A DNA stretch of 64,000 nt. It comes from Chrysoperla carnea (taxonomy: Eukaryota > Arthropoda > Insecta > Neuroptera > Chrysopidae). Positions 1 to 64,000 of the stretch are shown piece by piece. Positions within the stretch are counted from its first letter, which is position 1. Each line of letters begins with the position of its first letter. The translations under genes and the position numbers were made by a program. The notes under the pieces were generated by a model. The model did not search any database. It was given only the letters and a program-made list of their open reading frames with translations, and was not told where the DNA came from. Location of the stretch: positions 138,825,172 through 138,889,171 of the forward strand of contig NC_058337.1 of the NCBI RefSeq assembly GCF_905475395.1. Reading direction: 5' to 3'.

Positions 1-142
1 TAGCTTTTTTTAATATCTTCTTTAAAACAGAACAAGGAGATTTTAATCTGTAATGTATTTCAGCAGCTATATTAGCTTTATATAGTTTAGTGCTAATAGC
101 AGCTATGATATTATGTAAATCATTAGTATTTATACCTTGCAT
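1..142 (-). pseudogene. RelA/SpoT-like (p)ppGpp synthetase fragment, cut by window edge
   Basis: Reading leftward from an ATG at 140-142, an open frame runs off the window edge and encodes about 47 residues (MQGINTNDLHNII..., then AEIHYRLKSPCSVLKKI). The second part resembles the start of the RelA/SpoT synthetase fold, where a basic segment precedes a conserved Lys-Lys-hydrophobic stretch. Rickettsia genomes carry several short, split spoT-like genes, so a small stand-alone fragment is normal there. The IS200 copy at 177 lies just upstream and may have removed its promoter. The assignment rests on a short resemblance seen by eye; the frame itself is clear. Whether the rest is intact cannot be seen here. 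Confidence 0.5.
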
Positions 143-176
143 AATTAACATTTATAATAAATTATAACGTTTGTTA

Positions 177-759
177 TCAATTACTAGCGTCTAAAGCCGG
201 TAGTTTGGTTTACGCTTGCAAAGCAGATTAAAAGCGTAAACGCTAAAACTCTGATATTCTTAAATCATCTTTTTTATGATATTCTTCTTGTTGCTCTATA
301 TACTTCTGTACTGCTTCTGAATTCACATTACCAACTGTAACAACAAAATACCCTCTAGCCCAAAGTTGTTGACCCCAATATCGCTTACGAAGTAGTTCAA
401 ATTCCTGTAGCAATTTACGACTACTCTTTCCTTTAATATATTGTAACACCTTAGATATTGAGATACTCGGTGGAACTGATACTAATATATGAACATGATC
501 AGGACTTATGCTGCCACTAATTATATCTATGTAATTAGCTGCACATATTTCCTGAATTACTTCCCTTGCTCTACTTGCTATTTGCCCAGTTAAAACTCTA
601 TACCTGTACTTTGTACAAAACACTATATGATACTTTAAATCATACAGGCTATGAGACCCTCTCCTATATTCCATCTCTTCCTCTAGTAACCTATTAGATA
701 GATTATACTAAAGTGTTCGCCTAAAGGCGAGGGTGTTAACCCTATCCCACTTAACTACA
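177..759 (-). mobile_element. IS200/IS605-type insertion sequence, copy 1 (583 bp, complete)
   Basis: This is a complete copy of a 583-bp element found six times at full length in this window. Read in its own direction it starts TGTAGTTAAG after a TTTA target and ends GTAATTGA. A left-end hairpin (TCGCC-TTTA-GGCGA) and right-end hairpins (ACTACCG...CGGTAGT, and GTTTACGC...GCGTAAAC) lie under the tips, as expected for single-strand transposition by a HUH enzyme. There are no terminal inverted repeats and no target duplication, which fits the family. It lies between the spoT-like fragment and the ABC transporter pseudogene. Confidence 0.93.
243..674 (-). CDS. tnpA: IS200/IS605 family transposase TnpA (Y1 HUH enzyme), copy 1
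   Basis: This 143-residue protein is the usual length for an IS200-type TnpA, which cuts and rejoins single-stranded DNA ends through one catalytic tyrosine. The HUH metal-binding motif is visible as DHVHILVS near residue 60, after YHIVFCTKYRYRVL at the N-terminus. The conserved QLWARGYFVVTVGN segment follows near residues 104-117, and the likely catalytic Tyr is in AVQKYIEQQ near residue 125. The enzyme acts as a dimer on the hairpins at the element ends. The frame is open, so the copy may have been active until recently. No TnpB partner is present, as in IS200 itself. Confidence 0.95.
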   Translation of the reverse strand: MEYRRGSHSLYDLKYHIVFCTKYRYRVLTGQIASRAREVIQEICAANYIDIISGSISPDHVHILVSVPPSISISKVLQYIKGKSSRKLLQEFELLRKRYWGQQLWARGYFVVTVGNVNSEAVQKYIEQQEEYHKKDDLRISEF

Positions 760-769
760 TAAAAATATA

Positions 770-2528
770 TTAATTATTTTCCTCTTCCTGCTGTTTATAC
801 CATAGTTCTGCATAATAGCCTTTTTGTTTCAGTAAGGTTTTATGGTTGCCACGCTTGACTATATAGCCATATCTAACACAATAATCTCGTCTGCTTCAAT
901 TATTGTTGATAAACGATGAGCAATAATTAAGGTAGTATAATGCTCAGATATTTCTTTAAGACTTGCCTGAATCAGCTTCTCAGTTTTAGTATCAAGTGAG
1001 CTTGTCGCTTCATCAAATACATATATTGATGGATTTTTGAGTAACGTCCTTGCTATAGCGATGCGTTGCTTCTCACCGCCTGAAAGCTTTAAACCTCGCT
1101 CACCTACTTGAGTATTATACCCTTCCGGCAAACTAGTAATAAACTCATGAATATGGGCGTTCTTTGAAGCAGCTATAACCTCATCATAGCTAGCCGAATT
1201 ATCACCATAAGCGATATTGTAATATATCGTATCATTGAACAAGACAGTATCTTGCGGCACGATTCCAATAGATTTGCGAAGCGAGCTTTGTGTAACCCCT
1301 CTTATATCCTGTCCGTCTATAGTAATACTGCCGCTTTTGATCTGAAAAGCAAACGTGAGATGGTTGACTTACCAGCCCCGCTACTCCCGACTATCGCAAG
1401 CGTCTTACCACTATCTATAGTAAAGCTGATATTATGTAAAATTGGACGTTCTTGATTATAAGCAAAATTCACCTCTTTAAAAGCGACTACGCCTTTTAAT
1501 ATAGAAAGCTCTTTAGCGTCTTTTTTTTCTTCCATACCAACTAGGGCATTCTTAATCTCTCTATAAGCAAAACCAAGTATTGAAAGTGGGATTGATAGCT
1601 GGAAAAGATAAGTATTAACCATGATTAAATCGCCAACAGTCATTTTACCTTGATTTATTTTAATCGCCGATAGTATCATAAGAGCGACAAGCCCAAGGGA
1701 TATTATAAAATTCTGCCCTTTATTTAAAATGGATAGGCTATTAGTTGTCTTCGTTGCTGATTTTTCATAAATTTGTAGTGCCTCATTAAATTTAGAGGCT
1801 TCATATTTCTCATTACTAAAATATTTAACGGTCTCAAAATTCAGCAGGCTATCGATTGCCCTATTATTTGCGATATTGTCGCTTTGATTCATCTCTCGTG
1901 CAAACGAAATCCGCCAAGTACTAATTAGGAAAGTGTAAAGAACGTAAATTGACATGGTTACTAAAATAGTGAAAGAAAACCAAATGCCATATACATACCA
2001 TAATATCCCGCTTACAAGGATGATTTCCACACTTGTTGGAAGAATATTAAATAATGAATAACGCAGCACCGCTTCTATGCCTTTAGTGCCACGCTCTATT
2101 GACCTACTTAAGCCGCCGGTTTTTCGTGTAATATGAAAACGCATGCTTAAATTATGCATATGCTTAAAGACATTAAGAGCAATAAGCCTAGTCGCTTGAT
2201 GCCCTACTTTTGAGAAAATAATATTGCGTAACTCGCTAAATATCTGAACAAATATTTTAGTCCCACCATATACCATAATCATGCCGATAATAACCGAAAG
2301 GGCTAGATTTTTATTTAAGCCGTCTATTACATATTTATAAACTATTGGTATGAAAATATTTATTACTTTAGCAAGCAACAAACAAATAAGCGAAGTAACA
2401 ATCCGCAAACGTATGTTAAATTCTTTCGACCATAAATAAGGCAGAAGTGAATAGAATGAATTTTTATGTTGATTTTGATTAGGCATTGTTTGATGTATTG
2501 TTACGTGGATTAGTTTTGTTCTTGTCAT
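770..2528 (-). pseudogene. Atm1-type ABC exporter, frameshifted (pseudogene)
   Basis: This encodes a half-transporter with an N-terminal six-helix membrane domain followed by a nucleotide-binding domain, like mitochondrial Atm1 and its rickettsial relatives, which export thiol or glutathione-linked compounds. In order I see Walker A (GSSGAGKST), the family signature (LSGGEKQR), Walker B (YVFDEAT) and the H-loop (AHRLST), then a tail ending KQQEEENN and stop at 770-772. The frame breaks twice. A small deletion near 1345-1352 falls just after Walker A. One A is missing near 867-872, where LDNGYIVKRG would otherwise be read. The start may be the ATG at 2528 or the one at 2486. No functional ATPase can be made from this copy. 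Confidence 0.88.
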
Positions 2529-2529
2529 C

Positions 2530-2786
2530 TCGCGAGCTTGTCCAGCAGTGTTTCATGACTTTTATGTCATTCCCGCGTAGGCGGGAATCCAGAAATACAT
2601 TCGCCTAAATCGTTCCATTTAGGATTAATACTTTCTATCAATTTTATTTTCCAACTACGATTCCATTTTTTTAAAGCTTTTTCTCTAGCAAGAGCTTCTT
2701 TGATTTCAACAAATTCTTCTGTATAAACAAGTTTTATAATATGATATTTTGATGTAAATCCTTTAATCACTTTTTGCTTATTGATC
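2530..2786 (-). pseudogene. GIY-YIG nuclease-like (UPF0213 type) fragment
   Basis: The frame encodes the C-terminal two thirds of a short GIY-YIG domain protein, a type common in Rickettsia. Visible parts are IKGFTSKYHIIKLVYTEEF and EALAREKALKKWNRSWKIKLIE, which include the conserved Glu-rich helix. The N-terminal GIY-YIG strand is missing because the IS3-type element begins at about 2787. The C-terminus runs into a short palindrome (CCCGCG-TAGGCGGG around 2571-2584) that adds residues such as GFPPTRE. Such read-in of palindromic repeats into coding ends is known in Rickettsia. The cellular role of this family is not well established. Confidence 0.75.
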
Positions 2787-2811
2787 TGTCAACACTTTTC
2801 CGGACAGTTGT

Positions 2812-3697
2812 TTAAGCACATTTGTGTCTTTCTTCGTATTTTACTGGTGATAAATAATCATGAGCAGAATGCATTCTTATACGGTTGTAAAACACCTCTA
2901 TATATTCAAATATGGTATGTTTGGCCTCCTCCATTGTTTTAAATTTATGTTGATACATTAATTCTGTTTTTATAGTATGAAAGAAACTCTCAGCAACAGC
3001 ATTATCCCAACAATTTCCTTTACGACTCATACTCTGTTTGATACCATGTTGTTTTATAATTTTTAAATGACTATCAGAACAATATTGGCTTCCTCTATCA
3101 GTATGCCAAATAAGACCTTTTGCTGGTTTACGCTGCCATATTGCCATTAATAAAGCATTATTAACCAAATCAGCCTTCATATTATTACTCATAGACCATC
3201 CTATAATTTTTCTAGAAAATAGATCAATAACCGTTGCTAAATATAACCACCCTTCACTAGTTGGAATATAAGTTATATCTCCAACTCAATAACAATTAGC
3301 CTCAGGAACTGTAAAATTTCTCTCTAATAAATTCGGAGCAATTTGCTTGTTATGATGAGCGTCAGTAGTTGCTTTGAATTTACGCTTAGTTTTACATATT
3401 AGACTCGCTTTTTTCATTAGTTTTGCAATGCGCCTACTAATAATGATACTTTGTCTAGATAGCTCCTTTTAAATAGGTCTAGTGCCGTACTTACTTCTAC
3501 CTTCTTTAAAGATAATTTCAATTTTGTTTGTTAATTCATGATCTTCTCGATCCCTATTACATCCAGAATTATTTAACCATTCATAATAACCACTACGTGA
3601 TACTTTCATCAATTTACACATATAAGAAATAGAAAAATTACCTGCATTTTCCTTAATCCACGCGTACCTTATCGGGATTCTTTTGCATAGTACGCGG
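2812..3697 (-). pseudogene. IS3-family transposase OrfB (DDE integrase), two internal stops
   Basis: The DDE transposase part shows WVGDITYIP (with the Trp lost), then [19 protein letters not shown], then [12 protein letters not shown] and [20 protein letters not shown]. These give the Asp, Asp and Glu of the catalytic triad. The N-terminal part (YAWIKENAG..., GRSKYGTRPI) is in the same frame. Two in-frame stops break it: TAA at 3469-3471 in GTRPI-stop-KELS and TGA at 3286-3288 where the Trp of CYWVGDITY is expected. In this family OrfB is made as an OrfAB fusion by -1 slippage from orfA. The copy cannot supply transposase. Confidence 0.88.
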
Positions 3698-3956
3698 CAG
3701 CCTTTTTTAATAAATCACGTTCCTGTGTGACTTTATATAATTCTTTTTTTAATTTCTTTAATTTATCATACAGATGTTCATCATCTCTCATTACTTCCTT
3801 GGATTTTGAATATTTATTAATCCAATTATATAAACTAGATTTTGTAATACCTAATTCTCTAGCTGTTTGGGCAAAAGGTTGCTTTGTCTCAATTGCTAAT
3901 TTAATAGCTGATTCTTTAAATTCAGCTGGGTATATCTTTGGCTTTATATCTTTCAT
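3669..3956 (-). CDS. IS3-family OrfA (helix-turn-helix DNA-binding protein)
   Basis: This 95-residue protein has the IS3 OrfA layout. A helix-turn-helix lies in the first half (FKESAIKLAIETKQPFAQTARELGITKSSLYNWI is the relevant region, residues 14-47), followed by a leucine-zipper-like coiled coil (LYDKLKKLKKELYKVTQERDLLKKA). It binds the element ends and, fused to OrfB by frameshifting, forms the transposase. The frame is intact although its orfB partner downstream is not. It overlaps the start of the orfB frame near 3669-3697. Confidence 0.88.
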   Translation of the reverse strand: MKDIKPKIYPAEFKESAIKLAIETKQPFAQTARELGITKSSLYNWINKYSKSKEVMRDDEHLYDKLKKLKKELYKVTQERDLLKKAAAYYAKESR

Positions 3957-4044
3957 GCTTATCCTTCTGGTTAATATTGTCTATTATTAACTGTCCGGAT
4001 AACTATATCCACATCAGACAACTTTAATTGAGTTAATTTTCATA

Positions 4045-4627
4045 TCAATTACTACCGTCTAAAGCCGGTAGTTTGGTTTACGCTTGCAAAGCAGATTAAA
4101 AGCGTAAACGTTAAAACTCTGATATTCTAAAATAATCTTTTTTATGATATTCTTCTTGTTGCTCTATATACTTCTGTACTGCTTCTGAATTCACATTACC
4201 AACTGTAACAACAAAATACCCTCTAGCCCAAAGATGTTGACCCCAATATCGCTTACGAAGTAGTTCAAATTCCTGTAGCAATTTACGACTACTCTTTCCT
4301 TTAATATATTGTAACACCTTAGATATTGAGATACTCGGTGGAACTGATACTAATATATGAACATGATCAGGACTTATGCTGCCACTAATTATATCTATGT
4401 AATTAGCTGCACATATTTTCTGAATTACTTCCCTTGCTCTACTTGCTATTTGCCCAGTTAAAACTGTATACCTGTACTTTGTACAAAACACTATATGATA
4501 CTTTAAATCATACAGGCTATGAGACCCTCTCCTATATTCCATCTCTTCCTCTAGTAACCTATTAGATAGATTATACTAAAGTGTTCGCCTAAAGGCGAGG
4601 GTGTTAACCCTATCCCACTTAACTACA
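4045..4627 (-). mobile_element. IS200/IS605-type insertion sequence, copy 2 (583 bp, complete)
   Basis: This is the same 583-bp element as copy 1 with both end hairpins present and TTTA at its 5' flank (read as TAAA after 4627 on the plus strand). It sits between the right end of the IS3 copy and the 3' tail of the permease gene. It differs from copy 1 at only a handful of positions that I can see. Confidence 0.93.
4111..4542 (-). CDS. tnpA: IS200/IS605 family transposase TnpA, copy 2
   Basis: The 143-residue frame is open and nearly identical to copy 1, with a few substitutions (RYTVL for RYRVL, VIQKI for VIQEI, KDYFR near the end). The HUH motif and the C-terminal tyrosine region are unchanged. 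Confidence 0.94.
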   Translation of the reverse strand: MEYRRGSHSLYDLKYHIVFCTKYRYTVLTGQIASRAREVIQKICAANYIDIISGSISPDHVHILVSVPPSISISKVLQYIKGKSSRKLLQEFELLRKRYWGQHLWARGYFVVTVGNVNSEAVQKYIEQQEEYHKKDYFRISEF

Positions 4628-4635
4628 TAAACCTA

Positions 4636-4992
4636 CTAATTTAAATCACTTAAAAATATACTGACCATTGTCGGCATATATACTACTACAAAAAGTAGCG
4701 ATAAAAACACGGTGGCAGCGACCTTTTCAGGATAAAATTTTTGTAAATTTGCTATAACTATGGTATTTACAGCTAAGGGTGCTGTAGAAAGTAGCTTTAA
4801 CGCATTATAATAATCATTATTATACCATTTTGTTACAAAATGATCAAACATGATAAATAGCCCTACCTCTAACGGAAAAAATAAGAATTTAGCAGCAAAA
4901 GTAGCCAGAGTAAATTTTATATCCACTTCAAATTTTTGAAGTGATGAAAGAGCAAGACCTACCATAACCATACCTAGTATAGAAAAAGAACC
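4636..4992 (-). pseudogene. Auxin efflux carrier-type permease, 3' part (split by LTR element)
   Basis: This is the C-terminal part of an AEC-family membrane transporter, whose bacterial members export or import small organic anions. The frame reads SFSILGMVMVGLALSSL and ends in FVVVYMPTMVSIFLSDLN. The GMVMVGLALSS stretch is a typical conserved helix of the family. The 5' part lies at 10080-10655, beyond the LTR retrotransposon. Removing the element and one copy of the AACC duplication rejoins the frame as IYNMKG-SFSILG. Several hydrophobic helices remain visible. See the 5' part for a further frame break. Confidence 0.88.
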
Positions 4993-5312
4993 TGTGGTGT
5001 CTCTGTCAAGTTAAATAAATTATTGTACCTAGGTATCTAAAGTGTCACTACCGGTACATTTGTACATTTTATATTCTATGATAATTAGATATGACATCTG
5101 ACACACACGCCAACTAAGCTCAGTGGGAACGAAGTGATTAGAACTTGTTCTCAGTCAGTATCTAAGCATCAAACATTCAGTATTCATCAATCATTATACA
5201 AGCGAAGTTGAATTTATGAACAAGCGGCTAAATGTATTTTAATTAAATAAAATTTAATATAATAATTAATAAAAGTCTTGATTTGATTTCTAATTACACC
5301 AAACCAGCCACA
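4993..5312 (+). repeat. 5' LTR of the gypsy-type element
   Basis: This 320-bp direct repeat is about 98% identical by eye to 9760-10079, with TG...CA tips extended to TGTGG...CCACA. Confidence 0.96.
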
Positions 5313-5610
5313 GTGGTGACCCTCGTGAGTTTGAATTAAATATTTTAATGTTAAAATTGGGAAATTGTGTAATTTTGGAAATAATCAAGACAAAAACAAC
5401 AAAAATCGATGCCATTTGTAAATTTTTTTCATGTGTCCATAGTGCTAAATAAAAACATTTTTTCATCGTATTCAAAACTGTGATTTAAAAAAGCAAACAT
5501 TTATTTTAATATGAATTTAATTGAGTGATTAAAATTATTTAAATAACAATTAAAGTGAATGACATTAGTGTTTTTGGTGTGTGTTTTTTGAATAAACAAT
5601 CTGAATTGAA

Positions 5611-6435
5611 ATGCCAGACAACGACAACCCAGATGCGAATAATGGAAGACAACTTCAAGTATCGCGAGTTTCCATAAAAATACCACCATTTTGGAGGAAA
5701 AACGTGGGTTTGTGGTTTACTCAAGTCGAATCACAGTTCATAACATCCAATATTACAAATGTAATGACCAAATTCCACTACGTACTTGCTGCTATAGAGA
5801 GTGAGATACTCGATGAGGTTAGTGATTTTGTAATAAATCCTCCGGCAACGGAAGTGTATACCAAATTTAAACAAAAATTGATCGAACAATTTTCGGATTC
5901 AGAGGCTCGTAAAATTAAAAAGCTATTAACTGAATTAGAACTTGGGGATAATCGTCCATCGACATTACTGCGTGAGATGAAACAATTAGCAGGAAGCCAA
6001 CTTACTGATGAATTTTTACGCTCATTATTTTTACAGCGTATGCCCCAAAATGTACGCTCAGTGTTAGCAACTAGTTCAGAAACCGTGGAGAAATTAGCTC
6101 TGATGGCTGATAAAATTGTCGAGATTGCCTCACCATCATATTCAGAGGTTAATAGTGCCTCAACAAGTCAACAACCCACAGTGCATGATCAAATTTCAGC
6201 TTTATCGAAACAAATTGATGTTTTGACAGCGCAAATAAACGAAATAAAAACTAATTCGAATAATAAATCTAGATCGCGTAGTCGTTCTAGGTCAAATTCC
6301 AGGAATATTAACAAGCATCCATCATGTTGGTATCATCATAAATTCGGGTCGAATGCACGCAATTGCATATTACCTTGCAATTTTTGCAAATCACAAACTA
6401 ATACGCCTAAAAAGGTTTGCAACCCGGAAAATTGA
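5611..6435 (+). CDS. gag: Gag-like protein of the gypsy-type element
   Basis: This 274-residue frame has the layout of arthropod Ty3/gypsy Gag. A capsid-like region ([21 protein letters not shown] near the N-terminus) is followed by a region rich in Arg-Ser ([11 protein letters not shown]) and a Cys/His cluster (CWYHHKFG...CNFC) of zinc-knuckle type. It would form the particle shell around the element RNA. It overlaps the pol frame by about 19 bases, consistent with the frameshift expression known in the family. It is a recent fossil copy in nuclear DNA. Confidence 0.9.
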
Positions 6436-9400
6436 ATGATCCGTTGCTATGTGCGGCGAAGCACGGATCTTCATCACGCCGCTTATTTGTTTTTGACAGA
6501 AATTCTAACGCTGAATTTCTGGTTGACACAGGAGCTGATATTTCTGTCATTCCCGCTAAAAATTTTCCAAATCGTAAACTGGCGGAATATAAATTATTCG
6601 CTGCAAATTCTTCAAAAATTAATACGTATGGTGAAAAAGTTTTGCTTCTCAACTTCGGTTTACGTCGTGATTTTAAGTGGATTTTTGTTATTGCGGACGT
6701 AGATCAAAACATTTTAGGAGCAGATTTTCTTAGAAAATTCAATATACTTGTTGACATGAAGAATGGAACATTGATTGATGGTACTACATCGATTCGATCG
6801 GATGGCCATATTCGAGAAATTAATTCACAACCTATATCATCTCTTAATTTAACAAATGTGGAAAAAGTTTACTCAGATATTGTAAATAAATTCGCTGATA
6901 TCACTAAACCTCACATGTTAACTGATAAAATTACTCATGATACGAAACACTTTATTGTTACTAATGGACCACCGGTGTTCGCCAGGGCACGTCGTTTATG
7001 TCCACAAAAACTAGAATCTGCAAAACGTGAATTCCAAATAATGATTGATATGGGGATTTGTCGACCGTCTAAGAGTGATTGGGCAAGTCCATTACATCTA
7101 GTCAAAAAGAATGATGGTAGCTATAGACCGTGTGGTGACTATCGAGCGCTTAACGCTATTACAGTTCCAGACAGGTATCCCGTACCACACATACAGGATT
7201 TCAACCACTTTTTATTTGGTAAAACTATATTTTCGAAAATTGACCTCGTCCGTGCGTTTAATCAAATCCCTGTCCATCAAGACGACATACCCAAGACGGC
7301 AGTCATAACTCCCTTTGGTTTATTTGAATTCTTATTTCTTCCATTTAGATTACGAAATGCTGCCCAAACTTTCCAGAGGTTTATTCATTCGGTGCTGCGC
7401 AATCTCGAATTTTGTTACGCTTACATAGATGACATTTTAATTGCATCATCTAGTGAGGCGGAACATTGTAAACACTTGGAAACAGTATTCAATCGACTAC
7501 ATGAACATGGAATTACTATCAATCTTAATAAAAGCCTGTTCGGGAAAAGCGAGGTACCTTTCCTTGGGTATTTAGTCAACCACAAGGGTATCGCACCACT
7601 TCCAGAACGCATTGAAGCTATTAAAAATTACCTATTACCAGATTCAGTAGCAGATCTACGAAAATTTCTTGGTATTCTTAATTATTACCGGCGTAGCATG
7701 CCAAATATTGCCTACATTCAATCGCCTCTTATTAATTTAACTCAGAATAAGAAGAAGCGTGATAAAACTAAAATTATTTGGTGTGAACAAACCGTCGAAT
7801 CTTTCAATAAATTGAAAACAAAACTATCCAACGCAGCGATATTGGCACATCCAAATCCTTCTGCGTCTTTAATTTTAATGGTCGGTGCATCAGATTCCGC
7901 CATAGGAGGTGTCTTAGAACAACAAGATGGTGATATACGACAGCCATTATCTTTCTTCTCAAAGAAATTGAGCGATACTCAACGACGAAATAGCACCTAT
8001 GACCGAGAATTGTTAGCCATATATCTCTCAATAAGACATTTCAGATACATGCTCGAAGCTCGGCAATTTGTTATATTAACCGATCATAAACCACTTACGT
8101 ACGCATTTAAGAAGATTAATGAAAATGCATCACCACGGCAGGTGAGACACCTAGATTTTATTTCCCAATTTTCTACCGATATTCGGCATATTTCCGGGGA
8201 AAACAATATTGTGGCTGATGCTTTATCAAGAATTCAAGAAATTGTTACGCCTAACACTGTTCCGTTCGAAGAAATAGCTCAGGCGCAACAAAACGATCTA
8301 GAATTGTTCAATTTAATGGCATCTTCGCAAACATCATTAAAACTTAAAAAGATACAGACAGAATTTAGCACAGTCCCACTAGTGTGTGATGTTGCTAATG
8401 AAGGTATACGACCGTACATTCCTAAAGACTTCAGAAGATGTGTATTTGATGCTGTGCATAACCTTTCACATCCAGGTGTTAAAAGCACATTAAAAATGAT
8501 TTCAAAACGTTTTGTTTGGCCGCATATGCGTCGTGACTGTACTGCATGGGCTCAAGCTTGTACATCGTGTCAAAAATCAAAAATTTGGAGACATAACAAG
8601 AGCCCGTTAGGTGAATTTAGCATTCCTAACACAAAATTCACGCATTTAAATATCGATATAATTGGTCCGTTACCTCCATCAAGAGGATTCAAATACTGTG
8701 TGACTATGATAGATCGATTTTCAAGGTGGCCAGAGGCCGTTCCAGTCTCTGACATTACAGCTGAGACCGTCGCACAAGTGATTTATGAGGTATTGATCAG
8801 TAGATTTGGTACACCCTGTAAGATAAATACTGACCGTGGACGACAATTTGAGTCTACACTTTTCACGTCATTATCCAGGCTTCTTGGAGTTAAACATATT
8901 CGAACAACAGCTTACCACCCAGCTTCAAATGGGAAAATCGAACGGTGGCATCGCTCATTGAAATCAGCATTGAAATGCCATCTCACTGATCGGTGGGTAG
9001 ACGTTCTTCCTAGTGTATTACTCGGTCTACGAATGGCTGTTATAAGTGATCTCAAAGTGTGTCCAGCTGAAATGCTTTACGGACAGACAATAAGACTTCC
9101 TGGTGAATTTTTTTTTACATCTCAAGAAAACGTACAATGTGATACGGATACCTTTATTACCAAGTTGAAAAATACTATGCACAATTTTAAACCACAGACT
9201 GTCCCATCACATGGCAATCCCAAAGTGTTAGTGCAACCCAAACTAAACCAGTGTGAATATGTGTTTGTACGGTACGATGGAGTTCGAAAACCACTTCAAC
9301 CACCATATAATGGACCGTTTCGCGTAATCAAACGCTATGAAAAATATTTCACAATAGACAATAAGGGTAAACGGGACAATATTAGTGTTGATCGACTGAA

Positions 9401-9530
9401 GCCCGCTTACATTTTGAAAAGTGAGAGTGATAATTCCCTACCTACGGATACATTTGTGACTGATAAAGTTCCAGAACCAAAAGTAACTCGTTCAGGACGA
9501 GAAGTGCGCTTTCCTACTAAATATTTATAG
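6417..9530 (+). CDS. pol: Pol polyprotein of the gypsy-type element
   Basis: This 1037-residue frame has domains in the Ty3/gypsy order. An aspartic protease ([13 protein letters not shown], residues about 30-45) comes first. Reverse transcriptase follows ([25 protein letters not shown] near residue 340), then RNase H ([25 protein letters not shown]). The integrase has its HHCC zinc finger ([12 protein letters not shown]...CTSCQ) and a DDE core ([33 protein letters not shown]), with a C-terminal tail after it. RNase H before integrase with no split frame marks Ty3/gypsy rather than Ty1/copia. The length matches whole family members. Confidence 0.95.
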
Positions 9531-9759
9531 TGTTCAAGTGTTATCATTTTTTTTACAAGAATATTTGTTTATCGAAACATTCTATTTAAAATTTTTTAGA
9601 ATTAAATTATTATTTATTTAATATTGAACAATCTGCGTTAAATGTGAATTCATGTTAATTATTTGTTATATTTGTTAACGTATTGATTCAAACCTAATCG
9701 CATAATAATTTTTTCTCTGTAATTTTTTTTCTGTATCGCTTTCACTGAGGGGGGAGTAA

Positions 9760-10079
9760 TGTGGTGTCTCTGTCCAGTTAAATAAATTGTCGTACCTAGG
9801 TATCTAAAGTGTCACTACCGGTACATTTGTACATTTTATATTCTATGATAATTAGATATGACATCTGACACTCACGCCAACTAAGCTCAGTGGGAACGAA
9901 GTGATTAGAACTTGTTCTCAGTCAGTATCTAAGCATCAAACATTCAGTATTCATCAATCATTATACAAGCGAAGTCGAATTTATGAACAAGCGGCTAAAT
10001 GTATTTTAATTAAATAAAATTTAATATAATAATTAATAAAAGTCTTGATTTGATTTCTAATTACACCAAACCAGCCACA
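9760..10079 (+). repeat. 3' LTR of the gypsy-type element
   Basis: This is the second 320-bp LTR, preceded by a purine tract and followed by the AACC target duplication at 10080-10083. Confidence 0.96.
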
Positions 10080-10655
10080 AACCTTTCATATTATATATAA
10101 AATCATCTAAGAAATCAGGTAAAGTAAAACCGCAAAAACTAAATAAACAACCTAGGAAAAATGCATTCAAAATTGGCAATTTTACTACTTTCAATATACT
10201 ATCAGTAGTGTTTGCAAAGCTTCGCATGCAAATATAAAAGCCTACCGAACACTCGTAAATATTAACGCCTATCACTGCCATCATATAAATACTTAGCGAA
10301 TAATCATCAAAAAGCGCAGCAGCTATAGGCAACATGAAATATCCCCCATTTGCTGTACCAGCAGACAAAGCTATAATATTACGTGTATGATCCTGCTAAA
10401 ATTTACCAAAAAATAGTAAGAAAATAATGACAAAAATGTCGCAATTACAAAGGTTACAACTGTAACACTTAATGCTGAAAATGTCAAAGTTGTGCTAGCA
10501 GGAATAGTAAAGAATACTATAGGTGATATAAAATAGAATAATAAAGAAGAGATGCTATCTCTTTCAACATTTGAGTATTTACCCGCTAAAAACCCGATTA
10601 CTACACTCAATAACACTGAAACGGTTTTAAAAAAAATTATACTAAAAATTACCAT
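10080..10655 (-). pseudogene. Auxin efflux carrier-type permease, 5' part (frameshifted)
   Basis: This is the N-terminal and middle part of the permease whose end lies at 4636-4992. It begins MVIFSIIFFKTVSVLLSVVIGFLAGKYS, a first hydrophobic helix typical of AEC proteins. It continues through FYFISPIVFFTIPAST and, in another frame, NIIALSAGTANGGYFMLPIAAALF, where GTANGGYFMLP is a family hallmark. The frame changes near 10375-10400, where the first stretch ends in a spurious RIIHVIL and stop. The gene was therefore broken twice: once by this small indel or substitution and once by the LTR element. Confidence 0.85.
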
Positions 10656-10777
10656 GTAATGAGCTAAAGATATAATTATCTATAATATATTAGATTTTAT
10701 CTTTTTTCACTAAATTTTGTAAAGATTTTTAATATTAAGTTTTAAGAGGATTTTATTTAATTTTTAATTGAAAATTA

Positions 10778-11360
10778 TCAATTACTACCGTCTAAAGCCG
10801 GTAGTTTGGTTTACGCTTGCAAAGCAGATTAAAAGCGTAAACGCTAAAACTCTGATATTCTTAAATCATCTTTTTTATGATATTCTTCTTGTTGCTCTAT
10901 ATACTTCTGTACTGCTTCTGAATTCACATTACCAACTGTAACAACAAAATACCCTCTAGCCCAAAGTTGTTGACCCCAATATCGCTTACGAAGTAGTTCA
11001 AATTCCTGTAGCAATTTACGACTACTCTTTCCTTTAATATATTGTAACACCTTAGATATTGAGATACTCGGTGGAACTGATACTAATATATGAACATGAT
11101 CAGGACTTATGCTGCCACTAATTATATCTATGTAATTAGCTGCACATATTTCCTGAATTACTTCCCTTGCTCTACTTGCTATTTGCCCAGTTAAAACTCT
11201 ATACCTGTACTTTGTACAAAACACTATATGATACTTTAAATCATACAGGCTATGAGACACTCTCCTATATTCCATCTCTTCCTTAAGTAACCTATTAGAT
11301 AGATTATACTAAAGTGTTCGCCTAAAGGCGAGGGTGTTAACCCTATCCCACTTAACTACA
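10778..11360 (-). mobile_element. IS200/IS605-type insertion sequence, copy 3 (583 bp, complete)
   Basis: This is a full 583-bp copy with both end hairpins and the TTTA flank. It lies directly against the IS982 remnant at 11361, and the target may have been within that element or at its edge. Confidence 0.93.
10844..11275 (-). CDS. tnpA: IS200/IS605 family transposase TnpA, copy 3
   Basis: The 143-residue frame is open and almost the same as copy 1, with RRVSHS in place of RRGSHS near the N-terminus. The HUH motif and the tyrosine helix are present. Confidence 0.94.
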   Translation of the reverse strand: MEYRRVSHSLYDLKYHIVFCTKYRYRVLTGQIASRAREVIQEICAANYIDIISGSISPDHVHILVSVPPSISISKVLQYIKGKSSRKLLQEFELLRKRYWGQQLWARGYFVVTVGNVNSEAVQKYIEQQEEYHKKDDLRISEF

Positions 11361-11829
11361 TAAAGTATTTGCTGGTATGGCTGGTTTGGGTAAAACAACA
11401 AAAAGTTGGTTTTTTGGTCTAAAATTACATTTGCTTATTAACGAAAAAGGTCAGATTCAAGGTCTAAAACTAACGCCTGGTAATGTAGATGATAGAGCAC
11501 CGGTTTCGACAATCACCAAACATATCACGCGATTATTGTTTGGCGATAAGGGTTATATCAAACAAGAGCTTTTTGATGATCTATACAGTAAAGGACTCAA
11601 GTAAGTAACTGGCATAAAGAAGAAAATGAAGAATAAACTTATGCCATTATTTGAAAAAATATTATTACGCAAATGCTCAATTATCGAAACAGTATTTAGT
11701 CTGCTGAAGGGTTCTTTCGAGATCGAACATACAAGACATAGATCAATTTGGAATGCCTTCGTACATATCTTATCCGCCCTAATTGTATACTGTATGAAAC
11801 CTAATAAACCTGCTATATCTCAAAATTAG
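11361..11829 (+). pseudogene. IS982-family transposase remnant
   Basis: Two pieces of an IS982-type DDE transposase lie in tandem. The first, 11365-11604, contains KTTKSWFFGLKLHLLINEKGQI and GDKGYIKQELFDDLY. The second, 11626-11829, contains CSIIETVFSLLKGSFEIEHTRHRS with the conserved Glu of the triad. The 5' third of the gene is absent, IS200 copy 3 begins at its left edge, and a stop plus a small deletion separate the two pieces. No terminal repeats are visible. This is a dead remnant from the symbiont. Confidence 0.8.
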
Positions 11830-11965
11830 CTAATCCAGAATTCAGGTTTTTAAGAAATATATCATCTCAATATTAAAATTAAGTATTTTGGGACATATAA
11901 GGAACATATAAGGAACATATGTTTTTTTAGAAGATTTAAGAAAGGCTGAAAAGCCTTAAAGTAAA

Positions 11966-12041
11966 TGGTGGAGCCAGGGGGATTCGAACCCCCGACCTCT
12001 TGAATGCCATTCAAACGCTCTACCAACTGAGCTATGACCCC
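11966..12041 (-). tRNA. tRNA-Ala (anticodon GGC)
   Basis: The minus strand folds as a complete 76-nt cloverleaf. The acceptor stem pairs GGGGTCA with TGGCTCC, the D arm is GCTCAGTTGGTAGAGC, and the anticodon stem TTTGA/TCAAG closes the loop ATGGCAT. The T arm is GGGGG TTCGAAT CCCCC, and the CCA end is encoded. It shows no base change that would spoil pairing. Confidence 0.96.
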
Positions 12042-12119
12042 TAATAGAAAGATAATAGTTTATACTCTAATAATAGTATTAAATCTATAAGTTTTTTTAT
12101 GTGTTGTGTTAAGATACTG

Positions 12120-12583
12120 TCATTGCGAGGAGATTCGGGAGTTGTCGCATGGCTCGTTTATGTCATTGAGAACGAATAAAATGAGTGCGGCAATCCAGAA
12201 AAAAAACTAATATTATTAGTATTTTTAACTGGATCCCGTGAATAAATCTATAGTACCGGACTTATTATTATATGTCATTCTTAGCAACGGCGGGAATCCA
12301 GTAAAATAAACATAAAAGCAGCAAGTTTTTTTAATTAAAAGCTCGATTTATCTCGCTTTATGCTGGATTCCCGCCGTTGCTAAGAATGACATATAAGGTC
12401 ACCTATACCTGAAAAAAATAGAATATTTTTTTTAAACTGTCCGGTACTATAGAATAAATCACGGGATGACAATTGAAAAACTGATCCACGCAACAACTTC
12501 GGAGATGCAAAGCATTGACACGGCAATCTCGTCAAACATCATAAGATTGCTTCGTCAAAACTTTCATTTTCTCCTCGCAATGA
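12120..12583. repeat. Nested palindromic (MITE-like) repeats, four levels
   Basis: Four inverted repeats lie inside one another. Outermost, TCATTGCGAGGAGA (12119-12132) pairs with TCTCCTCGCAATGA (about 12570-12583). Inside it, ATCCCGTG and CACGGGAT flank a loop AATAAAT. Inside that loop, CTATAGTACCGGAC (12248-12261) pairs with GTCCGGTACTATAG (12439-12452), and the loop AATAAAT is duplicated on both sides as a target repeat. Innermost, a 38-40 bp inverted repeat ATATGTCATTCTTAGCAACG pairs with its complement ending at about 12395. Short palindromic repeats are typical of Rickettsia. No coding frame is supported. Confidence 0.82.
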
Positions 12584-12597
12584 AGATTTGCTACTGG

Positions 12598-13209
12598 GTG
12601 CGCCAAGGAAAGTGCATAAAAATCAGTCGGTGAGAATCCGATCTATGCAAAGTTTAACCAACAGCATAGAAGCAACTATTGCATTGCAGGAGGTGACAAA
12701 TGTGATGAAGCCAATAGAAGCGACATATTAGGCTACAACGCAAGTGAAGGTGTTGAGCTTCGAAATATGCAAGATCATAGAGGTCGACGTTCTCCATAGT
12801 GCGGAAGGCAGCATGAAGGGTGATGCAATGGTAAGTCACCACTCACTCTATCGGGGTCGAAGTCCGTGGCATGGTATGAGATGGAGTTTATGTAAACTTG
12901 GGAGATCTTCTGTGTTCTTGCAAGAGTATGTTGGAACAAGTCAAAATAGGCAAGAACTGACAAATGATACAGAAGAAGTCGGACTGACTGATAGTACTCG
13001 GAGCATAGGAAAGCTATGTACATGGGGAAGCGGTCAGCAATAGAACGTTTGGTTGAGTACCGTTCAAGATAACACGCTGAGGTTATTATAGTGATGCAGG
13101 TTAAACCCAATCAAATAGCTAAAAGAGCAAAGATGTATTAATTCTAGTTTTGATAGTAAATGTTTTATTGAAGAGCCGTGTGCGGGAAAATCGCAAGCAC
13201 GGTTCTGTG
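12598..13209 (+). ncRNA. Group II intron RNA without its reverse transcriptase (5' part through domain V)
   Basis: The segment begins with the group II 5' motif GTGCG at 12598. It then holds conserved bacterial intron stretches (ATCAGTCGGTGAGAATCCGA near 12622; CACTCTATCGGGGTCGAAGT near 12842). It ends with a clear 34-nt domain V at 13173-13206, GAGCCGTGTGCGG...AAGCACGGTTCT, carrying the catalytic AGC triad, a GAAA-like loop and the two-base bulge. The domain IV region between about 13040 and 13170 has no room for the usual 400-600-residue intron-encoded protein, so it has been deleted. IS21 then cuts the intron just after domain V. Domain VI may resume at 16152. Confidence 0.85.
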
Positions 13210-14462
13210 TGTCATTGCTAAAGTAAAAGGGACCAGTAAATTGCACGAAAAAGGGACCAGAGAATTTGGTGTAACCTAATAAGGTTATAATGTGCAATAT
13301 TCACTAGATAATTAATTAAAATAAATATCTAGTGATACAATGATAAGAATAAATATGTACACAACAATTATCACCCTTTATAAGCAAGGCAACAGTCAAA
13401 GAAATATTGTCAAACTAACGAGAATAGACCGTAAAACAGTAAGAAAAATAGTAAACCGTTATGTAGAGTCTGGTACGGAATCACCCGCACCCTATGAACG
13501 ATCTTCAGCACTGGATTCTTGGCACGAACAAATAATTGAATTATTAGAAAAGAATCTAAGTTACATAAGAATTTTTGAAGAGTTAAAAATTCAAGGTTAT
13601 ACAAAAAGTTATGGTTCACTAACCCGTTATATCAAAAAATATAAGATTCAGAATAACAGTTGCATTCGGTTTCATACTGTAGCAGGAGAGGAAGCACAAG
13701 TAGATTTTGGTGACATAGGCTTACAGTATAATGTCCAAGGGCGTTGAGTTAAAGCATATGTATTTAATATGCGTTTAAGCTATAGTCGCCTTGATTATTA
13801 TGATTATTAAAGTAGTGTTTGATCAAAGTTGTAAAACATGGATACAATGTCATATCAATGCATTTAATTATTTTGCTTGCAGTCTAAAAGTAATAAAACT
13901 TGATAATATTAAAGCTGGGGTGGTAGATAGCAATTTCTATGAGCCTGTATATCAGAAGGAATACAAACGTTTAGCTGATCATTATGGAATTTTACTTTCT
14001 CCTTGTCGTATATATCAACCTCAGGAAAAAGGCAAAGTAGAATCAGGCATAAAGTATGTCAAAAATAACTTTTTTGCTGGACATAAATTTCATAGATATG
14101 AAGAATTAATACACGATCTTGCCAAATGGTTAAATAAGGCAAATAACCGAATACATGGCACTACTAAAAAAATTCCTCAGGAACTATTTGAGCAAGAAGA
14201 AAGTAATAATTTAATACCCTTACCATTAGAAACGTTTGATTTGTCATCGTGGTATAATCGAAAAGTAGCAAAAGATTGTCATATCACCATAGATAATTAT
14301 TATTATTCCGTACCAGCAAAATATATATACATTGAAGTATTGGTACAATTATCACCAAACCTTGTTCAAAATATTTTCTATACAAAATGATTTAATAGCA
14401 AGACACGTTAGAACAGATGGCAAAGGAATATTTACCACTAATTCGTCTCATTATGCCAAATA

Positions 14463-15045
14463 TCAATTACTACCGTCTAAAGCCGGTAGTTTGGTTTACG
14501 CTTGCGAAGCAGATTAAAAGCGTAAACGCTAAAACTCTGATATTCTAAAATCATCTTTTTTATGATATTCTTCTTGTTGCTCTATATACTTCTGTACTAC
14601 TTCTGAATTCACATTACCAACTGTAACAACAAAATACCCTCTAGCCCAAAGATGTTGACCCCAATATCGCTTACGAAGTAGTTCAAATTCCTGTAGCAAT
14701 TTACGACTACTCTTTCCTTTAATATATTGTAACACCTTAGATATTGAGATACTCGGTGGAACTGATACTAATATATGAACATGATCAGGACTTATGCTGC
14801 CACTAATTATATCTATGTAATTAGCTGCACATATTTCCTGAATTACTTCCCTTGCTCTACTTGCTATTTGCCCAGTTAAAACTCTATACCTGTACTTTGT
14901 ACAAAACACTATATGATACTTTAAATCATACAGACTATGAGACCCTCTCCTATATTCCATCTCTTCCTCTAGTAACCTATTAGATAGATTATACTAAAGT
15001 GTTCGCCTAAAGGCGAGGGTGTTAACCCTATCCCACTTAACTACA
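14463..15045 (-). mobile_element. IS200/IS605-type insertion sequence, copy 4 (583 bp, inside istA)
   Basis: This full copy lies on the minus strand within istA. The empty site can be read here: GCCAAATATAAACGT without the element, which on the minus strand is ACGTTTA|TATTT. This fixes the target as TTTA (or TTTAT) on the 5' side, shows that no bases are duplicated, and sets the element ends as TGTAG and TTGA. Confidence 0.94.
14529..14960 (-). CDS. tnpA: IS200/IS605 family transposase TnpA, copy 4
   Basis: The 143-residue frame is open and nearly identical to the other copies (SEVVQKY for SEAVQKY). The motifs are intact. Confidence 0.94.
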   Translation of the reverse strand: MEYRRGSHSLYDLKYHIVFCTKYRYRVLTGQIASRAREVIQEICAANYIDIISGSISPDHVHILVSVPPSISISKVLQYIKGKSSRKLLQEFELLRKRYWGQHLWARGYFVVTVGNVNSEVVQKYIEQQEEYHKKDDFRISEF

Positions 15046-15335
15046 TAAACGTCTATGCCCAGGTTTTATTAAATATAGCGAACATTATCAACAACAAATG
15101 CAGCAGATAGGCAATAATTGCAGTTTATTATTAGAGTTATTACAACAAACACGAGTAAATGATTGGCAACGTTGTGCTCGCGGTATTATTTCTTTACGTA
15201 AGGGTTACAATGATGAGTTAATAGATAAAGCCTGTCATAGAGCATTACATTACGGTATAAGTTCTTACTCTAAAATTAAGAACATCTGAAATAGTAATGC
15301 ACTAAACTTACCATTGCCAGAGTTTGGAGGTCAGA

Positions 15336-16079
15336 ATGCAGAACTTGCTTAATGACCTACGCAGTTTTTGATTATCAGGTATAGTCAATAGCTTAAATGA
15401 AAGAATTTTTTATGCTCAAAATAATAAACTAGGATTTAAAGAATTGCTTTCACTATTATGTGAAGATGAAAAATCTCACCGTAAAGATAATAATTACCGT
15501 CGTCGTAAAAGTGCTGCTAAATTACCGGTCACTAAAAATTTAGAAGACTTTGATTTTCAATTCCAACCAAGTGTTGATACCAAAGTAATAAGTGATTTAT
15601 CTACTGGTGATTATATTAATACTAAGAGTAATGTCATATTCATAGGTAATTCTGGAACTGGCAAAACTCATCTTGCTATTGGATTAGCATTAAAAGCTTT
15701 AACACGAGAATACTCTGTATATTTTACTACGGTCTCGGATATGCTTTATAATTTACAAATTGCAAGAGCAGATAATAGCTATCACAAAATGGTTAAATTA
15801 CTCTTATCATTTGACTTATTAATTCTTGATGAGTTAGGTTTTAAGCAATTGCCCAAACATTCAGTAGATGATTTTTTTAATATTATTGCTAAACGATATG
15901 AAAATAAATCTACCATTATCACCACAAACAAGGATTTTGAAAGATGGAATGAAATATTTGCTGATGAGTTATTAACTCATGCAATTATTGATCGAGTAGT
16001 ACATCATGCACATATACTAAACATCACAGGTAAAAGTTATCGTATTAATAACTATAAATCTGGAGGTAATATGACATAA
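15336..16079 (+). pseudogene. istB: IS21 helper ATPase IstB, early stop
   Basis: IstB is the AAA+ ATPase that delivers IstA to target DNA. Walker A (GNSGTGKTHLAIG) and Walker B (LLILDELG) are present, along with the tail RVVHHAHILNITGKSYR. The frame starts MQNLLNDLRSF but meets a TGA at 15369-15371, where the second copy in this window reads Arg (FRLSG). Translation could restart inside, but the N-terminal IstA-contact region would be lost. The istA-istB spacing of about 45 bases is normal for IS21. Confidence 0.9.
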
Positions 16080-16145
16080 AAAATTTTAAATAAAGTGGTC
16101 CCTTTTTCACGTAATTTAGTGGTCTCTTTTTATTTGACAATGACA

Positions 16146-16200
16146 TCTGTGGAGGTTACCTTAGCATTTTAAGGCTCTGTGGGAGCGTTGAGAGATAAGA
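16146..16200 (+). ncRNA. Probable group II intron 3' remainder (domain VI region)
   Basis: After the second copy of the TCTGTG duplication the sequence continues GGAGGTTACC, which fits the linker between domains V and VI when joined to 13209. It can pair weakly with AGGCTC further on. The exact 3' splice site is not identified. From here to 16409 I see only AT-rich sequence and a small hairpin (AGCCGTTAAAACGGTT near 16348), with no gene. Confidence 0.45.
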
Positions 16201-16409
16201 AATTAAGTAGAGAATTATAAGAAAGATATTTTTTAGAAGCAATTGAGTTTAAATTTAAGATAAATTTTGGTCAGTATATAAAAAAAAAGTAGAAATTAGA
16301 GTAGATTTTGTTCCTATCTACAGGAGTTATCGAATATTATATTAGCTAGCCGTTAAAACGGTTAATCGTTTCAAATTAAAAAATATAGCATTCATAAATT
16401 CAGAGAATT

Positions 16410-17721
16410 GGGCTCTGTCCAAATAAGTGTGTAAATTTCTCAAAGGTTATATAAAGAACATTATAACTTAAGGAGAAATTAATATGACTCAAAAACAAAA
16501 TGAAGCAATGAATCAAGCCATAGATTTATTGATCAATAATGATACAGATATATCAACTTTATTTAAAGAAGATGGTTTATTAAAACAGTTAACTAAGCGT
16601 CTTGTAGAGAAGGCATTGCAGTCAGAGATGAATAATCATTTAGGATATAGCAAATATAGTCAGAGTGATATTGAGAATTCGCGTAATGGTTATAATGTAA
16701 AGAACCTCATGACAAAGAATGGTGCTGTTGAGATTGAAGTACCAAGGGATAGGAATAGTAGTTTTGAACCAGCATTAATATCAAAGCGTCAAAGAAGGTT
16801 TGATGGATTTGATGACAAAGTGCTATCATTATGCGCTAAAGGCATGAGCTTATCAGATATAAGATTCAACTGCAAGAATTGTATGGAGCTGATATTAGTG
16901 AGAGCTTAATTAGTCAAATTACTGATGATATAATTGAGGATGTTAAGCTATGGCAGAGTCGTCCACTGGACTCAGTATATGCTATAGTGTTTTTTGATTG
17001 TTTAATAGTAAAAGTACGTCAGGATAAACGTATTATCAATAAATCAGTATATGTTGCATTAGGTATTGATTTACAAGGACAGAAAGATATTTTAGGATTA
17101 TGGATCAGTGAAAATGAAGGTGCTAAATTTTGGCTTAGTAATTTTACTGAGATGAATATGATATGTTAATTGCCTGCAGCGATAACTTGACTGGTATGTC
17201 TGAAGCTATAGGAGCATTTTTCCAAAGACTGAGCATCAATTATGTATTGTACATCAAATCAGAAATAGTTTAAGATATGTATCTTATAAGGACCGTAAAG
17301 AACTTGCAGGTGATTTAAAACCTATTTATACTGCTAATACTGAAGAAGAAGCACATCTTGCTTTGGAAAGTTTTGAAGCAAAATGGAATAAACAATATCC
17401 TCAAATTGCTAAGTCCTGGTATGCCAATTGGAATAATTTAATAATTTTCTTAGGCTATCCTGAAGAAATAAGGAAAATAATTTATACAACTAATGCTGTG
17501 GAATCTGTCAATAGTCAGTTACGTAAGGTGACTAAAAATAAGAGAGTTTTCCCAAATGATAATGCTGTTTTTAAAAGCTTATATTTGGCAATTGATTATA
17601 TGACTAGAAAATGGTCTATGCCTGTCCCAAATTGGAACGCGGCTATGGCTCATTTTTTAATTAAATTTGAAGGAAGAATCTAGGGTTGAAAAAATTTACA
17701 CAGTTAATTGGAAAGACTCGC
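16410..17721 (+). mobile_element. IS256-family insertion sequence, inactivated
   Basis: The left tip begins GGGCTCTGTCCAAATAAGTG and the right tip, read inward, is GCGAGTCTTTCCAATTAACT; both continue GTGTAAATTT. These are imperfect inverted repeats. The single gene between them is an IS256-type transposase. No 8-bp duplication is visible, and the right flank is a rearranged copy of its own interior (17719-17778). Confidence 0.8.
16484..17683 (+). pseudogene. IS256-family (mutator-type) transposase, several frameshifts
   Basis: The protein starts MTQKQNEAMNQAIDLLINN, with an RNGYNVKNL region and VPRDRNSSFEP, both typical of IS256. The DDE positions lie in VFFDCLIVKV, in IACSDNLTGM and in a C-terminal TTNAVESVNSQLRK. 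Three or more frame changes occur, near 16860-16880, 17155-17165 and 17215-17225, so no full transposase is possible. The C-terminus ends FLIKFEGRI. Upstream, AAGGAGAA at 16470-16477 is a good ribosome-binding site. Confidence 0.9.
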
Positions 17722-17778
17722 TTTTAAAAACAGTATTATCATTTGGGAAAACTCTCTTATTTTTAGTCACCTTACGTT
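17719..17778 (-). repeat. Inverted duplicate of an internal IS256 segment
   Basis: About 58 bases here are the reverse complement of 17519-17578 inside the IS256 transposase gene (ACTAAAAATAAGAGAGTTTT and on). The piece is joined directly to a truncated IS200 at 17781. It must derive from a second IS256 copy in the opposite direction, now mostly lost. Confidence 0.8.
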
Positions 17779-17780
17779 AC

Positions 17781-18118
17781 GGCAGCATAAGTCCTGATCA
17801 TGTTCATATATTAGTATCAGTTCCACCGAGTATCTCAATATCTAAGGTGTTACAATATATTAAAGGAAAGAGTAGTCGTAAATGCTACAGGAATTTGAAC
17901 TACTTCGTAAGCGATATTGGGGTCAACATCTTTGGGCTAGAGGGTATTTTGTTGTTACAGTTGGTAATGTGAATTCAGAAGCAGTACAGAAGTATATAGA
18001 GCAACAAGAAGAATATCATAAAAAAGATGATTTTAGAATATCAGAGTTTTAGCGTTTACGCTTTTAATCTGCTTTGCAAGCGTAAACCAAACTACCGGCT
18101 TTAGACGGTAGTAATTGA
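17781..18118 (+). mobile_element. IS200/IS605-type insertion sequence, copy 5 (5'-truncated)
   Basis: The element begins in mid-tnpA at GGCAGCATAAG and runs to the normal right end TAATTGA at 18118, with the right-end hairpins intact. The tnpA part (GSISPDHVHILVSVPPS) has one base lost near 17881, which changes frame after KGKSSRK. It cannot move by itself. From 18119 to 18200 nothing is recognised. Confidence 0.9.
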
Positions 18119-18199
18119 TCTCCTATAAGTTATTTCTTTATTCTAACTTATTACCAAGATTACCTAACTCTTTTTTTGTCCAATTTTTTCAGTCCATTA

Positions 18200-18826
18200 T
18201 AGTTTATTATTAGAATCATTACAACAAACAAGAGTGAATGATTGGCAACGTTGTGCCAGAGGTATCATTTCTTTACGTAAGGTTTACAATGATGACTTAA
18301 TAGATAAAGCCTGTCATAGAGCACTACATTATGGTATAAGTTCTTACTCTAAAATTAAGAATATTTTAAATAGTAATGCAGTAAACTTACCATTATCAGA
18401 GTTTGGAGGTAATAATGCAGAACTTATTTAATGACCTACGAAGCTTTAGATTATCAGGTATAGTCAATAGTTTAAATGAAAGGATTATTTATGCTGAAAA
18501 TAATAAACTAGGCTTTAAAGAATTTCTATCACTATTATGTGAAGATGAAAAATCTAACCGTAAGGATAATAATTACCGTCGCCGTAAAAGTGCTGCTAAA
18601 TTACCGGTAACTAAAAATTTAGAAGACTTTGATTTAATTTCCAACCAAGTGTTGATGCCAAAGTAATAAGTGATTTATCCACTTGTGATTATATTAATAC
18701 TAAAGGAAATGTTATATTCATAGGTGATTCAGGAACTGGGAAAACTCATCTTGCCATTGGGCTAGCATTAAAAGCTTTAACACGAGAATACTCTGTATAT
18801 TTTACTACGGTCTCGGATATGCTTTA
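18200..18826 (+). pseudogene. Second IS21 copy, partial istA end and istB start
   Basis: This segment parallels 15110-15745 of the first IS21. The istA tail (NDWQRCARGIISLRKVYNDD...) is followed by istB from an ATG at 18415 (MQNLFNDLRSFRLSGIVNSLNE). It keeps Arg where the first copy has a stop. A small deletion near 18632 changes frame in NLEDFD, after which Walker A (GDSGTGKTHLAIG) is read in another frame. IS200 copy 6 cuts it at TTTA (18823-18826), and the rest of istB is not found beyond that IS200. Confidence 0.88.
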
Positions 18827-19409
18827 TGTAGTTAAGTGGGATAGGGTTTACACCCTCGCCTTTAGGCGAACACTTTAGTATATTCTATCTAATAGGTTAC
18901 TAGTGGAAGAGATGGAATATAGGAGAGGGTCTCATAGCCTGTATGATTTAAAGTATTATATAGTGTTTTGTACAAAGTACAGGTATAGAGTTTTAACTGG
19001 GCAAATAGCAAGTAGAGCAAGGGAAGTAATTCAGGAAATGTGTGCAGCTAATTACATAGATATAATTAGTGGCAGCATAAGTCTTGATCATGTTCATATA
19101 TTAGTATCAGTTCCACCGAGTATCTCAATATCTAAGGTGTTACAATATATTAAAGGAAAGAGTAGTCGTAAATTGCTACAGGAATTTGAACTACTTCGTA
19201 AGCGATATTGGGGTCAACATCTTTGGGCTAGAGGGTATTTTGTTGTTACAGTTGGTAATGTGAATTCAGAAGCAGTACAGAAGTATATAGAGCAACAAGA
19301 AGAATATCATAAAAAAGATGATTTTAGAATACCAGAGTTTTAGCGTTTACGCTTTTAATCTGTTTTGCAAGCGTAAACCAAACTACCGGCTTTAGACGGT
19401 AGTAATTGA
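18827..19409 (+). mobile_element. IS200/IS605-type insertion sequence, copy 6 (583 bp, complete)
   Basis: This full copy lies on the plus strand, starting TGTAGTTAAG after GCTTTA of istB and ending TAATTGA. The left flank is istB, but the right flank is unrelated sequence leading to tRNA-Trp, so the right side has been rearranged, perhaps by recombination between IS200 copies. Confidence 0.93.
18903..19343 (+). CDS. tnpA: IS200/IS605 family transposase TnpA, copy 6
   Basis: The frame is open. The likely start is the ATG at 18912 (MEYRRGSHS), three residues inside the longer frame that begins at 18903. It differs from copy 1 at a few residues (KYYIV for KYHIV, SLDHVH for SPDHVH). The HUH motif is retained. 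Confidence 0.94.
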   Translation: MEEMEYRRGSHSLYDLKYYIVFCTKYRYRVLTGQIASRAREVIQEMCAANYIDIISGSISLDHVHILVSVPPSISISKVLQYIKGKSSRKLLQEFELLRKRYWGQHLWARGYFVVTVGNVNSEAVQKYIEQQEEYHKKDDFRIPEF

Positions 19410-19491
19410 TTACTAGCTTAAAATTAAAAATATTATATTTAAATAAAAAGGTTTCCAATAAATTTTGTTGATTTTTTATTTAAAATATGAT

Positions 19492-19567
19492 AGGAGTGTA
19501 GCTCAATTGGTAGAGTGCCGGTCTCCAAAACCGGAGGTTGCGGGTTCGATGCCTGTCGCTCCTGCCA
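19492..19567 (+). tRNA. tRNA-Trp (anticodon CCA)
   Basis: This is a complete cloverleaf. The acceptor AGGAGTG pairs with CGCTCCT, the anticodon stem CCGGT/ACCGG closes the loop CTCCAAA, the T arm is present, and CCA is encoded. Its place directly before secE-nusG-rplK matches the usual bacterial order. Confidence 0.97.
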
Positions 19568-19608
19568 TTACAAGTAATAGGGTTTTTACTATAAAATAAC
19601 TTATAAAT

Positions 19609-19806
19609 ATGTTTAAGGAATATAAAATATATAAGTTTTTTGAACAAGTTAAACAAGAAGCTTAAGTAGTTTGGTCCACTAAAAAAGAGTTAACTGCTTC
19701 GACTTTATTAGTCATAGTAGCGGTTTTTGTTTTTAGCCTAATTTGTTTAGTGCTCGATTATGGTATACATAATATAATACAAATTTTACTTAACATCGGT
19801 AAATAA
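19609..19806 (+). pseudogene. secE: Preprotein translocase subunit SecE, broken
   Basis: SecE is the small clamp subunit of the SecYEG channel. The frame starts MFKEYKIYKFFEQVKQEA and resumes [25 protein letters not shown], ending with a single membrane helix and LLNIGK at the TAA of 19804-19806. Between the two parts a TAA at 19663-19665 follows an apparent loss of three bases (EAYKVVW is expected). The amphipathic helix and membrane anchor would not be made together. It lies 42 bases after tRNA-Trp and 17 before nusG. Confidence 0.9.
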
Positions 19807-19823
19807 GTTATCAAGGAATAAAT

Positions 19824-20397
19824 TGTGGCAGAACAAAATATAGATGATATATTGTCAAATTCTGAAAAAGATACAAAAAAGTGGTAAGTTATACATACTG
19901 CATCAGGAGCAGAAAATCGTATAAAACGAAGGATGCTTGAGAGAATTAGCAAGCAAAAAATGTCAGATTTTTTTGATGATATATTAGTACCGGTTTTTGG
20001 TGTTTCCGAAGTTAAACGCGGTAAAAACGTCAAGGTAGAAAAAAAATTAATGCCTGGTTATATTCTAATAAAAATGAATATGACAGATAAATCTTGGCAT
20101 TTAGTAAAAAATATACCAGGAGTAACAGGTTTTTTAGGTAGTAAAACGACTCCAAAAGCACTTACAGAAAGCGAAATACAGAATATTAGATTAGAAACCG
20201 AAGCTATAGAAGCAAAAGATGCAAAATTATATGAGGTCGGTGAAATAGTAACTGTTACAGAAGGACCTTTTGAAACCTTTACAGGTACTGTAGAAGAAGT
20301 AGACCAAGAAAATGCTAGATTAAAAGTTTCAGTATCAATATTTGGCCAAGCAACTCCGCTAGAGTTAAGTTTTACTCAAGTAAAGAAAAATGACTAA
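19824..20397 (+). pseudogene. nusG: Transcription antitermination factor NusG, nonsense change
   Basis: NusG joins RNA polymerase to ribosomes and promotes elongation. The gene begins with GTG at 19824 (VAEQNIDDILSNSEKDTKKW) and meets TAA at about 19884-19886, where Tyr of the family motif [11 protein letters not shown] is expected. The remainder is open to 20397. It includes the NGN domain ([24 protein letters not shown] is split here: [10 protein letters not shown], then MPGYILIKM) and the KOW domain ([21 protein letters not shown]). A single base change explains the break, so this is a pseudogene of a normally essential gene. Confidence 0.92.
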
Positions 20398-20488
20398 TAT
20401 AAATAGAACAAAATTATTATTTGATTATCTTTAAAAATAAAAGAAAATTCTAAGACTATAATAAGAAAGAAAAGAAGGATATTTGTAA

Positions 20489-20927
20489 ATGGCACAAAAA
20501 AAATTAGAAGGTCATATTAACTTTTATGTAAAGGCTGGTGAAGCTACCCCGGCTCCTCCTATAGGGTCAACGCTTGGACAAAGAAAAGTTAATATCATGG
20601 AATTTTGTAAAGCTTTTAATGCTGCTACACAAGGTATTGAAAAAGGGACGCCTCTTCCAACTGTTATTACTATATATGCAGATAAGAGTTTTACTTTTAT
20701 AGTTAAAACATCGCCGGCATCCCATCTTATAAAGAAATATGCTAAAGTCACCAAAAGGATCTGGGGCTACTAAAAAGGAAGCTGTGGTAGGTAAAATCAC
20801 TATGGATGATTGCCGTGAGATTACAAAGTTAAAAATGCCTGATTTAAATACAAAAGATATTAAAGCTGCAACAAAGATTATTTGTGGTAGTGCAGCATCC
20901 ATGGGAATTGAAGTTGTAGGGAATTAA
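20489..20927 (+). pseudogene. rplK: 50S ribosomal protein L11, frameshifted
   Basis: L11 forms the GTPase-associated stalk base. The first 88 or so residues are normal ([26 protein letters not shown]...[12 protein letters not shown]). One extra A in the run near 20752-20756 shifts the frame into a short false end. The true C-terminal domain continues in the next frame ([19 protein letters not shown]...[11 protein letters not shown]) to 20927. A single homopolymer insertion explains the break. A good ribosome-binding site (AGAAGGA, near 20473) precedes the ATG. Confidence 0.94.
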
Positions 20928-20932
20928 TTATT

Positions 20933-21652
20933 ATGCCAAATAACAAAGATGTTGCTATAAAATCTAGCGGCGGTAAGAAAATAAGAGAAGCACGCGTTAA
21001 AGTAAGATCGGATAGTTTATATAATTTAACAACTGCGGTTGAGAGATTAAAATCCGCTTCTTATGTTAAATTTGATCCAACCTTAGAAATAGTTATGAAG
21101 CTTGGAATTGATCTAAGACATTCTGATCAAATGGTACGTGGTGTAGTGAATTTACCAGCAGGAACAGGTAAGACTGTAAGAGTTGCCGTTATTTGTAAAG
21201 AAGAAAGAGAAGAAGAAGCTAAAGCTGCTGGTGCAGATTTAGTAGGCTCAAGCAATATTATTGATGAAATTAAAGCTGGTAAGATCAATTTCGATGAATG
21301 TATAGCTACTCCCGATATGATGGCAGCTATAGGTTCAGTTGCAAGAATTTTAGGACCAAAAGGTTTAATGCCGAATCCTAAACTCGGGACTGTGACATTA
21401 GATATTAAGGGTGCTGTTAAGAATGCTAAAAGCGGTCAAGTAGAATATAGAGCAGAAAAAGCAGGTATAATTCACGCACATCTTGGAAAATTATCTTTTT
21501 CAGATCAAGATTTATTAAAAAATTTGAAAGCGTTTATTGATGCAGTAGTTAAAGCAAAACCTACTGGAGTGAAAGGAAGTTATTTAAAAGCAATATATTT
21601 ATCTTCTACTATGGGTGCATCAGTACAAATAGATTTAGCTAGTATAGCATAA
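20933..21652 (+). CDS. rplA: 50S ribosomal protein L1 (open frame)
   Basis: L1 binds 23S rRNA at the E-site stalk. The 239-residue frame is full length, starting [17 protein letters not shown]. The conserved regions [26 protein letters not shown] and the C-terminal [20 protein letters not shown] are intact. It lies 5 bases after rplK, as in a normal rplKA operon. It is one of the few translation genes here without a visible lesion. That probably reflects limited time since transfer rather than use. Confidence 0.96.
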
Positions 21653-21903
21653 ACTAAATTTAATACATTTGAGTCTATATTTTTTAGCTATCTAACTTAT
21701 TGATTTATGCAAAGTCTAATATATATAATAAACTTATTTGTACTAAATTTTATAAATATAGCTTAAAGTAAAACTTCAAATATTAATCTAAATTTTTGTA
21801 AGTAGACTAATAAAGTATAAAAAAATAGCTATCTTAATAAATAATAAGTTATTAAGAAAAATATAGAAACATCTCAAGTGTTGTAACAAGGAGAATTAAT
21901 AGA
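21653..21903 (+). other. rplA-rplJ spacer, no gene seen
   Basis: These 251 bases are very AT-rich. In bacteria this spacer carries the rplJ leader and L10-binding site. A ribosome-binding site AAGGAGAAT (21888-21896) precedes the GTG start of rplJ. No stable terminator or open frame is visible. Confidence 0.5.
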
Positions 21904-22407
21904 GTGTTAAGATCAGAAAAACCGGAAGTTGTAGAAGAAATAGCAAGTATTTATAAAGATTCACCATCTGTAATCGTTGCTCATTATCACGGATTAACTG
22001 TTAGTGAAGTCAATTCACTTAGGGAGTCTCTTAGGTCTAAGGATGCAGGTTTTAAAGGTGTAAAAAATACTTTAGCAAAAATAGCAGCAAATAAAACAGG
22101 TCTTGATGATATCGTAAGCTTATTTTCGGGTCCTACCGCTATTGTTTATTCTAAAGAACCGGTTGAAATAGCAAAGTTAGTAGTTAATTTTGCTAAAAGC
22201 AATGAAAATCTTAAGATTGTTGGCGGTATAGTCGATAAACAAGTATTAAATGAACATAAAAGAACTTTCTAAGTTACCTTCATTAAATGAGCTTAGAAGT
22301 AAAATTGTTGGGTTATTACAAGCTCCGGCTACTAAGATTGCACGCGTTTTACAAGCACCGTCTCCAAGCTTAGCCAGGGTAGTACAAGCAAATGCTAGTA
22401 AAAATTA
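21904..22407 (+). pseudogene. rplJ: 50S ribosomal protein L10, frameshifted
   Basis: L10 anchors the L7/L12 stalk. The GTG start at 21904 gives [20 protein letters not shown], and the rRNA-binding part is normal to KQVLNEH near residue 117. A small deletion near 22254-22258 then shifts the frame to a false KRTF end. The L7/L12-binding tail ([22 protein letters not shown], then VVQANASKN) reads on in another frame to the TAA at 22405-22407. Confidence 0.93.
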
Positions 22408-22446
22408 ATTCAGATAATAATATATAAAAGTAAAAAGGAAAAAATT

Positions 22447-22817
22447 ATGGCAGAGTTAGCTAAAATTGAAGAACAATTATCATCTTTAACATTAATGCAA
22501 GCAGCTGAGCTTGTAAAAATGTTAGAAGAAAAATGGGGTGTATCTGCAGCAGCACCTGTAGCTGTAGCAGCCGCTGCCGCTCCTGCTGCTGAAGCAGCTG
22601 CTGAAAAAACTGATTTTGAAGTAGTTTTAGCTGCTAGTGGTGATAAAAAGTGGAAGTAATTAAAGTTGTAAAAGAAATTACAGGTCTTGGTTTAATTGAA
22701 GCTAAAAAATTAGTTGATGAAGCTCCAAAGCCAATTAAGAGCAACGTGAAAAAAGCAGAAGCAGAAGAAGTTAAAAATAAACTAGAAGCTGCTGGAGCAA
22801 AAGTAGAATTAAAGTAA
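22447..22817 (+). pseudogene. rplL: 50S ribosomal protein L7/L12, frameshifted
   Basis: L7/L12 recruits translation GTPases. The N-terminal dimer domain ([21 protein letters not shown]) and Ala-rich hinge are intact. One A is missing from the run near 22644-22649 (GDKK), so the frame ends early in WK. The globular C-terminal domain continues in the next frame ([20 protein letters not shown], ending GAKVELK at 22817). AAAAGGAAAAA just before the ATG is the ribosome-binding site. Confidence 0.94.
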
Positions 22818-22880
22818 TTTTATTTTTATAATAAATTTTTTACGTTAATATAAAATTTAAAATTTCTTATTAGAATTTTT

Positions 22881-22924
22881 AGAAGCCTTATTTTAGTAGT
22901 TAAATTTAAATAAGGCTTTTAGCT
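22881..22924 (+). terminator. Rho-independent terminator after rplL
   Basis: AAGCCTTATTT and AAATAAGGCTT form an 11-bp stem around a 13-14 base loop and are followed by TTTTAGC. It would end the rplKAJL transcript. The stem is still perfect. Confidence 0.78.
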
Positions 22925-23434
22925 ATTTTGTTAATGGATTGCTTTTTCATAAAGTAATTTGTTAACAATTTCTAATAATTAACGCTAAGTTAAAAATTAC
23001 CATTAAAATTTTTTATCAAAATTACCTTCATTTAACAAAAATTTTAGTTAATGTAGTTAAGTTATGAAACTGTAAAACCGTATTTACGTTAATAACTTAA
23101 ACTCTAACCATTAAAAATTAAAAGTTAATGATGCAGATTTAAGATAAGAATTTAATCTTAAATTCGACTAAAACGATTAGGACTCTAGTAAGACTTGTCC
23201 TTAATTATAAGTGAAGATTTACCGTAAGTTATATTAAAAAGATTTACAGTATAAAAATGATAGCAAAAGCCACCTTAAGCTATTATTTTCCTTGTTTTTT
23301 CAGTATTAAGACAAGATTTTATAAAGTCTTATCATAATGCTTGCGTTAATAAAGTTTAATAATAAGTCTATTTAAGTTTCTTTAACTATTAACTTCAATG
23401 TTGATAGTTAATTTTTTATCAGTCAGGAGATTAT
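22925..23434 (+). other. rplL-rpoB spacer, no gene seen
   Basis: About 510 bases of AT-rich sequence separate the terminator from rpoB. A promoter for rpoBC would be expected here, but I cannot pick -35 and -10 boxes with confidence. No open frame of note lies on either strand, apart from a shadow of the rpoB start. Confidence 0.5.
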
Positions 23435-31883
<8,449 letters not shown>

Positions 31884-31890
31884 GGTTAAA

Positions 31891-31924
31891 AAGCAATCTC
31901 ATAGTGATATTCCTGAGATTGCTT
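31891..31924 (+). terminator. Hairpin after rpoC, probable terminator
   Basis: AAGCAATCTCA and TGAGATTGCTT make a perfect 11-bp stem with a 12-base loop, 8 bases after the rpoC stop. The following sequence (CGTCAAAATT) is poor in T, so it may instead be a short palindromic repeat acting as a terminator. Confidence 0.6.
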
Positions 31925-32032
31925 CGTCAAAATTCAGCTATTAATTAAAAAAGATATAGAGTCTTGTTATACTGACTAAAGATAGTATTATCCGCTTTTT
32001 TCTCAACGGATAGATAATACTAAAGTTATTAA

Positions 32033-32269
32033 TTATTTCCCCTTTTCCACATCTGCTTTACAGAATAATTTTCCTAAACATAAAAATGAATATATCCCAC
32101 AAAAACCAATAATTATATAAAGTAACTTAACAATAATTGGAAATGAACCGAATAAAAGTGTTACTAGGTTAAAATTGAATAATCCAATTAGCCCCCAATT
32201 TATAGCACCTATAGAAGATAGTAAATGTATAGTAGTGATAAGTGGATTACTAGAAGTATTTATTAGCAT
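32033..32269 (-). CDS. DUF378 family small membrane protein
   Basis: This 78-residue protein has two hydrophobic segments and the family motif SSIGAINWGLIGLFNFNLVTLLFG (split: SSIGAINWGLIGL, FNFNLVTLLFG). It ends IYSFLCLGKLFCKADVEKGK. DUF378 proteins are inner-membrane proteins of unknown function found across Rickettsia. It is convergent to rpoC and open over its full length. No operon partner is nearby: 32271-32375 is an empty AT-rich spacer, followed by an IS200 fragment. Confidence 0.88.
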   Translation of the reverse strand: MLINTSSNPLITTIHLLSSIGAINWGLIGLFNFNLVTLLFGSFPIIVKLLYIIIGFCGIYSFLCLGKLFCKADVEKGK

Positions 32270-32375
32270 ATTTTGCTCTCCATATTATTGATGTTTAAGT
32301 AAATCTAGACTTCAAAACAATTTACCATACAATTATAATTTCCTATTTTTAGATAGATGTCCATTTAAATTTTTA

Positions 32376-32534
32376 TGTAGTTAAGTGGGATAGGGATAAC
32401 ACCCTCGCCTTTAGGCGAACACTTTAGTATAATCTATCTAATAGGTTACTAGAGGAAGAGATGGAATATAGGAGAGGGTCTCATAGCCTGTATGATTTAA
32501 AGTATCATATAGTGTTTTGTACAAAGTACAGGTA
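32376..32534 (+). mobile_element. IS200/IS605-type insertion sequence, copy 7 (left end only)
   Basis: The left tip TGTAGTTAAG, its hairpin and the first 28 or so codons of tnpA (MEYRRGSHSLYDLKYHIVFC) match the other copies. The sequence stops at the TA where IS630 begins (32535-32536). The matching right half does not follow on the far side of IS630. Confidence 0.92.
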
Positions 32535-32613
32535 TAGCAAGAATCATTAAGGTACTGACAAAATGAAAGTATCATGTTATACTAAGCAATGATTAATAAA
32601 TATATAAAGATAT

Positions 32614-33408
32614 ATGGCACGAGCATATGCAATAGAACTAAGACTAAGAGTTATAAAAGCTGTAGAAGCAGGGATACGAATAAGTAAGGTAAGAAAATTA
32701 TTTAATGTAAGTCGTGATACTATATATAAATGGAAAAAATTAAAGGATAAGCAAGGTACTTTAGAGGCAGCGACTGGTTATCAGAGAGGTCATAGTCATA
32801 AGATCAAAGATTCAGAATCTTTTAAAGAATTTTTCAAAGCTAATATGAATAAAACATCAAAGGATTTAGCAAAGCAATGGGGCAATATTTCATCTGTAAC
32901 TATTTTAAGACAAATCAGAAAGCTTGGTTATAGCTATAAAAAAAACATATTATCATCCGAAAAGAGATATTGAATTAAGAAATGAATTTATTGCAAAGAT
33001 AAAAACCATTACAAAAGATAAATTAGTATATCTTGATGAATCTGGAATAGAGGATAATGTTTGCAAAGAGTATGGATGGAGTATTATAGGACAAAGATGT
33101 TATGGAGCAAAGGTATATCAACATAAATTGAGAATAAGTATGATAGCTGGTCTTTGTAATGGCAATCTTATTGCTCCTATGATATTTGAAGGTAATTGTA
33201 ATACAGAGGTCTTTAAAACTTATATGAGGGATGTATTAATTACAGAATTACAACCTGGGCAAATCGTCATTATGGATAACATTAATTTTCATAAAAATTC
33301 TAAAGTTAAGGAGTTAATCGAATCCGTTGATTGTAGCATACTGTTTTTACCAACTTACTCGCCTGATTTGAATCCTATAGAGCATTACTGGTTTAAGATA
33401 AAAAATGA

Positions 33409-33412
<4 letters not shown>
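32614..33412 (+). pseudogene. IS630 transposase, frameshift at an A8 run, C-terminus cut off by the LINE
   Basis: The N-terminal helix-turn-helix part (32614-32973: LRVIKAVEAGIRISKVRKLF and VSRDTIYKWKK) and the DDE part (from about 32935: YLDESGIED, IVIMDNINFHKN, SPDLNPIEHYW) lie in neighbouring frames. They join at AAAAAAAA (32938-32945). Such A runs serve programmed frameshifting in several IS630 elements, so this first break may be natural. The LINE splits the gene after KNE. The remaining end, IRKVVGDFKTFFDAVFNTIK, lies at 37256-37330 and stops inside the right terminal repeat. Confidence 0.9.
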
Positions 33413-33439
<27 letters not shown>

Positions 33440-33679
33440 TACTGTATTTAAATCCATTAGATTATTACAGGAGATGACATTTATCATACAAAAAAGATCT
33501 ATTATTGCTTGATTAAAAAAACCAGCAAAAAGAAAAAAAGAGAAACACAATCATATATTAATCCTAAAAATTAAATAGAAAAATAAATATAAAATTTGAT
33601 TGAATTGAATTATGAAATTGATAAGAAAATAAAACATAGCAAGTATAAAATTAAATTCAAGGAATATCATCCAAGAAAA

Positions 33680-33685
33680 AAGAAC

Positions 33686-33716
<31 letters not shown>

Positions 33717-33860
33717 CAATAACAATAACAGTAAAAATAACAGCAAGAATAACAGCAAAAATAACAGCAACAATAGCAAAAATAACAATAATAGCAATAA
33801 TAACACTAACAACAATAACAGTAACAATAACAACAGTAATAATAATCAAAGATACCATCA
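33680..33860. repeat. AAT/AAC-rich low-complexity tract in the LINE 3' region
   Basis: About 180 bases of imperfect AAT, AAC and AGC triplets occur here. On the plus strand one frame reads a long Asn/Ser-rich run ending QRYHHNHSTVYPDQTQS and a stop. It may be an aged microsatellite of the LINE 3' end or flanking DNA carried over from its source locus. Confidence 0.7.
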
Positions 33861-33925
33861 CAATCACAGCACTGTGTACCCTGATCAAACACAAAGTTAA
33901 TTGAAACAACACAGATGCTAGTTTC

Positions 33926-36900
33926 TTATTCTTCTAGAGAAAAAGCTCGAAGCTTTAAAGCATTTATACAAAAAAAGAACAATCTGTTGACTTCATTAGG
34001 TCCAGAGTGGGAAAGCAATTCGGCTAGTGGGTTCAATGATTGTTTGTTGACTATCTCTCCCAAATATGCGCATCTCAAATGTGCTAAAACTGGACACTTC
34101 AGGATAAAATGTTCTAGCGTCTCATTTTCCCTGGTATTACAGATCTGACACTCCTCCTGGCTGCTCCACTCGTAAACCACTCCTCTTAATAGGAGCCTGA
34201 TGTGTAAATTTCCCATTAGGCGCAGTTGGACAATTAACCCCATGTGTTCTATGTTAATGGGCAAAGTTAGATAGTCGCATGATTTTGACAGAAGATATTT
34301 GTATAGGGAAGAATAAGAAGACTCAATAATTCTTGAATCATCCTGTTCTTTTATATTTTCTATGTATTTCTGGACCATGGCTTGTTGGTTTTCTTTTAGT
34401 TCATGTAGACTTTGACTAGCCCAGATTGACTCAAACCCTAAGCTTAAAACAATTTGTTTTAGTTGGGATACCCAGTTATATTTTATAATAACGCTATCAC
34501 TATTTGCGTTATGAAGTAGGTGTAAGTAGCATTTTTTCACAAACCTAGTGTCAGAACAGGCAAGAAGTTTGCTCCACCAATTCAAAACCATAGCAAGGGC
34601 ATACGCTCCTAAGTGGTCTCTACTATGTTCTTTGCGAATCATATAATGTGGCGTATTACGTGGTAAATTATAGATTCTTTTGAAGAAGCAACTTTGCACC
34701 CTATCTAATTCACTTAGATGCCTCAGACCCCACACTTCTACACCGTATAATGTTGTTGAGGTGACAATTGTAGTAAAAAGCCTATTTCTAGCTAGCTCAG
34801 AGTTACATCTGGCTTTCACAAATAGCTCCCTGACGCTACCAATAGCTACGTTTCCTTTTTTAATCGCAGTGTTTGCCGCTTCTGTGAAAGTGCCCGAGCT
34901 AGTAAATATAACTCCTAGATAGTTGAATGCTCTCACTATTTCAATAGGGTTATTTTCAATGCGAAATTGAGTATCACTCTGTAGCCTACCACCTTTTCTG
35001 AACACCATTGCCTTTGTTTTTTCAGGGTTGATAATAAGTTTGTTAGCAACACAATAATTGTTAAAGACGTGAAGGCTTTCTTGCAGTTGTTTTGCAGAGT
35101 TAGCTAAAAGCGTGGTATCATCAGCGTAGCACAAATGACTCACACACGTACGTTCATCTAATTCAACTCCCCTTATTAAATTTTGTTCGAAGTAGTCTTG
35201 CAGATCCGACATAAAAAAATTAAAAAGAAGTGGACTTAGCGAATCTCCCTGCAGAACTCCTTGCGAGATGTGGATGTTTAAACATTCATGATTTCTGGCA
35301 GTAAAAATAATTTTCGCATTACTATATAGGTTGGAAATCACAGATATCACTTTCCTGCTGATACCCAATGCATGTAATTTATACCAAAGGCAGGAATGGT
35401 TTATGGTATCAAAAGCCTTTTTTAAGTCCACGAATACTACAAACAATTTCCCTTTAACTTTTGTGAGATGATCATTTATTAAACTATTTAAAACAAATAT
35501 GTTATCCAGGCAACCTCTTCCTTTTCTGAATCCTGACTGGTTCTCTGGAATGGCATTAGACAATTGTGCCCATTGCTGTAATCTTTCGCTAAGCATGTAG
35601 GTATAAATCTTAGTGATACTGTTTAGCAGAGTGATACCTCTATAGTTGTTAGGGTCATTCATATCACCTTTTTTGTATATAAGACACAGTTTACCAATGG
35701 ACCAATGTACGGGAGCCTTTTCAGAATTGAAGGCTTCGTTAAACATATTTAGTAGAACACTTTGCCATTTACTTGGTAAATTTTTTAAAAATTCATTTGA
35801 GATTAAATCTACTCCTGGGGCCTTACCAACTTTGATATGCTGTAGGGCTTTGAATAATGCATGTTTACGAAATGGCACGTCTAGAGAAGGATGGAGAACA
35901 TCCAAGAAAATATAGTCTGTGGGAATTTTGGGCGGAAATAGAGTATTGAAGTAAGTTTGCCACGTTTCGAGAGATATGTTATCAGATTTAAGCTTATATT
36001 TTCTTTTTAGATCATTTACCGCTTTCCAAAACTGTCCTCCGTCCTTTACATTTCCCAACCTGTCTCTAATTAAGTCAAAGTATGAGTTTTTTTTCTTTTT
36101 GACTAGCTTTTTATAGTTTTTTTTGACAGCCAAATACCCATCAGATGTTGTCATATCAAAATGAGAAAGCTTTGCCTGCCTGAACGCATTTTTAACCTTT
36201 GCTTTATGGACTTTGCACTCTTCATCAAACCAAGGTTCATTATTTTTAATAGTGCAAGTATTGGTGATGTAGATTGTTCTCTCTTGAACCATGTCGCAGT
36301 TTTGAGCTGTACTTGTAATATTTTGAACTATCGCGTTGTAAATATCACTGGCTGAATATTTATCAAGTGCACATTCAGACTCATTTAATCTGTCAATATA
36401 TGATTCAGCATGATCATCATTCCACTTTAGGTTCTTGAAAGTATAAGTTTGAGGGACATGATTTACTATTCTGTGCGATTGTTTCTTATCAGTATTATTT
36501 AACGTTACTATACAGGGTAAGTGATCTGACTTTAATATAAAATCGCTTACTTTAAAATCAAATATTTCCAATAATGCCAAATCATTTGCCCATGCAAGAT
36601 CCAACAAACTGTGTCCATTGGAGTTGTGGAATGTAAACTGTCCCCTATCATCGGATTTTGACCTGCCGTTTATAATATTAAAACCAACATCCTCTAGAAA
36701 GGCAGTTAGCAGCTTTCCTTTTCTATCGGCAACCTTATCTGAGGAACTCCTTACTTCATTTAGATTGGTTAGCTCAAAAATTTCTTTATCGGTTTGACCC
36801 AGTAAACCGACTCTGCAGTTCATATCTCCTATCAGAAGTACAGGAATTTTATTGAAATTATTATAAATCGAGAGAATATGATCGTTGAGTGAGTCAATAA

Positions 36901-37207
36901 TAAAATCAATGTCTAGAGAAGGTTTGAAATAAACGAAAATTATGACATATGATTTATGTCCTAATGTTAGCTTGAGTGACACCCAATGCTCACATTGGTT
37001 AATTAATAAACATATAATGTGTTTTTTGACAAGCACCAATAGACCTCCACTTGCACGGCCTTGAGTTTTCACTTTAGTGGCTTTTACACTGAATAATTGA
37101 TAATTTTCTAAACCGGGGAACCTTTCACTTATATCACTATACACCCACGTTTCACAAATACAAATAACCTCAAACTTTGCTATTCTTTGTTGTTCATAAG
37201 TATCCAT
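33926..37207 (-). CDS. LINE ORF2: endonuclease and reverse transcriptase
   Basis: This 1093-residue open frame starts in the apurinic-type endonuclease (VICICETWVYSD, LLIGDMNCRVG, SDHLPCIVTL). Reverse transcriptase follows (CLIYKKGDMNDPNNYRGITLL, FRKGRGCLDNIFVL, FVVFVDLKKAFDTINHS, GVLQGDSLSPLLF, LCYADDTTLL). A C-terminal Cys-His cluster ends it (CQICNTRENETLEHFILKC). The order fits APE-type LINEs such as the CR1, L2 or Jockey groups; I cannot choose among them by eye. The frame is open throughout, so the insertion is recent. Upstream codons (WNCNGFKNFLN) before the Met at 37207 belong to the same truncated domain. Confidence 0.93.
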   Translation of the reverse strand: MDTYEQQRIAKFEVICICETWVYSDISERFPGLENYQLFSVKATKVKTQGRASGGLLVLVKKHIICLLINQCEHWVSLKLTLGHKSYVIIFVYFKPSLDIDFIIDSLNDHILSIYNNFNKIPVLLIGDMNCRVGLLGQTDKEIFELTNLNEVRSSSDKVADRKGKLLTAFLEDVGFNIINGRSKSDDRGQFTFHNSNGHSLLDLAWANDLALLEIFDFKVSDFILKSDHLPCIVTLNNTDKKQSHRIVNHVPQTYTFKNLKWNDDHAESYIDRLNESECALDKYSASDIYNAIVQNITSTAQNCDMVQERTIYITNTCTIKNNEPWFDEECKVHKAKVKNAFRQAKLSHFDMTTSDGYLAVKKNYKKLVKKKKNSYFDLIRDRLGNVKDGGQFWKAVNDLKRKYKLKSDNISLETWQTYFNTLFPPKIPTDYIFLDVLHPSLDVPFRKHALFKALQHIKVGKAPGVDLISNEFLKNLPSKWQSVLLNMFNEAFNSEKAPVHWSIGKLCLIYKKGDMNDPNNYRGITLLNSITKIYTYMLSERLQQWAQLSNAIPENQSGFRKGRGCLDNIFVLNSLINDHLTKVKGKLFVVFVDLKKAFDTINHSCLWYKLHALGISRKVISVISNLYSNAKIIFTARNHECLNIHISQGVLQGDSLSPLLFNFFMSDLQDYFEQNLIRGVELDERTCVSHLCYADDTTLLANSAKQLQESLHVFNNYCVANKLIINPEKTKAMVFRKGGRLQSDTQFRIENNPIEIVRAFNYLGVIFTSSGTFTEAANTAIKKGNVAIGSVRELFVKARCNSELARNRLFTTIVTSTTLYGVEVWGLRHLSELDRVQSCFFKRIYNLPRNTPHYMIRKEHSRDHLGAYALAMVLNWWSKLLACSDTRFVKKCYLHLLHNANSDSVIIKYNWVSQLKQIVLSLGFESIWASQSLHELKENQQAMVQKYIENIKEQDDSRIIESSYSSLYKYLLSKSCDYLTLPINIEHMGLIVQLRLMGNLHIRLLLRGVVYEWSSQEECQICNTRENETLEHFILKCPVLAHLRCAYLGEIVNKQSLNPLAELLSHSGPNEVNRLFFFCINALKLRAFSLEE

Positions 37208-37342
37208 GTTTAAAAAGTTTTTAAAACCATTACAATTCCAGAAAAAAAAAATGAAATAAGGAAAGTTGTAGGAGATTTTAAAACATTCTTTGATGCTGTT
37301 TTTAATACTATTAAATTGTCAGTACCTTAATGATTCTTGCTA

Positions 37343-37700
37343 TAGCAACAGAATTAGGTATTAAAATAGAAAATGGAGTAGTATCAAGCGATCATATACA
37401 CATTTTTGCTAATATTCCACCTCATATAAAAATCTGTGAATTTGTACAAAAAGCGAAAGTCAAATCTTCAAAGAAGATGCAAGAGGAATTTCCAATATTA
37501 AAACAAAAATACTTGGGTAGACATTTGTGGGCACGGGGTTACTTTAGTGCTACTAGTGGTAATGTGACTGATGATATAATTAATGAATATATTAATAAGC
37601 ATACTGATGCACATGAATCAGACATGATTTCTAACATAAGACTCGAATAAGCTTTAGCTTGATATGCGACTTCTAGTCGCTATAATCAAACTTTTATCTC
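37343..37700 (+). pseudogene. Different IS200/IS605-type transposase, N-terminus missing
   Basis: The frame reads IATELGIKIENGVVSSDHIHIFANIPPHIKICEFV (split: IATELGIKIENGVV, SSDHIHIFANIPPH) and GRHLWARGYFSATSGNVTDD, ending ISNIRLE at 37650. It is clearly IS200-type, with its HUH motif as DHIHIFANI, but is diverged from the 583-bp copies. A hairpin GCGACT-TC-TAGTCGC near 37669-37682 is likely its right end. The left half is missing because IS630 and the copy 7 fragment take its place, so two different IS200s flank the IS630. Confidence 0.87.
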
Positions 37701-37773
37701 TCAGATGAAAGTGGCTGATTTTAACCTACGTGCGCCATTTAATGTGTTTGTAAAGATACCAAAAAATGATGAA

Positions 37774-37848
37774 TGGTGGAGGCAAAGGGAATCGAACCCT
37801 TGACCCTCTGCGTGCAAAGCAGATGCTCTACCCCTGAGCTATGCCCCC
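37774..37848 (-). tRNA. tRNA-Ala (anticodon TGC)
   Basis: This is a 75-nt cloverleaf on the minus strand. The acceptor GGGGGCA pairs with TGCCTCC, the anticodon stem TCTGC/GCAGA closes the loop TTTGCAC, the T arm holds GGTTCGATTCC, and CCA is encoded. All stems are intact. Confidence 0.96.
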
Positions 37849-37910
37849 AATATGTGACTTATTATATAAGTTACTGAAGTGGTGTTATATTTGTAAGTAA
37901 TTAAATCAAA

Positions 37911-38123
37911 CTAAGCTAAATTTTTGACTAAGTTCCAAGGTAGCACTTGCCCATTATTTCCTAATACCAAATCTCCAGAAGATTTAATTTCGGCAGCTAA
38001 AAAAGAAGAACCTTGTAGAGGAATATATTTTGATGGTATAATCTCTTCGCCTTTATAAAAATGTACTTTAGCTGATTCCCTAGCGGTTGGGTTGTTTTTA
38101 GAAGCAGTTTTTGCTTTAGACAT
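37911..38123 (-). CDS. Small conserved-looking rickettsial protein, function unknown
   Basis: The 70-residue frame begins MSKAKTASKNNPTARESAKV and is rich in Lys and Ala at the N-terminus. It has no membrane helix. The C-terminal half (FLAAEIKSSGDLVLGNNGQVLPWNLVK) looks like a compact small domain. I do not recognise the family. It is open, starts with ATG and lies between tRNA-Ala and the parvulin gene on the same strand. The 38124-38305 spacer holds a repeat-like stretch (CATTGCGAGGAAAT; CGTGGACAAGCCACGGGATA). Confidence 0.6.
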   Translation of the reverse strand: MSKAKTASKNNPTARESAKVHFYKGEEIIPSKYIPLQGSSFLAAEIKSSGDLVLGNNGQVLPWNLVKNLA

Positions 38124-38305
38124 AGCTTAATAATTTTTTAACTTAAATAAGATTTTGTAGAATATAATTTTTTTTTGCCGGATTGTCAATAGTTGCTTAA
38201 CTTAAAAGATATATTATTTTGAAATTAGACTGCATCATTGCGAGGAAATTAACAATTTTTTATTATTTTCTGGATCTCGTGGACAAGCCACGGGATAACA
38301 CATAA

Positions 38306-39157
38306 TTACTTTTTGGCTTCGTTATTTGCAGCTGGAGGTAACATAATTTTTAAATCAGCTTTAGCTTCTAAATCGCTAATATATTTTTTTAGTATTTCTG
38401 CTGCTAATACATTATCGATAGTCATTTTAGCTTCTTCTTTAGTTGGGATAGGTACAGGTTTTTTCTCAAGAACCTTAATGATATGCCAACCATAGTCAGT
38501 TTTCACTGGTATTGAAACTTCGTTTACTTTTAAAGCCAAAGCTTTATTTTCAAACTCAGGTACTAACTGCCCTGGTTGATTTAATAAAATGAAACCGATT
38601 ACGCCACCATTTGTAACAGAAGCTTTATCAAGAGAAGGTTCTCCTGCAAGTTTAGCAAAATCTGCACCTTTGTTTAATTTATTTTTTAAATCATTAGCTT
38701 CTTTTTCAGATTTAACTAAAATATGAGCAACTTTTATTTGTTCTTTACCTATTAAGCTAGTTACGTATTTATTATATTCATCATCAAACATCTTATCGGT
38801 AAGATTAGATTTTACATAATTTTCTAACAATTCTTTTTGAGCTAACTGATTTTTTGTATTTTCAAGCTTCTTGGAATTCTTTAGAAGAGGTGATGTTTGA
38901 CTTCTCAACTTCTTTCTTTAATAAAATAATATTAACATAAATCGTATCAATTTATCTTGATCCTGTGGTGGGAAATCGTCAAAATTTTTGATAGTTTCAC
39001 CTGAAGGAATATTAAGTTGTGGTTTAAATTCTTTCATTATTTGTGATTCTCTCACTTCACCACCTGTGTAAGTAGCAACTACTCTGTCTGAGTTATCTGC
39101 AAAAGCTATACTAGAAAGCATACTAACGGATAAAAGTACAATTGATAGTTTTTTCAT
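38306..39157 (-). pseudogene. plp: Parvulin-like peptidyl-prolyl isomerase, frameshifted
   Basis: Parvulins of this type help outer-membrane proteins fold in the periplasm. A signal peptide is visible (MKKLSIVLLSVSMLSSIAFA). The SurA/PpiC-like N-terminal region follows, then the PPIase domain (KVAHILVKSEKEA, NGGVIGFILLNQPGQLVPEFE, VKTDYGWHIIKVLEK), ending PPAANNEAKK. The frame breaks at least twice between about 38880 and 38945, near RFMLILFY and again near SKKLENTK. The gene is divergent from secA across a 225-base spacer (39158-39382), which probably held both promoters. Confidence 0.9.
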
Positions 39158-39382
39158 TATTTATGACTCATAATTTGTTAAATATAAATTTAAATCCTAT
39201 AAAAATAATAAGTACCCGTCAACAGCTATTTTATAATATTTATTTATTAATAATTATTTACGGATTATTCTGCAACAGGGTTGTTTGAAATAAATATATA
39301 AAAACATAAATATATAACTAATTGATAATTTTATAAAATAGCCTATATTTTTATATGTACAAAAATATATTTAAGGAAATTG

Positions 39383-42080
39383 ATGTTTTCTATATTGAAA
39401 AAAATTTTTGGTACGGCAAATGATCGTACGATAAAAAAACTATTTTCTGACATTGCAAAAATTAATTCGCTTGAACCCGCAATTCAAAAATTATCAGATG
39501 AAGAATTAAAAAATAAAACTATAGAATTTAAGAAAAAACTTAAAAATGGTGCTACTTTAGATGATATAGCATATGAAGCATTTGCGGTAGTTAGAGAGGT
39601 TTCGAGAAGAGTATATGGAATGCGTCATTTTGACGTGCAGCTTATAGGTGGTTTGGTATTACACAGAGGAATGATTACCGAAATGCGTACAGGGGAGGGT
39701 AAGACCTTAGTTGCAACACTTCCTGCATATTTAAACGCTTTAGCTGAGAAAGGTGTACATGCCGTAACAGTTAATGATTATCTTTATAGCCGTGATTCCG
39801 CTTCCATGGGCAAGATTTATAATTATTTAGGTTTATCAGTTGGATGTATTGTTGCTGGCATGACAGATGAAGCTAAGCGAGAAGCCTATAATTCTGATAT
39901 TACATATGCCACAAATAACGAGCTTGGCTTTGAATACTTAAGAGATAATATGAAATATAGCTTGCAGGAGTGAGTACTTCGTCCTTTTAACTTTGCTATT
40001 ATCGATGAAGTAGATTCGATTTTAATAGATGAAGCAAGAACTCCATTAGTTATTTCTGGTCCAGTTAATGATAATTCAGAATTATATGGTAAAGTCGATA
40101 AGCTTGTACGCATGCTTAATGTAAGTGATTTTGAAAAAGATGAAAAATTAAAAACTATCAATTTAACGGAAAGCGGTATTAGTCATGTAGAATCGCTTTT
40201 AAGTCACGCAAATATTATAAAGCCTGAGTCTGGTTTATATGACTTTGAAAATTTAAGCTTAGTGCATTACGTTAATCAAGCCCTTAGAGCTCACAACATG
40301 TTTACAATCGATGTAGATTATTTAGTACGTGATGGTAAAGTAATGATCATAGATGAGTTTACAGGACGTGTAATGGAAGGGCGTAGATATTCTGAAGGGC
40401 TACATCAAGCGTTAGAAGCAAAAGAAAACGTAAAAATCCAAAACGAAAACCAAACGCTTGCATCTATTACTTTCCAAAATTATTTCCGTAATTACCCTAA
40501 ATTATCAGGCATGACTGGTACAGCTATGACCGAAGCACCAGAGCTAAAAGACATATATAATCTTGATGTAGTAGCAGTACCGACTCATAATAAAGTTACA
40601 AGACGTGATCTTGATGACGAAATTTATGGAAGCAAAAAAGAAAAATATGATGCTATTTTAAAGCTAATTAAAGATTGTTATGATCGTGGTCAGCCGGTGC
40701 TTGTCGGTACTGTAAGTATTGAAAAGTCAGAAGAAATTTCCAATGTTCTAAATAAAAACAAAATACCTCATAAAGTATTAAATGGTAAATTCCACGAGCA
40801 GGAAGCATTTACTATCGCCCAAGCGGGTAGGTTTAAAGCAGTAACAATTGCAACTAATATGGCAGGACGAGGCACTGATATTATGCTTGGCGGTAATCCT
40901 GAAATGCTGATAGAGCAGATAGACAGAAATGAGATAAAAGCTCAAATAGCTGAAGAGAAAAAGCAAGTAATTGCAGCAGGTGGGTTATTTGTAATAGGTA
41001 CAGAACGGCACGAAAGTCGTAGGATAGATAATCAGCTGCGTGGTAGATCGGGCAGACAAGGTGACCCTGGTAATACTAAATTTTTCCTATCACTTGATGA
41101 TGATTTAATGCGTATTTTTGCCTCAGAACGTATTTCAGGGATACTTCGAACGCTTGGCTTAAAAGATGGTGAGGCGATACATCACCCAATGATTAGCCGA
41201 TCACTTGAGAAAGCTCAGCAAAAAGTTGAGGGGCATAACTATGAAATACGTAAAAATTTATTACGTTTTGATGATGTGATGAATGATCAACGTAAAATAA
41301 TATATGAGCAAAGAACTGAAATTATTAAATCTAAAGATAGTTATGACTTCTTAAGTAGTACTACTGAAGAATTAGCTAAAAAAAATAGTGCTAACTTTTA
41401 TGCCAGCAGACTCTTATAGAGAAGATTGGGATATAGAGAATTTAAGCGTAGAACTACAACGCACCTTTGCTATAAAGCTTGATCAAAATCTAATAAGCAA
41501 AAATGATGTAACAGAAGAAGAAGTTACAAAAATTATTATTCAAACAGCGGATAGTATATATAAATCTAAGGAGGAAGCCTATAGTCCTGACTTAATGCAT
41601 AATGCTGTAAAATATATTTTATTAACTACTATTGATCAAGTTTGGAAAGATCACTTGCATAGCTTAGATCACTTAAGACAAGGTATATCTCTTAGAGCTT
41701 ATGCCCAAAAAGATCCTTTAAGTGAATATAAAAGACAGGCATTTAACTTATTTGAGCATATGCTTAATAATTTAAAAGAACTCTTTATTCAAACAGTCTA
41801 CCACTTCCATATTGACTTAAAGCATATTCAAAAAGAAGATATATCGCTTGAAAATAAAAAGCTGCAAAATAATATGCATGAAAGCCGTAAAGATCCGGCA
41901 TTTAGTAAGTATAATGCAGGTAGTAACTTAGAAACTGATCTTAGACCTGTCATATCACGCATTAACCCAGAGGATAGAGACCCTAAAAATCCTACAAGCT
42001 GGGGCAAAGTATCTAGAAATGAGCTATGCCCTTGTGGTTCAGGTAAGAAATATAAATATTGCCATGGACTAAATGAGTAG
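39383..42080 (+). pseudogene. secA: Preprotein translocase ATPase SecA, one nonsense change and one frameshift
   Basis: SecA drives proteins through SecYEG. The start is ATG 39383 ([16 protein letters not shown]) after AAGGAAATT. Walker A is [16 protein letters not shown], Walker B is [17 protein letters not shown], and the preprotein-crosslinking region and NBD2 ([23 protein letters not shown]) follow. The C-terminal zinc tail [14 protein letters not shown] ends at 42080. TGA at 39971-39973 replaces the Arg codon in SLQE-VLRPF. One extra A in the run near 41379-41386 shifts the frame at [13 protein letters not shown] short internal stretch before IKAQIAEEK appears shorter than in Rickettsia relatives. 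It cannot make working SecA. Confidence 0.96.
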
Positions 42081-42376
42081 GGAATTAAACACTTCTATCT
42101 AAGTAGGCTTTGCCTGTGTGAATCATTCTCCCTCCTGTTATCCCGTGATTTATTCACGGAATCCAGCTTTTAATACTAAAATTATTAGTATTAAAAGTTG
42201 TTTTTACTTTTTTCGATCTACACAAGCAAGCCTTAAGTGGGAATGAAATATAATAATAACTATCCGGTACTATTGAATAAATCACGGGGTGGCAGAGGAA
42301 AAATAAAAAATATTGATAGTGAAATTGTAACGAAATGAAATGAAAATGGTATAAAGTATTAAGTAATACTTCACTT
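42081..42376. repeat. Palindromic repeats between secA and the Fic fragment
   Basis: TATCCCGTGATTTATTCACGG (42139 on; split: TATCCCGTGA, TTTATTCACGG) is an unoccupied copy of the second-level palindrome at 12230-12470. Further on CCGGTACTATTGAATAAATC near 42266 is the right edge of an occupied copy. A third stem, TTTTAATACTAA/TTAGTATTAAAA, lies at about 42172-42200. There is no gene. Confidence 0.7.
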
Positions 42377-42817
42377 ATGAAATATAATTTTTTAGATAAA
42401 AAAAAGAAGAGATTAGATGCCTTACGTCCATTAAGTTCTGAACTAGCTAAAAATTTAGAAGAATGGTTTAGGGTAGAGTTATCCTATACAAGTAATGCTA
42501 TTGAGGGGAATACTTTATCCCGCAAAGAGACTGCTATAATTATTGAAAAGGGTTTAACTGTAGGAGGTAAAACACTAGCAGAGCATCTAGAAGCAACAAA
42601 CCATGCAAAAGCTTTAGATATTATCTATGAACTTGCTAGGAAAAAATATTATGAAATTACTGAAAAAGATATTTTAGCAATTCATTATACAATTCTTCAT
42701 GGGATTGATGATCATAATGCGGGATGTTATAGGTCTGTACCTATCCATATCTCAGGTTCTAGTGTGGTAATGCCTAACCCTGCAAAAATACCCTCGTTAA
42801 TGACAGATTTTATGTAG
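42377..42817 (+). pseudogene. Fic/DOC family protein, broken (N-terminal part)
   Basis: This is a fossil of a Fic-family gene, whose members modify target proteins by nucleotide transfer and are often toxin-like. The family is recognised from the N-terminal Fic region (ELSYTSNAIEGNTLS) and the helix after it (EKDILAIHYTILHGI). The gene is broken: IS200 copy 8 is inserted in it at 42813 and the rest is not found in the window. It belongs to the rickettsial segment. Confidence 0.85.
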
Positions 42818-43395
42818 TTAAGTGGGAGAGGGTTAACACCCTCGCCTTTAGGCGAACACTTTAGTATAATCTATCTAATAGGTTACTAGAGGAAGAGATG
42901 TAATATAGGAGAGGGTCTCATAGCTTGTATGATTTAAAGTATCATATAGTGTTTTGTACAAAGTACAGGTATAGAGTTTTAACTAGGCAAATAGCAAGTA
43001 GAGCAAGGGAAGTAATTCAGGAAATATGTGCAGCTAATTACATAGACATAATTAGTGGCAGCATAAGTTCTGATCATGTTCATATATTAGTATCAGTTCC
43101 ACCGAGTATCTCAATATCTAAGGTGTTACAATATATTAAAGGAAAGAGTAGTCGTAAATTGCTACAGGAATTTGAACTACTTCGTAAGCGATATTGGGGT
43201 CAACATCTTTGGGCTAGAGGGTATTTTGTTGTTACAGTTGGTAATGTGAATTCAGAAGCAGTACAGCAGTATATAGAGCAACAAGAAGAATATCATAAAA
43301 AAGATGATTTTAGAATATCAGAGTTTTAGCGTTTACGCTTTTAATCTGCTTTGCAAGCGTAAACCAAACTACCGGCTTTAGACGGTAGTAATTGA
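42813..43395 (+). mobile_element. IS200/IS605-type insertion sequence, copy 8 (583 bp)
   Basis: This is a full-length copy inserted after TTTTA in the Fic-family gene, with both end hairpins and the TTGA right tip. The right flank is not Fic sequence, so, as with copy 6, one side has been rearranged or lost. Confidence 0.93.
42897..43329 (+). pseudogene. tnpA: IS200/IS605 transposase TnpA, copy 8, stop at codon 2
   Basis: The usual start ATGGAATATAGG reads ATGTAATATAGG here, so GAA became TAA directly after the ATG at 42897. The rest is open from about 42925 (YDLKYHIVFC...DDFRISEF), and all motifs are present (DHVHILVS, LWARGYF). A downstream start might give a shortened protein, but the first beta strand would suffer. 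Confidence 0.88.
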
Positions 43396-43460
43396 TACCT
43401 AACTATTTGAAAAAGTCAATGGATTTAAGTTTTGTTTGTAAGTAGATTATATACTATTCC

Positions 43461-43790
43461 CAATAGTACCGGACAGTTTTTATTATATGTCATTTTCGCA
43501 AAAGTACAGTAGTGTCCGGAGAAAAAATAAACATTATTATTAGGTTTTTTCGTCATTGCGAGAAGAATTACAAAGTAATTCGACGAAGCAAGGAAGTAAA
43601 AAAATGCTAAAATTAGTTATTTTTTACTATTTTTCTGGATTGCCACTCGGTCTACGACCGCTTGCAATGACGGTTTTAATAATACTCCAATTTTCTCCGG
43701 ACACTACTACGTCGTTGCTAAGAATGACATATAAGGTTACCTACACCTGAATAAAATATAACATTTTTTTAATAACTGTCTGGTACTTTA
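43461..43790. repeat. Second set of nested palindromic (MITE-like) repeats
   Basis: An outer element of the same type as 12248-12452 (ATAGTACCGGACAG ... CTGTCTGGTACTTT) holds ATATGTCATT on one side and GCTAAGAATGACATAT on the other. Inside lies a different element with perfect 17-bp ends, AGTAGTGTCCGGAGAAA (43508 on) and its complement to 43708. That in turn encloses a third (CGTCATTGCGAG at 43551 to CTTGCAATGACG at 43672). A frame of 64 codons at 43556-43750 is an accident of the repeats. Confidence 0.8.
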
Positions 43791-43828
43791 TAAAAATGAC
43801 TTTAGGACTATGCCTACCTAATTCTAAT

Positions 43829-44587
43829 TTATTGTATACTACTAGCTTTTATTAGTTCTTTGAATAAAACTAGGTCTATGCCATTATCATTGACATATTC
43901 AGGATGCCACTGTACGCCGATAAGAAATTTATGACTTGTTGATTCTATTGCTTCTATAATCCCGTCTTCTGCTTTTGCTGATATAATAAGATTATTACCA
44001 ATTTGTTTAATGGCTTGATGGTGAGTTGAGTTAACCATTGTGTCCAGCTTTTTATTTGCTATTCTAGCAAGCTTAGTATTCGGCTTTATACTAATTGAAT
44101 GCGAGACTATATCTTTAGGATGAGGCTGGCTATGGTTTATGATAATAGGCTGTTTTGTCTCTTCGATATAATCTGGAATATGCTTAACAAGAGTGCCACC
44201 TAAAACAACATTTATTAGTTGCATTCCTCGGCATATTCCTAAAACAGGTATATTTTTTTCTAACGATTTCTTTAAAATTAATATTTCAAAATTATCACGC
44301 TCTTCATTAGAAATTACTACATCTTCAGCATATTCAGGCTCATAAAATTTAGGGTGTATATCTTCATCACCGCCATGTAATATAACACCATCAATAAAAT
44401 CCATGAGATGATCTATTGTTTCAGCTTGGTATGGCAGTAACATAGGGACGCCGCCGGCTTCAATTATTGCATCGGTATAATTCTTACGTAATGCATACCA
44501 AGGAAAGGCGGCATAAGTATATTTTTCACAATTTTGAGCTAAATCAGTAGTAATTCCTATTATTGGTTTTCTATTCATGTTTTTCAT
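43829..44587 (-). CDS. Peptidase C26 family glutamine amidotransferase-like hydrolase (PuuD-like)
   Basis: This 252-residue protein has the class I glutamine amidotransferase fold of gamma-glutamyl-gamma-aminobutyrate hydrolases, which cleave gamma-glutamyl bonds in the cytoplasm. The nucleophile is Cys119 in GICRGMQLINVVLGG, with His228 and Glu230 in GVQWHPE completing the triad. ILHGGDEDIHPKFY is the conserved oxyanion-side loop. The frame is intact and starts at ATG 44587, overlapping the last codons of the cyclo-ligase gene (ATGA overlap), so the two were co-transcribed. In Rickettsia the true substrate is unknown; the small-molecule role is inferred from the family. Confidence 0.92.
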   Translation of the reverse strand: MKNMNRKPIIGITTDLAQNCEKYTYAAFPWYALRKNYTDAIIEAGGVPMLLPYQAETIDHLMDFIDGVILHGGDEDIHPKFYEPEYAEDVVISNEERDNFEILILKKSLEKNIPVLGICRGMQLINVVLGGTLVKHIPDYIEETKQPIIINHSQPHPKDIVSHSISIKPNTKLARIANKKLDTMVNSTHHQAIKQIGNNLIISAKAEDGIIEAIESTSHKFLIGVQWHPEYVNDNGIDLVLFKELIKASSIQ

Positions 44588-44853
44588 ATAGAAATAATAA
44601 AATTAAGTTTCTGATCATGTAATTCAGCAGGAAAGTTATCTATAACTTGTTCTTTTAAACAAACACCAACAGTTAATATATCTTTATTATTATTTAGGTA
44701 TCGATCAAAATGTCCTTTACCATAACCAAGTCTGTAGCCATCTTTACTAAATGCCAGACCTGGGACAATTATCAATTCTGGTTCATAGAAATCATTATTT
44801 ATCGATTCTAAAGTTTTAAAACTCCCTAAAACTAATTCATCATTATAATTATA
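44584..44853 (-). pseudogene. 5-formyltetrahydrofolate cyclo-ligase, 3' part (split by Polinton)
   Basis: This C-terminal half contains the family motif GLAFSKDGYRLGYGKGHFDRYL (split: GLAFSKDGYRLGYG, KGHFDRYL), the ATP/phosphate-binding signature of MTHFS enzymes, which convert 5-formyl-THF to methenyl-THF. It ends KLNFIISI at 44584, overlapping the C26 peptidase start. The N-terminal half lies at 60149-60406. Removing the Polinton and one ATTATA duplication joins them in frame as YCAYN-YNDELVLGSF. Both halves show no other lesion. Confidence 0.9.
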
Positions 44854-46130
44854 AGTAGAAGAGTCAGCCCACTTTCAGCACAGTTGGATGGTACACTTTT
44901 CAAAAAAGGGCAAACCTAGGTGAATGTTGGAAGCCTCGGAAGTTGGAGGGGATAGATGACGTCATTGACCAATAGTAAATCAAGATGGCGTTGGAAGGTG
45001 TGGTGGGGGTGAGGGATGACATAAACGGGGCTTGACCAATAGTGGTGGGGAGTGAACGGGGGGCGGGACGTTGACATCATGTACGTTTTGGTCCAGTTGG
45101 ATGGTACACTTTTCCAAAAAGGGCAAACCTAGGTGAATGTTGGAAACCTCGGCATTGACCAATAGTAAATCAAGATGACGTTGGGAGGTGTGGTGTTGGG
45201 GAATAATGGCTGCCTAAGCATTGATGACGTCATTGGCTTTGACCAATAGTAGCGCTGTAAAAATCAAGATGACGTCGGGAGGTGTGGTTGAATTGGTGTG
45301 GGGGAATGGCTGCCTAAGCATAAACGGGGAATTACCAGGTGACGTCATTGGCTTTGACCAATAGTGGCGCTTGACGGAGAGTGAATGGAGTGAACGGGGG
45401 GCGGGACGTTGACATTAGTCAGCAATTTTCAAGAATATGTTAATTTGACCTTGAAAAATATTGTAATTTGACACTTTAAATATACATGATAAAATTCAAA
45501 ACACGTGACCGGATGTTAATATTTTTTTATGATTAAGCAATGTAATATGACACTTGAAATTTACATAATAAAAATACATGTTCAAACTTGTTTGAATGGA
45601 CTTTGATCTTAAAATAATTTTACACGTGTCAGCTATTCTCAAGAATATGTTGAAATAGATTTGACCTTGAAAAATATGATATCATCATCTTGTAACAAGT
45701 TCAAACTTGTTTGAAATAATTTTACATGTGTCAAAACACGTGACCGGATGCTAATATTTTTTTATGATTAGCAATGTAATATGACACTTGAACGTGTTAG
45801 ATAATAATTTGCAAATCTGAATTCCAAGAAAAGAATATTATGAGTCAGCAATTTTCAAGAATATGTTGAAATAGATATCATCTAACCTTGAAAAATATTG
45901 TAATTTGACACTTTAAGTATACACGATAAAATTCAAGATACGTGACAGGATGTTAATATTTTTTTATGATTAAGCAATGTAATATGACACTTGAAATTTA
46001 CATAATAAAAATACATGTTCAAACTTGTTTGAATGGACTTTGATCTTAAAATAATTTTACACGTGTCAGCAATTTTCAAGAATATGTTAATTTGACCTTG
46101 AAAAATATGATATCATCATCTTGTAACAAG
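44854..46130 (+). repeat. Left terminal inverted repeat of the Polinton-like element
   Basis: It matches 58865-60148 inverted, nearly base for base. The outer 570 bases are GC-richer and repeat a module with TGACGTCA (CRE-like), CCAAT boxes and a GGGGCGGGAC box. The inner part is built of AT-rich units with CACGTGACCGGATG and ACATGTTCAAACTTGTTTGA. Confidence 0.9.
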
Positions 46131-46720
46131 TTCAAACTTGTTTGAAATAATTTTACATGTGTCAAAACACGTGACCGGATATTAATATTTTTTATGATTA
46201 AGCAATGTAATATGACACTTGAAATTTACATAATAAAAATACATGTTCAAACTTGTTTGAATGGACTTTGATCTTAAAATAATTTTACACGTGTCAGCAA
46301 TTTTCAAGAATATGTTAATTTGACCTTGAAAAATATGATATCATCATCTTGTTACAAGTTCAAACTTGTTTGAAATAATTTTACATGTGTCAAAACACGT
46401 GACCGGATATTAATATTTTTTATGATTAAGCAATGTAATATGACACTTGAAATTTACATAATAAAAATACATGTTCAAACTTGTTTGAATGGACTTTGAT
46501 CTTAAAATAATTTTACACGTGTCAGCTATTCTCAAAAATATGTTGAAATAGATTTGACCTTGAAAAATATGATATCATCATCCTGTTACAAGTTCAAACT
46601 TGTTTGAATAAAAATACATGTTCAAACTTGTTTGAACATGTTTAAACTTGTTTGAATCGCATTAGATCTTAAAATAATTTTACACGTGTTATGAGATTAG
46701 ATAATAATTTCTGTTGGTGG
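46131..46720 (+). repeat. Left internal AT-rich repeat array of the Polinton-like element
   Basis: This continues the roughly 250-base units seen in the terminal repeat (GTCAGCAATTTTCAAGAATA ... AAAATAATTTTACACGTG). The array ends ACACGTGTTATGAGATTAGA, the same end as the array at 48800-49550. Confidence 0.85.
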
Positions 46721-46812
46721 GGGGATTTTTGGAGTGGTGGTAATCATATAAAAAAGGCGCTCGACATTACGGTAATATCAGTTTTCATTAAATATTCATA
46801 ATATTAATCAAA

Positions 46813-47193
46813 ATGAATAGAGCAGAATTAAAATTATTAGATAGTTGTTTAGTGCGACCATGCATAAAAATGGACGACTTGCCACTGAAAAAAAAATTAA
46901 AAATACTAAAAATGGAGCGGATTCTAACGATACATGGGCCATCAATAAAAGTTTTACTGGATATAAGCCTAGATGGTACAGAAAACGAGGGGGTTTTTCT
47001 ACCATCTAGGTTTGCAGTGTTGACGGACAACATGATTAAATTATTTAACACAAAACCGGGGTATTTGAGGGTGGAGGAGAAAATTGGAAGAAGTCACCAA
47101 CTGAGACTGCGCCTATTCGAAGACGATGGTGATAGTGATGATGATGACTATGTTCAAGAACATCAAAATTTTAACAAATCATTCCTATATTGA
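46813..47193 (+). CDS. Small Polinton-borne frame, function unknown
   Basis: This is a 126-residue frame (MNRAELKLLDSCLVRPCIKM...) with an acidic tail (EDDGDSDDDDYVQEH). A TATA-like box (ATATAAAAAAGGCG) lies about 65 bases upstream. I do not recognise the family. It is one of two plus-strand frames at this side of the element. Confidence 0.55.
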   Translation: MNRAELKLLDSCLVRPCIKMDDLPLKKKLKILKMERILTIHGPSIKVLLDISLDGTENEGVFLPSRFAVLTDNMIKLFNTKPGYLRVEEKIGRSHQLRLRLFEDDGDSDDDDYVQEHQNFNKSFLY

Positions 47194-47472
47194 ATTTTAT
47201 TACTGCAAGATATATATATTTTATTGTTATTGTTATAAAAAAATTGTAAAGTTTATGTTTTTGATATTTAAAAAAAAATAATACTAAATAAATTATGGAT
47301 ATTTTTGTAAAAAATGGTGTTTATTTTAATTCATTACAATTATGGGGTACAATGTCGCTACAAAATCATATTGATCTGTTTCAAAATTCGGAGATGATTT
47401 ACCCAGAATATTTTAATGTGAGTATTGTTTGATAAGATCTGTTTAGAAAATTGTAGCCAAATATTTTTATAG

Positions 47473-47967
47473 ATGGAATTTTATCAACTTATGGAGGCAT
47501 GTCGTTGGAGTATACCTACAAAGTTAATCGACACATTACGGTATTCTTATTTAGAAGTTGATGATTGCTTTCATATTGCTGCATTCATAGTAAGAAATTG
47601 TTTGGATGCAATCTTATTTGTAAATTATGCGAAAAAGTTCAACTACTTTAAAAGAGATTTCAATCAGTTTGAAATATTACTAAATGAATGTTGTGATGAT
47701 CTTACTCATGGAAGTAACTTGAGAAAAAATTGGGGTACATACGATATTCGCCGAAAACAATGGATTGGTGATAGTGCTAGACATGATGAGAGAATGTTTT
47801 TATGGTATGAACAAATAGATCCTAAAATTCTCTGTAGAATGCTATACCAACAAATGGATGGTGGAAATATACCGAAATGGTTCGAGCCATGGATATGTGC
47901 TACAAATTGTAATGAAATTGACAGATGTGATTGTGGAAGAAATAGTGATGATCATGATTGTATATAG
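47473..47967 (+). CDS. Second small Polinton-borne frame, function unknown
   Basis: This 164-residue frame (MEFYQLMEACRWSIPTKLID...) ends in a Cys-rich stretch (CATNCNEIDRCDCGRNSDDHDC) that could bind a metal. No family is recognised. A short frame before it (MDIFVKNGVYFNS at 47295) may be a separate exon. Confidence 0.5.
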   Translation: MEFYQLMEACRWSIPTKLIDTLRYSYLEVDDCFHIAAFIVRNCLDAILFVNYAKKFNYFKRDFNQFEILLNECCDDLTHGSNLRKNWGTYDIRRKQWIGDSARHDERMFLWYEQIDPKILCRMLYQQMDGGNIPKWFEPWICATNCNEIDRCDCGRNSDDHDCI

Positions 47968-48375
47968 AAATAAAAACATGAATGTAATTGTCTATGATAA
48001 GTTTTTTTTAAAAATGTGTTTGTATTTACAATAAAAAACACCTATAATTTAATTAATCATTGTTTTGTTTTATCTATGAAATGACCTCACCACCTTATTT
48101 TCAGGTTATAAATACACCTTGTTTGTGATAATTATATTCGCACCATCAAGTAATTTTGAGTAATAAACATGAATCAAAAAACATTTGTATTACAACAATA
48201 TTTTTATATTGTTTTGTGTTAGTTAAAAATTGCTTCAATAAAATTTCATGAACATAGTCTAATATATATTCATATTAAAAAATACATTTCCTTTTTTAAA
48301 ACACAAATATGTTCACAAAAGCGGTCCACTATGACAAAATTTTTTTGTTACAAGTATGTTCACAAAAACTTTCCA

Positions 48376-48594
48376 CTATAAAAGGAGACTTTTTTTATCA
48401 ATATATGAATCATGTAAAGAGTCGAACCCTAACCACCTGACTTTAACGTTAGATCCATGTTTAGCTAAGACCTTTTCCACTAAATAAATGTTTGGATCGT
48501 GAACTTTTTGTAATTCTTCAGCATAGAAACCACCCTTTATATCTTCGTTGTTGTAATCCTTCAATAAATATGTTCTTGGGTTTGTAAGTTTCAC
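48376..48594 (-). pseudogene. Polinton integrase C-terminal relic
   Basis: This fossil fragment has the chromodomain-like end of a Polinton integrase (YLLKDYNNEDIKGGFYAEEL, VEKVLAKHGSNVKVRWLG). The catalytic core is not seen in the window. A second relic in the opposite direction lies at about 52121-52340. Confidence 0.75.
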
Positions 48595-48799
48595 CTCGTG
48601 AATGGTGAATATTTCTGGTAACTACTCCGATTTTATAAGTTTTTGTTAAAAACTACTCCGATTTTATAAGTTTTTTAACAAAATTGATTTGATAACTGCT
48701 TTAATACTCTGATTTTTTCAATTTTTTTAATAAAATTGTTTTTATATCTGCTTTAATACTCTGATTTCTCAGTTCATATCTGGTTCATATCCAAATCTA

Positions 48800-49550
48800 A
48801 CGGGACAGGAGAAAGAGAATTCTCAAGAATATGTTGAAATAAATAACATCTAACCTTGAAAAATATTGTAATTTGACACTTTAAATATACATGATAAAAT
48901 TCAAGACACGTGACCGGATGTTTATTTTTTTTTTATGTTGAAATAGATAACATCTAACCTTGAAAAATATGATATCATCATCCTGTTACAAGTTCAAACT
49001 TGTTTTAATCGACTTAAAATAATTTTACACGTGACCAGATGCTAATATTTTTTTATGATTAAGCAATGTAATATGACACTTGAACGTGTTAGATAATAAT
49101 TTGCAAATCTGAATTCCAAGAAAAGAATATTATGAGTCAGCAATTTTCAAGAATATGTTGAAATAGATTTGACCTTGAAAAATATAATATCATCATCTTG
49201 TAACAAGTTCAAACTTGTTTGAAATAATTTTATATGTGTCAAAACACGTGATCGGATATTAATATTTTTTTATGATTAAGCAATGTAATATGACACTTGA
49301 AATTTACATAATAAAAATACATGTTCAAACTTGTTTGAATGGACTTTGATCTTAAAATAATTTTACACGTGTCAGCTATTCTCAAAAATATGTTGAAATA
49401 GATTTGACCTTGAAAAATATGATATCATCATCCTGTTACAAGTTCAAACTTGTTTGAATAAAAATACATGTTCAAACTTGTTTGAACATGTTTAAACTTG
49501 TTTGAATCGCATTAGATCTTAAAATAATTTTACACGTGTTATGAGATTAG
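48800..49550 (+). repeat. Central AT-rich repeat array of the Polinton-like element
   Basis: This array is built from the same units and in the same orientation as the left array, including the CACGTGACCGGATG and CAAGTTCAAACTTG motifs. It ends at the shared ACACGTGTTATGAGATTAGA. From 48600 to 48800 there is AT-rich filler with a short repeated ACTCCGATTTTATAAGTTTT. Confidence 0.85.
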
Positions 49551-49688
49551 AATAAAGGTTTTATTTAATAAAAATCTTATAAATATTTTTTTTTTATTTA
49601 TTAATGATTAAAATTTACATTTTTAAAAAAATTTACAGAAAAAAATTATTATTATGAATCTGAAAAAACACACAAAGTATTGGTGACA

Positions 49689-50280
49689 CTACAGTTCAAT
49701 AAATTCATCAAATCCATTCCTATAACGACCTGCATTCATAGAGAAATTTTTCATTATTACAACAAATCCATTTGGTGAACTCCAACAATGTCGATATAAA
49801 TCATGAAATTTTTGAAAATTCATATCAGAGCCAACATGATTGTAGAATATGTGTTTTAGATTCATTTCATCCGTTTTGAATAGCACCAAGCAATTAACAT
49901 TGCCCCTTATGTTATGCTTTAGAACACGTGCGTAGCTCTGACATAGGTAGAAACAATCAATTTTTCGATGACGATCCATACTAAAGTATTCTCTACTTCT
50001 CTGTTGTGAATGACAGCTCACATCATCAAAAATGAAAAGACTTTTTTCTCGAGCTTCATTCAGACTAGGAATTTCACTAGTATCACTAAGTGGAAAAATA
50101 GCCAACCCCTTCCACTAATTTTAAAGTCTCTTCTAGTAATTGATATTTCGGTTAGTAAACAGATTTACTGTAAACATAAATGTTTTCAAAGTGTAAACCA
50201 TTTTCATCTTAAATTAAATTCAACATAACATTGGTTTTACCACAACCACTAGGGCCACATATTATTGTTCATAGTGAATC
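49689..50280 (-). pseudogene. Polinton packaging-type ATPase relic
   Basis: This is a fossil of the FtsK/HerA-like ATPase that Polintons share with some large DNA viruses. A P-loop stretch (GPSGCGKT) near 50255 and a Walker B-like stretch (SLFIFDDVSC) in the open frame 49689-50105 identify it. The gene is broken. Confidence 0.75.
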
Positions 50281-50671
50281 TGAAAATAGACGACCATGAT
50301 ATGTTTGTGTGTCTGTATTTTCTGGTAATAAACACCCAGAGCGGGTTGTTGTTTATGAAAATGCAATGTAACTAAGACTAAAATTTCAATACAACCCAGA
50401 GCACTTTACGATACAGATCTACATGCGTATGCTAAACAATTTAAAATTCCGTATTTTTGTAGTGTTTTTATGTGTGACACCCTACCTAAAAGATCATATA
50501 AATATGAAACAGGAATTATCAACCATGATGTATCCAAAAATAGTGTTGCACACTGTACGGTATATAAAAAGTATAAACTGCAAGCTTTGGTAACTTAAAG
50601 CCATCATAGGAAATAATTAAATATTTTTACATCATAAAAGGCGGTGTGTAGTTAATAACAGAATACCCTGT

Positions 50672-50698
50672 ATATATATATATATATATATATATATT
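50672..50698. repeat. TA dinucleotide microsatellite
   Basis: About 13 units of TA precede AT-rich unassigned sequence (50281-50900) in which I see no gene. Confidence 0.8.
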
Positions 50699-50919
50699 GG
50701 TGCGTCGAATTTTTAACACAATCCTGAATAAATTCTTTCTCAAGATGATTTTTTGCATGATTGCAGTTTATAAATGTATTTTGTTTTAATATAAAATTAT
50801 AATTTTTTTAAATAAAATTTTTTTATCTAATCTATAGTACAAGTTGATTTATTATATTCAATATAAAGAGCATATTATATGGGTTGATTGATGATGCTTG
50901 TTAGATTTGAAAACCAGAC

Positions 50920-51137
50920 CTCTTTCTAAACAGGTCTGTATCTAAACAGGTCTCTTTCTAAACAGGTCTCTTTCTAAACAGGTCTGTTTCTAAACAGGTC
51001 TCTTTCTAAACAGGTCTGTTTCTAAACAGGTCTCTTTCTAAACAGGTCTATATCTAAACAGGTCTCTTTCTAAACAGGTCTGTTTCTAAACAGGTCAAAA
51101 CCAGTATTAAACAGGTCAAAACCAGTATTAAACAGTT
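50920..51137. repeat. 16-bp minisatellite (TCTNTTTCTAAACAGG units)
   Basis: About a dozen 16-bp units of the form TCTGTTTCTAAACAGG are followed by two units of AACAGGTCAAAACCAGTATT, which is the inverse of the array at 51530-52115. Confidence 0.85.
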
Positions 51138-51334
51138 TTTTCAACCTAGTATTGAAAACTTATGAAAAAAAAAAAAAAAATATTGATTCCAATAGTGATC
51201 GTAATATAATAATTGATAAATTAAGAAGACTACATTCTACAAACATCAGAAGAGAAATACTATCTATAATCCATTACTTGAAGAAAACAAATATAATTAA
51301 ATAACAAGTTTATAATAACTTTATCAAAAATTAA

Positions 51335-51525
51335 AAAGCCGGAGTAAAATCGGTGAAAGCCGGAGTAAAATCGGCGAAAGTCGGAGTAAAACCGGAGTAA
51401 AATCGGCGAAAGTCGGAGTAAAATCGGTGAAAGCCGGAGTAAAACCGGAGTAAAATCGGCGAAAGTCGGAGCAAAATCGGTGAAAACCGGAGTAAAACCA
51501 GAGTAAAATCAGCGAAAGTCTGTAT
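51335..51525. repeat. About 21-bp minisatellite (GCCGGAGTAAAATCGGTGAAA units)
   Basis: Eight or so imperfect units of 21 bases (some shortened) are built from GGAGTAAAATCGG with GTGAAA or CGAAAGT spacers. They lie between the two inverted AACAGG/CCTGTT arrays. Confidence 0.8.
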
Positions 51526-52115
51526 CTGTTTAATACTGGTTTTAACCTGTTTAATACTGGTTTTGACCTGTTTAATACTGGTCTGTATCTGTTTAATACT
51601 GGTCTGTATCTGTTTAATACTGGTTTTGACCTGTTTAATACTGGTCTGTATCTGTTTAATACTGGTCTGTATCTGTTTAATACTGGTTTTGACCTGTTTA
51701 ATACTGGTTTTAACCTGTTTAATACTGGTCTGTATCTGTTTAATACTGGTTTTGACCTGTTTAATACTGGTTTTAACCTGTTTAATACTGGTCTGTATCT
51801 GTTTAATACTGGTTTTAACCTGTTTAATACTGGTTTTGACCTGTTTAATACTGGTCTGTATCTGTTTAATACTGGTTTTAACCTGTTTAATACTGGTCTG
51901 TATCTGTTTAATACTGGTTTTGACCTGTTTAATACTGGTTTTGACCTGTTTAATACTGGTTTTGACCTGTTTAATACTGGTTTTGACCTGTTTAATACTG
52001 GTCTGTATCTGTTTAATACTGGTTATAACCTGTTTAATACTGGTTTTGACCTGTTTAATACTGGTCTGTATCTGTTTAATACTGGATTTAACCTGTTTAA
52101 TATTGGTCTGTATCT
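51526..52115. repeat. 21-bp minisatellite (CTGTTTAATACTGGTTTTGAC units)
   Basis: About 28 tandem 21-bp units come in two main variants (GGTTTTGAC and GGTCTGTAT). Because the unit is seven codons long, it produces a false 193-codon frame. Copies are very similar, so the array is young. Confidence 0.92.
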
Positions 52116-52117
52116 GC

Positions 52118-52341
52118 TTACAAACCCAAGAACATATCTACTAAAGGACTACAACAACGATGATATAAAGGGTGGTTTCTATGCCGAAGAATTACAAAAA
52201 GTTCACGATCCAAACATTTATTTAGTGGAAAAGGTCTTAGCTAAACGTGGATCCAAAGTTAAAGTCCGGTTAGGGTACGACTCTTTACACAATTCATATA
52301 TTGACAAAAAAGTCTTATTTTATAGTGGACCGTTTTTATGA
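52118..52341 (+). pseudogene. Second Polinton integrase C-terminal relic, inverted relative to the first
   Basis: This fossil fragment parallels 48376-48594 in opposite orientation (YLLKDYNNDDIKGGFYAEEL) and shares the flanking ATAGTGGACCG stretch. It points to an inverted duplication within the element, or to two nested or joined element ends. Confidence 0.75.
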
Positions 52342-52479
52342 ACATACTTGTAACAATAAAAAATTTGTCATAGTGGACCGCTTTTGTGAACATACTTGTG
52401 ATTTATAAAAAAAAAATAAAAAATATCACATTGTAAAAATATTATTTTTATTGTAAAATTTTATCTCTAACATATAAAA

Positions 52480-52648
52480 ACAGAGTTGTATTATAATAAT
52501 ATTTAAAAAATATATATTTATAAATTATCGAAAATACATTATAATTATTATTCTGAAAAGTATAAAACAGAGTTGTATTATAATAATATTTAAAAAATAT
52601 ATATTTATAAATTATCGAAAATACATTATAATTATTATTCTGAAAAGT
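52480..52648. repeat. Two tandem copies of an about 83-bp unit
   Basis: ACAGAGTTGTATTATAATAA at 52480 and again at 52567 starts two nearly identical AT-rich units ending in TATTATTCTGAAAAGT. Confidence 0.88.
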
Positions 52649-53060
52649 GTCCATTGTCATCATCATCATCTTTCTTCATAAGATAATTTTCAGTCATTTC
52701 TTTCACTTGAACATAGTCGGATAACTCGTTTGATGTAAATACACTGTAGTAAGATTGTTCAAAAATGGATAGTCCTACAATTCCATCTGTTTGTCCAGAG
52801 TGGATATTTTTTAAAATCCAGTTCCAAATTTGTTTGTCTTCATCGTCTGACGATGGGGAAAATTTCACTTCTAAGTCCATTTGTTCTACCTTATCAATAA
52901 GGTAGTTTAAAGTTTCCGGTCGACCACATTTAATTGCCATATTAACTAATGTTTTAAAATACTTTGTTAACACATTGTTTAAAGTACTTAAACTACAATT
53001 ATCTTTAATCATATTAACAATACAGTTGTTATCACTATTATGATTACCAAAGTCTTGCAT
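52635..53060 (-). CDS. Polinton-borne acidic frame, function unknown
   Basis: This 141-residue frame (MQDFGNHNSDNNCIVNMIKD...) ends in an acidic run (KKDDDDDNGHFSE). It lies downstream of the polymerase blocks on the same strand. No family is recognised. Confidence 0.45.
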   Translation of the reverse strand: MQDFGNHNSDNNCIVNMIKDNCSLSTLNNVLTKYFKTLVNMAIKCGRPETLNYLIDKVEQMDLEVKFSPSSDDEDKQIWNWILKNIHSGQTDGIVGLSIFEQSYYSVFTSNELSDYVQVKEMTENYLMKKDDDDDNGHFSE

Positions 53061-53260
53061 TTTGTATGTTTAAACTAACACTAAATTGTTTTCTATAATA
53101 ATTCAACCTAACTATCAGTTTTTTGACACCCCCACCACTACTCTATCAATTGTTCATGCGCACTACTCTATCAATTGTTTGTACACCTATCACAATACCG
53201 AACCACTTTGAGGATCATCACAACAGCAGGACACATTTCTGAAACAACAGCAAAAATTAG

Positions 53261-56200
53261 CTAAATATTAAAAACAAAAAATATAAAATACTTACACTCA
53301 ACAAATAATGCTATAGTGGCCCCATGGTTTTGTTTCACATGAATTGTGAGTAATGTATCGTTTTTGGTCAAATGGTGATAAGCCCACTTTCTGCTGTTTG
53401 ATGGTATGTAAGCGGTGTCGCTTGGATTGGATGCTTTGCTGAACATGGTAAAAGTTACGGTTCTCAAGCAAACACCGCTTATAGTCCTCAAAAGTAAGTT
53501 TTCGGATAGCTGACTTCTTGAGACCCTTGGATCGTTTAGTCTCTTTTTTATTTTGCACCCGAATAGCATACATTTTGCTACGTAATCCGACAAATTCTAG
53601 CATAACATCACCATTATTTTCATCGGACATTAAACCCTTGACTTTCTTATTACGTAGTGGCATACCATAGATGTTGTCGGGTGCATAGTCAGCCGTATCA
53701 AAACGATTAATATCCTGTTTCATGACCTCATAGACGTCAGTATTTTTCACGCTATAAATTAGACTATCGGTGTCTGTGTATAATAACCTAACATTTGTGG
53801 GGTTGTACCGTTGGTACATGTAGTTGTAGTGGAAGTCATACACAAACGTTTTCGATATGTCTAAAATTGTGAAGCCTATGTAGATGGGTTTGTTGAAACG
53901 TATCTGTGATTTTTTCATTTCAACAATACTGACGTCATTGTCGAGCACCATCATACTGTGAAAATTGGGATTGGCAATTAATTTCTTCACACCATGTTTT
54001 CCATCCCAATTTTTTCGTATGTACACAACCCGATGTTTCCTCACATTCTCCATGGTTTTACCGAAGATGGCATTAATCATGAGTTTGAATAATGCTTTTT
54101 CAAACTCATTTGAGGCGTTCTTGCGCATCTCGGTATTGAAATCAATATATGGTTTCAACCATGCAGATTGATCGAATTGTAACACACGGTGGTATTTTGT
54201 TACCTTAACACCGAGTTGTGTATACAGTTTTAAATTCCTGTAGTGCACGACATAGTTGGTCTTATTGTAAAGGGTTGACAGAAGATATTTTTGTTTTGAT
54301 CCAGGTGGTTTCGTTGTCTCCGGACATGGCGGTAAATCGCTAAAGTTATCATGTAGATGTTGGGGTATTTCAAGGTCTACTTCTAAAATGTACCCGACTG
54401 GTGAATCATCTGCAACATCCTCGATGTTTGGTGTGTCGACCCACTTAAAATTTCCTGTTGGTAGGTATCCACACATTGCTGCACCATATAGGTTCACCAC
54501 ATCATAATACATAAGGTAGACATCTTCTTGAGTTTTATCATACCCCTCTTCCATGTACTTATTGTTTGCCTTAGCATAGCGATTAGAACATTGACTTACA
54601 CCGCCTCTGATTCCTTTCTCGATAAACAACAAGTCATCAATATCCGTGAACAATTCCAATTTGATATTGGTGTATTTCAACATGGCGCTCCACGTATAGC
54701 CAGGAAGTGTGTAATAGTGACTAGGATCAAGACTATAGCTATGAATACAAGTGTTACGGAAATTTTCAAAAATATCCGCAAGTAGTAACACATCAGTTTT
54801 CATATACAGGTCTGAATAATCACCTAGTGTATGTAAATTGAATGTGTTCCATACCTGTATCGCATGGTTATAATCCTCATCCGTTATGTGTTCATCTGTC
54901 AACACACTGTAGAACGCCTCCTTTGGTGGTAATTTTGTCTCTTGGAGACGTCCCCAGCTACTCATGTATTCATATGGAAATACACCTTTTCTCGTCAGCA
55001 ATTGAAATTGTTCATCATTACTGACCTATAAAAAATTAAAAAACAAATTACAACCCTGTATTAAAAATTATTTATTTTTTATCATTTACCTCTTTATGTA
55101 AAATGGATTTTTTATCATTATCTAAATATGAGGCCAGATTTTCCAACTTGTCTGCGAGAAATCGGAAGGAATCAATGAATCTTAATTGAATGTCCGAGAC
55201 GTGCTTTGTGAAACTGATGTACTTTTCTTTGTTGATGGGCAACACATCAACTTGACCGTCGATTTCCGTCAGCAGAGCTTCAATAATAAAATGCGAATCG
55301 TATCCACTTAAGTTGTGCATCACAACAGGTATCACCCTTGAATCTTGATAATGCAGATTACAAAATTGGTGTGCTGCTCCACGGTAGATACCTAAAATAG
55401 ATTAATATAAAATTAGATGAAATTAAAAAATAATAAATAAATTACATTACCTGTGCGATGTGAATGGTCGCGAACACGTATGGAATTGGATACGAAATCT
55501 TTACCACAAATGTGACACTTCTCTGCTGACATAAAATCCAGTTCTTGTTCGACGGTGAGCGGATACATTGGTTTAACGTGTTTTATTTTTTGCTCTAATG
55601 AGTACGCTACTTGTTCCAGTTCATGAACAAACCACTTGACACAATCAGCACCACGGTATGCCTTATAAAACGATTGGTTGGGATCATGGGTACAATGAAC
55701 ATAGTAACCTACACTGTAGGGTACATGTTTTTGAATATTTTTTGTATAAGACCCATGATCCATTTCCATGTCTTCATGATGTTGTGGTACCAATAACGCC
55801 TCAAAGTCAGCGTACACCATATACTCAACACGTTCCTTGCTGTTGAAATCTTTGAACTCAACGAACCGCTCGTCATCAGTTTCAGGCATTCGTACCCGCA
55901 CTGCTTCTTTCTCACCACAATTTACTGAATGCTGTTGGAGTTTGACTTCTGTAGCAAAATAGTTGAGACATCGATCACATAAATAAATTTTATGCCTATC
56001 ACTCTTTACACTCGATCGACTCAACTTTGCTAAATTTTTTATCCAGCAAAAGTGGTGACTGTTCCCATTCTCCACAGCCAATAGATGAATTTTCTTCCCC
56101 GCAGTGTTCGAACTAACGCGTACAGGGAAAATTTCTAAATCACGTAGAAACGTATCTTTGTAGCCGTACACATTAATCGATAGCTGCGGGTTCATCTTTT

Positions 56201-57186
56201 CAAATTTATTAATTTGATCCAGAGACATGGGGAACTTTAATCCATCACATTTTAAATGATGTTTATAGTGCGGGTACTTAGTTAAACGCTGAGGATTCCT
56301 TTCAACCGGGTAAAGTGCTGACATTATCGACCATAGAAAACAATGTTGGTCTTTATTCTGGACATTAACCACAGCCAATTTATTTTTGATGACTGGTGGT
56401 AGTTCACAAAAAGTCCCAGCTGTGATCGGAGAGTACTTATTCATGTGGACTCGAATATTTATGATCATGTCAAGAGCCCAACCGCTATCGCGTTCCTGGA
56501 ATTCTTCCAATTTTTTCAGCAAATAGTTTTTGACATGATCATTGTACCACTCCTGCATGTCCGTTGTCAGATACATTTCCTTGGCCGACGTTATAAAAGT
56601 TTTCAAATCCTCCTCTTTGGTGATGGGCTTAATAAAATTGCCCGTGAACATAATATACACCTGAAAAAAAATTCAAGATCTCATTAGACTATTTAAATTA
56701 TAAATCTTAAATTTTACTTACCTTGAGGGGATGCTTCACTAGCTCACGCCGAACGTGTCTTCTAAACATTGGAAATGCCCGGTTGAAAAATATATTTGGA
56801 TCTTTATAATCCAAATTTGTAATCATACCAGTCTTCACCCTGCCCTGATGGTGGGTTTCAATTGTCTCCCAGATTAGATGTCGATTTTGTTTTTTGGTGA
56901 CTCCACCACCTTGCTTAACTAAATCTAATCGCAGTCGGTGAAGTTGCCGCTGGTATGATTTACAAAGTCCAATATTAGCTTCAAGACGCAGAGGATTTTC
57001 TTTCTTTAACATCAACATCTTTTTGAATAAGCGGATGTTCTGCTTATTAAGTATCATCCATCGCTCAGCTTCCTCCACCGTCTTGATGAGCCTCAACGCT
57101 CTCTCCACTTTCTTCATCATATCAGTGCTACCACCTTGAGGTACCGCGTTTAGCGTTTGCATAACATTTTGTTCGTAGGTGTCCAT
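53261..57186 (-). pseudogene. Polinton protein-primed DNA polymerase B, coding blocks with intron-like gaps
   Basis: Coding blocks lie at about 56707-57186, 55413-56660, 55072-55335 and 53298-55001. The last holds polymerase motif A (LMYYDVVNLYGAAM), motif B region (FEKALFKLMINAIFGKTMEN) and motif C (LLYTDTDSLIY). The block at 55413-56660 has a Cys/His cluster (CDRCLNYF...H) and an exonuclease-like start (YMVYADFEALL). Short AT-rich gaps between blocks look like introns, which some Polinton polymerase genes have. This is treated as a fossil; the gene marks the element as eukaryotic. Confidence 0.88.
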
Positions 57187-57381
57187 CTTTCAAAAAAATT
57201 ATATTTAAGTTTCACAATATTATTTAAAAAATTTATACACTTACCGTTATATTTTCAAATACTAAGCAAAATATACGTTACCGAACCGTTCAACACTAGA
57301 GTTAACTAGCAAATGAGTAATATTTGTTTTTTTTATAAAATATATAGACTAAGTTTAGAATAATAAATATATCAAAAACAA

Positions 57382-57384
<3 letters not shown>

Positions 57385-57450
<66 letters not shown>
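57385..57450. repeat. AAT trinucleotide microsatellite
   Basis: About 22 units of AAT/TAA lie between the polymerase blocks and the right repeat array. Confidence 0.92.
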
Positions 57451-57452
<2 letters not shown>

Positions 57453-57599
57453 TAACGTAAAAAATATATGCGGAAAAAACTAACTGAAGCAAAGGTGAAT
57501 TTCAAAAGAGATACTTCAACAGCTACGTACATCACTTTTTATAGCATTATCCCCACCACTAAAAAAGTTGTAATTTGATATTTTTATAATCGTAATTCA

Positions 57600-58864
57600 A
57601 ACTAATTATTTTTTCTTGGAATTCAGACAAGTTTAAACAAGTTCAAACAAGTTTGAACATGTATTTTTATTATGTAAATTTCAAGTGTCATATTACATTG
57701 CTTAATCATAAAAAAATATTAACATCCGGTCACGTATCTTGAATTTTATCATGTATACTTAAAGTGTCAAATTACAATATTTTTCAAGGTTAGATGATAT
57801 CTATTTCAACATATTCTTGAAAATTGCAGACTCATAATATTCTTTTCTTGGAATTCAGATTTGCAAATTATTATCTAACACGTTCAAGTGTCATATTACA
57901 TTGCTTAATCATAAAAAAATATTAGCATCCGGTCACGTGTTTTGACACATGTAAAATTATTTCAAACAAGTTTGAACTTGTTACAAGATGATGATATCAT
58001 ATTTTTCAAGGTCAAATCTATTTCAACATATTCTTGAGAATAGCTGACACGTGTAAAATTATTTTAAGATCAAAGTCCATTCAAACAAGTTTGAACATGT
58101 ATTTTTATTATGTAAATTTCAAGTGTCATATTACATTGCTTAATCATAAAAAATATTAATATCCGGTCACGTGTTTTGACACATGTAAAATTATTTCAAA
58201 CAAGTTTGAACTTGTTACAAGATGATGATATCATATTTTTCAAGGTCAAATTAACATATTCTTGAAAATTGCTGACACGTGTAAAATTATTTTAAGATCA
58301 AAGTCCATTCAAACAAGTTTGAACATGTATTTTTATTATGTAAATTTCAAGTGTCATATTACATTGCTTAATCATAAAAAAATATTAACATCCTGTCACG
58401 TATCTTGAATTTTATCGTGTATACTTAAAGTGTCAAATTACAATATTTTTCAAGGTTAGATGATATCTATTTCAACATATTCTTGAAAATTGCTGACTCA
58501 TAATATTCTTTTCTTGGAATTCAGATTTGCAAATTATTATCTAACACGTTCAAGTGTCATATTACATTGCTAATCATAAAAAAATATTAGCATCCGGTCA
58601 CGTGTTTTGACACATGTAAAATTATTTCAAACAAGTTTGAACTTGTTACAAGATGATGATATCATATTTTTCAAGGTCAAATTAACATATTCTTGAGAAT
58701 AGCTGACACGTGTAAAATTATTTTAAGATCAAAGTCCATTCAAACAAGTTTGAACATGTATTTTTATTATGTAAATTTCAAGTGTCATATTACATTGCTT
58801 AATCATAAAAAAATATTAACATCCGGTCACGTGTTTTGAATTTTATCATGTATATTTAAAGTTT
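57600..58864 (-). repeat. Right internal AT-rich repeat array of the Polinton-like element
   Basis: This array consists of the same units as 46131-46720 and 48800-49550, in opposite orientation, adjoining the right terminal repeat. Three higher-order units of about 650 bases can be followed. Confidence 0.87.
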
Positions 58865-60148
58865 TGAACTTGTTACAAGATGATGATATCATATTTTTCA
58901 AGGTCAAATTAACATATTCTTGAAAATTGCTGACACGTGTAAAATTATTTTAAGATCAAAGTCCATTCAAACAAGTTTGAACATGTATTTTTATTATGTA
59001 AATTTCAAGTGTCATATTACATTGCTTAATCATAAAAAAATATTAACATCCTGTCACGTATCTTGAATTTTATCGTGTATACTTAAAGTGTCAAATTACA
59101 ATATTTTTCAAGGTTAGATGATATCTATTTCAACATATTCTTGAAAATTGCTGACTCATAATATTCTTTTCTTGGAATTCAGATTTGCAAATTATTATCT
59201 AACACGTTCAAGTGTCATATTACATTGCTAATCATAAAAAAATATTAGCATCCGGTCACGTGTTTTGACACATGTAAAATTATTTCAAACAAGTTTGAAC
59301 TTGTTACAAGATGATGATATCATATTTTTCAAGGTCAAATCTATTTCAACATATTCTTGAGAATAGCTGACACGTGTAAAATTATTTTAAGATCAAAGTC
59401 CATTCAAACAAGTTTGAACAGGTATTTTTATTATGTAAATTTCAAGTGTCATATTACATTGCTTAATCATAAAAAAATATTAACATCCGGTCACGTGTTT
59501 TGAATTTTATCATGTATATTTAAAGTGTCAAATTACAATATTTTTCAAGGTCAAATTAACATATTCTTGAAAATTGCTGACTAATGTCAACGTCCCGCCC
59601 CCCGTTCACTCCATTCACTCTCCGTCAAGCGCCACTATTGGTCAAAGCCAATGACGTCACCTGGTAATTCCCCGTTTATGCTTAGGCAGCCATTCCCCCA
59701 CACCAATTCAACCACACCTCCCGACGTCATCTTGATTTTTACAGCGCTACTATTGGTCAAAGCCAATGACGTCATCAATGCTTAGGCAGCCATTATTCCC
59801 CAACACCACACCTCCCAACGTCATCTTGATTTACTATTGGTCAATGCCGAGGTTTCCAACATTCACCTAGGTTTGCCCTTTTTGGAAAAGTGTACCATCC
59901 AACTGGACCAAAACGTACATGATGTCAACGTCCCGCCCCCCGTTCACTCCCCACCACTATTGGTCAAGCCCCGTTTATGTCATCCCTCACCCCCACCACA
60001 CCTTCCAACGCCATCTTGATTTACTATTGGTCAATGACGTCATCTATCCCCTCCAACTTCCGAGGCTTCCAACATTCACCTAGGTTTGCCCTTTTTTGAA
60101 AAGTGTACCATCCAACTGTGCTGAAAGTGGGCTGACTCTTCTACTACT
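58865..60148 (-). repeat. Right terminal inverted repeat of the Polinton-like element
   Basis: It mirrors 44854-46130 and ends CTTCTACTACT, three bases longer than the left tip, before the ATTATA duplication. Confidence 0.9.
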
Positions 60149-60406
60149 ATTATAAGCACAATATTTTATTTCATTATTTATAATTTTAGGCAGAAAAAAT
60201 TTTATTTTGTGATGAATATTTAATAATTCAAGCAGGTTAATTTCATATTGTAGTGGATAATATATTCCAACATGCTTTACTTTTAACTGTTTTAATAAAT
60301 TACTGACTTGATTTAGTAAAGAAGTTTTTGTTAAATCAGAATTTATTTTATCTATATTTTTCGTTAAAAGCTCCTTGAAATGCAAACGTGATTCTTGTTT
60401 ATTCAT
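60149..60406 (-). pseudogene. 5-formyltetrahydrofolate cyclo-ligase, 5' part (split by Polinton)
   Basis: This is the N-terminal half of the MTHFS-type enzyme (MNKQESRLHFKELLTKNIDKI is split: MNKQESRLHFKEL, LTKNIDKI). It contains LLKQLKVKHVGIYYPLQYEINLLEL, the first Rossmann-like part, and continues to IKYCAYN. It starts at ATG 60406-60404, overlapping the stop of the RDD gene (TAATG), so both belonged to one operon with coxA. The 3' half is at 44584-44853. Confidence 0.9.
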
Positions 60407-60780
60407 TATGACTTTACTAATTGTGTATCAAATACTAAATCATGGAGCATTTTTTCGTCTTCCCTAAATATCATCATAATAACGCTTATTATAAAAAGTA
60501 TACCAGTTAAATTAATCACATAAAAAGCGACAAATCTAATAAATGCTTCACTACCTTTAAGAGTAGTTCCATCTTGATAAACTACTTTTAAATCTAGTAA
60601 TTTTTTCCCAATAGAGGCTTGTATTTTTGAAGATTCTAGGTAAGAAAAGTAAAATCCTGAAATAATAAAAAATAAAGCAATTTCTATCATCGTGTCTTTT
60701 AAAAATGCTATAGTCAATGATAGCAATATTCCAATTATAATTTTATCAATCAAGAAAGCAAATAATCTTCTGAGAATCAT
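60406..60780 (-). CDS. RDD family membrane protein
   Basis: This 124-residue protein has three to four hydrophobic segments. The RDD family usually carries an Arg near the N-terminus (MILRRLFAFLIDKIIIGILL, with FLID for the AxxxD motif) and conserved Asp residues. GKKLLDLKVVYQDG is typical of the central loop. Some RDD proteins act as transporters, but the role here is unknown. The frame is open. It starts 3 bases after the coxA stop and overlaps the cyclo-ligase start, giving a coxA-RDD-cyclo-ligase-C26 peptidase operon. Confidence 0.88.
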   Translation of the reverse strand: MILRRLFAFLIDKIIIGILLSLTIAFLKDTMIEIALFFIISGFYFSYLESSKIQASIGKKLLDLKVVYQDGTTLKGSEAFIRFVAFYVINLTGILFIISVIMMIFREDEKMLHDLVFDTQLVKS

Positions 60781-60783
60781 AAA

Positions 60784-62382
60784 TTATTCCTCAATATGCG
60801 GTGGTGTTTCAAATGTATGAAATGGTGGAGGGGAGGTAAGTGTCCACTCAAGCGTATCAGCTCCTTCGCCCCAAGGATTATTTGGGCAGTCTTTGCCATA
60901 TTTCAACGTATAAAAAACGATAAACACAAAATAAAGAGCAGCCGCCATAGAAATTCCTGCTCCTATCGATGAAACCATATTCCAGCCGGTAAAAGCTTGA
61001 GGGTAGTCCGGTATTCTTCTTGGCATACCTGCAAGACCTAAAAAATGCTGCGGGAAGAAAGTGAGGTTAACACCGACAAAGGTAATCCAAAAATGGATTT
61101 TGCCTAAGATCTCGGGATATTGCTTGCCTGATATTTTACCGAACCAGTAATAAAAGCCGGCAAATGCAGTGAATAAAGCACCGAGTGACATCGTATAATG
61201 GAAATGTGCCACAACATAATATGTATCGTGCAGAACTCTATCAAGTGCCGAGTTTGATAAGATTATACCTGTTACGCCGCCGATCGTGAATAATATAATA
61301 AATCCTATAGAGAATAGTATAGGCGTTGGGAAAGTAATTGAGCCGCCCCACATAGTTGCGATCCAGCTAAATATTTTGATACCTGTTGGAATTGCAATAA
61401 TCATTGTTCCGGCAGTAAAATATATAAGGGCGTTGGAAGAAAGTCCAACTGTAAACATATGGTGAGCCCATATAATAAACCCGACAAAGCCGATTATTAC
61501 CATAGCTCCGACCATGCCTTGATAGCCAAATATTGGTTTACGTGAGAAAGTAGAAATAACTTGGCTTACAATACCAAAACCTGGAAGTATTACGATATAT
61601 ACTTCAGGGTGACCAAAAAACCAAAATAAGTGCTGAAATAATACTGGATCACCGCCACCATCAGTTTTAAAGACAGTAGTACCGAAATTAAGATCGGTAA
61701 GTAGCATGGTAATAGCTCCACCAAGCACTGGCATAGCTAAAATTATCAAGAATGCAATAACTAAAATAGACCAGACAAATAACGGCATTTTGAATAGTCC
61801 CATCCCGGGTGCTCTCATATTAAAGATAGTAACGATTAAGTTGATTGAGCCAAGTATTGATGAAAGATCTGTTAAATGCAGACTGAAAATAGCCATATCA
61901 ACCGCTGCTCCTGGATGTCCGCTTATACTACTTAAAGGAGGGTAGAGCGTCCAGCCTGTTCCTGGTCCGCCGTCAACAAAAGCTGATCCCATAAGTAGGA
62001 TAAAAGCCGGAACTAGCAACCAGAAACTGATGTTGTTGAGCCGTGGGAATGCCATATCGGGAGCATCTATTAGTAAAGGTACAAAGTAATTACCGAAACC
62101 ACCGAACAAAGCCGGCATGATCATAAAGAACACCATAACCACCGCATGTGCAGTAATCAACACATTATATAGGTGGAAATCATGATTTAGGAAAGTACCA
62201 CCCGGCATTGCAAGTTCTAGCCTAAACAGCAGCGAAAACAACCCGCCGACAATTCCGGCAAATATGGCAAATATGATATACATAATGCCGATATCCTTGT
62301 GATTAGTAGAAAACAGCCATCTCTTCCAGCCGTGCGGGGTGAGGTGATCATCGTGGTTTAAATCTTCAGTAGTTATATCCAT
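60784..62382 (-). CDS. coxA: Cytochrome c oxidase subunit I (open frame)
   Basis: CoxA is the haem-copper subunit of the aa3-type terminal oxidase in the bacterial inner membrane. The 532-residue frame is full length with twelve membrane helices. Key parts are [18 protein letters not shown] (CuB His and cross-linked Tyr), WAHHMFTVG (CuB histidines), [15 protein letters not shown] (haem ligands) and an early [14 protein letters not shown] (haem a His). The start ATG at 62382 and the end TPPHIEE fit Rickettsia. No lesion is visible. It lies downstream of coxB with one or two small genes between. An open frame of this length argues that the transfer is not very old. Confidence 0.97.
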
Positions 62383-62432
62383 AATTATTATTCTGGTTGT
62401 GTTAAGTTTTTTTTAATTAAAACAATTCTATC

Positions 62433-63240
62433 TTAAAAATTAAGATTATACTTAAGTTTTACTTTTTTAAGATTATTTACATTTAATTTTAAAATATTCT
62501 CAAGCTTTATTTGATCCTTTGGTTTATTTTTAGTTATTATATAATTTATAAATGATGAGGTTCTTAAATGATTATAAGAATATTTTTTTTTAAATGTAAT
62601 TGCTTTTATTCGTAATTTCGGTATCACAATTGCAATATCTTCTAAAAGCGATTCAGTATATATCCATTCACATCTTTCCGTAGAATATCTTGAAAATCTT
62701 CCAATGAATGGTAAAATAGCCTTAAAGTTTATCTTTCTAAATCTAAATACTATATAAGTAAGACCCTGAAAAGCTGCTATATTTATTTTTTCACTTTCAT
62801 TTTTCCTAAGAAAGTATAAACATACTTCTAACGCTTCTTGATAATTTGAAGAGTTTTGACAAAAGCTTAGAATAAACTCTATTTTTTCTTCTTCATTATT
62901 TAAAGAGTATAGTAAATTTTTATCAGTAAATTTTTTTAATTTTTTATATGTAACAAAATCAATATCATTATTGAAACATGTCAAGTAAATTTTTCTTCTC
63001 AATCTTGGAACTAGATGAGCAATATCACCCAAAGTATTCATGATTTCACTTAAAAAATATTTATACTTACTATCGCTTTTTAAATGCTTAAATAGTAAAG
63101 GTAAAATTAACTCGTCTTTAATGTTATAAAATCTATGAACTAGTATTTGTAAAGCTTGACTTGCAGCTATTTGTCTAAATTCTTCTGAAGCTTTTAAGTT
63201 TTTGACCATATAGTCCCTTTTTAAACTCTTCTTCGCTCAT
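62433..63240 (-). pseudogene. Rickettsial hypothetical protein, helical-repeat-like, probable frameshift near the start
   Basis: The long frame from 63209 (MVKNLKASEEFRQIAASQALQILV) to 62433 encodes about 258 residues. It is rich in amphipathic helices, such as EALEVCLYFLRKNESEKINIAAFQGLTYIV and LLEDIAIVIPKLRIKA, like a HEAT-type repeat protein. A better start lies at 63238-63240, where MSEEEFKKGLYGQ would run into NLKASEEF if one A of the AAAAA run near 63203-63207 were extra. I therefore read it as a gene with one small insertion. The function is unknown. It sits between coxB and coxA. Confidence 0.65.
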
Positions 63241-63374
63241 TACCATGATTCATTACCTGCTGCTGCATCACTATTTAGTATTTCTTGATGCTTGTTAGAA
63301 TCAGTTATATCATTTAATAGCTTATTCAATTTAGATATTTTTGTATCAACAATTTTTTGAGTGTGAATTGCCAT
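63240..63374 (-). CDS. Small frame before the helical-repeat gene
   Basis: A 44-residue frame (MAIHTQKIVDTKISKLNKLL...AAAGNESW) ends in a TAATG overlap with the next start. That linkage suggests a real translationally coupled gene. No family is recognised, and it has no membrane segment. Confidence 0.5.
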   Translation of the reverse strand: MAIHTQKIVDTKISKLNKLLNDITDSNKHQEILNSDAAAGNESW

Positions 63375-63427
63375 AAAATTTTTAAATGTAATTATTTGTC
63401 AATTTTGGTTTTGTTGCATGGCTTTGA

Positions 63428-63603
63428 TGTCATTCCCGCGTAGATCGGTTTTTCCGTCTGAGCTAAGGAAATTACGAAGTAATCCAACTAAAAAATGCTA
63501 ATTTATAGTATTTTTTATTATTTTTTCTGGATTGCCACGCTCATTTCATTCGCTCGCAATGACGACTTTCGATCCACACAACAATGCCACGCGGGAATGA
63601 CAT
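63428..63603. repeat. Palindromic repeat between coxB and the coxA group
   Basis: GTCATTCCCGCGT near 63429-63441 pairs with CACGCGGGAATGAC near 63588-63601, enclosing GGATTGCCACGCTC and TCGCAATGACG stretches of the same family as the other palindromes. The short frame 63541-63738 on the minus strand is not a gene. Confidence 0.7.
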
Positions 63604-63667
63604 ATTAAAGTGTTTTTCGATCCATACAACAAAGCCGGACAAGTATGACATCAGGATAAAAACATAA

Positions 63668-64000
63668 TTAATTAGCTGCCAATTTTGAATTCTCACCATT
63701 TGCGACAACTTTATTCTTACTCGCAACCCAATTATCAAAATCCTCTTTGCTTACTACCTCTATAGCAATTGGCATAAAGCCGTGATTAATGCCGCAAAGC
63801 TCGGAACACTGCCCATAATATACGCTTTTTTGGCGACTCTTGTCCATGTTTCATTTACTCTTCCGGGTACGGCATCTATTTTAAAACCAAGAGATGGAAC
63901 AGCAAAACTATGTATTACGTCACCGGCTGTAATTAAAAATCTAACTGTAGCATTCTCGGGTATTACTATTCTATTATCAACATCTAATAATCTTTTTTGG
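63668..64000 (-). pseudogene. coxB: Cytochrome c oxidase subunit II, 3' part, frameshifted, cut by window edge
   Basis: CoxB carries the CuA centre that takes electrons from cytochrome c. From the edge the frame reads [40 protein letters not shown] (split: [31 protein letters not shown]), which includes the CuA His. One base is missing near 63840-63846 (TWTKSRQK expected). The rest, [23 protein letters not shown] with the CuA Cys-Cys-His-Met ligands, reads in the next frame and ends at the TAA of 63668-63670. Only the C-terminal half is in the window. Confidence 0.92.

Follow-up and report, generated by a model that had tools for sequence, protein, structure and literature searches.

The germline nuclear genome of the green lacewing Chrysoperla carnea very probably contains a partial genome of a Rickettsia symbiont of the bellii group, which since its integration has decayed and been invaded by host mobile elements. 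The evidence comes from a 64,000-nucleotide stretch (the window) that occupies positions 138,825,172-138,889,171 of the 139,979,878-bp chromosome 1 scaffold (C1) of inChrCarn1.1, a HiFi/Hi-C assembly in which 399 contigs were joined into 337 scaffolds with a contig N50 of 67.8 Mb (PMC10116181). Within this 140-Mb scaffold the bacterial DNA is interleaved with host elements that also occur at other places in the host genome, and 39,786 bases of the window lie outside the three host elements. When window DNA was used as the query, all rows of a search with the rickettsial repeats (147 matches reported) fell in C1:138,278,829-139,401,779, a span (138.28-139.40 Mb) that also contains the bacterial rows from searches with the LTR and LINE regions. 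The spread of these repeat matches indicates a tract of about 1.12 Mb in which bacterial and host mobile DNA are intermixed, and which is best read as the fossil of a past Rickettsia infection rather than as a living bacterium or contamination.

As a reading of the window from sequence alone had proposed, and as DNA and protein matches together with Pfam assignments bear out, the bacterial part is Rickettsia; the group is probably bellii. The RpoB of the window is 98% identical in amino acid sequence to that of Rickettsia and the coxA product is 97% identical to that of a named Rickettsia endosymbiont. At the left end there is an IS200-like element (175..763, minus strand; Y1 transposase frame 243-674, Pfam Y1_Tnp), many near-identical copies of which are present in the tract, followed by an ABC transporter region (773..2781, minus strand; Pfam ABC_membrane and ABC_tran) that shares 94% DNA identity with positions 1177754-1179815 of the nearest relative, G055, and whose frame is broken into 859-1260 and 1317-2528. 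A gene fragment at 4627..4992 (minus strand), 97-98% identical in DNA to all four Rickettsia genomes searched, is separated by an LTR element from sequence at 10080..10782 (minus strand) with which it is contiguous in living relatives. The fragment matches the Pfam family Mem_trans below the cut-off, and the two frames to the right of the element lack a fitting Pfam family match. Further along are a tRNA-Ala (ggc) gene (11966..12041, minus strand), parts of a bacterial group II intron (12633..13338, plus strand; Rfam RF02005 and RF00029), a block of Pfam-assigned IS21-family, Mutator/IS256-family and IS200 sequences (13301..19404) with 84-93% identity to insertion sequence copies in G062 and G047, and a tRNA-Trp gene (19492..19567, plus strand). 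The longest collinear segment, a 13-kb block at 19405..32376 (plus strand) that carries secE, nusG, rplK, rplA, rplJ, rplL, rpoB and rpoC, is 98% identical in DNA to G055:1241596-1254585.

To the right of this block an IS630-type transposase (32614..33413, plus strand; Pfam DDE_3 and HTH_Tnp_IS630) is interrupted by a LINE, beyond which the bacterial DNA resumes (37246..44847) with IS200 fragments, a PPIase, a tRNA-Ala (tgc) gene (37774-37848), secA spread over three open frames (39380-42080), a glutamine amidotransferase (43829-44587) and the C-terminal half of 5-FTHF cyclo-ligase (44584-44847), among others. The comparison with relatives covered the window outside 33,301-44,000 and, from this segment, the stretch 44001-44855, which is 99% identical to G055 DNA. 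Past a Polinton-like element the remaining bacterial DNA (60149..64000, minus strand) contains the N-terminal half of 5-FTHF cyclo-ligase (within 60080-60406), an RDD protein (60406-60780), an uninterrupted coxA with an open frame of 532 aa (60784-62382) and a frame without an assigned identity (62433-63209), all on the minus strand; positions 60149-62419 have 91-96% DNA identity to each of the five Rickettsia genomes searched. Rfam at gathering scores finds no rRNA in the window or in 160 kb of its flanks.

The condition of these genes points to loss of bacterial selection. Compared with the open genes of L017, seven of the eight genes from secE to rpoC contain a frame change, a stop or both. 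The sequence-only reading had listed essential genes as broken, which holds for these seven, rpoB and rpoC included, and for secA, though not for rplA, the one uninterrupted gene of the eight; coxA and several IS200 transposase frames are likewise still open. Over about 4.3 kb of rpoB and rpoC the substitutions private to the insert are distributed 12:13:16 across the three codon positions, against 18:6:107 in four pooled relatives (G045, G054, G059 and G062; chi-square P = 6.6e-8), and nonsynonymous plus stop changes stand to synonymous ones as 22:15 in the insert and 15:100 in the same relatives (Fisher P = 7.6e-8). G055 was excluded from the pools because its changes are too few (4:0:2 by position; two nonsynonymous to one synonymous). 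The one insertion sequence family included in these tests behaves similarly, with changes of 16:13:13 by codon position among twelve IS200 copies. Such an even spread of private changes is as expected in DNA freed from selection, and the insert is presumably without function.

Three host elements interrupt the bacterial sequence, each at an exactly definable site. The first is a Ty3/gypsy-type LTR retrotransposon (4993..10079, plus strand) with a gag-like frame (5611-6435), a pol frame (6417-9530) in the order protease, reverse transcriptase, RNase H and integrase, TG...CA ends, and LTRs at 4993-5312 and 9760-10079 that differ at five of 320 positions; copies are found on C6, C3 and C5. The second is a LINE (33414..37245, minus strand) with a single open frame of 1093 aa encoding an endonuclease and a reverse transcriptase, a 3′ tail of TAA repeats at 33414, and copies at 93-98% identity on C1 (98.8 and 99.2 Mb), C3, C5 and C6. 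The third (44854..60148) resembles a Polinton/Maverick, with terminal inverted repeats that are 95.6% identical (44843-46570 and 58443-60155, flank bases included) and further copies on C6 and at C1:139.075 Mb. Its DNA polymerase B-like frame (53298-55001) matches a C. carnea protein at 99% identity across 84% of the query length and has many homologues with the family B DNA polymerase domain PF03175 at 53-60% identity; the frame itself has no match in Pfam-A or among solved structures. Because neither a retrovirus-like integrase nor a double-jelly-roll capsid was found among the seven frames searched in this copy, we refer to it only as Polinton-like. A frame with a double-jelly-roll (L005) is present in the flank of the window.

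The target duplications of the LTR element (AACC, 4 bp; left copy at 4989-4992) and of the Polinton-like element (ATTATA, 6 bp; 44848-44853 and 60149-60154) are those that had been proposed, both in bacterial sequence. The LINE also interrupts bacterial DNA as claimed, but its duplication, of the variable length typical of such elements, measures 14 bp (33400-33413 and 37246-37259) rather than 13. For two of the three, empty sites exist in the donor lineage: the flanks of the LTR element adjoin in all four living Rickettsia genomes searched, where they overlap by 5 bp, and those of the Polinton-like element adjoin in all five searched. The two halves of the latter site, searched apart, match complementary parts of the 5-FTHF cyclo-ligase Pfam family (1-89 and 86-184 of 186).

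These observations bear on whether living-symbiont contigs could have been misjoined to chromosome 1, with host repeats joined to them in error. Infection with bellii-group Rickettsia is frequent in C. carnea and the scaffolds were assembled by joining contigs, as such a chimera would require; nonetheless we regard it as quite improbable, since the host elements occupy precise positions bounded by target duplications, two of these sites are unbroken in the living Rickettsia genomes searched, no N occurs in 224 kb of sequence around and including the window, and decay without codon bias, with most of a core operon broken, would hardly be bearable for a living symbiont. The presence of the elements directly within bacterial sequence might alternatively mean that lacewing transposons had invaded the chromosome of a Rickettsia lineage that is still living. 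We know of no case in which a LINE or LTR element has transposed into a bacterial genome, and the disruption of rpoB, rpoC, secA and other genes, the missing codon bias and the chromosome-scale scaffold make this extremely unlikely. The earlier proposal of nuclear integration is thus supported by the chromosome scaffold, the host-repeat copies elsewhere, the two empty sites and the lack of codon-position bias; analysis of the assembly demonstrates a position in a host-chromosome scaffold, host insertions and neutral decay.

Only part of a Rickettsia genome appears to be present in the tract. The blocks compared correspond to four separated parts of G055 (493-498 kb, 1,092-1,096 kb, 1,178-1,180 kb and 1,242-1,255 kb), and their order in the window differs from that in G055; with 13.0 kb as the longest collinear block, the suggestion that the bacterial DNA stays collinear over more than 40 kb fails against living relatives. 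Counted from 300 bp upwards, the first 400 kb of G055 and the 224 kb around the window have three matches in common, two of which, with lengths of 927 and 3,052 bp, lie at one edge and are 95-96% identical, while the third, of 368 bp, is 75% identical, and neither of two 20-kb G055 queries (80-100 kb and 200-220 kb) has a match of at least 200 bp within the tract. Given so few shared stretches, a whole-genome insert was dropped from consideration. Matches elsewhere were also set aside: rpoB-family matches on C3 and C5 lack a DNA match in the search with window DNA and are probably host nuclear RNA polymerases, and G055 matches on C5 and C6 (73%) and near C1:49.8 Mb (67-79%) were taken as host genes, the query frames behind them being, as we read them, ATP synthase beta and aconitase.

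The scattered G055 origins raise the question of whether the nuclear DNA arrived not in one event but in several separate integrations, at different times, of chromosome pieces and perhaps of a plasmid. To the left of the window, at a distance of about 53-57 kb, there are a ParA-type frame and a DnaA_N-bearing frame, a pair that we take to be typical of Rickettsia plasmids, and a 20-kb G055 query recovers a separate fragment of 326 bp (96%) on C3, both in keeping with such a history. Three clocks nonetheless agree at 0.8-0.9%, namely the first and second positions of rpoB and rpoC (0.88%), the IS200 copies spread over 224 kb (0.81%) and the LTR pair (0.78% per side), and an IS-rich donor could have been rearranged before transfer, G062 having dozens of such copies. 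Several integrations are therefore a possibility that we consider less likely than a single event, and one that overlaps with our preferred reading, so that the two likelihoods are not additive. As to the transfer having been called old and large, its extent exceeds what was visible in the window, and "old" amounts to roughly 0.8-0.9% neutral substitution.

On the integration reading, part of the symbiont genome would have entered germline nuclear DNA near one end of chromosome 1, perhaps when DNA from a lysed symbiont was captured at a chromosome break. Bacterial selection on the insert would then have been lost, with neutral accumulation of substitutions, indels and stops, and retrotransposons and Polinton-like elements of the host would have moved in to give the present mixed tract.

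Several known systems are comparable. In Drosophila ananassae, chromosome 4 carries multiple copies of the Wolbachia genome that total about 5 Mb (PMC4299567), likewise endosymbiont DNA on a megabase scale within the chromosome of an insect, whereas the lacewing donor is Rickettsia, its content is apparently partial, and at mapped sites it is broken up by host elements. The f element of Armadillidium vulgare, a large nuclear symbiont insert of about 3 Mb that was rearranged after integration, is linked to sex determination and has most genes without nonsense mutations (PMC5541319), in contrast to the largely broken operon of the lacewing tract, which is without a known trait. Disabled symbiont sequence has also been read as past infection in Dictyocaulus viviparus, where nearly 1 Mb of Wolbachia fossils occurs mostly as short fragments in a draft assembly (PMC4046930); the lacewing case involves another symbiont genus and mainly one chromosome region. 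Rickettsia DNA adjoins Maverick/Polinton elements in Curculio weevils too, where the transfers lie within Mavericks on every chromosome and are read as ancestral to the genus (preprint PMC13419823), while in the lacewing there is mainly one tract, with about 0.8-0.9% neutral change and exact host-element insertions into bacterial sequence. The Rickettsia transfer candidates in the Nesidiocoris tenuis assembly are two short segments on scaffolds (PMC8048687), compared with a long tract here.

We found no printed report of the lacewing tract in the literature searched; the C. carnea genome note does not mention Rickettsia (PMC10116181), and the word "nuclear" is absent from the consulted portions of two papers on Rickettsia in this species (PMC7762206, PMC5557424), the first of which describes natural carriage of bellii-clade Rickettsia. 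In the second, a lacewing PCR survey, a signal from any single one of the loci 16S, atpA, coxA and gltA counted as Rickettsia, and since the nuclear coxA is uninterrupted, false positives are directly testable. According to one study, gltA did not amplify from C. carnea classed as free of Rickettsia; the gene may therefore be missing from the insert, or the insert may not have reached fixation.

A megabase-scale Rickettsia transfer thus appears to reside in the public reference chromosome of a biocontrol insect. Its insertion sites are sharp enough for the integration and the arrival of transposons to be dated against each other, and it offers a way to examine whether Mavericks accumulate in foreign DNA, as the 2026 weevil preprint proposes (PMC13419823). 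We suggest, speculatively and with rather more doubt than belief, that the tract serves as a gene-free landing zone that gathers Polintons and other elements and enlarges the chromosome end, and that its open coxA has been misread as infection in PCR surveys. If so, the tract would drive local growth of the genome while also giving a false indication of symbiosis.

On the evidence of the assembly, we show that a lacewing chromosome scaffold carries Rickettsia DNA that is decaying neutrally and has been struck by host elements. The window is C1:138,825,172-138,889,171, on a scaffold (C1, chromosome 1) of 139,979,878 bases, and the genome analysed comprises 559,487,470 bases in 337 contigs. The published C. 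carnea assembly inChrCarn1.1, built from HiFi data with Hi-C scaffolding, has 337 scaffolds, the longest of 139,979,878 bp, a contig N50 of 67.8 Mb and a total of 560,248,701, slightly above the number of bases analysed; the genome note makes no mention of Rickettsia (PMC10116181). A search of the whole host genome with window 13301-33300 gave at least 147 matches, a lower bound like the other match counts from these searches because only the best candidates were scored, and the matches listed all lie within C1:138,278,829-139,401,779. Bacterial matches from searches with the LTR- and LINE-bearing DNA of the window fall in the same span. The span of the listed matches thus indicates a tract of ~1.12 Mb near the end of C1, strewn with rickettsial repeats and lying about 0.58 Mb from the end of the scaffold.

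Three host elements interrupt the bacterial DNA of the window. The first, at 4993-10079, is an LTR element with Ty3/gypsy protein order, two 320-bp LTRs and a 4 bp target duplication (AACC); copies elsewhere in the host genome are found on C6, C3 and C5 at 90-97% identity. The second is a LINE (33414-37245) with a single open 1093-aa frame encoding endonuclease and reverse transcriptase, a 14 bp target duplication (AAAAAATGAAATAA), and further copies at C1:98.8 and 99.2 Mb and on C3, C5 and C6, at 93-98%. The third, at 44854-60148, is Polinton-like and is bounded by long terminal inverted repeats that are 95.6% identical, with a DNA polymerase-like frame and a 6 bp target duplication (ATTATA); one of its frames aligns over 84% of the query with a protein of Chrysoperla carnea, at 99% identity, and the best 2 of 482 candidates scored place copies on C6 and, within the tract, at C1:139.075 Mb. 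We also note relatives of the polymerase frame, at 80-100% aa identity, at four further places in the 224 kb around the window (C1:138,745,172-138,969,171), between -42.6 and -12.1 kb and between 89 and 117 kb relative to the window, together with a further 61-residue piece; the flank piece L005 carries phospholipase A2-like and double-jelly-roll frames.

Two of the three sites are empty in living Rickettsia. Window segments 4627-4993 and 10080-10782, which flank the LTR element, adjoin with a 5-bp overlap in all four related genomes searched (G055, G045, G054 and G059), and the flanks of the Polinton-like element, one reaching to about 44855 and the other beginning at 60149, adjoin in 5 of 5, where the overlap is 17 bp in G045 and 7-8 bp in the other four. 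This arrangement is what one would expect had host elements entered bacterium-derived DNA. The comparison covered the LTR and Polinton-like sites; the LINE insertion site is located in an IS element.

The genes from secE to rpoC are mostly broken when measured against L017, a related Rickettsiaceae genome in which they are open, with families assigned to both gene sets. Seven of the eight are interrupted, rplA being the one that is not: secE and nusG have a stop inside a conserved domain, rplK, rplJ, rplL and rpoC a frame change, and rpoB a frame change and at least one stop. The secA gene is split over three frames. Across 4,271 aligned coding sites of rpoB and rpoC, changes private to the insert are distributed 12:13:16 by codon position, and those private to the related genomes 2:1:30 (G045), 4:1:13 (G054), 10:2:38 (G059) and 2:2:26 (G062). 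Nonsynonymous and stop changes number 22 against 15 synonymous in the insert, compared with 15:100 for these four genomes pooled; the nearest relative, G055, has too few changes for the pooled test (4:0:2 by codon position, 2:1 nonsynonymous and stop against synonymous). Twelve IS200 copies in the 224 kb, counted after excluding a partial one and a short piece, show 42 substitutions from the column majority, 16:13:13 by codon position. Together these counts argue for evolution without purifying selection.

The same changes provide an estimate of age. The first and second positions of rpoB and rpoC carry 25 changes in ~2,847 sites (0.88%), the IS200 copies 42 in 5,184 (0.81%), and the LTR pair 5 differences in 320, or 0.78% per side. 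If insects accumulate about 3e-9 substitutions per site in each generation, the age is roughly three million generations, and the LTR element came soon after integration or more or less together with it.

In its C-terminal RpoB frame the window shares 96-98% identity with five genomes, all of one Rickettsiaceae family, and at most 92% with the others (of 85 genomes searched, 83 gave a match). At the DNA level window 19405-32376 matches G055 over 13.0 kb at 98%, the identities to G054 and G045 being 97% and 95%, and the window CoxA is 97% identical to the protein of the Rickettsia endosymbiont of Stiretrus anchorago. The donor was probably a Rickettsia of the bellii group, to which we take its named relatives to belong and strains of which are on record from the same host. 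Portions of two studies report such bellii-clade strains from C. carnea (PMC7762206, PMC5557424). The order of bacterial blocks in the window departs from that of G055, which could be explained by an IS-rich donor or by later rearrangement.

A plasmid may also have contributed to the tract. A ParA-type ATPase frame lies close to a DnaA_N-domain frame ~53-57 kb left of the window (flank piece L003:3395-6582), and this pair, which we take to be typical of Rickettsia plasmids, suggests that a plasmid is possibly part of the tract. Matches to plasmid records, in the 12 of 46 that were listed, are chiefly to transposase/integrase genes, with weak parA matches besides. Bacterial group II introns are present in several copies (window 12633-13338 and flank pieces L007, L010, L011 and L016), and a frame at window 42377-42817 has a weak Fic/DOC match, under the family cut-off.

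As far as tested by sequence comparison, the tract does not appear to be a whole Rickettsia genome. The first 400 kb of G055 shares only ~4 kb with the 224 kb around the window, at one edge, and matches it once more over 368 bp at 75%; neither of two G055 queries (80-100 kb and 200-220 kb) gave a match of 200 bp or more within the tract. Well away from the C1 tract, C3:1,637,013-1,637,338 holds 326 bp of DNA that is 96% identical to a Rickettsia gene and whose frame, on our own reading, resembles LptD; it is a possible second, small transfer.

The tract most likely arose when a germline symbiont lysed, freeing DNA that would then have been captured at a break near the C1 end, in one event or several, and it is presumably now functionless. 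Large Wolbachia inserts are described in portions of earlier papers (PMC4299567, PMC5541319, PMC4046930), as are short Rickettsia transfer candidates in Nesidiocoris tenuis (PMC8048687). For Curculio weevils, a 2026 preprint describes Mavericks with Rickettsia-derived DNA embedded in them (PMC13419823). The C. carnea tract, of which we found no earlier report in the literature searched, belongs among such symbiont inserts, with its LTR and Polinton-like insertion sites shown to be empty in relatives of the donor.

There are implications for the detection of infection. An excerpt of another study records that insects scored Rickettsia-free gave no gltA signal, and counts 16S-negative insects as uninfected, which argues against wide false positives. 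In the relevant section of a lacewing survey, any one of four loci, coxA included, was counted as proof of Rickettsia (PMC5557424). Because the nuclear Rickettsia coxA (window 60784-62382) is uninterrupted and coxA is accepted as an infection marker, the insert is a possible practical concern for PCR surveys.
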